The notes below the pieces were generated by a model. The model saw nothing but the letters and a program-made list of their open reading frames with translations. It was not told where the DNA came from and ran no database searches. The position numbers were made by a program, and so were the translations under genes. A stretch of DNA of 64,000 nt from Branchiostoma floridae (taxonomy: Eukaryota > Chordata > Leptocardii > Amphioxiformes > Branchiostomatidae): the NCBI RefSeq assembly GCF_000003815.2, contig NC_049987.1, positions 11,080,714 through 11,144,713 on the forward strand, written 5' to 3'. This document shows, piece by piece, positions 1 through 64,000 of the stretch (positions are counted from its first letter, which is position 1; every line of letters begins with the position of its first letter).

Positions 1-71
1 GTCTCATTTCCTTAATATGAGACAATATTCAAGACAGTGCAACTGCTGTGCAAAACTTCGAATTTTGACAG

Positions 72-2987
72 TGACGATGAAGGTGACGCATCTGAAGATA
101 CAGTAATGGTGACAGAATTCTGGGAAGCTGTGTGGCAGTCATTCGTGGCTCTGGTACAGCTGGGTCCGGAGTTCCTGCCAGCGTCATTGTCAGGTATGAC
201 ATTCCCAAATCATTCATGATCATGGCTTTTCTAACTAGAAATACGATATAACTGTAGACTCTGTATCTGGTAAGTAAATATCAGACCTTCTTAATATATT
301 ACCTTGTCGTCCTTTAAACCTCCCTTTCGTTTAGGTCGTATTTCTGCCTTCTTCTGGGGAATCGGCATCCTTGTGGCCATCTCTACTTACACCGCCAACC
401 TGGCTGCTTTCCTGACCGTCAAACACGTAGATAACTCCATCAGTTCTCCAGAGGACCTTCTTGGACAGGTATAATAGATCATCATTAACTGTCCAAGAAA
501 AACATGATAATAGATCATTGTGAAAATAATAATGAAAAAGTTGTTTTGTGTGTTACTGCAGAACTACCCTAAATTATGTATGGTAATCTACATTGTATGA
601 TATTTGTTCTTACATTTTTAGACGGAAATCTCGTATGGTACAATAAGAAACTATGCTACATGGGTGTCATTCAAGACCACTACAACAGAACCGTACAAAT
701 CACTGGGAGTCGTCATGCAGGCCAACGAAGAGTCAGTCCTTGTGGATAACCTACAGGAGGGTCTGGACAAGATGCGTACGGAGAAATATGCGCTGTTCGC
801 GGACAGCGCTGAACTGGATTATCATGTGAGATGCTGTTTGGGCATGTTTAAAGGAAATTTTAATTCATATTCAAAGTAAATTGTCAGTGGATTTGATTGC
901 TTATTCTAAAGTTGTTCTCAAATTTAAAATTTAAAACAAAAACTAAAAAAATATGTTTAAAAAAGGAAACTGTAAGTCTCAGAGAAGGTGCACTGTACTA
1001 AAAAGATTTCCCGTATACGTATTCAATTTCGGCACAATTTTCTGTTCTCCATCTCAGGCTAGCCGTAAACCCTGTGATCTACAGTTTATCGGGCGGCTGT
1101 TCTGGCAGACAGGGTACGGGATTTTCCTGCCTAAGAACTCCAGATACACCATGGAGTTCAACAGGGTCATTGTGGCTGCAAAAGAAAGGGGCGTTTTCGA
1201 CGCATTGGACGCCAAGTGGTGAGTACTGTTATTGCAGATTATATAAATGAGCAAAAAAGTGCCCAAAAGAGAACGTATATTGCTTGACCAAAACTACTGA
1301 CGTGACTCGCCGTCCAGATTTTGGAAATTTTTTTTTGCCCAGCCTTTTATTGTCTAAATTAGCTCTACTTTACAGGAGAAAGAATAGGATACAACAAAGA
1401 TATCCTATAGACTTACTTTTCTTTCTTATATAGGATCAAAAGCCAGGAGTGTTCCGGAACCAAAAAGACTGTGTTGGAATCCTCTGTGATCGGACTACAG
1501 GACATGTTGGGTGTGTTCGTGCTGGTGTATGGGGGCATGGCGTTGGCTCTCATCGTGCTGATTGGTGAATTCGTCTACAAATGTGCCCAAGATGTGAAGA
1601 AATATGAAGATGCTCATGTAAGATTATTGTATTTATGTTGTAGCTTTATCCCTTTCTATGGAATATTGGAAAACTCAGCAATACTACATTAACCCTATCT
1701 AGACCAGGGGGGGCTTAAAGTGCCTGCGCCAACTTTGACGTCATATAACTGGCGAACAACGTGTGCTAGAACTACGAAACTTGTTGACTTTTCCTAAAAT
1801 ATTGTTGGCAACAATTCTGTGAAAAAAAATTTAGTTTGTGATTTTTCGTGTTGCCATGGCAACGGGTTTCTGACAGGCATATCTTCCCAAATTTACTAAT
1901 TTCAGTTTGAATTATGGGATTTCATGGTTTTATTGCTACATCAAACTTGTTTATTTATATCATGAACATCCTGTGTAATTTTAAGTCACATTTCAAATCA
2001 AATATTTGTAAATTATGCTAATTTGATGACGTCATGGGTCGAAATCCAAGATGGCGGACAATGTCATTTTCAACGATAAATACATGTAATTTTTGCTCAA
2101 ATACCGTCAAAATCTTTTATTTTCTTACCAAACACAATCACTTGATCATTTTAGTCCATTTCAATTGGGTTTTGGGGTTATATGTGGCAAAAGGAGTATT
2201 TTAGAAAATTCAAGCTTGTCGATCCAAGATGGCGGACAAATTACGTCATTTTCTGACGTCATATAGACGTCAGTGTCGTCGTCATTGGCAACAAAAGACT
2301 TAGCAGACTTAGACACTAATAAGATATGCTTTATAGTCATCATTTTGTCCAATTCATTTAAGTATAGCGGAAATTTCATATTTTGACGATTTTAGCCAAA
2401 AATATGACATTATGACGTCATAATTACGTCATATTACGTCATAACGATACCAAAAATACAGAAAATGTTAAAATACACTAGTACATCATCCCCTCTAAAT
2501 TTGGTGCTCGTAACCCAAGCCGTTTTGAAATTACGAAATTACAAAAGAGCCCCCCCCCGTCCCAGGAATCCCAAAAAAGCCTGGTCTAGATAGGGTTAAT
2601 GTTGTCGTATTTATGTTCAAGCCAGGGTCTGTTTGGTCTACAATGTACGTAAAAGGTTCGGAAAATGATTGAATGATTTTATGTATTTGAGAGTATTATA
2701 TTAAGTTTGCCTTAGTTGTTTCATACTGTGTATCTTTTCTTCTCAATCGCACGAGATGAAAAAAATAACACACATATTTCTTCTCATTCCTTTAGCCGAA
2801 GACTCTCACAGAAGCAGCAAAGACACGTCTAAAGATGATATTCTCCCGTAAGAAGTCAAAGGAGGGCAGCAAGAAGGAAGGCTTGAATTCAAATATTAGA
2901 AAGAATGAAGCCTTGAGTTCAAACATTAGCATTTTCGCTGACCTTGCTTTATCAAAAGCATCTCCAACGTATTCGTTTGATGCTTAA
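72..2987 (+). CDS. iGluR gene 1, 3' half (pore loop to C-terminus)
   Basis: Ligand-gated cation channel subunit of the plasma membrane; the 5' exons lie upstream of the window. Exons: E 72-193, F 335-468, G 622-825, H 1058-1218, I 1434-1617, J 2796-2987, ending in TAA. All have AG/GT borders, and phases join in frame. Exon E gives a short acidic linker and the pore loop FWEAVWQSFVALVQLGPEF. F carries TM3 with TYTANLAAFLTV, the iGluR gate signature. G and H form S2 of the ligand-binding domain (YALFADSAELDY, with Asp where AMPA receptors have the ligand-contacting Glu705). I is TM4 (GVFVLVYGGMALALIVLIGEF). J is a 63-residue basic then mixed tail, longer than in its paralogs. The pore exon ends LPASLSG, where most copies have LPRSLSG. 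A MITE occupies the I-J intron. No lesion is seen in the visible exons. Confidence 0.9.
1689..2599. mobile_element. piggyBac-like MITE (TTAA-flanked)
   Basis: A 911-bp non-autonomous DNA element in the I-J intron of gene 1. It opens with TTAACCCTATCTAGACCAGG and closes with the exact reverse complement. TTAA at both edges is the piggyBac-type target site. No transposase ORF is seen. The interior holds several TGACGTCA palindromes, two CAAGATGGCGGAC motifs and a GTTGCCATGGCAAC palindrome. Related copies lie at 30700-31659, 38425-38746 and, truncated, at 28985-29433; 59491-60371 shares internal motifs in reverse orientation. Confidence 0.85.
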
Positions 2988-3951
2988 CACAGACGTCTTG
3001 CAAAGCCACACATATTAGATGTACATGTCCGGGAAACTTTATATGCACTACGCTCCGTACAAAATAAGAACGCATGTGTTGCTTGAGATATATGGCAAAC
3101 TGTTGCGTCTCTTCGAATTCATCCTGTCACTTGATCACTAATTACCTATAAATCCATGCAGTGTGTGATCTAGTGCTAACTATGCTTTGAAATACAGTAT
3201 ATCTGAACCCAGCTACTTCTTCATGTGAAAAAACAGAAGACACCTTAAGCAGGGTGATATGTCTTATGTGCAATACAGAGTATGATTGTACATCCAAACG
3301 TAAATATCAATGAAGTGTTTATAGAACTCACGAACCTTCATGTATAAAGGGTTAATGACCCGCCTCGAGTTATATATGGTGTCATTTGCTATAACTACCG
3401 AATAAACCCACCGAGTGAGTGCAGGTGCATGATGTGCATCATAAAAATCAAAAACTTCATCTATTCAGACAATCGAATTCATAGGTTGTGCTATTTCTTG
3501 GCTCTACATCAAATACATCAATTCTGAGAAATCGTTAGAAAGTATATATCACACCTCACGATGGAGAATACTTCGATCATATGGCTTCCCACTCAGGTTT
3601 ATAAACATCTTAAGACGTGTAAGACAGAATGTCGTAGTTATAGTCGTTAACATCAGACGATTGCAGGGTTGGCCAACGTTGGGATGTTTGTATCCTTTAG
3701 CTGACTCCACTTTATGTGTTGAAAGTGAAGTTGATCATGAAAAACGTCAAGCACATTTAGGCCTACGTCACATTTCAAAACCTAGGCCCGACCGAGCAGC
3801 TTTCTGGAACGAATACAAAAGACACCAAACTACACAAGACGTAAAGAGAATTGTCGTGGGCAGTATTTGTTTTATTTTACATATACATTTCTATTTTTCT
3901 TCTCCAGAAACAGTCCGGCCGGGCCCTGGTTTGGAAATGTAACGTTAGCGT
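2988..3951. repeat. Gene 1 3' flank; segment 3400-3640 duplicated at 15290-15510
   Basis: Non-coding 3' flank of gene 1 with an AATAAA at 3401-3406. The stretch 3400-3640 (around CACCGAGTGAGTGCAG, GATGTGCATCA and TATAAACATCTTAA) is recognisably repeated at 15290-15510 downstream of gene 2. The duplication unit of the array therefore includes intergenic DNA. Open frames here have no recognisable protein features. Confidence 0.6.
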
Positions 3952-4195
3952 TACCCTGACCATCGACTTCATTGGAATTAACAAGGTCGATACCCATTTC
4001 TTTATCAAATAAGTGTCGCAAATTGAATGGAATCATTGTGCAATTGGTTAATAGAGGCGTGTGAAAAATGAACATGCATTTTGGGGAGGAGAGAAATTGA
4101 GAAATCAGCACAGTGCATGTCACGATTTTTAGTGGTCGGTGTTTTATATTGTTATAGATTTACTGTCAGTAGTTCAGTGTACATTTTTGGGGCGA
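3952..4195 (+). pseudogene. Ghost iGluR copy: 5' flank and intron 1 remnant
   Basis: Bases 3952-4135 align by eye to the DNA just upstream of gene 5 (41660-41850: ATCGACTTCATTGG, CAAATAAGTGTCGCAA, GAGAAATTGAGAAATCA, TTTTTAGTGGTCGGTG). The match then jumps directly to intron 1 sequence of the same gene (TACTGTC.GTAGTTCAGTGTACATTTT, as at 42035-42065). The signal-peptide exon that lies between these blocks in gene 5 is missing. The rest of the gene body is absent; a foldback element follows at 4232. The matching 3' flank reappears at 7978-8100. Confidence 0.7.
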
Positions 4196-4231
4196 AGAAT
4201 AAATGGTTTGAATGAATATGCCTGTCAAGCT

Positions 4232-7200
4232 GAGAAGGGGCTGCACGAGCAACCTCCATGGAGGAGCTCTACAGAGCTGACCTCCATGGAGGTTGCTCGT
4301 TCAGCCCTCCAGCTCCACCGTGCGAGCTCTATGCGCTATGAATACAAACACTTGGTTCTCGTCACCTTCATGGAATTTTTAGTACGACATGGAGGAGGTT
4401 CTCTCGTAGAGGACAAACAACCGGACTGAACAGCTGTACGCAAAACATGGTACACGGGCTATGAATGTTTTTTGATTCACGTCACCCAAAACACCAATTG
4501 ATCTTAGCGCTCTATACAGTAACAGAGGGCTGTTTGAGTAGCGCTCTACGGGTTATGACTGTAAACACTTGGTTCACGAAACCCAAAACAAATCGGTCTT
4601 AGGGCTCCATTCAGAGATACTGTAAACAACAAACACACAGAGCCGATAGCTGATCGAGCAGCTCCACGGGCTATATGAAGGTAAACCTTTGGTTCACGTC
4701 ACCATCAACAAATCGGTGTTTAGGGCTCTATACAGGGATACTNNNNNNNNNNNNNNNNNNNNNNNNNNNNNNNNNNNNNNNNNNNNNNNNNNNNNNNNNN
4801 NNNNNNNNNNNNNNNNNNNNNNNNNNNNNNNNNNNNNNNNNNNNNNNNNNNNNNNNNNNNNNNNNNNNNNNNNNNNNNNNNNNNNNNNNNNNNNNNNNNN
4901 NNNNNNNNNNNNNNNNNNNNNNNNNNNNNNNNNNNNNNNNNNNNNNNNNNNNNNNNNNNNNNNNNNNNNNNNNNNNNNNNNNNNNNNNNNNNNNNNNNNN
5001 NNNNNNNNNNNNNNNNNNNNNNNNNNNNNNNNNNNNNNNNNNNNNNNNNNNNNNNNNNNNNNNNNNNNNNNNNNNNNNNNNNNNNNNNNNNNNNNNNNNG
5101 ATACTGTAAACAACAAACACACGGAGCCGATAACTGATCGAGCAACTCCACGGGCTATATGAATGTAAACACTTGGTTCACGTCACCCAAAACAAATCGG
5201 TCAGAGGTCTGTCCAAGCAGTCCTCTACGGGCTTTGAATGTAAACATTTGGTTCACGTCACCCAAAACAAATCGGTCAGAGGTCTGTCCTCTACGGGCTT
5301 TGAATGTAAACACGACATAACCTTTGCTTTATCAATTTTTCTAGAGTAACTGATAACAAAGGCATAAAGCACTGTACATGTACAACTGATGAAAAATACA
5401 TTAGATACCTACAGCACCCACTGATCTCTATCCATATAAACATTGCACACGGTACGCCAAGTTTAGATTTACAGCTCAAATGGTTCTAAAGAAAAATGTT
5501 ATGTTACGTTACTGCCAGTTACTGACCAACCTATCTTTGATGTTCATGATCCTCAGAATCAACACTTGTACATGTATGGAAAGGTTATTTGCAACAAATT
5601 ACTTCATACAGAGGTTTCGAGAAGCTCGTTGTTCTGTCAAGCAGAGATTGGTGGGAAAATCGCGACCTTTTCCTTTCATAATTTTTTTCGACCTTCAAAA
5701 AAAATATGAATCAAAGGAAATGGTCACGATTTTCCCCACGGACCTCTGTTTGGGGACTACGTCATAGGCCAGAAAGCCAGCTGCTTCTGGCGTCAGTGTT
5801 CTGGTGTGGCAAGGGCGCGCTTTGAGACGATTTCTGATTAGCACGGAGGTGCGAACTTTCAGCTTTCCTTGCGAGAGCCGACATATAAACAATGCACCGC
5901 TTGCTTCATTCAATAATCGGGTTGTTTTTTGTTCTTTCAACCTTTGTATCAAACCAAGGATTTTTTAAGCTCCTTGATCAAACCATACAAAAAATTAATA
6001 ATTATTACAAGTGTTTGTGTGCATTGCGCGCGCGTGCGTGTGTGTCGGGGGGGGGGGGGGGGGTGGCGTTCTGTTGCCCACTTTGCAAAAACAACATGTG
6101 GTTGCATAAAAGAAATATTTAGACCTGTTGCAAACCTCGTTCCAAGGAAGTTTTACCTCATTGCCCGTATCCGACAAGGATGGGTGGATTTGTTTTGGGT
6201 GACGTGAACCAAGTGTTTACATTTATATAGCCCGTGGAGCTTCTCAAACAGCTATCGGCTCCGTGTGTTTGTTGTTTACAGTATCTCTGTATGGAGCCCT
6301 TAAAACACCGATTTGTTGATGGTGACGTGAACCAAGTATTTACATTTATATAGCCCGTGGAGCTGCTCAAACAGCTTTCGGCTCCGTGTGTTTGTTGTTA
6401 ACAGTATCTCTGTAAAGCCCGTGGAGCGCTGCTTGGACAGACCTCTGACCGATTTGTTTTGGGTGACGTGAACCAAATGTTTACATTCAAAGCCCGTAGA
6501 GGGCTGCTTGGACAGACCTCTGACCGATTTGTTTTGGGTGACGTGAACCAAATGTTAACATTCAAAGCCCGTAGAGGGCTGCTTGGACAGACCTCTGACC
6601 GATTTGTTTTGGGTGACGTGAACCAAATGTTTACATTCAAAGCCCGTAGAGGGCTGCTTGGACAGACCTCTGACCGATTTGTTTTGGGTGACGTGAACCA
6701 AATGTTTACATTCAAAGCCCGTAGAGGGCTGCTTGGACAGACCTCTGACCGATTTGTTTTGGGTGACGTGAACCAAATGTTTACATTCATAGCCCGTGGA
6801 GCTGCTCAAACAGCTATCGGCTCTGTGTGTTTGTTGTTTACAATATCCCTGTAAAGAGCCCTAAACACCGATTTGTTGATGGTGACGTGAACCAAGTGTT
6901 TACATTCATATAGCCCGTGGAGCTGCTTGATCAGTTATCGGCTCAGTGTGTTTGTTGTTTACAGTATCCCTGTATGGAGCCCTAAACACCGATTTGTTGA
7001 TGGTGACGTGAACCAAGTGTTTACATTCATATAGCCTGTGGAGCTGCTCAAATAGCTATCGGCTCCGTGTGTTTGGTGTTTACAATATCTGTGTATGGAG
7101 CCCTAAACACCGATTTGTTGATGGTGACGTGAACCAAGTGTTTACATTTATATAGCCCGTGGAGCTGCTCAAACAGCTTTCGGCTCCGTGTGTTTGTTGT

Positions 7201-7957
7201 TTACAGTATCTCTGTATGGAGCCCTAAACACCGATTTGTTGATGGTGACGTGAACCAAATGTTTACATTCATATAGCCCGTGGAGCAGCTCAAACAGCTA
7301 TCGGCTCTGTGTGTTTGTTGTTTACAATATCCCTGTAAAGAGCCCTAAACACCGATTTGTTGATGGTGACGTGAACCAAGTGTTTACATTCATATAGCCC
7401 GTGGAGCTGCTCGATCAGCTATCGGCTCTGTGTGTTTGTTGTTTACAGTATCTCTGTATGGAGCCCTAAACACCGATTTGTTGATAATGACGTGAACCAA
7501 GTGTTTACATTCATATAGCCCGTGGAGCTGCTCGATCAGCTATCGGCTCTGTGTGTTTGTTGTTTACAGTATCTCTGAATGGAGCCCTAAGACCGATTTG
7601 TTTTGGGTTTCGTGAACCAAGTGTTTACAGTCATAACCCGTAGAGCGCTACTCAAACAGCCCTCTGTTACTGTATAGAGCGCTAAGATCAATTGGTGTTT
7701 TGGGTGACGTGAATCAAAAAACATTCATAGCCCGTGTACCATGTTTTGCGTACAGCTGTTCAGTCCGGTTGTTTGTCCTCTACGAGAGAACCTCCTCCAT
7801 GTCGTACTAAAAATTCCATGATGGTGACGAGAACCAAGTGTTTGTATTCATAGCGCATAGAACTCGCACGGTGGAGCTGGAGGGCTGAACGAGCAACCTC
7901 CATGGAGGTCAGCTCTGTAGAGCTCCTCCATGGAGGTTGCTCGTGCAGCCCCTATTG
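4232..7957. mobile_element. Foldback transposon with long composite inverted repeats
   Basis: Two arms of 1-1.8 kb (about 4237-5310 and 6170-7952) are reverse complements. The outer tips GGGGCTGCACGAGCAACC and GGTTGCTCGTGCAGCCCC match exactly. The right arm is built of tandem units: about five of roughly 75 bp at 6417-6790 (GACAGACCTCTGACCGATTT core) and about eight of roughly 121 bp at 6230-6410 and 6788-7620 (GGAGCTGCTC...CAGCTATCGGCTC core). GTCAAGCT occurs on both sides (4224-4231 and 7958-7965), a plausible 8-bp target duplication. The loop (about 5310-6170) has a (GT)n(G)n tract near 6030-6063 and no transposase. Open frames in the arms are repeat artefacts. Confidence 0.85.
4743..5099. 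other. Assembly gap (357 N)
   Basis: Run of N inside the left arm of the foldback element. The right arm is longer than the visible left arm, so tandem units have probably been lost here. Confidence 0.99.
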
Positions 7958-7977
7958 GTCAAGCTTCATCGAGGTCT

Positions 7978-8100
7978 ATGACATCCAATCTGGTCCCTTC
8001 ATCTTGTCACCTGATAGTTTATGACCTATCCATTCGCTTATCCACTTGTGACATCTAGTGCCCAATTTGCTGAAAATTAAAACATATCTGAAAAGGCATT
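7978..8100 (+). pseudogene. Ghost iGluR copy: 3' flank remnant
   Basis: The blocks TGTCACCTGATAGTTTATGA, TCTATGACATCCAA and AAAATTAAAACATATCTGAAA match the 3' flanks of genes 2 (about 14160-14290), 3 (about 34765-34860) and 4 (about 40090-40210). With the 5' remnant at 3952-4195 this brackets a deleted array member. Confidence 0.65.
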
Positions 8101-9073
8101 TGTGTTCTCTTGGTAAATTACATTATGAAACAAAGTAAACTTTACTCAACCAACACGGAAAATTTGGGTAAGTCCCAGCTCTTTTTGTGTTGGTTACTTT
8201 CATATCTAAAAACATTTCAAAAGCGTTTAACCAGGCATTGTTAAAGTCAGTAAAACTATGTATATCTATATGAAATGTAAGACACGGTTGTACATGCAAA
8301 CATAAATGTTTATGAAGTGTTTAATAAAATTTAGAAATAAAGAACAAGAATTTTCACGATAGAATTGCTTATAATGGGTGGATGTTTAAGTCACATAAGC
8401 AAATACGTCTGTAACAATGTCATCTTAGATTATAAAGCAAGGATGATCACACTTGCACTTAAAATCTCTAGTTGATTTGTGGCAACGTCACACTAGGTGG
8501 CGCAGTTGCACTTGCACTGAGCATTCGAAGAAACATTTCTATGAAGACTTGTGCATTGCGTATTATTGCCCTTGCCTTTCTTTGGACCAAATTAGAAATC
8601 TCCTACACTAAAACTAAGCTGTTGCAAAGTCGACAAAGGTATATTTAAATATTCCATTGATCATGCAATTGCACATGCAACGAAATATTTTATTGCATTT
8701 TTATGCCATATGTCGTAAGATGTGCTCATTCTGCACCTTTGTTATCATAATTAACAAGAAATATGTTTCACCGTTCAGATGTATCTTAAGATCTAGTGAC
8801 ATATTTAAAACTGATGAAGACTAAAATCAAAGTGTTTTCCAACATATATGATAACATCGATAACATTGCAGTGTCTTGGTGTAGAATAAAGGTCATTAGA
8901 TTTGTAATATCGATGGCTGAGGCAGCACTTCAGAAGGTAAATCATCAAGCAACCGCTAGTTGTGTAAGTTACACCATCGGCATCGTTTAAGAGTGTAATG
9001 TTAGTCATTGCTATAGCTACAATTATGAACAGAAGGCATTTTAGGGTTGACGTCGGATTATTTTCACCTGCGC
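8101..9073. other. Intergenic DNA, no gene seen
   Basis: AT-rich spacer. A short block near 8490-8515 (CACTAGGTGGCGCAGTTG) recurs at 14550 and 40465. The block 8945-9050 (TGTGTAAGTTACA, ATTATGAACAGAAG) recurs at 35205-35280. These are traces of duplicated intergenic units. No exon is supported. Confidence 0.6.
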
Positions 9074-9168
9074 TGACTCAACAGGTCTAAACAGAGAAGT
9101 GCATCATGAAAAATTCAAGCAAATCTACCCTGATCTTCAACACCATTTGTCTTTACAAGGTCTGTTCC
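9074..9168 (+). promoter_or_regulatory. Conserved upstream block of gene 2
   Basis: About 95 bp beginning GACTCAACAGGTCTAA and containing GTGCATCATGAAAAATTCAA. It is strongly conserved upstream of gene 4 (35316-35410) and gene 5 (41615-41710). An ATG at 9106 opens a 34-codon frame that starts MKNSSKSTLI. It could be promoter, 5' leader with an upstream ORF, or simply duplicated flank. In gene 2 the spacing to the start codon (about 0.84 kb) is stretched by inserted DNA. Confidence 0.45.
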
Positions 9169-10006
9169 AAATTGACCGGAACCATAGTACTAGAATTGTG
9201 TTATAGATAAGGACAGACAAATTGAAAGGTATAATATTCCACTTGCCATACAGTTTCAGAATTAAGTTTATTCACCACTAAAGGAATAGTGATAATGCAG
9301 AAAAGTCAGTTCAGCACCAAGGACAATGTCCAATCATTAGTAATACCTGTGTATTTTTTTCTCACATGGGCAAGGTCTTTGTTGTCAGTTTTAAAGTAGG
9401 CTGAAGTGAAGAAATCCACACTTAAAATGTAGAATATGCACGTAGCATAAAAATGTTTTTTTTCTATGCTGTGACCACACCTCATCTTTAGCAGCTGTGC
9501 TGACATTTATATTAGCTCTAATAATCGACAGTAACTATGACATCATTCAGTACAAATTGTTAGCTTTCCCATAATAAATAAATGTAACTTCATGGGGCAA
9601 TTTCAAAGTAAATTAACTCAAAATAATTGATATTAAACTAGTACCGTTTTTCAAGCAGATGTGGGGTTTTTCTTTTTTACTTGCTTGACAAAAAGCTACG
9701 GGGAAAACATTGTGCACTTTCAAAAAAAAAATGCTGCATTATTAATCTTTTATTACGTTTGCTATTTTGGAAATTTGATGCATTTCGTATTCATATTCAT
9801 GCTGGCTACTTGAAAAGACATGTTACTCTTGTTTGGGTATGCAGGATGTGTACCGTTTATTGTTCCTAAAATGCCCGGGAACCCTGCACTGGGAGTGAGT
9901 TTTGGTATAGAAAGCCAACCACGGTGGTCTAAACCCAGCTCACGTTCCAAATAAGTGTGAGAACAATTTGACGCTTGGTGAATTCTGCTCAGAGAAAATT
10001 ACTGAT

Positions 10007-13000
10007 ATGGCAACATCACTCGTTAGAGCAGCCCTGTTTTTGGTTACTGTAACATCCTTTGTTGCGGGGTACAGCGTTGAGCGGTTAGGTGAGTTGGCGT
10101 ATGTCTTTTGTGGAAAAGAGAACTCAATAGATGTTTTATGAGAAAGGTTTTTTTCTGTTTTGTACTGCCAATAGTTTAGTGAGAGTAAATCATGTATAGT
10201 TTGGAATGAATATGCATGACAAGTCCACGAAATATGAGTCATCGTACTCTCATCCGGGACAAGTTTCTTGCTAATCATTTTGTGGCGAGCAGAATCTTGT
10301 TCCCTTCACAAACTGTCAGACAGACTTATAGCGTGTTAGCATACAGCCTGCTAAGTTTGCGTTACGTGGCGTACAATTACTATGTTTCCCCTTATAAAAA
10401 CACATTGTTTTGCTTTTTCTGTCCTTTTCTGTCAGTAGCCGATAAGGGAATATGCTAGATATCAGCTGTTGTATATTAATACCAATAATTTTTACAGGAT
10501 ACTACAGGTCGAGCCTAATGATATGGTATAATAATGTTAATGACTAGGCCCCAAATTCAAGCAGATGTAGGGGTTTTCTTTTTTACTAGCTTGACAAAAG
10601 CTAGGGGGGAAACATTCTGCACTTTCACACAAAAATGCTGCATTATTAATCTTTTGTTTACGTTTGCTATTCTGAAAATTTAATGAATATCATATTCATA
10701 TTCGGATTGGCTAATTGCGAAGACATGTAACTCTTGTTTGGGTCTGCAGGATTTGATCCGTATATGTCTGACCTGAGCAACAGAACCCTGCGTGTGGTCA
10801 CTATCGCTGCGGATGGCTTCGTCTTGATATCAGATGTGGACAAAGACGGGAACAACGTCACGGGGAACGACAGATTTCAGGGTTAGTTCGTTCGACACTT
10901 GTAAGGCTGAAGGTATTTTTTACATATTCAGTACCCGTGCCTATCCATTATTTTGGGAAAGTACAGAATGCAAAATATCTTCAAGCAACAGCGGTTTTAT
11001 CTCATTTGAATGAAACTGATAGACAACGTAGATGCAAGTTAAGTTTGATCATGACACTAGTGTAAAGAACTTAATCTGTAACATATTTTCAACTATACCA
11101 CCATATACATGCTTACTGTACATGTGACTTTTTCATCTTTGTCTGATTCATCAATGCATACTATGTATGTACATGCATTAAAAAGAGTTTCAATGGTGAA
11201 CTGGGACCTTTTACAGGATTTTGTATGGACTTGTTCTCATGGATATCCACTGAACTTGGGTTCAAGTACGAGTACTATGAAGTCGAAGATGGAAATTTTG
11301 GTGTCTACGACTGGAAAACAAGGAAATGGGACGGGATGATTGGTGATGTGTTGTATGGGGTAAGACTATTATTAACATCAATTACCAACTATGCACAATC
11401 ATTAACATGTGTGGTTATATCTATTTATACAATACTAACAATTGCAATATGAAAACGGCAAAAATTATTAATGATTTGGTGTCATGACATAACATTGTGT
11501 GATTTCGGTAAAGCCTGGTATTCTGTACATTGTAATGTTATTGAATCTCCACAGAAAGCCGACATCGCTCTGGCCTCCTTTTTCATCACATCTGAAAGAC
11601 AAGCAGTTGGGGATTTCACTCTTCCATACTACAACAGCGGAAGGATATTTGCCATGAAGAGAACAGCATCAAGGTGCACATTCATGTTCATAACATTTTA
11701 AATACCTATACAATATATATGGTATGTCTTGATGTGCTAAAAAGAACACACATGAAATCTGATTCACTTCAGCAGAGATATTTTCGCTGGTATTAATCAG
11801 TAAACTCCAGGGTGATATACAGTAAAATCATATCTTATAACTTATAGGACATCAAGTGTCTGGGGCTTCATCGGACCATTTCAGAAGGAACTGTGGGCCA
11901 CCATCTTGTTGACGGCCTTGGCGGTAGGACTCTTTCAAGGTGTTGCCAATTTAGCAACAAAGGACATGTAAGACGTAACGCGTCTTTATTGATTCAGTTT
12001 AAAGTCTTGAGAAGCGTAAATGTCGACAAACCAAAATCGTCGCTGAATATTTGACTTTGATTAATGGGAAGGAAAGCTCTGTATTGTAAATGTAATATGG
12101 TAGGACAGAATTTCTACTTTACTTTATTTCTTGTCTGAGACAACATCCAGGACACTGTAACTGCTTTACTAAACATCTGACAGAGACGAAGAAAGTGACG
12201 CATCTGAAGACAAATATGAAGCTTATAAAGAGAGAGGTTTCTGGGAGGCTGTGTGGCAGTCATTCGTGGCTCTGGTTCAGCTGGGTCCGGAGTTCCTGCC
12301 GAGGTCATTATCAGGTATGACATTCATTCATTATTGATGAGTTTTGTTTCAGAGGAAGACGCTGTAACTGTGATCTTGTAATGTTGTTACTTTGTCGTCT
12401 TTTTAACTTCGCTTTTACCTAGGTCGCGTTTCTGCATTCTTCTGGGGAGTCGGCATCCTTGTGGCCATCTCTACTTACACCGCCAACCTGGCTGCTTTCC
12501 TGACAGTCAGGAACGTGGACAAGTCGATCACCTCTGCCGAGGATCTTCTTAGACAGGTACAATAGAACATCATGGCATTAGCTGTCTTAGAATGAGAATG
12601 GTTGATTGTAAAATCAATTTAAAAAAAGACGATAATAAGATATCATGTTTTGGTGTGTATTGCCAGGTAAGGTCCCTGTATAGAATATGTATGGTAATCC
12701 TTCTTGAACCTTTTTTTTTACATGATTAGACGGAAATCTCTTATGGTGCAATAAGAAACTATGCTACATGGGCGTCATTCAAGACAACAACAACAGAACC
12801 GTACAAATCACTGGGAGTCGTCATGCAGGCCAATGAAGAGTCGGTCATTGTGGATGACCTACAGGAGGGTCTGGACAAGATGCGTCGGGAGAAATATGCA
12901 CTGTTCTCGGACACCACTGAGCTGGACTACCACGTAAGACGCTTTCCAGATGCATTTAAGAGAAAGATTTAATGTTTTTATTATCATTTAAAGTACAAGA

Positions 13001-13674
13001 TTATTTACATAGCCCATTTGGCAGTGTTCTTGACTAATAAAACCTCATAAATAGAGAATAGTGTTAAGAGAATATCTCTGCACTTTAAAGGTCCGTTTTT
13101 CTCCTATTCTGCAGGCTAGCCGCAAACCCTGTGATCTACAGACCATCGGACGGCCGTTTTGGCAAACTGGAAATGGGATGTTTCTGCCTAAGAACTCCCA
13201 ATACACCGTGGAGTTCAACAGGGCCATTGTGGCTGCAAAAGAACGAGGTGTTTTTGAAGAGTTAGATACCAAATGGTGAGTACTGTTGTTGCAGATAGTA
13301 TAAAAGAGCAAATATGTGTCCCCAAGAAAATTATGTCTTGCTTCAACAAAACTGCTGACACGACGGGCCTTTCAGATAAAACAAATAGTTTTTTTTTTTG
13401 CCTAGCCTCTTCAGACCATTGGCTCATACTTCACATACAGAAGAGTGCAATATAACAAAGATATCATGTGGACTTACGTTCTTTTTCGTTTAGGATCAAA
13501 AGCAAAGAATGTTCCGGTACAGACCAGACTGAGTTAGAATCCTCTGTGATCGGACTACAGGACATGTTGGGTGTGTTCGTGCTGGTGTATGGGGGCATGG
13601 CGTTGGCTCTCGTCGTGCTGATTGGTGAATTCATCTACACATGCGCTCAAGATGTGAAGAAGTCAGATGCTCAC
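10007..13674 (+). CDS. iGluR gene 2, ATD-less, last exon in gap
   Basis: Short ligand-gated channel subunit. Exons: signal 10007-10088, A 10750-10881, B 11217-11359, C 11555-11673, D 11848-11967, E 12184-12314, F 12423-12556, G 12730-12933, H 13115-13275, I 13494-13674; all splice borders and phases agree (1407 nt, 469 aa so far). MATSLVRAALFLVTVTSFVAG is a signal peptide that leads straight into S1 (YMSDLSNRTLRVVTIAADGF), with no amino-terminal domain. Exon C keeps the ligand Arg (ITSERQ) but has Ser and Phe at the positions of GluA2 Pro478 and Thr480. D is TM1 (ELWATILLTALAVGLFQGVA), E the pore loop (LVQLGPEFLPRSLSG), F TM3 with TYTANLAAF, G and H S2 (FSDTTELDY), I TM4. The tail exon J is expected inside the gap at 13876-14075. 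Confidence 0.9.
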
Positions 13675-13875
13675 GTAAGATGATTGAAGTGATTATTGAC
13701 ATAATTTTTCACCTATAGGTGGAACTCAGTAATACGATTGTGACATTTAGTCGAATTCTTGTTTAATACATGCATGTCTTTTGTCCTTAAATGCATGTAC
13801 AGGATTAATGCATGTAATCCGTATCTATTATTCTCAACAATACCAAATCAAAACAAATTATTCCTTGCTCATTTT

Positions 13876-14075
13876 NNNNNNNNNNNNNNNNNNNNNNNNN
13901 NNNNNNNNNNNNNNNNNNNNNNNNNNNNNNNNNNNNNNNNNNNNNNNNNNNNNNNNNNNNNNNNNNNNNNNNNNNNNNNNNNNNNNNNNNNNNNNNNNNN
14001 NNNNNNNNNNNNNNNNNNNNNNNNNNNNNNNNNNNNNNNNNNNNNNNNNNNNNNNNNNNNNNNNNNNNNNNNNNN
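13876..14075. other. Assembly gap (200 N)
   Basis: Run of N starting where gene 3 has the acceptor of exon J (the left edge TTGCTCATTTT matches 34477-34488), so it probably hides the C-terminal exon of gene 2. The right edge (AAAGTCACAGCTATTAGATTTT) matches the 3' UTR region of the other copies. Confidence 0.95.
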
Positions 14076-14689
14076 CGCACAAAGTCACAGCTATTAGATT
14101 TTTGAGAAACTTTATCTGTCTTATTGACAAAAATGTTCGAAATACGAATGATTTATACACAACTGAGTTCTATGGCATCTAAACTCTGGGGTCTCTTTAA
14201 CCTGTGTGAACTTATCGTTTATATGTGACCAATTTATTCATGCAATGTGTGATATTATGTTGGGTTTGCTAAAAATTAAAACATATTTGAAAATATTTAC
14301 ATGTGAAGCAGGTGACAAGAGCAATAGCAAACATACAACTATGCGTACGCAATTATTTTAATGTACAGTGATGGACATGGCTGTTCATGAAGACGTAAAT
14401 GTTAACTAAATAAATAAAACCTCTTATACTTATACTTAGGTATAGGTTGTTGAGCGTAAAATTCGTATAGATTTGTAATAATGTCATGTAAGAATAAAAA
14501 CAAAGGATAGATATGCTTGCACTTGATGTCTTCGGTTGTGGTAAGTTACACTAGGCGGCGCAGATGTACCATCACCGAGAAGGGCGAATTTGTGTAACAA
14601 AGACCAAATATATGCTTTATTGACAACAGAAAGAACAGACTCTTATTAATCTATTCAGATAGACTTAACAGGTCAGGGGAATATCACTT

Positions 14690-14870
14690 TTTTGAACCCG
14701 GCGACTAGACTCGTAGGTTTAATCCACTCACACCGGGAAGAACCCCTGCTCCTTTGGTAGGTAGTTTTTTTTATTATTATTATTGTGCTCCAGGTAGGTT
14801 CATACGGGACCTCCGTTTAATGTCCTATCTGAGGGACGTCCTTGGCTCATCTTTACAGCTACATCTCATC
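14690..14870 (-). mobile_element. tRNA-derived SINE, 3' part
   Basis: Read on the minus strand it contains GATAGGACATTAAACGGAGG and CCCGGTGTGAGTGGAT, the same 3' body as the SINEs at 26575 and 27386. The tRNA-like head is missing and an ATT-rich tract interrupts the body. Confidence 0.55.
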
Positions 14871-15523
14871 TAACAGTCACATAAAAAGAAAGTCTGGTAA
14901 AAATACGTTTATAGCATAACTGGAATGCCAGGATAAGACTTTGACAAACTGAGAAATATCTTGAAATCATCAACCCTGCAAAATCCTGAGGGTGTACAAC
15001 TGTCCGTTCATTCCTTCTAATATATATGTAGCAGAAAAATGGGAAGCAAACAAAAATCGAACTACGCCTCAGGGGTTGATACCTAATGACAATGCTAAAG
15101 ATACAATAAAAAACATATACCTTCAAATAGACCCATCAAGGAAAACGGGACCGAGGCAGTCACCTAGAAACCTGGAGAAGGATTGTTGAAGGCGACTGGG
15201 ATGAAGGCAGCACGAAAAATCAGGCAGAAGATCAGATGAATGGGTAATAGTAAAAGTGGTTGAAAAACGTTAAGATATTTTGCTTAGGGTGCATATTGCC
15301 GTACTACCCAATCACCATACACACCGAGTGAGTGCAGTTGTATGATGTGCATCAAGAACTTTATCTACTCATATAATTGAGTTCATTGGTCATAGCTTTC
15401 TTAGCTCTGCATCAACAACATCTGTTCTGACAAATCGTTGGACGGTATACACCACTCCTTTCTATAGAAAAATGTTCTCGCTAAACTTATAAACATCTTA
15501 AAAGACATAATGTAAGCCAACAA

Positions 15524-17050
15524 CCTATATTTTGCCATCTTCATGATGGACATCACAGCGAATGATGGTTTTATTATGGATGGGGATGTTGAGTGAGAGC
15601 TCTGACTGCTGTATATTCAGGATGGTCTTTATCTCTCTGTACCAATCCGCCGGATTTTCTACCTTGAGATTTTGTACCCTGTCCCGGTAGAAAGACTTTC
15701 GCGCTTTTTTTACTTGTTACGCAGGTATTTCCACAAGGCAGTCTTGTTTTCTGAGAATGCCTTCTGCCGTCGGCGAATCATGTCCTTGATGTCTGGTTTT
15801 AACCACGGCTTGTCATTGTTGTGCATTGTTACCTGCTTGGTTGGGAAAAACTTGTTTATAGCATCTTCCATTGTTGTGTAAAAGGCCTCGGCCTTGCCGG
15901 CACAGGTAGGAGATGTGTACACTTCGTCCCAGGATTGAGAACATATCCATTGGCCAAAGACTCGGCGGTCGGAGTCGCGGATAGGTCTCACTGTCTTGCA
16001 CTTGGTAAAGTTCTCTTTCCTTGTTATCTGAGGTTCCCACAAAACCGTGCTGTGATCACTCAAACTCAAACCCAAAGGGCTACATACTTGGGGAATTTTG
16101 TAGTGTGTCTCTAGATTGGTGATAATCAGGTCTAACATAGCCTGTCCTCTCGTTGGTTCTTTGACGACCTGGGATAGGTTGTTTCCGTTGCAAAGTTGAC
16201 CTATATCCAGGTGGNNNNNNNNNNNNNNNNNNNNNNNNNNNNNNNNNNNNNNNNNNNNNNNNNNNNNNNNNNNNNNNNNNNNNNNNNNNNNNNNNNNNNN
16301 NNNNNNNNNNNNNNATCCCCCAACAGAATCATTCCAGCATCAGGGTTACGTGTCCGTATGTCGTCTGTGGCAGAGACGAGGTGTTCTAGCAGCAGTTCCT
16401 GGTGAGGTGAGGATGGCGGGTTGTAGACGGCACCCACGACAACTTGTGACACCCCTCTGGGCAGACGTCTCGGTCTTACTGACACCCACATACACTCCAG
16501 CTCAGGAGGAACAGTAATATCTGGTACCAGTCCAGCAGGTATGGAATTCCTTACGTATACGCCCCCCCCCCCCGCCTCTTCTTGTTGTGCGGCACTTGGA
16601 GAAGAGTGTATACCCTTCAATAAAAAGACAGGACTCAGGGGTGGTTGGGGAGAACCATGATTCAGCCACTACACCAATATCCACACGGTGGTCTGACAGG
16701 TAGCTTTGGTACTCATCCAGCTTGTTGACGAGCGATCTGGGGTTGCACAGGCAAACAGAGGGAGTTGTTGCTTGTGTGACACAAGTTGCGTCTTTCTTGG
16801 GCTATACTTCACAGATAACCCGACTGTGTGTCCTTCGCCATGTGTCATTGTTGTTGTTAAAAACGGGGATAATTCGGTTCGTTACTCGGGTAGTGATCTG
16901 ACGAGACAAGTTTCTGCCCCCTCGACATCCTCTCGCATGGAAAACTCTTTTGATACCACAATCAATGAGAGACCGCTTTACTGCATGTGTAAGTTTACTG
17001 TATGATCGGAGGGCTCGAAGAGTTGTCGACGAGTAGACCAGCTGTTTTAA
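15524..17050 (-). mobile_element. LINE fragment: endonuclease and linker of the polyprotein
   Basis: Minus-strand remnant of a non-LTR retrotransposon. Frames read LCNPRSLVNKLDEY (near 16750), VDIGVVAESWFSP (16684 downward), GGGVYVRNSIPAGL and GAVYNPPSSPHQELLLEHL (16620-16320), then SDHSTVLWEPQ and a basic post-endonuclease linker (16138-15710), ending about 15525. The order, with an N-terminal apurinic-type endonuclease (GVYV, YNPP, SDHS), is that of CR1/Jockey-type LINEs. The reverse transcriptase part is absent. Frameshifts, a poly-C tract near 16562-16573 and a 100-N gap (16215-16314) interrupt it. Upstream frames to about 17330 may be the element's 5' part. Confidence 0.8.
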
Positions 17051-18559
17051 AGACATCGTGTTAGTTGTGACCTGGAGTAACCCCGCCACGTAGCATACAC
17101 AAACAGGTAAAAAGTTGCTGTTTTTTTCCGATTTCCCCGATCCAAAAGTGACTTATACGTTAAAACATGTGGAGATTGTTCAAACTTGCCATGATCAGGA
17201 TGATGTACAGTACTCCTGTATCCAAGGACAACGCTCCTCAGGACGCTGCATAGCAGGGTGGTTGGGGAATTCCTTTGTCTTGTAGTAGCTTCCCTCCCCA
17301 CGGTCGGCGTCACGCCAGGATCATGTCGAAAATCTCCGTCAATTTAGGCAAAAACGCTTCAAAAGGAGAGTCAGAAGTTGGAAAAGTCATAACTACACGT
17401 TTCTCCTTGTAGATTCCCCCTCGATGGTAACTTTCTGCACTGGAAACACACTTTTTTGGGCCTGGAAAGTGCAGGAGCTAAAGTAAGGTGGGGCTGCTGT
17501 AAAAGCGCCGCCTATCGATAAATGAAATCGTGAAATCGTAGAATAGAAACACATTTCATTCTCACTGATGCATTTTGTCTACTATGAAGTATACATTGGA
17601 GTCAAATCCCCTATTCAATGTTTGTTTTCTATCTCTCTAGGATTTGGGGAGTTCTGGACAATGATCACAATAGTGACGACACAGCTTCAAGTTCAACGGG
17701 GCTACTTCTCGTAAAAATCGCTATCACCATGTGTGATTCGATTCCGTCCGTCTGTGCGGTTTCTACCCGTTTGCTCGGGACCAACAAAACCACACCGTCC
17801 CCTACCACTACTGGGATAACGTGACCTCCATCGAAAGTGTTCTAAATCGCCAACACCCTCACGATTTTGCCACCGAGTTTGAACTTCTTCGAAAACTTCA
17901 CAACAATGGTGTCATTGAGCACAAAATTGCTCCTTGTAGATATCATTTGTAGCAATTTCTCCAAATAGTTCTTACGTACTGAAGTTCTGAAGCTAACGTT
18001 TGTCGTGTCGTCTTTGACTGTAGCTCATCAATTATGCAAATGAAGTTTGATTGACATTTAAGCTGTCCAAAGAATTGTCACATTTGACCTTTAGTCACAT
18101 TTGACTTTTACGGTGCCACTAACTTCCCAGTCACTTCCTTCCACTCAACTGACAGAGCCATTAAATGACTACGTCATATTCTGACGGGAAACCACGTCTA
18201 AATACTAGTAAGCTCTTTCACAGAGATCAAAACGGTAATAAAGGCCATGAAAAATTAGTCCTTGTCCCTACCATTGTTTCGATTTGCAAATAACAACGTC
18301 CAGGCGGGTTTTGTTTTCTTTTTCGAGGCCTTTACCTTTGACATATTACCTAGAATTCCTGTCGCCGCACATGCGTTCCGATGTCTTTGAAAGGGCTTAT
18401 TCAATTCTCTTCTGTGAAACAGCCATAGTGTGACGTGTGTGTATCCAGTTATGTGAAGTAACAACAATGAATTCAGAAGCAGAAACAACATTATAGGTGG
18501 TGGCAAAAATATATATTTTATTTTGAACTAATTTTAATCTGCTGTTCGATATCATCTTC
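17051..18559. other. Intergenic DNA, no gene seen
   Basis: Spacer between the LINE fragment and the minus-strand GPCR. A frame at 17618-17824 follows a pyrimidine tract and AG, but has no partner exon or domain. A 3-way repeat and a palindromic MITE follow it. Confidence 0.5.
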
Positions 18560-18640
18560 GTATCAGTGTCACTGACGAAAGATAGTGGATGCTATCGTCT
18601 GGCCGTTTCCAAAATCATATCCAGTTGCTTGAGAAACTGT
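18560..18640. repeat. Dispersed repeat (CACTGACGAAAGATA family), copy 1
   Basis: Shares GTCACTGACGAAAGATA and AAAATCATATCCAGTTGCTT with 20430-20525 and 54940-55040. Probably a short retroposon 3' end; family not assigned. Confidence 0.6.
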
Positions 18641-18661
18641 CATTTGGCATAGTTTCATACA

Positions 18662-18750
18662 TTTTGACTATGTCCAAATCCATCCATATATCTTAACTAT
18701 GTCCAAATTCATCCATATGTCTTAACTACGTCCAAGTTCATCTGTATTGG
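18662..18750. repeat. Minisatellite, about 31-bp unit, three copies
   Basis: Three imperfect tandem copies of a unit containing GACTATGTCCAAATCCATC; the copies read ACTATGTCCAAATTCATCC and ACTACGTCCAAGTTCATCT. Confidence 0.7.
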
Positions 18751-18760
18751 TACAAATCAT

Positions 18761-19039
18761 TATTGGACTAGTTGAACTGTAATACCCAACACAAAAATTG
18801 GACTCACCCAAATTTTCGACTGAACAGCACCAGTCTTTGTCAAGGAATGAACAACCCACTGCAGACTCCCTGCAACGACGTATGATCCACTGCTCACTGA
18901 GTCACATGTTCTATCTGCATAGCGTGACGTCACGACAGCAGTGGATTGTTCATTCCTTGACAAAGACTGGTGCTGTGCAGTCGAAAATTTGGGTGAGCCC
19001 AATATTTGTGTTGGGTATTACAATTAAACTAATCCAATA
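18761..19039. mobile_element. Palindromic MITE next to the GPCR 3' end
   Basis: About 280 bp in which the first and last 100 bases are reverse complements (AATACCCAACACAAA against its inverse; GTCAAGGAATGAACAA against TTGTTCATTCCTTGAC). It ends less than 50 bp past the stop codon of the minus-strand receptor, so it may fall in that gene's 3' UTR. Confidence 0.8.
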
Positions 19040-19086
19040 ATAGTTTCATATATCGTCGTAGTGTAAGAGTTGTGTGCATAGGTGTC

Positions 19087-20091
19087 TTAATCGTGTTTTG
19101 CCCATTTTCTTGAGATCATACATCCTAGCCAGGTCCCCTCTCTCAAGTCCGGTGTGCGGATGATACTTGCGATGGGGTTGACTGCCGAGTTCAAAACGAA
19201 CAGCACGACTAGTCCTCCGGGCCCAGTTACCATCAGACAAGTCTTTAGGTCCAAATGGCACGTTGACACGACTGCAATACGAGGAACGACCACCGCAATG
19301 AATGCCACTACAGCGTGTATCATCACCGTCTGTGCTCGGTGCACGTTCTTCTCGTACTCTCTCGCCCACTGCTTTTGCTCATTGCCTCTTCCCTGTCGCT
19401 TTCTGATGGCTCTGAACGTGATAATATTTGTGAGGAGGATGATCATAGCTAGGAAGACGTACATGGCCACCAAACCGTAAATGAATGCAATATGGAAAAG
19501 ACCGAAACAGCTTTCCGTCGGTGTATCCAGACAGTTCAAACCCATACTAGGCAAGGCAAAGAGCAGAGACAGAACGAGCCATGAAGAGACTATAGCCACG
19601 CCTGCATAGCTCTGTATGTCACTGGCTTGGGTGTAGAAGAGTATAGGGTACTTTAAGGCAACATAGCTGTTTATTGACATGAGGCATAGACCTGATACCG
19701 ACATTGCCTGGCTAAACATTAGGAACGTAAGACTGTACATGATCTCATGGCTTGAGCTCTGTTCTACCATGGCTATTGTGTACAGTAGAAGCTCCATGCC
19801 TGCTAGAAGATCGGACATAGCCAGATTCGCTGTGAAGAAGTACACAAGTTTGTTGATTGACCGTGTTCTGACGACTGAGCAGAGCACAATGGCGTTGTTG
19901 ATGAAAGACGCTGCTAGCAAACAGACGATGGCGCTCCCTGTCCCTAACATCACGCTGCCAACATGGGCAGAGCAGCGGGCTTCGGCCTTGTCAAAAGACA
20001 TGCTCATGATTTGCACGTTCCACAAAACACACTCAAGTAGACCACTGAACGATCTATTAGTAGCTGTAGTGATGGGGTGGTGAGCCGACAT
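19087..20091 (-). CDS. Class A (rhodopsin-like) GPCR, intronless, divergent
   Basis: 334 aa, single exon, seven hydrophobic segments. TM1 ends in a non-canonical FINNAIVL where GN is usual. TM2 has NLAMSDLLAG (canonical LAxxD). TM3 ends SINSYVALKYP, so the DRY motif is NSY. A Cys sits in the second extracellular loop (ESCFGLF). TM6 reads AFIAVVVPR, without the CWxP toggle. TM7 reads LNSAVNPIASIIRTPDLR: NP is kept but the NPxxY Tyr is lost. The TM2 and TM7 wording resembles the melanocortin/EDG/cannabinoid/adenosine branch, but the ligand cannot be named. The N-terminus has NRS as a possible glycosylation site; a second in-frame Met (MSMSFDK) could be the start instead. Loss of the G-protein switch motifs suggests atypical signalling or relaxed constraint. 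Confidence 0.85.
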   Translation of the reverse strand: MSAHHPITTATNRSFSGLLECVLWNVQIMSMSFDKAEARCSAHVGSVMLGTGSAIVCLLAASFINNAIVLCSVVRTRSINKLVYFFTANLAMSDLLAGMELLLYTIAMVEQSSSHEIMYSLTFLMFSQAMSVSGLCLMSINSYVALKYPILFYTQASDIQSYAGVAIVSSWLVLSLLFALPSMGLNCLDTPTESCFGLFHIAFIYGLVAMYVFLAMIILLTNIITFRAIRKRQGRGNEQKQWAREYEKNVHRAQTVMIHAVVAFIAVVVPRIAVVSTCHLDLKTCLMVTGPGGLVVLFVLNSAVNPIASIIRTPDLREGTWLGCMISRKWAKHD

Positions 20092-20429
20092 TTTTTTTCG
20101 TCAGTTGGAACGTCGCTGGTGATCCAAAGAAGCCAAAAGGCAAACTGTAGCTGTCCCTTGTGTGTCTGTGAGTTTGAATAAACAACAACAAAAAACATGA
20201 CATAGATTTTACAAGAATGAACCTTAAGTTGTTTGTCTCTTTTGACATTTAGAGAAGTATCCACAAACACATCAAATTTACCCAAACATATGTATGATTT
20301 CTGATATAACGAATGCAATCTAAATCAACGTACCGAAATTCTTCCTACATGAATTTTTCAGGTGAAGCTGAATATCATTTGGATAATGGAGGAATAGCGG
20401 ACACGGTCCAGACAAAGTGGATTCTAGAC

Positions 20430-20525
20430 CTCTTTAGCGTCACTGACGAGAGATGGCGGATGTTATCTGAAACGTCTGACCTTTTCCAAAATCATATCCA
20501 GTTGCTTGAGAATCAGTTTCTTCTT
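20430..20525. repeat. Dispersed repeat (CACTGACGA family), copy 2
   Basis: Matches 18560-18640 and 54940-55040 over TTATCTGAAACGTCTGACC and AAAATCATATCCAGTTGCTT. Confidence 0.6.
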
Positions 20526-20605
20526 GGCGTATCTTTTTAGGCTATATGTAGCCTATTTTATGAATGATATCCTCCAGAGATCCTCTGGCAAGCATAAAGT
20601 TCTGA

Positions 20606-20655
20606 CTTGATTATGTGGATGACGTGCGCGCGCGGACGTCATCCATATAATCAAG
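20606..20655. repeat. 50-bp hairpin, remnant of the 40779 MITE family
   Basis: CTTGATTATGTGGATGACGT, a ten-base GC-alternating spacer, then ACGTCATCCATATAATCAAG. The arms resemble the terminal repeats of the element at 40779-41257, so this looks like a copy reduced to its termini. Confidence 0.65.
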
Positions 20656-23600
20656 CCAAGAAGGCTGCATTTTGATAAAAAGAAAAGCCTAATTTTTGTA
20701 TTTTGAAGGTAAAAAAAAGGAATAAAATGGATTATTATTTTGGAATCTGGTCTTCATGTCTAACCTTACCTTGATGTCTAACAGCCGGGGCAAGTCAACG
20801 CTTATGACTCTTCTTTCAACCTCAGCTCCAGAAGAAGTACGCTTCGGTTCACTCCAGGTGGTATGTCTGTTCACAGACTGTTCGTAACAACAAAATGGCA
20901 GTGCCTATTAAACGACATTATATACACCGAGGAAAAACAGCTTCAGGGTTCTAGCCAGGATTTCATTTTAGCGTAGTGGGAATGGCATGGTAGCGAAGTG
21001 ACCAATCAGGAGATTGGTGTGGAGGGGGGGGGGGTCTTGGCCCTTCCACGGTGAGATTTTGAAAATGTAATCTATCCACATCACATGTAATTTGAAGCAT
21101 TTTTGGTCAGTTTCGAGTGGCCTATCATCATTTTTCATTGTTCAGACATTGATGAGACATTGTTGAACAAGCAAATGATAGCAAAGCAAAATTAGCGTAG
21201 TGACCCCTCTCGTGCTCCAAGAGCTGTGCGTCGCGGTACCGTATAATAATTAGTGGTACCGGTACCCTTATCGTCCCTCAGATCATGGTTTTATTACCCA
21301 ATATGAATAATTCACCAGCAATGATTCTTTGCTAGTGCTCCAATATATATAGGGAATTGTGAACTATTTGTAATTTTGAATCAAAGAAGACATATCGCCA
21401 TTTGTAAAGTAATGCTTTTTTAACCTTGGAATGTTTTTTTACAATAATTGTCAATGAGCAAAGTAAGATTAATACCCCTTTAAACAATATCAATGTTCTA
21501 ACGATGCATTACGGCACAAAGTATTGATGAGGCTTTGCTATTTTAGAACGAGTGCCGCATCAGATCTCGAGACCAATCATCTATACAGGGTACAAATTTC
21601 AAGTAAAAATAAATTACCAGAGCGGCACTTCACAACAATTTCTAAAAAGCCAAAATGTTGGTCTATTCAGATCTTGTTTTGTTTTAACGATATGATAAAA
21701 GGTGTTGGAGTGACAATGCAGTAAAATATGCCAATTTCTGTGTTTTTGAGATGCGGAAGTGGGGGAAAATGGCCACAAAACTTAGTTGGCCCGTTACCAT
21801 GGTAACAAGGAGTTTTGATCTAAAGAAAGCTATTTTGAGGGGTTGTGGACCAAGTACTATCACTGTGCAAAATATGAGTCAAATCAATTTTTTTTTACTT
21901 TTGCCACTATTGTTTGATCCTTACAAACATTTGCTTTTAAATATCATATTCATATAACATCTAAGTAGGTTTCGTAAAGCGCACGTAGTGGCTATCATTT
22001 AAGCAAAAGTTGAGAACCGTAAAATATGGTTAATTTCGAATGATTACAGTACCTTTAAGCTTTGTAAATTTCCCTTAAATGATGCGATTTGAGTTGTCTT
22101 AAACTTTTCTTAAATAGTAATTAATTGCACTTATCTAAGATCCGTAAATCAGTTATAAATATGAATATTCAAGCTTGGTATAAGCTCCCTTATTTTAATG
22201 ATCTAGTGTACTACGTTCAGTGAATTTATCGTTAATGTAATGTAATGTTATGTAATTCAAGTATTCTTTCATATTTTTGTTCCAATCTTTGTGAATGTGG
22301 CAGTGCTGCGCTGTCAAATATGCCAGGTTAGCTCAAGCGTCTATGTCTTGGCGCGATGCATCCACTCCTGGACCAGTAGAATATCTTGGTGTTTTTTTTC
22401 ATCGTCCACCTCCATCCATCCAAATGTCTCAAGCACTCTGTGACTTATTCACTTAAGTTTACGTTCACAAGAAGCCTTGTGGTGCCATCTTCTCGTACAG
22501 AATTTTCCGATTACTAGAAATTAAGCACACCTATCTCATTTGCTGGTTAATGGCAGCCACATTTCCTTTCACAACGTTACAAACGAATCTTCATTAGCCT
22601 GTTCCAACGAACCGAGTTTATGATAGTGAAAGTAAGCCATTTACTCCTACTTCTGTAACTTAAAGAAAGAAAACATTTAAATTGGTGCAACTTGCTGGTA
22701 GTTAACTTTGCTTTAATAGCTGCTAATTTATCGATTTTTTCTCTGTGAAAGCATAAAAGCAATGCTTAATAGAAGATCAACGCAATGTTACATTTCAACG
22801 TTTGATTTCAAACACTTGAGTTGTTTACCAATTTAGCTCTTACCGCGCTCTCTCAGCGTTCTCAACCGCAGTTCTCACCGCACTCTGGCCAAATTTCCAT
22901 TAAGCCGTCAAGTGGAGGGCACTAGTAAGTGCAAACTGTGCAAACTAAGACATAGGTAGTATATTTAAATTTCATGCAATTGACTAACACATCAACATAA
23001 TTCATGCATTGTGTTGTTCACCATTGACTAACGTACACATGTCACAATTATAAAATTCCCATTATAAATCATAAAGCGGTTTTGCAATTTTTACATAAAT
23101 TATGCAAATAAGCTCCTCATTACCCTATTTGGTATCTGCTTATACTCCACCTATCATAATTAACATGTGTTACATTTATTGAAGTCCAGTTATTGAAAAC
23201 AATGGAAGTATACAATTTCCTCGTGAATTATGCAAATTAAGTCCTCATTTGCATTACATGTATGTCATTATGAACATCTTTGCCTAAGCTACCCGCATGC
23301 CTAAAATGATGCCAATCCGCCGTTCCTTTCTACAGTTATCCTCTTGGGAGTGTCTTGACAAAAACGCCCCTGCAGTTCCAAAATTACATGTTAGGAGGCT
23401 GAAACTTGCCCCCACTTTGTCATTACGCTAAAAGTTGTCTACCACCCAAATGTCAAGACCATATATTTTCCGGGACAAGAGATACATAGAAAAAACTGCT
23501 TTGAAAGAATATTCTCATTAATTATGCAAATGTGCTCCTCTTTTGCATAATTAGTGTATTATCTTGTACAACATTGTCTAAGGTACCTACATACCAAAAA

Positions 23601-25168
23601 TCATGAAAATCCGCTGTTCCCTTCTTGATTTATCCTCTTCAGAAGTTTTTGACAAAAATGCCCCTGCTATCCCAAAACTAGACGCTAGGGGGCCCAAACT
23701 TATGTCATTTCTTCCTGAGCACAAGAGCTATCTAACACTTAAATATGGTGACCATGGCATGTTCAAAACACCTAGATAGCAAAACCGGAAGTTGCGCTGC
23801 AGTACCAATGGGAGTCGCTAGGGGGCCCAAAATCTAATCATTTCCAGCTTTCATCACACACTACCAACACACCAAGTATGAAACCAATCCATCCAACCGT
23901 TCTTGAGTTATTTTGTTTACACACACACACACAGGGTAAAAAATAACCTCCATGACATTTCATGGAGGTAATGAGGAAAATCTATATTTACAGTGCTTTC
24001 CATTGTAGGGCTCAAATACAAGTGAAAGATTAGCAGGTACAAATAATGTAACTGCGTCCATAAATGGCATACATGCAAAAGTGCCATAATTCTTCTAAGT
24101 AGTAAATGATTGGATTGTCAACATTATGACCTCATTTAAGTATACATAACCAAGCGTAAATTATGAAGATGTGAGGGTAATTTGCATATCCAAATTTTTC
24201 TATCAGGAGTTTTACAGAATGTTTCTGGCTTGTTTTCCGGTGCACCTGTATATTAAAGGTTTACAAAAAATACCAGAAGGATCTTACAACATAAAAGGAG
24301 CTTGCTCTATTTACGTCACCATATCAAATTAAGTCACCAAACGTTGGCTCTGAGCACGAGAGGAAATAACGTTGGAACCCCTCAGGGAAATGTCAGCACT
24401 TCAAAAGATGGCGTGTGGTTTCCCCTGATGACTGTGAATCTAATGAAGTAGTGCAGCATCAAACGTAGTTAAGGCATACTAGTATATAGAGGGACGATTC
24501 GCACTGAAATGTACAAAGTTGATTTGATGTTGGAAATTAATAGTACCATGCTGCGATCTCCAAATTGTCAACGGGAATTCTTACAACAAGGAATTATTTT
24601 TTAATCTTCTTAATTGAAGAAATTAATCCTCACTTTCACTCCAAAGAAGAACTCTATCTTGTATTCCTGGGGTTCGAACTCACCTCTTCTTAAGCTTGGT
24701 CCAGAGGCAGAGCCGCCAACCACAAAACCCGCATAATGCAACAGGGTTTCTTGTAAACAAACACTGGAATACCAAAAGTCGTAGTGATTTGTGAAGCTTT
24801 GTTTCTTATGAACATAACAGTTTTGTAAAGGCAAATGTTTCGCAAAGGCCGTATATATTTTGGTTTATTTCTGATGTAGGACTGGTAGGTCAGGAAATAC
24901 CAGTTTTGCATCGTCACCACCCCTAATGTCCACTTAATTGTGCATTATAGAATATAGCCATAGGTTCGCTTAGAACTGTTGAAAATTAGACTCCAATTTC
25001 TTATATGGCAGACGTATATGTGTTGTCAAAGGACAAACGAAGCAATTGAATAAAGAAGCTCATGTAGCTACAGGGCATCAGCCACAGTGTATCAAATTCT
25101 GTCTTTATAACAGGCCCCAGGTTCTTATCTCCTGTGCTGTAAAATTCCTCCTGAGACCCCGAGTTTTA
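20656..25168. other. Intergenic DNA, repeat debris only
   Basis: No exon or long open frame is convincing. It holds a poly-G tract (about 21025), a fragment at 22838-22925 related to the GC-rich MITE at 45695 (CCGTCAAGTGGAGGG), and the repeat block described at 23205-23969. Confidence 0.55.
23205..23969. repeat. About 300-bp repeat units with AATTATGCAAAT, CA tract and hairpin end
   Basis: Two diverged units (from about 23205 and 23512) share AATTATGCAAAT, AATCCGC.GTTCC.TTCT, TATCCTCTT and TTGACAAAAA.GCCCCTGC. The block ends with a (CA)n run near 23922 and the hairpin CCTCCATG...CATGGAGG (23947-23968). It looks like the non-coding tail of a retroposon; family not assigned. Confidence 0.55.
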
Positions 25169-26401
25169 AGGCCCCCTCTCACTTGACGTGCGGCACGCTT
25201 GCGGCATTGCTGCGTTCGTTCACTGCGGCACTGTTGTGTTAATTTCACCGATTTTGTCTTGCACTCACACTGACGTGCGGCACTGTTGCGTTTCTAGACT
25301 AAATGAACATGTTATTGACAATTGCAGCGTTGTCAATTTATTAAAAATCACTGTAAAATGATGAGAATGCCCCCAAATGAGATTTATAATGAAAAAGATT
25401 CCCCTTATGATAATGAATTATATGATACATATGCTATAAATAACCTTGAAAGACTTTTACTGTAAAGGAAATGACCCAAATGAACGGACACGAACCATAT
25501 ACCAGATTTGAATCGATGTGTACGTTTTGCACCATGTAACGTTATGTGTAATTATGTATGTTAATATGTTTATTCACCAATTTTGCAAATTTTTAAAATG
25601 AAAATGCTTGATATTTCATACTTATTTTGTATGACGCGGAGTATTTTCATTGTCGGCGGATGGCTTGCCAGCCTATTGATGTCTAAGTCTATCATATTTG
25701 TACAAAGTGAGAAAAAAATGGCCCATCGGTTTGAATGACTGCAATTTTGTATTTTATCGGCGGCAGGCTACCAGCAATGATTAGCTTGTAACGTTATAAC
25801 GCAAACGCAAACTCGTTATCATCCAACATAAATAAATTATTTTTGAACGTTGTACGATAATCTTTTTCTCTACATCCGTAGGTTAATCGATAAACCAGTT
25901 ACTTATTTTTTGTTTTCAAGTATAAAATACTGACCTACTTCCAATTAAATAAATGAAAAGATGTATTTTTAAGTTAACTCTGAATACGGATACAAGGTAA
26001 GTTTTGTGGGATTCGCAGTGTTTTTACTGGATCGAAAACCACTGTAAAATTATTAGAAATGCATCTAAAATAGTTTTTCGGTGATAAAAGGATGTTTACT
26101 TTTGATTATTGGTGTAAAATAGGCAAAATATATCCTTGATACTGTTTGGGGCATGGTGGCGGCACTGTTGCGGCACCGTTGCGGCACTGTTGCGGCACTG
26201 TTGCGGCACTGTTGCGGCATTTTGCCACTTGCGTTATTTTTAAACTTTTTAAAAAACGTCGCGCTTGCTTGCGGCACTTCTAGGTTTGCTTGCGGCACCT
26301 CTAGGTTTGCTTGCGGCACCTCTAGGTTCCGTGGCGGTACATCTGCGTTTTCGAACGCAGCAATGCCGCAAGCGTGCCGCACGTCAAGTGAGAGGGGGCC
26401 T
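25169..26401. mobile_element. MITE with about 50-bp terminal inverted repeats, TTA duplication
   Basis: AGGCCCCCTCTCACTTGACG at the left edge is mirrored exactly at the right edge, and the match extends inward through GTGCGGCACGCTTGCGGCA to about 50 bp. TTA flanks both ends (25166-25168, 26402-26404), as in Harbinger-type insertions. The right half carries tandem GTTGCGGCACT and TTGCTTGCGGCACCTCTAGG units. The 209-residue frame across it on the minus strand is a repeat artefact. Confidence 0.8.
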
Positions 26402-26574
26402 TTAGTCAGGACCACTATGTCTCTGTAATGGACCCTGCCGGTCCCATTCTGGTTAGAGTTGGTATACGATAACGTTTGAAGGAGGTCTAGATGTAATACC
26501 TTTTTCAACGCCTGTGTAATTTGAAGATTTTTGTCCTCCTTGTCTTTAAGTTGTGAGTCAGTAATTATGAAACA

Positions 26575-26830
26575 TGGTATCGTGTGGCGCAGTCGGTGAC
26601 ATTTTGCCCAGAACTCAGAGGTCCTGGATTCAACACTGCTGATATGCCCGGACGCTGTGCCCGTGGAAAGGGGACTTTTTACGACTTTCCTCACTTCACC
26701 CAGGTGAAAATGAGTATCTATCTTCAGTTACGGGCCTACCACGGATAGGACATTAAGTGGTTGTCCGTGTTTGGGGAGAGTTACACCTCGAGCTTGTTCC
26801 CGGTGTGAGTGGTTCATATACTTATAGTCC
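26575..26830 (+). mobile_element. tRNA-derived SINE
   Basis: The head GTGTGGCGCAGTCGGTGAC resembles a pol III A box and GGTCCTGGATTCAAC a B box. The body has ATAGGACATTAAGTGG and ends CCCGGTGTGAGTGGTTCAT, shared with the copies near 14690, 27386 and 40615. Confidence 0.7.
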
Positions 26831-27385
26831 AATGATTGCAATATTCTCGTATCGATGCCCTAACAGACCTTTCTAGCAATTCATCCCACTAAATACATTG
26901 TAACAATAACAAAGTCAACAATAACCTGCCTTTCAATTGGTCATATTTTTGTCAGTATATGTAGGTTTCCATGCATGTTAGACACAATTTCCCTTATAAG
27001 CTGCTCTAGACCCCTTAACAATAGAATTGCAAATACATCTTTCTCGTGAATTTGAGAAAAAAAATTCAACATCAAGAGAGCACAGAGGGCGTAAAAGAAT
27101 CACATTTCATCGTGACTGACACCCAACTGTCGGTCTTCTCTCCGCAAATGCTAATTTATACCCCGCTTGTCGTTAGAAAAACGGTACAGGCTTCCATTCT
27201 AACCGAAGATTCAACAGTTAGCTTCGTTTTTCTGTAGAAAGAATTGCATCTCGGCAGCGGAAATGCTTGGACAGGAATGCTAAGTCTTTTATGTACATGT
27301 ACGCGCTAGCTATGTCAAAAAAAGTGTTTTTATCATTTGAAATAAGAATCTGTGTATTTCTTTTCATTTCTATGCATTTCGCGTA

Positions 27386-27640
27386 AGGGCAACGTGTTTG
27401 GCTCAGACCCTAAGAGGTCCAGATTTGAATCCTGTCATGATACATACCCTTGGGACTTTCGTCGCTTTGCAGGTGAGAATGATACTTACCTAGCTCCGGC
27501 TCAGATAGAACGTTCAATGGAGGTCCCGTGTTTGAGGACAGACACGTCCACATAAAAGAACGCGCCACACTTATCGAAAGTATGGATCGTTGCCAGGGTG
27601 AGTGGACAGAAAAAACACCCCGGCCTAAGTGGGAACTAGG
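27386..27640 (+). mobile_element. tRNA-derived SINE, diverged
   Basis: A degenerate B box (GGTCCAGATTTGAATCC) is followed by GATAGAACGTTCAATGGAGG, CCCGTGTTTGAGGACAG and AAAGAACGCGCCACACTTAT. This is the same family as 26575 but with a different middle part. Confidence 0.6.
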
Positions 27641-27708
27641 ATATCCCGAGCATGCCTTTATAATTGTAACCCCTGCCCATTGAGTCATTTAGTCGGGCTT
27701 GCCTAAAG

Positions 27709-27938
27709 GTGGACTCTCGCTGCACTTGGGGCACCGGTGCGGCACTGCGGGGTTCGTAGATGACTCAACGAATTTCAGAGATAAAGGACGAATTTTCATT
27801 CCGTCTTGTGTATTTTGTTGTCTTCTAAGTTCTAAGTCATACTTTTACGTATTACGTAGCATCTAGATTATTAAAAAACCGCGAAAAGAACACAACAGCA
27901 GTGCCGCACCGGTGCCCTTAGTGCAGTGAGAGTCCATC
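27709..27938. mobile_element. 230-bp MITE (CACCGGTGCGGCACTGC family)
   Basis: GGTGGACTCTCGCTGCACTT and GCACCGGTGCGGCACTGC at the left are mirrored by GCAGTGCCGCACCGGTGC and GTGCAGTGAGAGTCCATC at the right. A sister copy lies at 49251-49509. Confidence 0.8.
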
Positions 27939-28170
27939 TTGATGTGTCTGACACAGAGGAGAAGAGATGCTCCTACAAATGAGCGTTAGTTCAGTACCCA
28001 GGAGAGGCCCATGCGGCCTTGCGCTCAGCAAACTTGTTGGAAAAAATAAAGATAAATGAAGACAACAATTAGTACATAGTTTACAATTACACCGAGTCGG
28101 TGTCTTTACAACCATGATTCTATTAACATTATAGATTCATATCGGGGTGAGCTACGCACAGTAAAGCATC

Positions 28171-28455
28171 ATGAAGAACACCACTGTCGCAATGATCACC
28201 GCGGTCGCTGCAGTGACCCGCATCATGGAGAACACATCAGAAAATCCAGGCGTCTGCGGCTTCGACACGAGAAACATCACGTCAGGAAATGTGGTAACGT
28301 CCGTGACCAGCTATGACCCGGCACCCTGTGGCTTGTACGGCAACTACCCGGCTCTACAACCCCTGCTCATCTTCATCCTTGTCGTCATGACGGCTTGGTC
28401 CTTGTTCGGCAATGGCTGCTTACTGTACCTCGTCTTTACTGAGAAAAACATGCGG
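28171..28455 (+). CDS. Lone first exon of a GPCR-like membrane protein
   Basis: Starts MKNTTVAMITAVAAVTRIM. There are N-glycosylation sequons NTT, NTS and NIT and two or three Cys in an 60-odd residue extracellular stretch, then one membrane segment LLIFILVVMTAWSLFGNGCL with the TM1 Gly-Asn pair of class A receptors, followed by YLVFTEKNMR. The exon ends ATGCGG|GTAAGA, a good donor in phase 0. No following exon was recognised before the iGluR pseudogene at 29434, so the gene either continues past a large intron or is broken. Calling it a GPCR rests on the single segment and GN motif only. Confidence 0.45.
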
Positions 28456-28984
28456 GTAAGATTTTTGACAACATATCTTGTGATAACGAACGACTTCCAC
28501 AAGCTTCATTGATCTTGAACGATTTCTAAAGTAGATAATGCCCGTGGCCAGATTCACTAACAAAGTTTAACGTTACCGTTTGAGTAAGGCAGTCGTATCA
28601 CTTTTATGAGCCACATGTAAGACAACAAATTTGTGAAGTTTTTACAGTCTTTCTTACCTTCTGTAGGAACAAGAAATGATTATTTGTTATCATGTGTAGC
28701 CAACATTGATAGACAAATTGTTTTCAATACTTATCCCATTATTCGATGCTTTCTGCGTCATTTCCTTTACCCGGTATAAGATTTCAAACAAAACTGTCGA
28801 GTTTCTATGTGTTCCGTCTTACACCTCTTATACTTAAACGATGCAGCCAAAATTGTAAATCATTTCGACAAGTAAAGCGAATATTTATTATGTAAAACAC
28901 CTTACCTTACCGGTAATGTTTATTACGTCTGCCTATGATACATAACAAATGAAACATTGTTCCAAAGCAATAATGAGATAATCT

Positions 28985-29433
28985 ATTTTTCAAACCTGGA
29001 TCGAATAAGAGAAATAGTCTATTTCCATTGCCTTCTGCGATTGTTTGTTTCCAAAAATATATTTTTGAAAATTCAAGGTGGTGGTGGATGTAATATGGCA
29101 GAACACAACTGATATCTTAGATGTGCATGACGTCATTTTGACGTTATTGACGTTGCTATCGGCAGCACAAGTTGTAACAAACATCATTATTATGTAATCT
29201 GCACTTGCTGTTACATTTTTGTAGCATACTAATTTTTTGGGAGTACCCATTTTTCATGGGTGCAGCCAATACAATCAAAATGATTACATCATAATTACAT
29301 CATATTACGTCATAATATCGTCTAATTCCTAAATATCATGTCTACACCATTCCTAAAAAATGAGTGGTCATATGATAAGTAATTAAAGAGTTACATGACT
29401 TAGAAGAGGAGGGCCTTAAAAGACCCCCCCCCC
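28985..29433. mobile_element. Truncated TTAA MITE cutting into gene 3
   Basis: Matches the right half of the element at 30700-31659 (AAAATTCAAGGTGGTGG, ATCTTAGATGTGCATGACGT, TTTTTCATGGGT). It stops in a C tract directly at 29434, where the truncated exon A of gene 3 begins. The start near 28985 is approximate. Confidence 0.65.
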
Positions 29434-29973
29434 GTGATGATATCAGATGTGGACAAAAACGGGGGAAATGTCACGGAGAATGACAGATTTCAGGGTTACT
29501 TCTTCGTTTAACACTTGTAAGTCAGAAGGTATTTTGTACACATTCAATACCCGTGTTTATCCATTATTGTGTCAGAGTACAGAATTTAAAAAATCTTTAA
29601 GTAAAAACGATTTCAACTAATTTAAATGAAGCTGAATGGACAACGTGGATGCACGTTAAGATTGATTATGACAGTGTCTGGTTTATAAACATACGCTGTA
29701 ACATACTTTCACATATAACACCATAGCCATGCTTGTTGTACATGTGGCTATTTTATTTGTTTCTGATTAACACATAGCATGCTATAGATGTACATGCATT
29801 AAAGTAGTTTCAATAATACATTGGGTCCTTCTACAGGGCTTTGTATGGACCTGTTCTCATGGATTTCCACTGAACTTGGCTTCAAGTACGAGTACTACGA
29901 AGTCGAAGACGGCCATTTCGGTATCTATGACTCGAAGACAGGGAAATGGAACGGGATGATTGCTGATGTGTTG

Positions 29974-30045
29974 TATGGGGTAAGACTATTATTATCATTA
30001 ATGACCATCAAAGCAAACTCATGAACAAGCATCGTCATATCTATG
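29974..30045. repeat. 72-bp direct repeat, left copy (LINE target duplication)
   Basis: The 72 bases from TATGGGGTAAGACTATTATT to CATCGTCATATCTATG are repeated without visible mismatch at 32205-32276. The unit includes the last bases of exon B and its 5' splice site. The two copies bracket the minus-strand LINE exactly, as a target-site duplication would. Confidence 0.85.
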
Positions 30046-32204
30046 TGTTATATATATATTTTTTTTATTTACTTAAAGTTCACCGCAAAACAAGGCTGTT
30101 GGAGCCACTTAGACGTTTTGGGTTACAATACTGTATAGTGAAGAAAGATACGTGTTAACCCTTGACTTAAACAGTTGTAGATTGTATCTCATGAGAAAGC
30201 AGGTCCGTGGAAGTTCATTCCATAGCGAAGTTGTTCTTGGAAAAAAGCTCTGAGCGTGGAACTTCCTCCTAGAAGGAGGATTGTGGAGGAAAAAAATGAT
30301 GATTTGCTTCCGTGGAAGTGGCTAAACGGGTTCTTGCAGTGAAGGTTCGTATTGGAGGCACAGATGAGTGAAGTTCTGCCGAGCATTTACCATGGAAGTA
30401 GCGATAGAATAGTGCTAGGCTAGCTACATCACGCCTTTGAGACAATGGTTGTAGAGTGGCGAACAAGTCGCTGCCAACAATGTTCTTTAACCGTTTTTGT
30501 ACCCTGTTGAGGCAGGTCAGGGAGCTCTGGGAAGCTCCAGCCCAAATGTGACAGCAGTATTCCATTTTTGGGCCTTATCTGACTCTTGTAAAGATAAAGA
30601 ATGGCGGAGGGGGTCAGATATTTCCTGGAACGGTACAAGGAGCCCACCATTTTCGCAGCTTCCTTGGCAACGGATTGAATGTAACAATAATTATTCGACT
30701 TAACCCTTTTCAGACGGGGGGGGGGGGCTTTTGAGGCCTGCGCCAACTTCGATGTCCTATAACGCCAGAACGCCTTCTGCTAAAGCCACCAAATTTAGTG
30801 ATTTTTTGAAAATATTGTTGGCAACAATTTTACGAAGTTTGACGAATTTCCATTTTTTGTGTTGCCATAGCAACCGTTTGCTGACAGGCAGTTTTGCCAA
30901 AAATCACTATTTTTGGTTCTAACAATGTATTTTACACATTTATTTGCTATATTACTGCTATTTTGTTACATTAATAAAATCTTATATTATTAAGCATATC
31001 TTTCATAATTATATATGCCTAAATTATGCTAATTTGATGACGTCATCAGCCCATAAACCAAGATGGCGGACCGTATGGCAAGATCAAGAATAACAAGCTA
31101 ATCATCCCTTAAAATTTGTAACTACCTGGTATTTTTCATCAAAAACCTTATAAATGAATAAATGAATGAATTTAGTCTATTTCAATTGCCCTTTGTGATT
31201 ATTTGTTGCCAAAAAAGTACTTTTAAAAATTCAAGGTGGTGGATATAATATGGCGTAGCCTAACTCGTATCTTAGATGTGCATGACGTCATTTTATGACG
31301 TCATTATGACATAATCGATGTTGCTATTGGCAATACAAGTCGTAATAAACATTATTGTTCTATTATCTGCAATTGTTGTGACATTTTTGTAGTATAACTT
31401 GAAGTTTTCTGAGAATACCTATTTTTCATGGGTCTGGCCAATATAATCAAATTAATGACGTCATAATTACGTCATCTTACGTCAACGTAACGTCAAACGT
31501 CAAATACTCGTCAGATATTATGTCGATATCATGTCCTGATAATTTGGTGGCCTTACGGCACGTCGTTCAAGAATTAGAGGACTTAGAATTGAAGGGCCTC
31601 AAAAGCCCCCCCCCCCCGGTCCAGGGACGACCAAAAAAGCCCGGTATGAATAGGGTTAAGATCAGGTGTAAATTTTAGGCCCAAGAGTCGCTCAAAGCAA
31701 GGGGCTTCTTTAAGTAAAGTCCAACTCATTTGGACCGGTGGAAGGTTCAGGTCAGATCTCTTATGATGAAACGAAAGAAGGTTTGTTTTTGAAGGGTTGA
31801 AGGTCACAAGCCACTTTTTACCCCATAGAACCGTATGATCAAGGTCAGCAGAGAGATTAGCTGCAAGGGAGTGGTCATTACATCTCCTGGATGTGTGGCC
31901 ATATACTGAGGTGTTATCAGCATAAATGTCGACAAATGATCTGAGTATATGATCAGGCAGATCGTTTATGTAGATTAAAAATAGTGTTGGACCGAGGATT
32001 GATCCTTGCGGTACTCCAGCATTGATGCTATGACATTCTGACGCTTGGCCGTTTATAACGACCTTCAGAGATCTGCAGGACAAGAAAGATTTTATTGTTG
32101 CTAGAACCTTGCCGCAGATACCATAGCTGGCAAGTTTATGCAGCAAACCTCTATGCCATACCTTGTCAAAGGCTTTTGATATATCTAAAGCAACTGCTCT
32201 GATA
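30046..32204 (-). mobile_element. 5'-truncated CR1/Jockey-like LINE, RT domain
   Basis: On the minus strand it opens inside reverse transcriptase (VALDISKAFDKVWHRGLL, motif with the first catalytic Asp), then AGVPQGSILGPTLFLIYIND and IYADNTSVYG, where the usual ADDT catalytic pair reads ADNT. It continues LLGLKFTPDL, is interrupted by a MITE, and resumes with KEAAKMVGSLYRSR and MEYCCHIWAGAS...LNRVQKRL. The 3' end is AT-rich (TATATATATTTTTTTTA on the plus strand near 30050). It is dead: 5'-truncated, catalytic residue changed, frameshifted and interrupted. It is flanked by the 72-bp duplication. Confidence 0.88.
30700..31659. mobile_element. piggyBac-like MITE nested in the LINE
   Basis: TTAACCCTTTTCAGACGGGG at the left and CCGGTATGAATAGGGTTAA at the right, with TTAA at both edges. 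The LINE reading frame stops at the left edge and resumes at the right. Internal TGACGTCA and CAAGATGGCGGAC motifs match the copy at 1689-2599. Confidence 0.85.
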
Positions 32205-32276
32205 TATGGGGTAAGACTATTATTATCATTAATGACCATCAAAGCAAACTCATGAACAAGCATCGTCATATCTATG
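32205..32276. repeat. 72-bp direct repeat, right copy
   Basis: Second copy of 29974-30045. It gives the intron a decoy 5' splice site (TATGGGG|TAAGA context) about 200 bp upstream of exon C. Confidence 0.85.
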
Positions 32277-34585
32277 AATATGCATAGATGGGAGTGATCA
32301 TCGCAACATGAAAACGGCGAGAACCTTTCATGGAGTGACATTATATCATTTTTGTAGGGTCGGTATATTCTGCACATTGTAATGTGCTCGGCTTGATTCT
32401 CCACAGAAAACAGACGTGGCTCTGGCCTCCTTTTTCATCACATCTGCAAGACAAGCAGTTGGGGATTTCACTCTTCCATACTACGACAGCGGAATGATGT
32501 TTGCTATGAAGAAAACAGCATCAAGGTGTGCTATGTTCAGAACATTCTAAATGCCTGTTTATGGTTAATCTTGATGGGCATACGCATTAAATTGATATAT
32601 GAAATCTGCACTCAAGTGGAGATATTTTCGACTGACAATGATACTACCAAATCATATTTCATAACTTATAGGACTTCAAATACCTGGGGCTTCATCGGCC
32701 CATTTCAGATGGAATTGTGGGCCACCATCTTGTTAACGGCCTTGGCGGTGGGATTCTTTCAAGGTGTTGCCAATTTAGCAACAAAGGACTTATTATCTGA
32801 CAGAGACAATGAGAGTGATGCACCTGAGGACAAAGAAGAAGACAAAGAGACTGGTTTCTGGGAGGCTGTGTGGCAGTCATTTCTGGCTCTGGTTCAGCTG
32901 GGTCCGGAGTTCCTGCCGAGGTCATTCTCAGGTATCGCATTCATAGATTATAGATGAGTTCTGTTTCAGATCAAGACGCTATAAACTCGAACTTGTACGA
33001 AACTATCAGATTTTGTGATATTATGTTAATTCGTCGTCTATTTAACCTTACTTTCTCTTAGGTCGTGTTTCTGCCTTCTTCTGGGGAATCGGCATCCTTG
33101 TGGCCATCTCTACTTACACCGCCAACCTGGCTGCTTTCCTGACCGTCAGGAACGTGGGCAAGTCCATCACTTCTGCTAAGGAGCTCCTTGGTCAGGTACG
33201 ACAGAACACCATTAGCTGCCTAGGAATGATAAAGGTTCATTGTAAAATTAATAAAAAAAGACGTTAATAAGATGTCATATTTTGGTGTATATTGCCGGCC
33301 AGTTACGGTCCCAAATCATGCATGGCAATCCTTCTTGAACCTTTTTTTTTCCTGTTTAGATGGAAATCTCGTATGGTACAATAAGAAACTATGCTTCATG
33401 GGAGTCATTCAAGACAACAACAATTGAACCGTACAAATCACTGGGAGTCTTCATGCAGGCCAATGAAGAGTCGGTCATTGTGGATACCTTCAGGAAGGTC
33501 TAAACAAGATGCGTCAGGAGAAATATGCGCTGTTCACGGACAGCACTGAACTGGACTACCACGTGAGACACTTTTCAGATGCGTTTAAAAAAAGGCCCAA
33601 TGATTTTATTATTATTCTAAGTAAATGGTCCTTTATATCACCCATTCGTCAGTGTTCTTGACATAAACTTTATAAAGAAATATTATAGATGTTGTTAAGA
33701 GAATGTAAACTGCACTTAAGAGGTCCGATTTTCTCCTATTCTGAAGGCTAGCCGCAAACCCTGTGATATACAGACCATCGGACGGCCGCTTTGGCAAACT
33801 GGAACCGGGATGTTTCTGCCTAAGTACTCTAAATACACCGTGGAGTTCAACGGGGCCATTGTGACTGCAAAAGAACGGGGTGTTGTCGACGAGTTAGTTG
33901 CCAAATGGTGAGTACTTTCAATACAGATAGTATAAAATAACAAATATCTGTCTCCAAGAGAAGATAGCTTGCCTCAATAAAACTACTGATGCAATGGGCG
34001 TTACAGACTTACGTTCTTTACCATTTAGGATCATAAGCAAGGAATGTTCCGGCACAGACCAGACTGTGTTGGAATCCTCTGTGATCGGACTACAGGACAT
34101 GTTGGGTGTGTTCGTGCTGGTATATGGGGGCATGGCGTTGGCTCTCGTCGTGCTGATTGCTGAATTCATCCACTCCTGTAACCAAGATGTGAAGAAGTCG
34201 GATGCTCACGTAAGATGATAACATAATGTTCCACTTTTAGGTCGAACTCAGAGATACGATTGTGACATGTAGTCGAATTCTTGTTCAATACATGCATGGC
34301 CTTTTATCTTTAATTGCATATAATTTATAGTACGGGCATGACCATGCAATAAAGATTATTATGTATGGGTTCGGAAAACACTATGAAATGATTGCGTATT
34401 GTCGTTTACTTAGTCTTTGTCATCATATACTGCGTATCTATCATTCTTAATAATACCAGATGAAAACAATATATTTGTGCTCATTTTTGCAGCCAAAAAC
34501 GCTGACGCAAGCAGCAAGGACACGTCTGAAGAGATTGTTCTCTGTAAGACGTCAGAGGGGAGCAGCAACAAGAACAGAGCTTTAA

Positions 34586-35315
34586 ATTCAAATATTAGCA
34601 TGTTTCCCCTACTTTGCTTGATTAGATGCATGTACAACTTGTAACAGTTCTATGCTTCCGAATGACGAATGTATATGTCGTGCCAAGTCACAGCTATTAG
34701 ATTTTCGGGAAATCCTATAAACAGGATTGCTATATGTACGAAATATGAATGATGTATACACAATTGAGTTCCATGACATCCAAACTGTTGGGTCTCTTTA
34801 ACCAGTCAACTGATCGTTTATGACCTATCTATTCGTGCAATGTGTGATGTAATGTTTTTATGACTTTTTTAACAATCTTCATTCAAGATTCAAGTACATG
34901 AAACAACGATATATATAAACATGCACAAACAACGAATGAGTACACACAAACCTACACACATAATCTACATGTGTGGTGTTTTGTGAGTTATATGTTGACT
35001 ATACTGAAAATCATACATATTTGAAAACATTTGCATGTGAAGCATGTGAAATGAGCAAACAGCAAAACATTCAATCAGGCGTTCGTAGGTGCCAGACATG
35101 GTTCTACATGCAAGCATGTTAACTAAAGAATTAAAACCTCTAAGAATGTCTCATGACTGGTGGTTGTATTAGCACTTCACTGGGTACAGCATCAAGCACT
35201 AGCTAACTGTGTAAGTTACATCATCGTTCAAAGTGAGATATGAGTCATTGCTACAACTAGGATTATGAACAGAAGACAATTTGTAGGATTGATGTCGGAT
35301 TATTTGCAATTAAGC
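34586..35315. other. Gene 3 3' flank and spacer
   Basis: 3' flank shared with other copies (CAATTGAGTTCCATGACATC, TTTATGACCTATC), followed by AT-rich spacer with a block (CTGTGTAAGTTACATCATCG) also found at 8960. No gene. Confidence 0.55.
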
Positions 35316-35410
35316 CGACTCAACAGGTCTAAGCAGCGATGTGCATCATGAAAAATTCAAGCAAATCTACCCTGATCATCGACTTCTTCCGTCTTTACAT
35401 GGTCGGTTCC
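35316..35410 (+). promoter_or_regulatory. Conserved upstream block of gene 4
   Basis: Same block as 9074-9168 and 41615-41710, placed about 170-270 bp before the start codon. ATG at 35348 opens MKNSSKSTLIIDF, a 63-codon frame here, which would be an upstream ORF if transcribed. Confidence 0.5.
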
Positions 35411-35582
35411 AATTTCGTTATCAAATATGTGTCGCAAATCGAGTGGAATCATAGTGCAATTAGCTTACCAGAGATGTGTGATAAATTGTCACTTTTGGAA
35501 AGGAGAGAATTTGGGAAATCAACACTGTCACGATCTTAGTTGATAACGTTGCAGCTGTCAGATCAGTCGGGGAAATACTGAT

Positions 35583-38500
35583 ATGGCAACATCACTCGTT
35601 AGAGCAGCCCTGTTTTGGGTTACTGCTGCTTCCTTTGTTACGGGGGACAGAGGTGATCGGTTAGGTGAGTTAGCTATAGTATACATCTTTTGAGGTAAAG
35701 AGTACTCAAAAGAATGTTATGGAGGAATGGGAATGTACTTGTATTTATTGCCAATATTTTTGTGCACATATGCGAAGTGAGGATATGTGGTTTGTAATGA
35801 ATATACATGTCAACTCCATGAAATATTAATCGTACTTTCATCCAGAACTAAATAACTATATGGGACCAATCAGCATCTTGGTCCCTGCACAAACTGTCAA
35901 ACGGACATGTTATCACATATATCTTATTGATATGTATGCCATGTTGATAGTTTGATAAATTTCATATTCATTAATAATGACAATGGCAATGACAGTGAAG
36001 TTGATTGTATATCCATGCTCCTTTTGGTCTAAATGCAGTATGTTCGGTATAATAATGGTAGTAATAGAAAAGCTATACATGCCATCTATAGTCTGTATAA
36101 TGCTTCTTCTATGTAACCGACTTGCTACCTACGCAGCCATATGCTAGAAGCTATTGTTTGGGTCTGTAGGAGTTGATCCGTACGTGTCTGGCTTGAACAA
36201 CCGGACCCTGCGTGTGGTTACACTCGATGCAAATGGCTTCGTCTTGATATCAGATGTGGACAAAGACGGGAACAACGTCACGGGGAACGACAGATTCCAG
36301 GGTTAGTTCAACATTTGTACATCAGAGGGTAATTTAGACATTTTCAGTACATGTGCTTATACATTAGTACGTAAAAGTGTAAAATTCAAATTAACAACAA
36401 CAGTTTTATCTCATATGAATAATGCTGAGGGACAACGTGCGAGTTTTATTATGACAGTATATGGCACCATATCTGTAACATATACTTTCGTCTATACCAC
36501 CGTACCCATGCTTATTATGCATGTGACTACATTCCTTTGTCTCTAGTCTTATTCACAAATTGCATGCTACTGGTGTATATATGGTGTATATCTAAATATT
36601 TCCCATTGTGTCTTAAGGATTTTGTATGGACCTGTTCTCATGGATATCCACTGAACTTGGATTCAAGTACGAGTACTATGAAGTTGAAGATGGACAGTTT
36701 GGAATCTACAACTCAAAAACTGGGAAATGGAACGGAATGATTGGTGACGTATTGTCTGGAGTAAGACTATTTTTTCTTCTTTGTTTGTTTATTTGTTTGT
36801 GCCTGTATTCATTGTTGTCACAGATTACCATCTACAGCAACGCAAGACTAGGTATTTTTATTTTAAATCTTTGCGTATGAGAGTATGGGAACGACTAAAA
36901 CCTTCGACAATTTGATGACACGACATGCCCTTGATATTTCTTTTTGTATTTTACTCATTTGTAATGCGCTTCAACCCCTAAAGAAAGCAGACATCGCTCT
37001 GGCGACTTTCTCCATCACATCTGATAGACAGATAGTTGGAGATTTCACTCAACCGTACTACGACAACGGAATGACGTTTGCTATGAAGAAGGTGGCATCA
37101 AGGTAAGTTCGTACCTTGCGAAATGCTTGTGTTAGACATATCTTGTCAGGCTGAAAAGTAAAAAAAAAATAATGATTTGATATATAGAATCTGATCCCCA
37201 TTTGCTTCGCCAGATATATTTTCCTCTCTTATTGAGCATTAAGATTAAATTTATTGACCGGAATAGTATACTACAAAATTATTTTTTGTGTGATTTTAGA
37301 ACTTCAAACACTTGGGGCTTCATCGGCCCATTTCAGATGGAACTGTGGGCCACCATCTTGTTGACGGCCTTGGCGGTGGGGCTCTTTCAAGGCGTTGCCA
37401 ACCAAGCAACAAAAGAAATGTAAGTCGCATCTTTATATTCCTTCAGCTTTGGGAAATTTATTGTCGACTAATCCAAACAATTAAAAATGGTTGCTGATGG
37501 ACAAATATTCGAAATAGATCCGTATTTTACCTTCGCTCATCAGAGGACAAGCACCGTCGTCTAAAAATGTACTATTATATATAGGACAACATTTCTGTTT
37601 GACCTCGTTTTCTTGTTTGAGACAACATCCAAGGATCTACAACTGCTTTTAAATTATTAAAACATCTGACAGAGACAATGACGGTGATTCGCGTGAAAAC
37701 AAAGATGACGACAAGGAGACAGGTTTCTGGGAAGCTGTGTGGCAGTCATTCGTGGCTCTGGTTCAGCTGGGTCCGGAGTTCTTGCCAAGATCATTCTCGG
37801 GTATGACGTTCAAAAATCATTGATGCATTTTGCTTCATTAAAAGACACTATTACTGTTAATTATAACTCTGTACCTGGTTTAAGAAAATAGGCCTTCTGA
37901 TGTTGCTTTGTCGTCTATTCGACCTCACTTTCGTCTAGGTCGTATTTCTGCATTCTTCTGGGGAGTCGGCGTCCTTGTGGCCATCTCTACTTACACCGCC
38001 AACCTGGCTGCTTTCCTGACCGTCAGAAATGTGGACAACACAATCACTTCTGCTGAGGATCTCCTTGGACAGGTATGCTAAAAACACAATCAAAAGCCTA
38101 TGAATGATAATGGGCCATTGTAAATGTGACGCATTGGGTGCATATTGCCGTACGTCTCGTAATCATGTATTATCTTGTATCTTTGTTACAATTTTAGACG
38201 GAAATTTCATACGGCACAATAAGAACCTACGCGACGTGGGTGTCCTTCAAGACCACTACAACCGAACCGTACCAGTCACTAGGAGTCGTCATGCAGGCCA
38301 ATGAAGAGTCGGTGATTGTGGATGACCTACAGGAGGGTCTGGACAAGATGCGTACGGAGAAATATGCGCTGTTTGCGGATAGCGCTGAACTGGACTACCA
38401 CGTGAGATGATTTTAAAAGAACGTTTAACCCTATTATATCTTGACCAGGCTATTGGGGGTCTTCCTGGAATTGGGGTGGGGGGCTGTTTTAGCAAAACGT

Positions 38501-39911
38501 TGGCAAATAAGTATTATTAACATTCAAGTTTGTCTAGTCTGATGCCAATGACGACAGCACTGACACCAATATGACGACATATAATGACGTCATATGTCGG
38601 CCATCTTGAATTGACAATCTTAAATTTTCTAGAGTACGTTTTTTTTTCGACACATTCTCGTAGAATATGATAATATCGTAGTCCTAACACACGTTGTTCG
38701 GTAGTTCTAGGACGTCAAGGGCACTTTTATCCTAAATAGGGTTCAATGTTTGTATTTTTATTTTCTGTATATGGTTACTGGAGTTTCACAGTCCATCCGG
38801 CAGTTGTTCTTGACGTTGCAAATCTCACAAATTAGAGGAAAGTGTAAAATAAGGCAAGTTGTAGGCAGGTTCTACAATATTTGTTTTTTTGCTTATGTCA
38901 TGTTGATACGATTTTTTGTTCCCAAATTCTGCAGGCTAGCCGTCAACCCTGTGATCTCCAGACGATCGGACGGCTGTTCTGGCAGACAGGTTACGGGATG
39001 TTCCTGCCTAAGAATTCAAAATACACCGTGGAGTTCAACAGGTTCATTGTGGCTGCAAAAGAACGAGGTGTATTCGACGAATTGGACGCCAAGTGGTGTG
39101 TGCAGTTGTTAAATCAAGATTATACAAAAGAGCTACATTTGTCACAAAGAGAACGTGTCGTGCTTTAACAAAGCTAATGGTGCGATCTTTAATTGCCTTT
39201 TCTTGTCTATTCACATTTGATTTTTTATTTATCTCTAATTAAGTAAATAGAGGAACGCTATTCATCAAATCTTAAGAAGACATTCTTCACTTTTTTTTAT
39301 TTAGGATCAAAAGCCAAGAGTGTTCCCATAAGGTCAAGACTGTGTTGGAATCCTCTGTGATCGGACTACAGGACATGTTGGGTGTGTTCGTACTGGTGTA
39401 TGGGGGCATGGCGTTGGCTCTCATCGTGCTGATTGGTGAATTCATCTACACATGTACCCAAGACGTAAAGAAATCGGATGCTCAAGATCAAGTAAGATTA
39501 TTTTATTTTCAACATAAATTTCCACCTCTAGATAGAATGTTGGAACTTTAAAGCAAGCAGTCTTATATTCTTCCAAAGGACAGAGTCTATTCGGCGTAAA
39601 ATGTATTAACCCAGAATTAGGTCTTCTTAGCTTTGATCCACTCCCGAAAGTGAGCAACAAGGATTCCAGACTACGAATGTCTGTAAATAGTTCAAAGATG
39701 ATGTAAATGGTTTTATGTATGTGTTGCTTCCTAATTTATGCATGTCTATTCTTCTCAATTACTAGATAATTACTCACTTACTTTTTTGTCATTGACCCAG
39801 CCGAAGACTCTTACGGAAGCAGCAAAGACACGTCTAAAGAGGATGTTCTGTCGTAAGAAGTCCAAGGGAAACAGCAACAAGAACATTAACATTTTCCCGG
39901 GCCTTGCTTAA
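35583..39911 (+). CDS. iGluR gene 4, complete ATD-less receptor, 506 aa
   Basis: Exons: 35583-35664, A 36170-36301, B 36618-36760, C 36984-37102, D 37300-37419, E 37673-37800, F 37939-38072, G 38198-38401, H 38935-39095, I 39305-39491, J 39801-39911; lengths sum to 1521 nt, open throughout. Residues 1-27 are a signal peptide (MATSLVRAALFWVTAASFVTG). S1 is 28-159, with the ligand Arg in ITSDRQ and Ser at the GluA2 Thr480 site. TM1 is in 165-198, then an acidic linker and pore loop 199-241 (Gln at the Q/R site, Glu at +4), TM3 242-270 with TYTANLAAF, S2 about 287-425 (FADSAELDY), TM4 in 430-460, basic tail 471-506. Exons B and C use AAG acceptors. A short MITE sits in the G-H intron. At about half the normal iGluR length the layout resembles vertebrate kainate-binding proteins. 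This is the best reference for the short group. Confidence 0.93.
38425..38746. mobile_element. Short TTAA MITE copy in gene 4 intron
   Basis: Begins TTAACCCTATTATATCTTGACC and ends CCTAAATAGGGTTCAA, with AATGACGTCATATGTCGGCC inside. It is an internally deleted member of the 1689-2599 family. Confidence 0.65.
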
Positions 39912-40614
39912 TTAGACACATGTCCAACTTATGATATAACTTTATCATTCAGAATATGTATGTCTTGCAAATGAAAGTCACAGCTATGAACTTTTGGGGA
40001 AACTTTATCTGCCCCGTGAACAGAATTGCACCGTATGGTATGTGTGCAAGATATGAATGTATAGGTGAACATGCATGTTCACGATGATGGATTGAGTTCT
40101 ATGCGTTCAAACTGCTACGTCACTTTGTCACCAGATAGTTTATGATCTTTCTGTCCGGGAAATGTGTGATCTACTGCCAGCAATGCTTAAAATTACAACA
40201 TATCTGAAACATTTACAAGTGAAGCATGTGAAAGGAGCGAAAAAAAATTCAACCCGACGTTCGTAAAGTCAATATATCTAGTATGTGCATGGTTGTATAT
40301 GCAGACGCATTGACTAAAGAATTGAAACTACAATCTATGAATGTCTTATGGCTGGTGGTTGGTGAAGCGAAAGAAGCGTATAGGTTGTTAAAAGAGTCAT
40401 GTTAGACTAAAAAGAAAGGCTGGGCATACTTATACTTGATGTCAGAGGCATGGTAAGTTCCACTAGGTGGCGCAGTTACACCGTCACCGACAAGGGTTAT
40501 CGTTGTTACAAAGACAGCTGTAAGGAAGTGATGCTTTGTTGACAACATGAAGAACAAGCTTTCGTATTTATTCAGATTGATATAACAGGTGACTATCACA
40601 TTTTCAAGATAGCA
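39912..40614. other. Gene 4 3' flank
   Basis: Shared 3' flank (GATTGAGTTCTATGCGTTC, TTGTCACCAGATAGTTTATGA) and CACTAGGTGGCGCAGTTACA, which recurs near 8500 and 14550. No gene. Confidence 0.55.
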
Positions 40615-40750
40615 ACCCGGTGACCACACCCTAAGGTTTGATCCAATTACACCGGGAAAGACTCCTGCGTGCTCTTTTCAATGAGTGTAAATGTTTTTAA
40701 CGTGCTAGAGGTGTGGCAGTCCAAACGGGACCTCCGTCCAACGCCCTATC
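40615..40750 (-). mobile_element. SINE 3' fragment
   Basis: On the minus strand: GATAGGGCGTTGGACGGAGG, TCCCGTTTGGACTGCCAC and CCCGGTGTAATTGGATC, the SINE body seen at 14690 and 27386. Confidence 0.55.
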
Positions 40751-40778
40751 GTGACAGCTATATCTTAGCTGACAGTAA

Positions 40779-41257
40779 GGCCACGTTGATTTGATTATAT
40801 GGATGACATCCACGCTCGCACCAATTTTCGGCCATTTCCACACACAAATGCAAAAAAAGTTTTCGACCACACAATAAATTGTGCAAATCAGCTGTAAAAT
40901 GAGCACATATATTCCGTAGATTGAAAAAAAAGTATCAGAAAACAGATAACTATTGCCATATATAGAATGCCAAAATGAATCTAATTTCAAAGAATAAGAT
41001 GTGAAAGGACGGAAAGAAAAAAAATCTATTGTTGGTTGGGGGGGGGGGGTACCAGTACAGAAAATTCAGGTCCAGAGGATCATGGTATACGTTACCATAC
41101 TATGTGTGTTCAGTCCTATGTTCAACCTTCCTGGCCACTTTGATTTCATATACTGAAGGCAACTTTTTTTTGGCCAAACTTTTTTTTTTATTCGCTCGCT
41201 CGCATCAGTTTTGGAGTTCCCGGAGGATGTCATCCATATAATCAAATCAACATGGCC
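40779..41257. mobile_element. Harbinger-like MITE with TAA target duplication
   Basis: 33-bp terminal inverted repeats starting GGCCACGTTGATTTGATTAT (one mismatch against the right end, where C is T), flanked on both sides by TAA (40776-40778, 41258-41260). No transposase. Internal frames are not convincing. Confidence 0.85.
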
Positions 41258-41614
41258 TAACGTAGATAGATCTAACATCTGAAAGAAGTTCAATTTCTAC
41301 CAGAAATTGAATGGCAGGACAAGACAAAACTAAGAGATATCCTGAAATCATCAACAACAAAAAATGAGGATGTACAAATTATCTCAAGATTGTTCCATAC
41401 ATCTCAAGACATGGTACTTTTTCATAACAACTTTCAAAATATCTTGAGATTTTCTAAAACATCTCAAGATTTAAAGGATGGGCATGACACATTACCAACA
41501 ACTCCCTTATTCTGCAAGCCACATTATCGTTAAAATATTGATATGAGTCTTTGCCATAACAGCAGCTCTGAACAGCAGACAATGTCAAGGTCGACGTCGA
41601 TATAATTGTTTTAC

Positions 41615-41710
41615 CTGACTCCAAGGGTCTTTGGAGTGATGTGCATCATGAAAAATTCAAGCAAATTTACACTGATCATCGACTTCATTGGTCTTTACAA
41701 GGTCGGTACC
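41615..41710 (+). promoter_or_regulatory. Conserved upstream block of gene 5
   Basis: Same block as before genes 2 and 4, about 190-280 bp before the start codon. ATG at 41648 opens MKNSSKFTLIIDF, 36 codons. Conservation continues downstream (CAAATAAGTGTCGCAA, TTTTTAGTGGTCGGTG), and this part also survives in the ghost copy. Confidence 0.5.
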
Positions 41711-41897
41711 CATTTATTATCAAATAAGTGTCGCAACTTTAATGGAATTATAGTGTAATTTGCTTATTGGAAGTGTGTGATTAATGGGCATTTTTGGAAA
41801 GTAGAGAAATTGAGAAATCAACACATTGCTTGTTACGATTTTTAGTGGTCGGTGGTTGATGATCATGGTCATTATTACGGAACATCGTGGAACTGAT

Positions 41898-44800
41898 ATG
41901 GCATCTTTATTTGTTAGAGCAGCTCTTTTCGTGCTTACTGCAGCATCCTTTGTTACGGCGGAAAGACTTGAGCAGTGTGGTGAGTTGGCATACGTCTTTT
42001 AATAGTATAGAAAAGCTCACTCAAAAGTTGTTTTACTTACTGTCGATAGTTCAGTGTACATTTTATTGTATGTAGGATACAATGAATATGCCTCTCAGGA
42101 CCACAAAATGTGGTGATGGTACTCCCATCCAGAATATACAGTCATTGGGCAAAAATACAGCTGTACCCTACCGCCTGTCATACCATACGTAATGTATGAT
42201 TCTACGTTTGCTCTTTGGATGGTTTGGATTTGATAATCAATTCCTACTTACGCAAAATCTAACTCTTCCTTTTGTCTGCAGGAGTTGATCCGTACGTGTC
42301 TGACTTGAGCAACCGCACCCTGCGTGTGGTCACTATCGCGGCGGATGGCTTCGTACTGATATCAGATGTGGACAAAGACGGGAATAACGTCACGGGGAAC
42401 GACAGATTTCAAGGCAAGTTAGTTTCACAGCTGTACATTATTAATTTGGACACATTCACTGCATGGGCATGTGAATACATGAATATGAGACATCTTCGAA
42501 CAACAAGGCTTCTAGAATGAAGCTAATGGTCGACGTAGATGTAGGTAATTATAACCGTATGCGGGCAGTATAGTATATGACAGTAGATCTGTAGCATATT
42601 TTCATCTATACCACCATAGCCTTGCTTATTATACGGACCTTTTGTTTCGTATCTGATTTACAAAATACACGCCATGGATGTACTTACAATAAATTTTCAA
42701 TAATATATTGGGGGCCTTCTACAGGATTTTGTATGGACTTGTTCTCATGGATTTCCACTGAACTTGGGTTCAAGTACGAGTACTATGAAGTCGAAGACGG
42801 ACAGTTCGGTATCTACGACTCAAAAACTGGGAAATGGAACGGGATGATTGGCGATGTATTGTATGGGGTAAGACTATTGCTATAATTATAGATACCCATC
42901 CTCTACGTCTTATGACTAGACATCGCTAAATCTGGGCGTGTAAGGTAAACATGATTGCAACATGTAATCTGCAAGAATTGGTGTCAAGACAACTCCTTGT
43001 AAAATCGTCTGCGTTTTGCTCATTACCTCCATAAATATTAGATTTTCACTAGCATTTGCGTTTGTGTGTGTGCGTGTGCGAACAGAGGACATTAACAGAT
43101 ACCAAACATGCAAATGAGGAACTAGTTTTCATAATCAATCAAATGATAAATGATTAGATGTTTCATTTGTTTCATTTGTTAAGCTATTCAATGATGAACA
43201 GCACCATGCAGAAATCGTGTAAATGTGCATTCCATTTGCATCACATCTACATAGCCAAACTTTCAATATGTTTCCTACACAGAAAGCAGACATCGTTATG
43301 GCACCTCTTTTCATCACATCAGAGAGACAGAAAGTTGGGGATTTCACTCTTCCATACTACGACAACGGAATGGTGTTTGCTATAAAGAAAACAGCATCAA
43401 GGTGCCATATTTCTCATCGTTCTAAGAATAAATATCTGGCATATCTTGACCGGCTAATAAATGTATTGATGTATGAAATCTGATCCACACTCTGTGATAT
43501 TGATCAATTAGGTCATGTTTATAAACCTACTCCTGGCTGATATACAAAACCATATTTCACACCTTCTAGGACTTCAAATACCTGGGGCTTTATCAGTCCA
43601 TTTCAGAAAGAACTATGGGCTACCATCTTGTTGACGGCCTTGGCGGTGGGACTCTTTCAAGGCATTGCGAATTTAGCAACAAAAGACATGTAAGAAGAAA
43701 CTTTATTCATTTAACATAAAGTCTTAAGCCATTGATGTCGACTAATCTAAACAATTTATATTTCAATTTGCAACTGGTTGCTGACGGGAAAATGTTTATT
43801 ATGTATTCGTATTGTTACCTTTGCTGATTATGAGACAAGCACTGTTTTTTAACAGTAATGCCGTAAGACAACATTTTCGTTTGACTCGTTTTTTGTCTGA
43901 GGTAACAAGACAATGCTTTACTAAACTTCTGACAGAGGCAATGAAGGTGACGTACCTGATCATGATGTCAGAGATGAGGACAAAGAGACAGGTTTCTGGG
44001 AAGCTGTGTGGCAGTCATTCGTGGCTCTGGTTCAGCTGGGTCCGGAGTTCCTGCCTGCTTCATTATCAGGTATGATATTGCTTAATAGTGGATACGTTTT
44101 GCTTCATACAGTGAAAATACTGTTACTGTAAACTAAACTGACTGTAAACCATTTATCTAGTAATGAAATGTTGGTTTGACGTCTTTTCAACCTCACTTTT
44201 GTCTAGGCCGCATTTCTGCCTTTTTCTGGGGAATCGGCATACTTGTGGCCATCTCTACTTACACCGCCAACCTGGCTGCTTTCCTGACTGTCAAGAACAT
44301 GGACAACTCGATCAATTCTGCGGAGGACCTCCTTGGACAGGTATGATTGATACAATAACAAGACCGGCCTATAATCATTGTTGCTATGTTTTGAGTGCAT
44401 ACAGCCATAACACTACAAATCATTTTATGGTATCTATCTTGATCTTTACCCACATTTTTAGACNNNNNNNNNNNNNNNNNNNNNNNNNNNNNNNNNNNNN
44501 NNNNNNNNNNNNNNNNNNNNNNNNNNNNNNNNNNNNNNNNNNNNNNNNNNNNNNNNNNNNNNNGTTCAGGATCAAAAGCCAGGAGTGTTCGGGAACAGAC
44601 CAGACTGTGTTGGAATCCTCTGTGATCGGACTACAGGACATGTTGGGTGTGTTCGTGCTGGTGTATGGGGGCATGGCGTTGGCTCTCATCGTGCTGATTG
44701 GTGAATTCATCTACACATGCGCTCAAGATGCAAAGAAACCGGATACCGATGTGAGAGGATAGGAGTTATAATACAGTGTTTTTTCGTCATGAATATTTCA

Positions 44801-45070
44801 ATTTCTTTACCCTTAGATTGTACATGGAATTTGAAACTTAGTGTTCTGATTATGACATGCCGTCATATCATTGTAAAGTTTAGGGATTCCTTGTCGTGGA
44901 CATCATCGGACGGTATTCTTAATATATAAGTGCTGGACATCTAATCATGGATAACCAAAGTCTATTTTCCATCTTTGTTTCAGCCAAAGACACTCGTGGA
45001 AGCAGTCAAGACACGCCTGAAGAGTATGTTATCTTGTAGGAAGAGAAGCAGCGACAATAATCAAATCTAG
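41898..45070 (+). CDS. iGluR gene 5, ATD-less, S2 exons in gap
   Basis: Exons: signal 41898-41979, A 42282-42413, B 42725-42867, C 43283-43401, D 43570-43689, E 43936-44069, F 44207-44340, G starts 44462 and runs into a gap, H wholly missing, I 44570-44750, J 44984-45070 (stop TAG). MASLFVRAALFVLTAASFVTA is the signal peptide and S1 follows at once. Exon C reads MAPLFITSERQ: Pro at the GluA2 Pro478 site is kept, Phe stands at Thr480, and Arg is kept. The pore exon ends LPASLSG, as in gene 1. TM1, TM3 and TM4 match the family. Exon A ends CAAG|GCAAGT, a GC-AG intron. The tail is short (28 residues, Arg/Lys/Ser-rich). All visible frames are open, and the gap hides about 365 coding bases plus introns. 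Confidence 0.87.
44464..44563. other. Assembly gap (100 N, nominal size)
   Basis: In the paralogs this interval holds exon G, exon H and two introns (more than 1 kb), so the 100-N length is a placeholder. The right edge sits five bases before the exon I acceptor. Confidence 0.97.
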
Positions 45071-45694
45071 ATCGTTATCATCAACCAATAGCTTTGGTCT
45101 CTGACCATGACCAAGTATGAGCTCAAATGATGATAAGAGTCTTATCCTTTTAAAGATGTTTGTCTTGCAAAGTCGTGCCTCTTAGATATATATGGGATTG
45201 TGTTAAGTGATAAATTTACACAGTAGGAATGATTGTGTGAATAGCATGTATGCCTGTCGCCTGATCATTCATGGCCTATTTATTCCACAAACACTTACTC
45301 TATTGCTGGCTATGACATTCCAAAAAGTACAACCTATCTAAAATATTCACTCATGAGCGAGTGAAACATTCAATAGGGGGTAGCTCTATATGAAGTGCAA
45401 GACATTCTTAGCATTTTGTACAAGCAAAGTTAGTAGTTTAGCATCTAGAGCTGAGCTGGGGATATTTCCTTTAGACTTAGATATATCTTTTTGTGCGTGT
45501 TATTCGTTACTGGCTGCGCTTATTACAAATCCATCCTCATTGACATCCATTACAAGCTGATGTCTTTTTGTCTCAACATAAGCTTTTTCGTCTCAACATA
45601 AGCCTATTTCAAAGAGTCTTAGAACAGAAGAACTTTGTTACAGCGAGTTAAGAAAATTTTAGCTTTTAGTAGTTATTCCTATTCATGTAGTGAA

Positions 45695-46736
45695 AAGGCC
45701 CCCTTTCCACTTGACGGCGCTCTCACCGCGCTCTCGCTGCGATGGAAAATTGGCCAGAGCGCCGTGAGAGCGCCGCGACGCCAGAAAAACGTGGAATCTC
45801 TCCGGCGACCCCAGCGCGCTCTCACCGCGACAAAAACTCAAATGTCAAACAAAGGTTTGAAAGATTATTCAACGAATTTCAGAGGTAGAGAACGAATCTT
45901 TTGGCGTATAGTGTATTTTGGTATCTTAAAAGTCATCCTTTACGTCTTACATAACATTCAAAGTATAAAATCAAGGCTATAAACAAATCCCATTTTGGTC
46001 ACTTTACAGTCACTCAGCCTGAAATATACACGTTTGTTTTGCTGTTAAATCTGTCATGTAGCTTGTTCACCATAAATTTCTGTATCATGCTACGTTATTA
46101 GTGTAAATCATACAACACTGAAACACTTCGATTTATTGAAAATAGGACTTCAATAATCTAAATGTACAGATGAAGAACAAGAAAACTGATGTCATCATGT
46201 TGAAGAAAAATAAGTTGAGAAATTATAAACCTTTGTTTCTTTAAACCTTGGTTATTCCTTCTCAGTTTGTTTAATTGTAAATCATTGGTACATTTTAAAT
46301 ATTTCTCCGGCTTCTGTCTGTTTCAAATATACTTCTTCACAAACTGCAGTTAAGAGCGCAGAGAGGGCGCCGTGAGAGCGCCGTCCTAGCTAAATTGGTA
46401 TCATAAACCACTGTTGAGACCGATTGCGCTCGCCGCGCTCGCTGTGCGCTCGCCGCGCTCGCTGTGCGCTCTCTTGGCGCTCACGGCGCTCGCTGCGCGC
46501 TCCCTTGGCGCTCTCTCTGCGCTCATCGTTGGACCGCCGTTCACGGCGCTCTCACGGCGACTGTTTTGAGCAGGTTCAAAACAGTCGCAGAGGTGACGGC
46601 GACCATGGCGACCATGGCGCTCCCACCGCACGCTCTGCGCGTTCCCATGGCGACCTTGACGATCCCACCGCGCTCTTCCCAATTTGAGGTCACAGAGGGA
46701 GCGCCGTGAGAGCGCCGTCCTAGTGGAAAGGGGGTA
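45695..46736. mobile_element. GC-rich MITE (GGCGCTCTCACCGCG family)
   Basis: CCCCCTTTCCACTTGACGGC at the left edge is mirrored by GACGGCGCTCTCACGGCG read from the right edge (GAGCGCCGTGAGAGCGCCGT...GGAAAGGGGG). The interior near 46425-46720 is made of GCGCTCGC and GCTCTC repeats that create spurious frames on both strands. The left half is AT-rich. Confidence 0.75.
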
Positions 46737-46899
46737 TAAGCAGACCTACGAGGGGTGATCAATATGTTCTCGGCCTAACCCAGAAATAATAAGCACAACT
46801 CAAATTTTGAGGCACAACTTTATAGTATGAAGTCTTTTATCAATATCCTCCAAATTACAAATCATTGGAGTCATTACTTTCCAGGCATTCGTTTTATGC

Positions 46900-47437
46900 A
46901 AATTAGAAGGTAAGTGGCGAGAAAAAAGTGGTGTGAATTATCAATTCAAAACAGATCATTTACTAATAGCATAACAAAACTAAGGATTGGAGCACATGCT
47001 TTGGAATTGAAAAGGGTCGTCACAAAAATATACCAGCTGAAAAGAGAATGTGTCCCATCTGCAAAGACAGTGTTGAAGACGAATATCATTTCCTGGATGA
47101 TATGCCCTTATTACAATGAAGAAAGGAAAAAGTTATTGACAATGTATAATAACGGAACAACATTACCTAAAACAAGCAGAGAAATATTCGATGTACTTCT
47201 ATCATGTCCTGACTCCATATCTGTCCACCTAGGTCAATTTATTTATAATGCCATGCAAAAGAGAAGTAGTGCTGTAACAATGTGAAATACACTATGCCGC
47301 CATATTTTCTATCTTGCTAGACTAGTATACTGATGTAAGTAGTTTGTAGTTGTTAGTTATACGTAATTTGCCATACATTGTACCTGTTGCAATCGTTGTG
47401 CAATAAAGTTGACTTTGACTTTGACTTTGACTTTAAA
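46900..47437 (+). mobile_element. LINE 3'-end fragment
   Basis: A broken frame encodes the C-terminal zinc-knuckle-like end of a non-LTR polyprotein: RMCPICKDSVEDEYHFL in one frame (47054-47100), then CPYYNEERKKLLTMYN in the other. The element ends TGTGCAATAAAGTTGACTTTGACTTTGAC, a polyadenylation-like signal followed by a (TTGACT)n tail. Confidence 0.7.
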
Positions 47438-48722
47438 CTCATCGAACTGTCAACTATGATGAATTGGTAATCAGTCACAGTAGCGGTCTGTCAGTGTCAA
47501 TAAATACACAACTGTTGTTCGGGTTCATCTCGGCAATAACACGGTCTTTGTGTCTTTTGGGCGGTGGCGACTGATAGAGTCGATTCCATATTACCGGAGA
47601 GGGTGTTTCTTGCCTTTTGTTCTAACAATTTGGAAATCTTTGTAACAATCTAACTGTGATAAGTAACTGTTTAGAACTATTTACAACATCTATGTGACGT
47701 TCTAAATGTTTCTATAGTATTCAAACATGTTAGAAACATTTCTAACATCAAATACATTATTTCTGTTAGTTTCTAAACTGTTCCAACATAGATGCATCAT
47801 TTGTGATCACATGTTCGAACATGGAAACAATATGATGAAACTGGGTCAGTGGGCTGGGAAGAGGGCAATTCACACATCCCTGCCAAGTGCAGGAAATTAT
47901 GTCTGTCTGCCACCTTCTCACAAAAGACTCACCAGTGTATACTAAAGAAAATCTAAAAATACATGAGCCAAACAAAGGACCAAGCTTAGCAGCTTTGTTT
48001 ATGGGGTCAATAAAAGTTTTTATGGAGGGAAAAAATGACACAAAATGTTGGAACATGTTGGAACAATAACAAAAACACATAGATGTTTGAAAATTGTTCT
48101 AAATAAAGAGATAATGATATCATTACTTTCCCAAATGTTCCAGAAATATAAAAAGGTTCAAACATGTTTAAACTTTCATTTTGAAATGTTTGAACAATTT
48201 CGAACTTAAGTGACTGAAATGTTCTTTTACTCAAAATAGTTCAAACTTATTACAAATATTATTTCAAAACCATCTCGGTGACTTGGAATTGACTCTAGAG
48301 TGCAGATAGAGTGTTCCTTTGTATATGCTGGGTGTGGTTGTCTCAGTTATTGTGTGGGTCTGTACCTGATCATCTGACGTGTACAGACGGCTTCGCCATA
48401 CGAATACCAGTACATATTGTTTGTATTCCTGGAGCTACTCGTACTGCAGTTCTATCAACTCACTGTTGCAGTTGGTATGTTTCCCCTGTTTTATCATTTT
48501 TCCACAAAGTTTGACTTTTCAATTGCAGGCTCAGTGGGACATCCGATGGGTAAATGGATATGATGGAGAAGGAATGGGTTTCCCGCCGGCTGACGTCTAC
48601 ATATATGTGACCTTACAGTGTTTCCAGTCTCTTTCAGATATACCGACAATGAACTTCAGGGCTTTAGGTAGGTTGAGTATTTTGTTGTCTACACCTGGAG
48701 GGGGGGAGGGGGTTTTCAGTGT
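47438..48722. other. Intergenic DNA, no gene supported
   Basis: The stretch 47640-48250 is rich in palindromic GTTCGAAC/TTCTAAAC-like words (AACATGTT, TGGAACATGTTGGAAC), suggesting a decayed simple repeat. A possible exon at 48529-48668 has an acceptor and donor but no recognisable protein. Confidence 0.45.
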
Positions 48723-48899
48723 AAATTGAGATGGTTTCAGAGTTTGCACAGTTCACACCAGAAATATGAATAATGATGCAAAAATGCAATTAATCAGTCG
48801 CACATGTCACATAAATTGAGATGGTTTCAGAGTTTGCACAGTTCACACCAGAAATATGAATAATGATGCAAAAATGCAATTAATCAGTCGCACATGTCA
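48723..48899. repeat. 90-bp tandem duplication
   Basis: Two consecutive near-identical copies (48723-48812, 48813-48899) beginning AAATTGAGATGGTTTCAGAG, so the duplication is recent. Confidence 0.9.
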
Positions 48900-48917
48900 T
48901 TTACATGCAAAATGGCC

Positions 48918-49157
48918 CTTTATACCCCTGTCACATTTGGCGAAAATCGATTGGACGACGATTCTGTGGCAATCGCCCGAGTCTCGCTTATAATTATAAC
49001 TTAATTGCACAACAATTGTACAAGGTACAAAGTATGGCTTATATGTGACAGGGATGGTTTTAGCTGAAAAATACGCGCAACCCTCTGTCGATCTTAAATA
49101 TGGCCGATCTTCCATCGATACGCCCGAAGACGTGGATACTGTGACAGGGGTATTAAA
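48918..49157. mobile_element. 240-bp MITE (TATACCCCTGTCAC termini)
   Basis: TTTATACCCCTGTCACA at the left and TGTGACAGGGGTATTAAA at the right are near-perfect inverted repeats. No coding capacity. Confidence 0.75.
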
Positions 49158-49250
49158 GAATAAATGGTAAGGTGTTTTTTTTTTTCATAATATATGTACT
49201 ATAGTGAGAAGCTTGGAAGAATCAATAAATGTAATTTAACATAATCGTAA

Positions 49251-49509
49251 GGTGGTATCTCGCTGCACTTGAGGCACCGGTGCGGCACTGCGGGGTTCTT
49301 TCACTGCGGCAAAGATGTGTTATTTTCGCCGATCTTTTATGATTTAGATATTGCGTAATACGTAAAAGTATGACTTATTTATGTATGACTTAGGAGACAA
49401 CAAAATACACAAAACGTAAGAAAATTCGTTCTTTATCTCTGAGATTCTTTGAAAATGTTTCGAACCCTGCAGTGCCGCACCGGTGCCCGAAGTGCAGTGA
49501 GACCCCTTC
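49251..49509. mobile_element. MITE, sister of 27709-27938
   Basis: GGTGGTATCTCGCTGCACTT and GCACCGGTGCGGCACTGC at the left, mirrored by GCAGTGCCGCACCGGTGC and GTGCAGTGAGACCCC at the right. Confidence 0.8.
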
Positions 49510-49699
49510 TTTGCATAGTGTTTAGCCACAATGTCCGTGCCGTATAGTTATATTTCAGCCATACCATAGATATGGTGAAATATATTGTATTCGTAATGTT
49601 TCTTCTTCTCCTGTCAAATCTTCAAAACACGTTATTTATTTGTTCGGCTGTTTACAGACAGCCAGGGCTGCCCAACTAGCCATAGGCTATTGCCAAGAA

Positions 49700-50260
49700 A
49701 CACGTTATCTCCGTCGTTCCTGAACCGAATGACCTAAAATTTGGCACAAGGGTAGAGTAAGCAAATACCCTGAGGCTTTTTTTTCCATTTCTTTTTCATA
49801 TCTGCCTTTAAAATGATTTTATTGAGGTTTTTGTCCATTTTTATGTATATTTTGGCTCACTGTACCCTGGTATTACAGCCAAATGACCTGAAATTTGGTA
49901 CAGAGGTGCTTTGATCATATGTCCACTTAAAATCCAAAACGGTTTTGGCGTACAGTACAATAAAATGCTTAATTTTGTGATTTTTTGCCATTTTTTTTAC
50001 ACAAAAAAGACATATGTGGCTCCTTTACCCTCGTTTTACAACTGAATGACCTGAAATTTGGTATAGGAATCCCTTTCACATATGCGCACATGGATTCAAT
50101 AACAACTTAAACATACAGTACAACAAAATGCTTAATTTTGCGATTTTATAGCCATTTTTTTTGACAAAAATAGGACATTTTTGGCTCATGTACCCTCGTT
50201 TTACAGCCAAATGACCTGAAATTTGGTAAATGGGTGCTCTAGATATTTATTCAAATGATC
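49700..50260. repeat. About 165-bp tandem repeat, three to four copies
   Basis: The core GTACCCTCGTTTTACAGCCA followed by AATGACCTGAAATTTGGTA recurs at about 49862, 50028 and 50193, with a diverged start at 49720. Copies are separated by ATGCTTAATTTTG.GATTTT and T tracts. Confidence 0.75.
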
Positions 50261-52111
50261 ATTGTATAATTTTTGGCATAAACCACTTCAAAATGATATA
50301 TTTGGGGATATTTGGGGTCATTTTCCAATAGCCATGGAGGTCAATTGACCCCCCACCTGCAGACAGCACGTGCACATGTCTATATTTCTTAATTAAAAAC
50401 TTATTTGGCAACCATTCACGTAGCCTGATTCAACATCTTAAGGATTCGGCAGCCAATCAGCGAGACTGTTGTTATCTGAAAGAGTCAATTCCTGCACGGA
50501 GGGGTTATTTTTTTTTCAAATTTATCTTTGGACTAGTGATTATGTAAAGTCTTTCAGTGGGAGTATTTTTTGACTGTTGTAACTTGCAATTTTATACGTG
50601 ATGTGATGGAATAGTCCATTCTTGCACGGAGGTAGTCATTTAAAAATCATTTTTGGACTTCCATAATTATGTCAAAGTCCTATTTTAGCGGATGTATTTT
50701 TGCACTGGTCCACCTTACATAGAGGTATCACAAGAAGAGTCATCACATCAGATATTCATTATAGAACAGTTTTGCATTTCTCAAATAACATGTAAATTTA
50801 TAAAATAATAGCTAGAAAAATGAATGCTTGATCATGTACAAAAATCAATGCATGCAGCTGTTAATAAATCATGAACCTCTGACTTTACAATTGAGTCAAA
50901 TTGAGTCGAAACGTTTGGTCTGTCTACAGGACAGTATGTGTGTGATTATACCAAGACCGTTAGACTCAAAACAGCACTCACTACTAGTGGAAAGAGCTTT
51001 GACTGGGTAATGACACACTAAGAACGCAAATACCTTATCGGCTTTTATTCGGAAACAGCATGAGGGGGCTATTGAGTATTCTATACCTTTCTAGTACTAT
51101 GACTGACCTCAAGGGCGCTGACTTGGGGCAAGGAGGATAAATAAGGATGCATTGTACAGTTCAGTTCAGTTCACCCTCGTTGTGCGAGGTGCCACGGATA
51201 ATGCATTGTACAATCATCCCACATTTTTAATGTATAACTGTTCAGAATAGTCAGTATTTATCCAATCAGATTATTATTGTAGTAATGTGGTCCTGGTGAA
51301 TTTACACAACACGCAAGTGTCATTTGAACCGCTACGTTGTGTTTACACAACAACGTGTTACAACATCCATCAACTCTAGTCACCATTGACCAGGGAGTGA
51401 AATAACAAACACTGTCACTATCTATCATGCAGCAACGAAAATAGTCTTCACAATTTAAACGTCTAAAGTAGCCGGGTCTTTCATGGGTTACACAATCAAT
51501 ACCAATGGTGCTTGGTCTCATTGACAGGACTTCGGCCATGTCACAATTATTGAAAATCCTTCTCTGCTAAGAAGGCGATAACCCGCAGTTCTGTGTAAGT
51601 TATCCAGGAGGATTACAATAGTATATGACCACATACTGTCTTTTTAAACAATGAAAGCTTGCGAACGTTGTTCCCTTTCAGTGGACGTCTCATCGTGTGC
51701 GCCCCATTACCATGTTGTCAGCAGTGCGCAACGTGGAATGCACGTTAAGGTGGATAATGTTCTCTTGTCGGTAACAGATATCTGAAGAACTGATACGGGT
51801 ATCACCTAGGCTCACGCTGAAAGATTGACTCATTGTTTGTATACGCCCTGGATCCATAGACAGGCTGCCAAGCCGTGGAAGTTGCGAGGAGACGAGAATA
51901 GAGTATAGGTAGAGAGATTAGACCTGCATCTGTCGTGCAGTTCATGTTACCTGGGCTCCCTGATGCAGTAAAGCTATACCGATACCGATAGATTAAGGAC
52001 TGTGATAATCACAAGGGAGAGGGTAGGTCTATAGGAGAGGGGAAACACCACAGATTGGCCATATTTTATCGGGGACAAGTTGATTTCAAAAGCCGCAGGC
52101 AAGCTATCGAA
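50261..52111. other. Spacer before gene 6
   Basis: No gene seen. The conserved upstream block of the short receptors (GTGCATCATGAAAAATTC) is not present before gene 6, so its control region differs from theirs. Confidence 0.5.
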
Positions 52112-55100
52112 ATGGTGACTGGACTTTGCAATGCTGTCTTTATACTGGTCACTGCAGCATCGTTGGTAACGGCGAGTACTACCGTACGGTTTGGTGAGTT
52201 TTCTTATTTCCTTTTTTATGTTCAGGGTATTGGGGATGTGTTTTTGTTTTTTATTAAGATGTTTTTTTGTTTTTTTTGTATACTGCGAATGACGTATGAG
52301 GGTTTATCTTAAGATCCCCTGGACGGTTGCAATGGTTTTTGGTTGGTGGGTAGGGCGGGATTATGTGTCGGTGTAGGTCGATTTGGGGTCAGTGTGCTGA
52401 ACTTGGTACTGCAACAGCATGTTTTGTCAAATAAATTTGGTCCTAGACATACTATGGTGTTGATTTTTACTTGGTAGATTAGTGTTAAATTGAGGCTTAA
52501 GCAGTGTAAATTCTAGATCCTAGCTGGCTGATGCGGATGCGCATCATTTGGCAGCTTAAAAACAAATCACAATTTTTGTCGGTACGTAACACGTTACACA
52601 AGTGACAGATCATGCGTTCAGTATATAAACTTTTTTCCGTATCTTAGCAAACTAAGTTTGTTAGGAAATGCAGAGATCGAGGTAGTAGGAAGGAAGGGAT
52701 TGGGCGCTCGAATAAGATGTAGACAAGTTTGTAGGTGAGTGATTAGCGACGCAGTATGAGCGAACATAATGTCTGTCCCTTTTTGATTGAAAAAAGATAT
52801 AATGACTGGAATAAGACTCCAAAACGGTATTTTATTTCAGCGTAACTCAAATTTTACGTAGAAATATATATATACTTTTTCTTGAAATAGTTTTTATTTG
52901 AAAAAATTCCAATTTAAAGTTATTTTTGTGATTTTAAAAAGTATATTTTTCGATGTCTAAGTCAAGAACAGGTTGTTCTAAAAAACATTTTGCTCATATG
53001 TTAAGCTGAATGTGGTCCTACTTTTTTTATGTGAATTAAATCATTACCATATGTGGAACATCCCCAGGCAAAGATTTCAAAAATGCAGCGCGCAGTTTGT
53101 TGACAGCGCTTTCGCGCACTGACCCCATTCCAGTGCCGCGGTAAGGTGTTGGCTCAAGAAACAAGTGAAAAATCTCATGAAGTTTAAATTCTAGCAAAAA
53201 CTTGTTTAATATTCTTAAAGATGACCTTATTGGCAGCAAATATGTAAATTTTCATCTAGAAGTAATGAACTTTAAAGCAGATATGGCATTTTTCTGAGAG
53301 AAATGCTGTATTTTGGACTTTTCTAGGCTGTGTGTCCTGGGGGTTGGCCCACCTGGTAACCGCATTAGTTAATTAGATCGTGATTGGTCCGATAAGCTTT
53401 CCTTTTGTTTACATTTTACCGTGACTTTTTTTCTCCGCACCTGTGCACTTTTCAATTTGATACCTGTAATAGAGATAACTTTACGAGTCTTATAACTGAC
53501 TAGCGCGAAGAGTTTATAATAATTTTTGGTAAGCCGTGCGTAGATATTATCTTTAGCTTGGTTGACTTGAGATCAAGGCTGCAGAATAAATAAAAGGCTC
53601 GTGACCAAAAATAGATTCATGTGACGATATTCCGGGTTACATGACGATACTCAAGATTACCTGGCGATACTTCAGGTTACCGACAATACTCCAGATTACT
53701 TGGCGATACTCTAACGGTCACCAGACGATACTCTAGGTCCAGGTTACCTGACGATACTCCAGATTGCTTGGTGATACTCCAGATTACTCGATGATACTAT
53801 AAGTCGCCAGGCGAGACTCTAGGTTATAATTACCACACGATACTTAAGGTTAGCAGACGATACTCAGGGTTAATTGACGATACTCATGTTTACCTAATGA
53901 TTCTCCAGTTTACCTGACAATACTCCAGTTTATTTGACGAGAATCAAATTTACCTGACGATGCTCAAGGTTACTTGACGATACTCCAGTTTACCTGGCAA
54001 TGCTCCAGTTTAGCAGACGATACTCAGGGTTATCCGATGATACTGAAGGTTGTCTGACGATAACTAAGTTTACCTTAAATGCCCCAGTTTACCTGGCGAT
54101 ACTCCAGTTTCCTGTCGTGTGTAACGCCACTGTGTACATCCCACAGGTGCGTTATCTGATTCAGCCTTTCCTGCCGCTTCGTCCGCCCTGAAGATTGCTG
54201 TGGAGTATGTGAACGAGAATAACCTCATTCCCGGTGTCGTTCTTGAGTACATCGAGAACACAACAACATCCCTCGCTTTCTTGGACATGATCCAACATGG
54301 TTAGTTAAATCATTAGTGGTGTAAAAGATAGATAGGGAGGAGTGGAGACAACATTCAAGCTTATCTAGCCGGCTCGGGCGGGAGCTTGACCAAAGTAAAT
54401 AAGTGATTAGCGGTGTTAACAATGATTGCAGGTTTTGATATTTTCTTTTGTTTAGGGGCAGACACGTAATATTTGCTTTACAAGCGTTAGCGGGTATGTA
54501 GAATTGATTGATAATGTAAAGTTAATCAGATCCGTATGTATGCTTTAACTAGAAAAATGAATATACTTGACGTTTGCCATTGCACCGAAAAATTTTGCAA
54601 CATGTCCATTGTAGAATGCTTCCAGGCATCACAAGGCGTTGTGGCTGTTATGGGGCCGATTCTTTCGTCACAGGTGAGACGTTAGACTTTCCTCAGTATC
54701 GTGATTCTTACTACTAGTATTGTGATCTGTGATCATGTTCAAAACAGTGATTTATTCGTCGACGCCGTTACAAATGTGTTTTTCCTTCTTCGGTAGAATT
54801 GGTAGATTTACATTGTGGTTGCATATCTGGCCACGGCCAAAACAGTGTTTATCCTGTAACATAGTATTGCACAACGAAGTGTTCTTTGAAACCTTAAAAG
54901 CTTTAAAGAATAATCATTATAAAACTTCGATGAAGATAACACTGCAGTGTCACTGACGAAAGATAACGGTATTATCTGAAACACCTGACCATTTCTAAAT
55001 TCATATCCAGTTGCTTGTCTAATGAGTAGTGACTATTTGGCGAATAATCATAAAATTTCTATTGCATCACTCATTAGTGCCACTTATCCATCAAGCTTAT

Positions 55101-58100
55101 TTAGATTATATACTGTGCTCTATGCTTAACCTCTCACAGGTGAAGGCCACCAGCCCCGTGAGTACCGGACTGTCCCTGCCCCAGATCGCTCCTGAGGCGG
55201 CAGACCCCACCTTAGGAAACGCCCAGCATTACCCACAGTTGATCCGCATCTCCTGGCCAGACAGCGTGCTCAGCAGGGCTCTCATCGACCTGTTGGAGCA
55301 CTTCAGTTGGGACCAGATGAGCATCTTTGTCTCTAACGACGACTACGGTACGACACTCGTTTGATAGACCTTTTCTTGGGTGAGCAACATACATTTCAAC
55401 CATCTAATATGTGCAACTTGACTGCATCTGTATATCCAGTATAGCTGCCCTTCGGTGTTCGGCAACAATTGGTCTTGATATATTAAACGACCTGTCACAC
55501 CTAACCTTTGCACATCTAGCTAGCCGTTAGCGTTGTGAATAGTATACCATGCTAAATATTCTATAAGAACAAAGCGCACTTGGGTACCATGGTGTTTGAA
55601 ATCATCTGCCTTTGAGCATATCCTATGATATTTATCATATCATTATATAAGGTGTTCTGCCCTAGGGTTACATGGCCTGGTGGACTTTCAGCTCATCGCA
55701 GGCCAGAACGGATGGCGGATCCACACCATACAGTCGTTCGACCCGACAGAAAATGCTGCAGACATTGAGGTGCAGTCACAGCTGAGAGTCATCAAAGACA
55801 CAGGTGCAGATTACCAACACTCCTTTCTAAGTTCTTATATACTGAACTGAAAGTTAACGCACTGTATCTTAATTTAGCATCTACTTATTACATAAAGCAT
55901 TAAGGCATCTGTAACTATGTAGCCGGTATAATCGCCCTTCTGCGTAACACACCTGCACGCGGCGCAGCAGCAAACATAGTTGAATCTTGAAGGTCTCAGA
56001 TAAAGAATATCGCGATTAGAAGAATCATGAGCTTATAGCATATATCAACTGATAAAAACAACCCTACAGCATTACCACAGTTTACACTCCAAGGCAAACT
56101 GTTCATGGTTAACAGTGTATCTACTTACCGCTGCGCAGGAGCCCGCATTATTGTCCTCCACTGCCTGGCATCATACGCAGCTGAGATCGTTCGAGAAGCC
56201 AGCACCATGGACATGACCGGAGCAGGCTGGGCCTGGGTGGTCAGCGATGGGATTACCAGCTATGCAAGTGTGAGTGTCACTTTTTGAGTTTGTGTGCGTG
56301 TTTAATTTGTAAAAGACCAGCATAACACAAGATTACCAGGATGGATTGTATTGTTATTTAGTATGTGGGAAGGTCTTGATAAGGCCTGGAAACGATTAAA
56401 TTTTGGGCCCCCCGAGCGGTATGCTACGATACTGCAGTGGAACATCCGGGTTTGATATCTCGAGTTCTGGACATGCTGTGGTCATGATTTTTGAGATGTA
56501 AATAGCAATGGCCAAGAGTAAGTGGTAAAGGTTTGTGCCCCCCTAGCGGATTGCTTTGGAACTGCAGGGGCAGGTTTAGTGTCAGACTTTGATATTTTGG
56601 GTATCATGACAGGAGCCGACTGTATACGTCTTTTATTTGGGTGGAGGAGACGATCAAGTAGTATAAATTATGCATATGATCCCCTTATTTGCAAAACCAA
56701 TGAAAACGTAATTAATATACAAATTGTAAGGGTTAAAATCATTTGGCGAAGGTATGGAGTTGTGGAACTCTACTTCTTTGTGTTATTTCTAACGTTGTTA
56801 CATCACTCAACATCTACACAAACAGTGCAGCCACCATTTTGTCAAAAGGTTTGGTCTTTTTTACATTATATCACAGGATCTTTATGGTACGATCAACGGT
56901 ACAGTCACCGTGCCGGACTACCTCCAGGGTCTGCTGGGGCCGATTGCACTGTCTACCAATGGAGCCCTCGGTGAGGACTTCATGACAAAGTGGAGGGCGG
57001 CCGATCCAGCGGTGTACCCGGGCGCAGGAGTTGCGGATATAGGGGTAAACGAAGTGTTTATGTCCTGCTGATGAGCCCGCATGTATACGGATGTACATAT
57101 ATGATGCCTGTATGTACATATGTGCAGCAAACCACATCAATTGGGAAAGTAAATCTGTAGCAGCATCACAGAAAAATTTTACTATACAGTATAATTAATC
57201 AACCAGTTTTACTATACAGTATAGCTAATTTTGCAAAAAAAAATGCTCAGCAGAACAAGGGTTAAAAATAATATTTCGTCAACAGGAATTCAAATATGAT
57301 AGCTGCAAAACCTTTAAGTCCTTAGTGTGATCTTCCCGCAGCCTTATACAGCCAGATGGGCGGATGCGGTCCTGGCTCTCGCCAAAGCGTTAAGAAACCT
57401 TCAGGATGACGGCATCACAGTGACCCCCCAGCCTCTGGACTGTGGCTGCGATGGAAGTGAATCCCAGCCTTGGGCAGACGGGGAGACAATGCTGCAGTAT
57501 CTGAAACAAGTAGAATTTCCAATATATCTTTTCCTTACATTCAGGGAAAATTGCTTTGAATTCCTGGCCGAAACAATCAATAATCAATTGTAATTTCCGA
57601 CTTCCTTTTAATTAAATGCTCAGAAACAATGTGTACATAATTCTGGGGTTTACGCACTGTAATAAACAACTACAAAATCCAACAACTTAACATAAAAATT
57701 AACTTGACAAAGGATCATGTGTGTCCTGCCAAGGTGTAAATTTCAAGTAATGCAATTTTTAGGTGGAGACAGATGGGGTGACCGGTTATATCCGCTTCGA
57801 CTCGGCGGCAGCTCGCGTGGATGCACAGTACAACATCGTTAGTTTGAAAAGCGACGGATGGCAAAACGTGAGAATTTACTTATTGATCTAAATTCATTAC
57901 GATTTTCATGTACATGTAGTTTTCATTGTTCAGTCCAACTTCGAGAGTGTGTGAACTTTACTTTTGAGATGGTCGTTCCTTCTGTTCGTTCCACGTTAAC
58001 TGACTGTATCATCCCAGGTCGGCACGTGGAACCTCTCGGCTGGGCTAAACATTCACTCTGACGCAGATATAAGATTCGCGGGTGGGGCAACTACAGTCGT

Positions 58101-61100
58101 TCCGTACATCTCCGACTTGACCAACAAAACCCTGCGGGTTGTAACCATCGCTGCGGACGGCTTCGTGGAAATATCAGACGTCGATAGAGACGGGAACAAC
58201 GTGACGGGGAACGATAGATTCCAGGGTCAGTCCGGCTAATTTTTGTGCTGATCTTCTTAACGTTATACAATAAGATAGAACCTCAAAGGGTTATCATACG
58301 CTCATTTGAGACATTTGGCGATTTCATCAGCCGTTGTTAGTTTTGATACTTATTCCTATTGTTTGCAAATACATGTAGAATTGTCATGTTTTCTGTAGGG
58401 TTTTGTATGGACCTGTTATCGTGGTTGTCCACCGAGCTTGGGTTTAAGTACGAGTACTACGAAGTCGAGGACGGACAATACGGCATCTACAACTCGGAAA
58501 CAGGAAAATGGACCGGACTGGTCGGCGATGTAGTGGATGGGGTGAGACAATTCTTTTAGTCTTGATGATGACAAGAGATTCGTCTATAAAATCTGTCAGC
58601 ATGGAATCCATTTTCTCCCCTGAAGATGACCTAAGATAGCAATGACAAACATCTGAGTCTACTGGACTCGAATAAACTACATTCCATGACAATTTCTACT
58701 TCGTCTTTATAAAATGTCAGGTATAACACAAGCATTCCTTATGTATACATTTATACTGTATATATTTTACAGAAAGCCGACATGGCCGTGGCCATTATGT
58801 CCATTACGTCAGAACGACAAGCGATTGCTGACTTCACACTTCCATATTATGACAACGGAATTACCCTCGCCATGCAGAAAGCAAGCTCAAGGTACATGGA
58901 GATCGATATACAATTTGTATGATTTGAAGATGGTAAAGATGGAAATAGCATTATTCTACGACGACTTTCAATATGTTAACAAAACAGAAATGCTTTCTCA
59001 TCATGATCATATAAAAAGGAAGTATTTGGAGTAAACTAGCATGGCCATTTGTAAATTGATCTACGTTTAGATAATCATTGATAATTTCCAGGACTTCAAA
59101 TACATGGGGCTTTATCAGTCCATTCGAGGGAGAACTGTGGGCCACCATCTTGTTGACAGCCTTGGCAGTGGGGCTCTTTCAAGGCGTTGCAAATTTGGCA
59201 ACAAAGAACATGTAAGTATTATTCTCATTTGATCAAATGCCACGAAATGTACAATTAAAGAAATTAGGTACATCTTTATTGCTAATTGAAATATTTTAGC
59301 CATGATAGTAGTATAGTTAAGGGCGGGGCGACTATTTTCGTGTTATCATTGGTTCAAAACTGTTTATATAAGCCTGGCTACCATCTAAGTTACTATCCCG
59401 GGGCTCCCATACGTATACTCTCCCTTATCCGAGGTGAACTCATTATGATGGCATGCAGGACACTGTTGTATCACTCCGCTGAGCTTTGACTTAACCCTCA
59501 AACACCCGAGTGGGGTCCATTTGGACCCCAGGCGTAAATTTTGAAGTACCATTTGAACATTTTTGATCTGAAGAAAAATTCCTTCCGTGACTTTGTTAGC
59601 CAATATCTTCTATACCTTCTCCTAAGTTTTTATGAAGATTGGTACAATACTGTGGAAGCTATAAAGAAAGTCCGTGATCAGTCCGTCTGGGGTCCAAATG
59701 GACCCCCAGCCAAAAAGTGCAGCTTTTGAAACAAAGTTTTGAGTCTAACTCCCTAACCACTTATCCTATCACCACCAAACTTTCAGGGGATAATAAACAT
59801 GTAAAACTAAATCCTCCTAAAAACTTCTGTGTCATCACCATATAATATGACGACATTATGACGTCATTTAGCTTATAAGGGCGGCCATCTTGGACTTTGA
59901 CTAATGACGTCATGAAATTAGCATAAATTATAAATTTTGAATCATGAAAATAGCATTGAACTTCATAGAATTTTATTGTTGTAAGAAAACAAGCATGTTT
60001 TACCAAGAAAACCTTGTTTAAATCGAAATTGGAATTTTTTTGCAAAAATATGCCTGTCAGAATTCCGTTGCCATGGCAACCCCAAATAATGATAAATTTG
60101 TTTTTTTGACAAATTCCCCTCTCTGGTCAGAATAGGTTTAGTGCAAAACATGGTCCATCTGATCTTTTGCATACATTATGATAATGAGGTGGAATTAGCA
60201 ACACGTTAACATGTCAAAATATTCCTCTTACATTGACGAAGCCATGTATGTACAATGATCACCGAAAGGAATTGGAACTGAGATTTTATGAACAAAACAT
60301 TTTGGGGTCCTTTTGGACCCCACTCGGCCATTTTAGTCACAAAAAAAGGTCGGGTGCTTGAGGGTTTTTAAGCCTAGGTTACACATAGCCGAATTTAGCT
60401 TTCGAACACCAGCCGACCCTTAGCCGACTCAGGTCGGCTGGTGTTCGGGAGCAGTCTTACCAGTTTTATTAGGCCACGCCTATCTTTTGGCGCCGAACAT
60501 GTCCCGAACATGTCCTAACCATCTCCCGACCAATAAATGACTTATTCCCGACTGTTTCCCGAATGCTAACTAACCTATTCCCAACAATTCCGACCTCTAG
60601 CCGCAGACAGCCGAATCACTCCTGACTGATTTCCAACCGATTGCTGACCCTCTCACGACTTGAAATGGACATAATCAGCGATTGTTCATCTTGCACATAA
60701 TTAACAGGGACGAGGAAAGCGAGGAACCTGCAAAGGAAGATGACGACAAGGAGACAGGTTTCTGGGAGGCTGTGTGGCAGTCATTCGTGGCTCTGGTTCA
60801 GCTGGGTCCGGAGTTCCTGCCGAGGTCATTATCAGGTATGACGTTCGTTGTCGATGGAGGAATCAATCGGTATGATAGCACAAATATTTTCATAGTAGTC
60901 TGTTATGCTAAATTAGATATGGTTAATAGAGACTCTTATGGCCGATTGTGTGGAGTTTTCTCCTTGCTGTTGGTAGGGTATGAGTTCTATTCCCGACCGA
61001 GTCATGATCAAAGACTTGAGAATGGTCCCTGCTGCTTCCTCTGTCTAAGAGTCATTTGGTAAAGAGTATTGTACATAAGTCAACACACAACACTACTAAA

Positions 61101-63522
61101 GCTGTGTAGCCCTGGGCTACAGAAACGGAGATGGGCGCGACCTATTATATTATACATTATTTGTTGCGGGAAGGACTTTTTTCCAACTCTTTTTTTTCTT
61201 TTGAGTAGTTTCATTTTTGTGGGGGTATAATTCCTTGTAAAGGAAGCAAACGATGTGTACATTGTGTAATATATTATGCTTTGTATGACGTAGGTGCTAT
61301 TGTTTTCATCAATTGGATGTTTCCCTTACAGGTCGTGTTTCTGCCTTCTTCTGGGGAATCGGCATCCTTGTGGCCATCTCTACTTACACCGCCAACCTGG
61401 CTGCTTTCCTGACCGTCAGGAACGTAGATAACTCCATCAGTTCTGCCGAGGATCTCCTTTCACAAGTATGACCAAACTCTACCTAGTAATACAGACAGCA
61501 AAGCTACCTAGCTGTAGTGCTTTTTTTTCCTAAAAACATAAGTACATTTGCATATCCTGTGTGACATGCAAGTATTGATCTCATGATCTGGCCTGAAAAG
61601 CTGTGCGTTGGATAGGTCTTTGGCAAATTAGAGGATAACATCATAATCGCACATGGCATAACCCTACAGAACTTGATATTCAAAATATTTCATTTTGTTG
61701 CATCGTTAGACAGAAATCAAATACGGTACAATAAGAACCTACGCGACGTGGGTGTCCTTCAAGACCACTACAACTGAACCGTACCAGTCATTGGGAGTGA
61801 TCATGAAGGCCAACGAAGATTCAGTCCTTGTGGATAACCTACAGGGGGGTCTGGACAAGATGCGTCAGGAGAAATATGCGCTGTTCACTGACAGTGCAGA
61901 ACTGGACTATGCGGTAAGTTTTAGAAATATTCCACCCACAGCATGACAGTGGCGTCGTGTGTAGCGTAACTTGTAGAGTGTTAGGCTTAGAACCTAGAGG
62001 TTTCCGGTTTGATACTTACTGTGCCCTGACTTTCCTCGCTCCTCACAGGTGTAAAAAAATGGGTACCTTTATCTTCTGTCTGTATGTTTAAATAATTCAC
62101 AAACTTCAGTGGAGTGCCACATTGTCCTCGTCTGCCCCAGAACAAGTTTTAAAAATTCCACCTGACCTGTACATTACATTTGTTTCTGCTTGATGTTGAT
62201 GTTGTATTGAAAATTACACTATTAGTGAGACTGACGGATGGTCATGAGTTTGTGTGTCTGTTACATCTTGTTTTGCTCTCTTGGGATCTGCAGGCTAGTC
62301 GTCAGCCCTGTGACCTGGAGACCATTGGACGGCTGTTTTGGCAAACTGGGTACGGGATGCTTCTCCCTAAAAACTCCAAGTACACCGTGGAGTTCAACCA
62401 AGCTATTGTCAGTGCAGAAGAACGCGGAGTAGTAGACGAATTGGACGTTAAATGGTAGGCATTTTTTCTTCAGAGTAAAGGTAAAAAGACACATATCTTA
62501 TAGTTTGCTCCGTTCCGCAAAGGAATATGTCCCCAAGAGAATGTTTTGCTTGAACAAAATTACTGAGGCAACGTCGTGCCTTATAGATTCACAATGTAGA
62601 TCTTTAATTTGCACTTCAAATAGGCCCCAATTTACACGGAGATGAATAGGCTAAGAGAAAAAGTAAGGATCCTGTCATCTTACTTAATTACTTAATTTTC
62701 TCGTTCAGGATCAAAAGCCAGGAGTGTTCGGGAACAGACCAGACTGTGTTGGAATCCTCTGTGATCGGACTACAGGACATGTTGGGTGTGTTCGTGCTGG
62801 TGTATGGGGGCATGGCGTTGGCTCTCGTCGTGCTGATTGCTGAATTCATCCACTCCTGTAACCAAGATGTGAAGAAGTCGGATCCACATGTAGGAAGATA
62901 TCATTCTATATAAACATTTTCATAGTTGTTCCTTTACTGTCATATTGCTGTCAGCTGGAATCATTATGGTAACTCAATAGAATAATTCTTCAGTGACTCT
63001 TGAAAACACGTAAAACACATACCTCCAAATTTTCGGTATCTTCTCAGTACACCTTGATCATGGTGTGGCCTAATAGCTAGTCTCGCGAGATCACGAGACT
63101 AGACCCGAGACTCGCGAGGATTAATCCCCCTCCCCTCCCCTGCTTGCTGAAAATTTGGCAATGACAGACAGTCACTTATATTTCATTACCAACGCAGGAC
63201 AAGTATGCTTTTAAAAAGAAGTCTCTAAAATTCAATCCCTTTTTCAGATTTTATATCAACTCCTGTATTTGTAGTGACTATCCTGTGGTTTGCCGTGACT
63301 ATCCTTTGCTGATCTTTGGTTTGCCGTGACACATTTCATATATTCTGATGATGATGCTACAAATGAAACATCTCAAAACTTATTTTGCAGAAGCCGTTGA
63401 CAGTCACGGAGGCAGCGAAGATACGTCTGAGAAGAATATTCTCTCGTCAGAAGAAAAGCAGCGACATAGTCCATCCTTCAAACATCCAAACGAACCGGGC
63501 CTTTATCGTTGACCTTGAGTAG
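52112..63522 (+). CDS. iGluR gene 6, full-length receptor with ATD, 913 aa
   Basis: Nineteen exons: 52112-52193, 54147-54299, 54615-54673, 55140-55347, 55666-55803, 56139-56269, 56877-57044, 57342-57509, 57763-57867, 58018-58225, 58399-58541, 58773-58891, 59092-59211, 60708-60835, 61332-61465, 61710-61913, 62294-62454, 62709-62889, 63391-63522; 2742 nt, in frame, canonical borders. Residues 1-27 are a signal peptide. The ATD spans about 28-430 (ANF-receptor type: SALKIAVEYVNENNLIPG, VVAVMGPILSSQ, LSWPDSVLSR-like and HFSWDQMSIFVSNDDYG, ending TGYIRFDS...VGTWN). S1 starts near 431; the ligand Arg is in ITSERQ, with Ser at the Thr480 site and Ile at Pro478. TM1, acidic linker, pore (LVQLGPEFLPRSLSG), TM3 TYTANLAAF, S2 (FTDSAELDY), TM4 and a 43-residue tail follow. 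An in-frame TTG upstream was rejected because ATG 52112 matches the paralogs' starts. It probably represents the ancestral state of the array. The subfamily is undecided; the lancelet epsilon group is a candidate. Confidence 0.93.
53618..54115. repeat. Minisatellite in gene 6 intron 1, about 20-bp unit
   Basis: More than 20 imperfect copies of a unit close to TTACCTGACGATACTCCAGG, with variants TGGCGATACTC and AGACGATACTC. The array ends about 30 bp before the acceptor of the first ATD exon. Confidence 0.85.
54940..55040. repeat. Dispersed repeat (CACTGACGAAAGATA family), copy 3
   Basis: AGTGTCACTGACGAAAGATA, TTATCTGAAACACCTGACCA and TTCATATCCAGTTGCTTG match 18560-18640 and 20430-20525. It lies in a gene 6 intron. 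Confidence 0.6.
59491..60371. mobile_element. piggyBac-like MITE in gene 6 intron
   Basis: Opens TTAACCCTCAAACACCCGAG and closes TCGGGTGCTTGAGGGTTTTTAA, with TTAA at both edges. Subterminal GGTCC.TTTGGACCCC repeats occur at both ends. GTTGCCATGGCAAC, AATGACGTCAT and GGCCATCTTGG link it to the 1689 family in reverse orientation. Confidence 0.8.
61943..62100 (+). mobile_element. tRNA-like SINE in gene 6 intron
   Basis: GTGGCGTCGTGTGTAGCGTA, then GAACCTAGAGGTTTCCGGTT (B-box-like GGTTTGATAC follows), then CTTTCCTC...CACAGGTGTAAAAAAATGGGTACC, similar to the 26575 SINE middle part. Confidence 0.5.
63081..63120. promoter_or_regulatory. TCTCGCGAGA palindromes
   Basis: TCTCGCGAGA at 63081-63090, followed by CGAGACTAGACCCGAGACTCGCGAG. 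TCTCGCGAGA is a known CpG-rich promoter element in animals (bound by BANP in mammals). Here it lies in the last intron of gene 6, so it may be a transposon end or an internal promoter instead. Confidence 0.35.
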
Positions 63523-64000
63523 ATTCCAGATTGACCTTGCAGAAGTCGTGTGTCAGAATCAGAATCAGAGAATAATATTTTTTTATGGACTGTTATTTGG
63601 AATATCTTATATTGAAGGTATTGTTGTAGGGAAACGTATCTTCCGATAAAGGGACAGTACAGGAGTTATTTTCATTGCCATATCGTGCTCTGTGTATTCA
63701 TCTTTTGTCACAAAATTCACAGTTCCTTAGATTTAAGAGGTTTGGAAACATTTTCTCGACATTCTGTCATTTGTAAAATTAATTCAGTACAGCGTTTATT
63801 CTATTGACTACTAGAAGTAACTCCTAAAAAGCCAATGTAAAATCGCACTGGCAATATTACCATGCTGTCGTGTGTTTGTGATCCGCATAGGGATGCTCTT
63901 GAAATTTATTGAACTAGGCGTCAGTGCTTTTGGTGTGATGTGTTGCAGCGATCGCGCGAAGAGAATATAATAGAGGGCAATATACAACATAGATGAAATG

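Follow-up and report, generated by a model that had tools for sequence, protein, structure and literature searches.

Animal ionotropic glutamate receptors (iGluRs) typically carry an amino-terminal, LIVBP-like ANF_receptor domain (ATD). The locus considered here raises the question of whether a whole group of neighbouring receptor genes in Branchiostoma floridae is built without this domain and, if so, how such a group came into being. The window is the whole stretch of DNA analysed, 64,000 nucleotides of contig NC_049987.1.

The tandem array and its gene models

Seven same-strand iGluR genes form a tandem array over about 80 kb. The ATD-less group comprises genes 1, 2, 4 and 5 along with a pseudogene, gene 3; genes 6 and 7 bear an ATD. 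The clustered ATD-less subgroup of the preliminary description therefore stands, within an array that has proved larger, with gene 1 added upstream and gene 7 downstream. Gene 1, the fourth ATD-less gene, starts 3.4 kb before the window, while gene 7, the second ATD-bearing one, lies just downstream of it, its ATD being assigned by homology. Exon models were built from splice sites and phase in genomic DNA, so that splicing is predicted throughout, and signal peptides were assessed by hydropathy only. The features are as follows (window numbering, negative positions lying upstream).

-3406..-3325, + strand: gene 1 signal exon (C9:11077307 onward)
-2894..-192, + strand: gene 1 exons A-D
1..2999, + strand: 3' part of gene 1 (ATD-less), exons E-I and the C-terminal exon from 2796 (stop codon inside 2796-2999)
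10007..10088, + strand: gene 2 signal-peptide exon, 82 nt, phase 1 end, ATG and GT donor
10750..13674, + strand: gene 2 exons A-I (S1, M1, pore loop, M3, S2, M4)
10750-10881, 11217-11359, 11555-11673, + strand: gene 2 exons A, B, C
11848-11967, 12184-12314, 12423-12556, + strand: gene 2 exons D, E, F
12730-12933, 13115-13275, 13494-13674, + strand: gene 2 exons G, H, I
29434..34585, + strand: gene 3 (pseudogene), ATD-less group
35583..35664, + strand: gene 4 signal-peptide exon, 82 nt, phase 1 end, ATG and GT donor
36170..39911, + strand: gene 4, ATD-less subunit of 506 aa, complete with exons A-J
41898..41979, + strand: gene 5 signal-peptide exon, 82 nt, phase 1 end, ATG and GT donor
42282..45070, + strand: gene 5 exons A-F, I and J, exon A with a GC donor
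10750-10881, 36170-36301, 42282-42413, + strand: exon A (132 nt) of genes 2, 4 and 5, respectively
52112..52193, + strand: gene 6 signal-peptide exon, 82 nt, phase 1 end, its end TTVRFG running directly into the ATD
54147..57867, + strand: gene 6 ATD exons T1-T8 (ANF_receptor 1.6e-53, residues 39-422)
54147-54299, 54615-54673, 55140-55347, 55666-55803, + strand: gene 6 T1-T4
56070-56269, 56877-57044, 57342-57509, 57763-57867, + strand: gene 6 T5-T8
58018..63522, + strand: gene 6 exons A-J (S1, channel, S2, M4, tail)

In genes 1 and 4 the reading frame runs uninterrupted between start and stop codon, and every exon located for genes 2 and 5 is open. The last exon of gene 2 was not found in the assembly and probably lies inside the N gap 13876-14075; exons G and H of gene 5 were not found either, an N gap (44464-44563) sitting at their expected place, so that both genes are incomplete here. 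In the pseudogene, the signal exon was looked for and not found, exon A is truncated at its 5' end, the D-E intron is lost and the frame of exon G is broken. A reverse-transcriptase frame lies mostly within its B-C intron. The ATD-less genes keep the signal exon, S1, M1, pore loop, M3, S2, M4 and a basic tail; what is missing is the set of ATD-coding exons together with the 5' portion of exon A. The complete gene 4 encodes 506 aa, as first described, while gene 6, previously given as 913 aa, comes to 936 aa in the present model.

Absence of the amino-terminal domain

The direct join reported for genes 2, 4 and 5 is confirmed by the models, in which the 82-nt signal exon, ending in phase 1, leads straight to exon A, 132 nt long and entered in that phase. 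As claimed, the intervening introns are short (661, 505 and 302 nt in genes 2, 4 and 5, respectively), and they are gap-free and hold no detectable ATD exon. In the Pfam scan, which covered three of the six non-pseudogenes (genes 1, 4 and 6), genes 1 and 4 matched Lig_chan-Glu_bd, Lig_chan and SBP_bac_3 only, while gene 6 additionally matched ANF_receptor (1.6e-53). Furthermore, when a profile built on the ATDs of genes 6 and 7 was run against six-frame ORFs of at least 10 aa (those containing N excluded) over the 72 kb preceding gene 6, there was no match at E<=5, and the same search recovered all eight gene 6 ATD exons as positive control (worst E 3.9e-10). Queried across the whole genome (E<=0.001), the gene 6 ATD likewise had no match between C9:11077307 and C9:11132825, the span of genes 1-5. 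The amino-terminal domain of the typical animal layout was not found in genes 1, 2, 4 and 5.

Since N gaps do occur in the array and sit where exons of genes 2 and 5 are missing, ATD exons might be real and hidden by gaps or collapse of the assembly. This is very improbable: of the four N runs in the window none lies inside the signal-to-A introns of genes 2, 4 and 5, that interval being free of N runs in all four ATD-less genes, the identical join recurs in four separate copies, and every modelled exon was located in both ATD-bearing neighbours, genes 6 and 7.

Origin of the ATD-less group

Genes 1-5 form one clade with 100% ultrafast bootstrap under two model schemes when the tree is rooted on a paralog from C7. 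This rooted tree is based on 257 aligned codons, with gene 3 represented by exons B-F and the partial C7 paralog by exons A (partial) to F; its inner branches have support of 62-84. The outgroup was chosen among 30 iGluR loci (20 + 10), only one of which (L040, C7) was close enough for rooting, the best exon pieces of the remaining 29 being at most 59% identical. In the unrooted tree, from which gene 3 was left out, the split from genes 6 and 7 reaches 100 and the inner ATD-less branches 38 and 52. Branching within the group is therefore weak, and in the unrooted tree only the separation of ATD-less genes from genes 6 and 7 is firm. Over the common exons A-I, the ATD-less copies are 84-87% identical to each other and 78-82% identical to genes 6 and 7; gene 5 enters every comparison without exons G and H.

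The signal exons are related throughout the array. Among 267 candidates of the form 'ATG + 82 nt + GT', collected as a chance control from both strands of 104 kb, the five that best match any given ATD-less signal exon are the remaining signal exons of the array; matches to those of genes 6 and 7 reach 40-47 identical positions out of 82, compared with at most 35 for any other candidate. Shuffled signal peptides attained the observed score in 13 of 20000 trials for gene 1, 12 of 20000 for gene 5 and 0 of 20000 for genes 2 and 4, so that shuffle support is weaker for genes 1 and 5 than for genes 2 and 4. Because genes 1-5 are one clade and the signal exons are homologous throughout, a single loss of the ATD followed by duplication would fit the array best.

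The direction of change can be read from paralogs outside the array. In each of the C7 and C4 paralogs, the two closest among the matches listed, seven stretches matching the ATD precede S1 in the expected order, with identities to the gene 6 ATD of 44-80% for the C7 pieces (five of seven at 68-80%) and 55-69% for the seven C4 pieces; the ATD is therefore the older state. An ancestral ATD-less state, with genes 6 and 7, a minority in the array, gaining their ATD through fusion, is hardly conceivable in view of these homologous pieces and of the gene 6 ATD, which continues from the signal exon, and in the phase, that the ATD-less genes also have.

As for the loss itself, the phase-1 signal exon would have become spliced to an acceptor within the linker between ATD and S1, either through a deletion or because exons were lost once splicing had changed. 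The acceptor used would be the linker site at which genes 6 and 7 still hold an in-phase AG: exon A of gene 6 is longer at its 5' end, with this AG at the position of the ATD-less acceptor (an exon from the AG starts at 58097). When the ATD-less signal-to-A introns were compared with gene 6/7 sequence, no significant match was found (best E 0.55), and a scar of the breakpoint is not visible.

Conserved residues, selection and family membership

PF10613, PF00060 and PF00497 score above cut-off in genes 1, 4 and 6, which places them in the iGluR superfamily; identity to GluA2 over S1-M4 is 34-35%, and the gene 2 match to GluA2 spans residues 33-465 (E about 2e-77). Residues were aligned for genes 1, 2, 4, 6 and 7, gene 5 being excluded because its exon G is not in the assembly. 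In GluA2 numbering, Arg485, Asp at 705, Tyr653, Gln586 and Glu590 are each present in all five, as is the gating motif STYTANLAAF, which also occurs in genes 3 and 5; Tyr653 can be read in pseudogene 3 as well. Residues 478-480 differ among copies.

The value of dN/dS lies between 0.158 and 0.277 for the 15 pairs of the six non-pseudogenes, a range that indicates purifying selection and implies working proteins. It could be argued that the ATD-less genes are instead dying copies on their way to becoming pseudogenes, given that gene 3 is plainly broken and that Grie5-8, which have Tyr653, are weakly expressed, Grie5 being the one subunit with no detected expression in the main text of PMC6307864. 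We regard this as improbable, since genes 1 and 4 are open throughout and genes 2 and 5 in each exon located, dN/dS is 0.18-0.28 among the four ATD-less genes, and the gating motif and pore residues are intact. The clustered ATD-less subgroup originally suggested is hence borne out, the clade indicating a single origin and dN/dS purifying selection.

Tyr653, overlooked earlier, bears on the ligand more directly than does loss of the ATD. A Tyr at this position has been proposed in the literature to block amino-acid binding, and in the main text of PMC6307864 it is given for Branchiostoma proteins only. As it is present in ATD-bearing genes 6 and 7 and ATD-less genes alike, Tyr653 is older than the ATD loss. 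The array genes share it with the Branchiostoma receptors GluE5-8 and GluF1-2. According to the same text, most non-ctenophore Epsilon members combine Gln586 with an acidic residue at 590 and no Phi member has Gln586 (PMC6307864), so that Gln586 and Glu590 in all five aligned genes argue against Phi and are consistent with Epsilon. An Epsilon feature described there is an insertion in the M1-M2 loop, particularly distinct in ctenophores (PMC6307864); the M1-M2 loop here is not longer than that of GluA2 in the alignment. Judged on residues only, the genes are possibly related to the published GluE5-8. Membership of the protostome IRs appears unlikely given the retained Arg485 and the match to GluA2. 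The best reading of the sequences is that the ATD-less genes of the array are a lineage-specific branch that arose from within the amphioxus Tyr653 receptors; the preliminary 'lineage-specific receptor class' survives in this form, 'class' being too strong a word at 78-82% identity.

Predicted function

Taken as a whole, it is likely from the genomic evidence that the ATD was lost once in the amphioxus lineage and that the resulting genes multiplied in tandem as predicted Tyr653 channel subunits. S1 and S2 would be placed extracellularly by means of the signal peptide, tetramers of the subunits would form via the LBD and the membrane segments, and a cation pore would be gated with STYTANLAAF, Gln at the Q/R site and Glu at 590. 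Because Tyr653 was in the pocket ahead of the ATD loss, homomers are unlikely to be plain receptors for glutamate or glycine, and the products are more likely to be partner subunits or receptors for something else.

The chemosensory role raised at the outset would make the ATD-less genes tuning subunits and their ATD-bearing neighbours co-receptors, by analogy with insect IRs. Many IRs lack the conserved Arg485 and the acidic residue at 705, unlike the genes described here, in which both are conserved. Such a role would agree with the tandem array, the variable residues 478-480, the adjoining ATD-bearing genes, the lack of typical ATDs in insect tuning IRs (in the text available of PMC7882480) and the chemoreception raised for divergent receptors by Ramos-Vicente et al. 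(in the main text of PMC6307864). We nevertheless consider it rather unlikely, as these texts describe IRs as a protostome family (PMC7882480) and the published amphioxus Epsilon genes as nerve-cord enriched, with weak expression of those having Tyr653 (PMC6307864). Slightly more doubtful still is a closer parallel, in which Tyr653 would first have compromised amino-acid binding and a single copy would then have dropped its ATD and diversified into tuning-type subunits obligate on genes 6 and 7; if true, the two components of a heteromeric receptor for a non-classical ligand would both be encoded in the array.

Under the preferred reading of a single loss followed by tandem multiplication, the locus would amount to a natural ATD-deletion experiment, in which one array combines closely related subunits that have the ATD with others that lack it, 78-82% identical over the exons in common and with the gating motif kept throughout. 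It allows one to ask what the ATD does in assembly and targeting once the usual amino-acid ligand has been abandoned.

Comparison with known systems

To the vertebrate and insect cases of ATD loss the array would add a separate one, from a chordate outside the vertebrates. Vertebrate kainate-binding proteins are short iGluR subunits consisting of LBD and channel, with no ATD and with ATD-bearing kin, a description that holds for the ATD-less array genes too. They belong to the kainate-receptor lineage of vertebrates; the array genes are 34-35% identical to GluA2. Insect tuning IRs, in the text available of PMC7882480, have no typical ATD and form expanded gene sets beside ATD-bearing co-receptors, as may be the case here, but they are part of a very divergent protostome family (10-70% identity), while the array copies are 84-87% alike and keep Arg485.

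GluE5-8 (Grie5-8; Ramos-Vicente et al., 2018, PMC6307864) resemble the array genes, on the evidence of that main text, in Tyr653, in Gln586 with an acidic 590 and in the residues anchoring amino acids. The same main text nowhere mentions an amino-terminal domain or the lack of one; GluE7 was modelled on full-length GluA2 and, given this template, may itself carry an ATD (PMC6307864). No mention of ATD-less amphioxus receptors was found in the text available of PMC6307864 or PMC12226733. ATD-less iGluRs as such are already known elsewhere. The different assembly rules first proposed for the group are conjectural: according to the text available of PMC5370185, AMPA subunits from which the NTD has been removed are still delivered to the surface and carry current. 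Engineered GluA2 without the NTD shares with the ATD-less array genes the layout of LBD, channel and tail and indicates that the NTD is dispensable for surface channels, but it is a laboratory AMPA construct, whereas the array genes are natural.

Organization of the array

Homology to gene 2 guided the search for exons, in which splice sites and reading phase had to agree, and the extent of the array was examined by taking in 20 kb on either side of the window (104 kb in total). Seven ionotropic glutamate receptor (iGluR) genes lie on one strand: four without an amino-terminal domain (ATD; genes 1, 2, 4 and 5), one broken (gene 3) and two ATD-bearing (genes 6 and 7). The claim of the preliminary description that ATD-less genes join the signal exon directly to the S1 exon is borne out, and the array extends further than was described there. 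In these genes an 82-nt signal exon (phase 1) is followed by exon A (132 nt, entered and left in phase 1), by exons B-I, encoding S1, M1, the pore loop, M3, S2 and M4, and by the C-terminal exon J, which was identified in genes 1, 3, 4 and 5 and was not found in gene 2 by homology. Gene 4 is complete (506 aa, exon I ending at 39491), and gene 6 (936 aa) combines a signal exon of the same kind, eight ATD exons and the same ligand-binding domain (LBD) and channel exons. The signal peptides of all six non-pseudogenes contain a hydrophobic stretch. The frames of genes 1, 2, 4 and 5 are open wherever sequence exists, and none of the four N runs of the window falls in a signal-to-A intron. Gene 3 has a truncated exon A, a lost D-E intron, a frame break in exon G and no detectable signal exon.

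Features of the array and its surroundings (window positions)
-3406: signal exon of ATD-less gene 1
4743-5099, 13876-14075, 16215-16314, 44464-44563: N runs
5146-7660: repeats in tandem, with units of 75 nt and of 121-123 nt, in the interval from gene 1 to gene 2
19090-20097, minus strand: 336-aa open frame, apparently intronless, matching a rhodopsin-type GPCR (PF00001, 3.8e-17), between genes 2 and 3
31586-32434, minus strand: reverse transcriptase frame (RVT_1, 1.1e-22), mostly within the B-C intron of pseudogene 3, likely a retroelement insertion
42413-42419: GC donor (GCAAGT) ending exon A of gene 5; other modelled copies use GT
53622-54107: about 24 degenerate 20-nt units directly 5' of the first gene 6 ATD exon; no gene 7 counterpart aligned
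54147-57867: eight ATD exons of gene 6
65346-76545: ATD-bearing gene 7, in flanking sequence beyond the window

Absence of the amino-terminal domain

In a Pfam scan covering genes 1, 4 and 6 (three of the six non-pseudogenes), ANF_receptor was found in gene 6 (1.6e-53) and was absent from genes 1 and 4. When pieces of the gene 6 ATD were compared by tblastn with the 104 kb, only genes 6 and 7 matched at E<0.01; five weaker matches (E 0.07-0.61) are short and all lie outside the introns between signal exon and exon A. Moreover, when a profile built from the gene 6 and gene 7 ATDs was run against ORFs in all six frames of the 72 kb preceding gene 6, nothing matched at E<=5, the same search recovering all eight gene 6 ATD exons as a positive control. 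Genome-wide, the gene 6 ATD produced 59 matches at E<=0.001, none of them between C9:11077307 and C9:11132825 (C9 being contig NC_049987.1, with the window at 11080714-11144713).

Direction and probable number of ATD losses

Among the matches listed, the closest paralogs outside the array are located on C7 (1183997-1194769) and C4 (2226589-2238407), and in both, seven ATD matches precede the S1 exons in the expected order, so the ATD is the older state. A placozoan Epsilon receptor is likewise described with this domain in the accessible text of PMC12226733. Rooted with the C7 paralog, a tree of 257 aligned codons (exons A-F) places genes 1-5 in one clade, with an ultrafast bootstrap of 100% under both model schemes used, and joins genes 6 and 7 in another (100%); inner branches of the ATD-less clade have moderate support (62-84). 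The ATD-less group is most simply of one origin, a single ATD loss followed by tandem duplication being the simplest account, and the ATD-bearing sister genes form a clear comparison set for it.

Signal exons of the ATD-less genes share 40-47 of 82 identical positions with their counterparts in genes 6 and 7, compared with at most 35 of 82 for the other ATG+82+GT candidates (267 in all). In genes 6 and 7 the signal exon, with TTVRFG at its end, leads directly into the ATD, so, given the fold of this domain, its 3' end should correspond to the beginning of the first ATD strand; in the short genes it should be an altered remnant of that strand. Genes 6 and 7 have an exon A that extends further in the 5' direction, with an in-phase AG at the place used as acceptor in the short genes. 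The observed in-frame phase-1 join would result if a deletion beginning in intron 1 had reached into exon A and this AG, or a neighbouring one, had become the acceptor; a deletion scar is no longer visible when the signal-to-A introns are compared with genes 6 and 7.

Selection and key residues

Along with their domain content, the array genes show conserved gating and pore residues and purifying selection: dN/dS over exons A-I ranges from 0.158 to 0.277 in 15 pairs among six genes, gene 5 entering without exons G and H. When genes 1, 2, 4, 6 and 7 are aligned with GluA2, Phe stands at position 480 of genes 1 and 2, and Ser at that of genes 4, 6 and 7, in the numbering that we take to hold for positions 478-480. 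All five genes retain Arg485 and have Asp at position 705, Tyr653, Gln586 with Glu590, and STYTANLAAF (numbering of 485, 586, 590, 653 and 705 from PMC6307864). Since Tyr653 is common to the ATD-bearing genes 6 and 7, the Tyr653 change predates ATD loss. Three relatives on C15 (L034-L036) have Asn at 653 in the alignments; L035 (C15:6547200-6550400) and L036 (C15:6568300-6571500) are two iGluR genes in opposite orientation, with the GPEFLPRS pore-loop motif of the array, 40-41% over M1-M3, and Asn, not Tyr, at 653.

The short signal peptide would take the subunit into the secretory pathway, and tetramers would be held together by the LBD and membrane segments. Homomers would respond little or not at all to glutamate or glycine because of Tyr653. 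ATD-less subunits could possibly co-assemble with their ATD-bearing neighbours. The chemosensory role suggested in the preliminary description finds no support here.

Relation to known receptors

In the accessible text of PMC6307864, Tyr653 receptors are listed for Branchiostoma only, in five proteins with the ligand unpredicted, and the expression section gives Tyr653 for Grie5-8 and Grif1-2, with weak expression of Grie5-8 and Grie5 not found. The same text reports that Tyr653 fills the pocket in a GluE7 model, and that GluE7, when given a rat signal peptide, assembles into homotetramers, from which six amino acids elicited no current. The wild-type forms of GluE1 and GluE7 were predicted to be without signal peptide (PMC6307864); we speculate that a short phase-1 signal exon, like those in the array, is easily missed by annotation. 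The main text available is silent on the ATD and on its loss, and the GluE7 model was based on full-length GluA2 (PMC6307864); the published GluE5-8 may thus well carry ATDs.

No report of ATD-less amphioxus iGluRs was found in the accessible amphioxus literature consulted, in which few subscription journals are represented. Among vertebrates, kainate-binding proteins offer a comparison as ATD-less iGluRs. Furthermore, insect tuning IRs are described, in the text available, as being without typical ATDs (PMC7882480), a feature shared with genes 1, 2, 4 and 5. The ATD-less group is a lineage-specific variant of this known theme.
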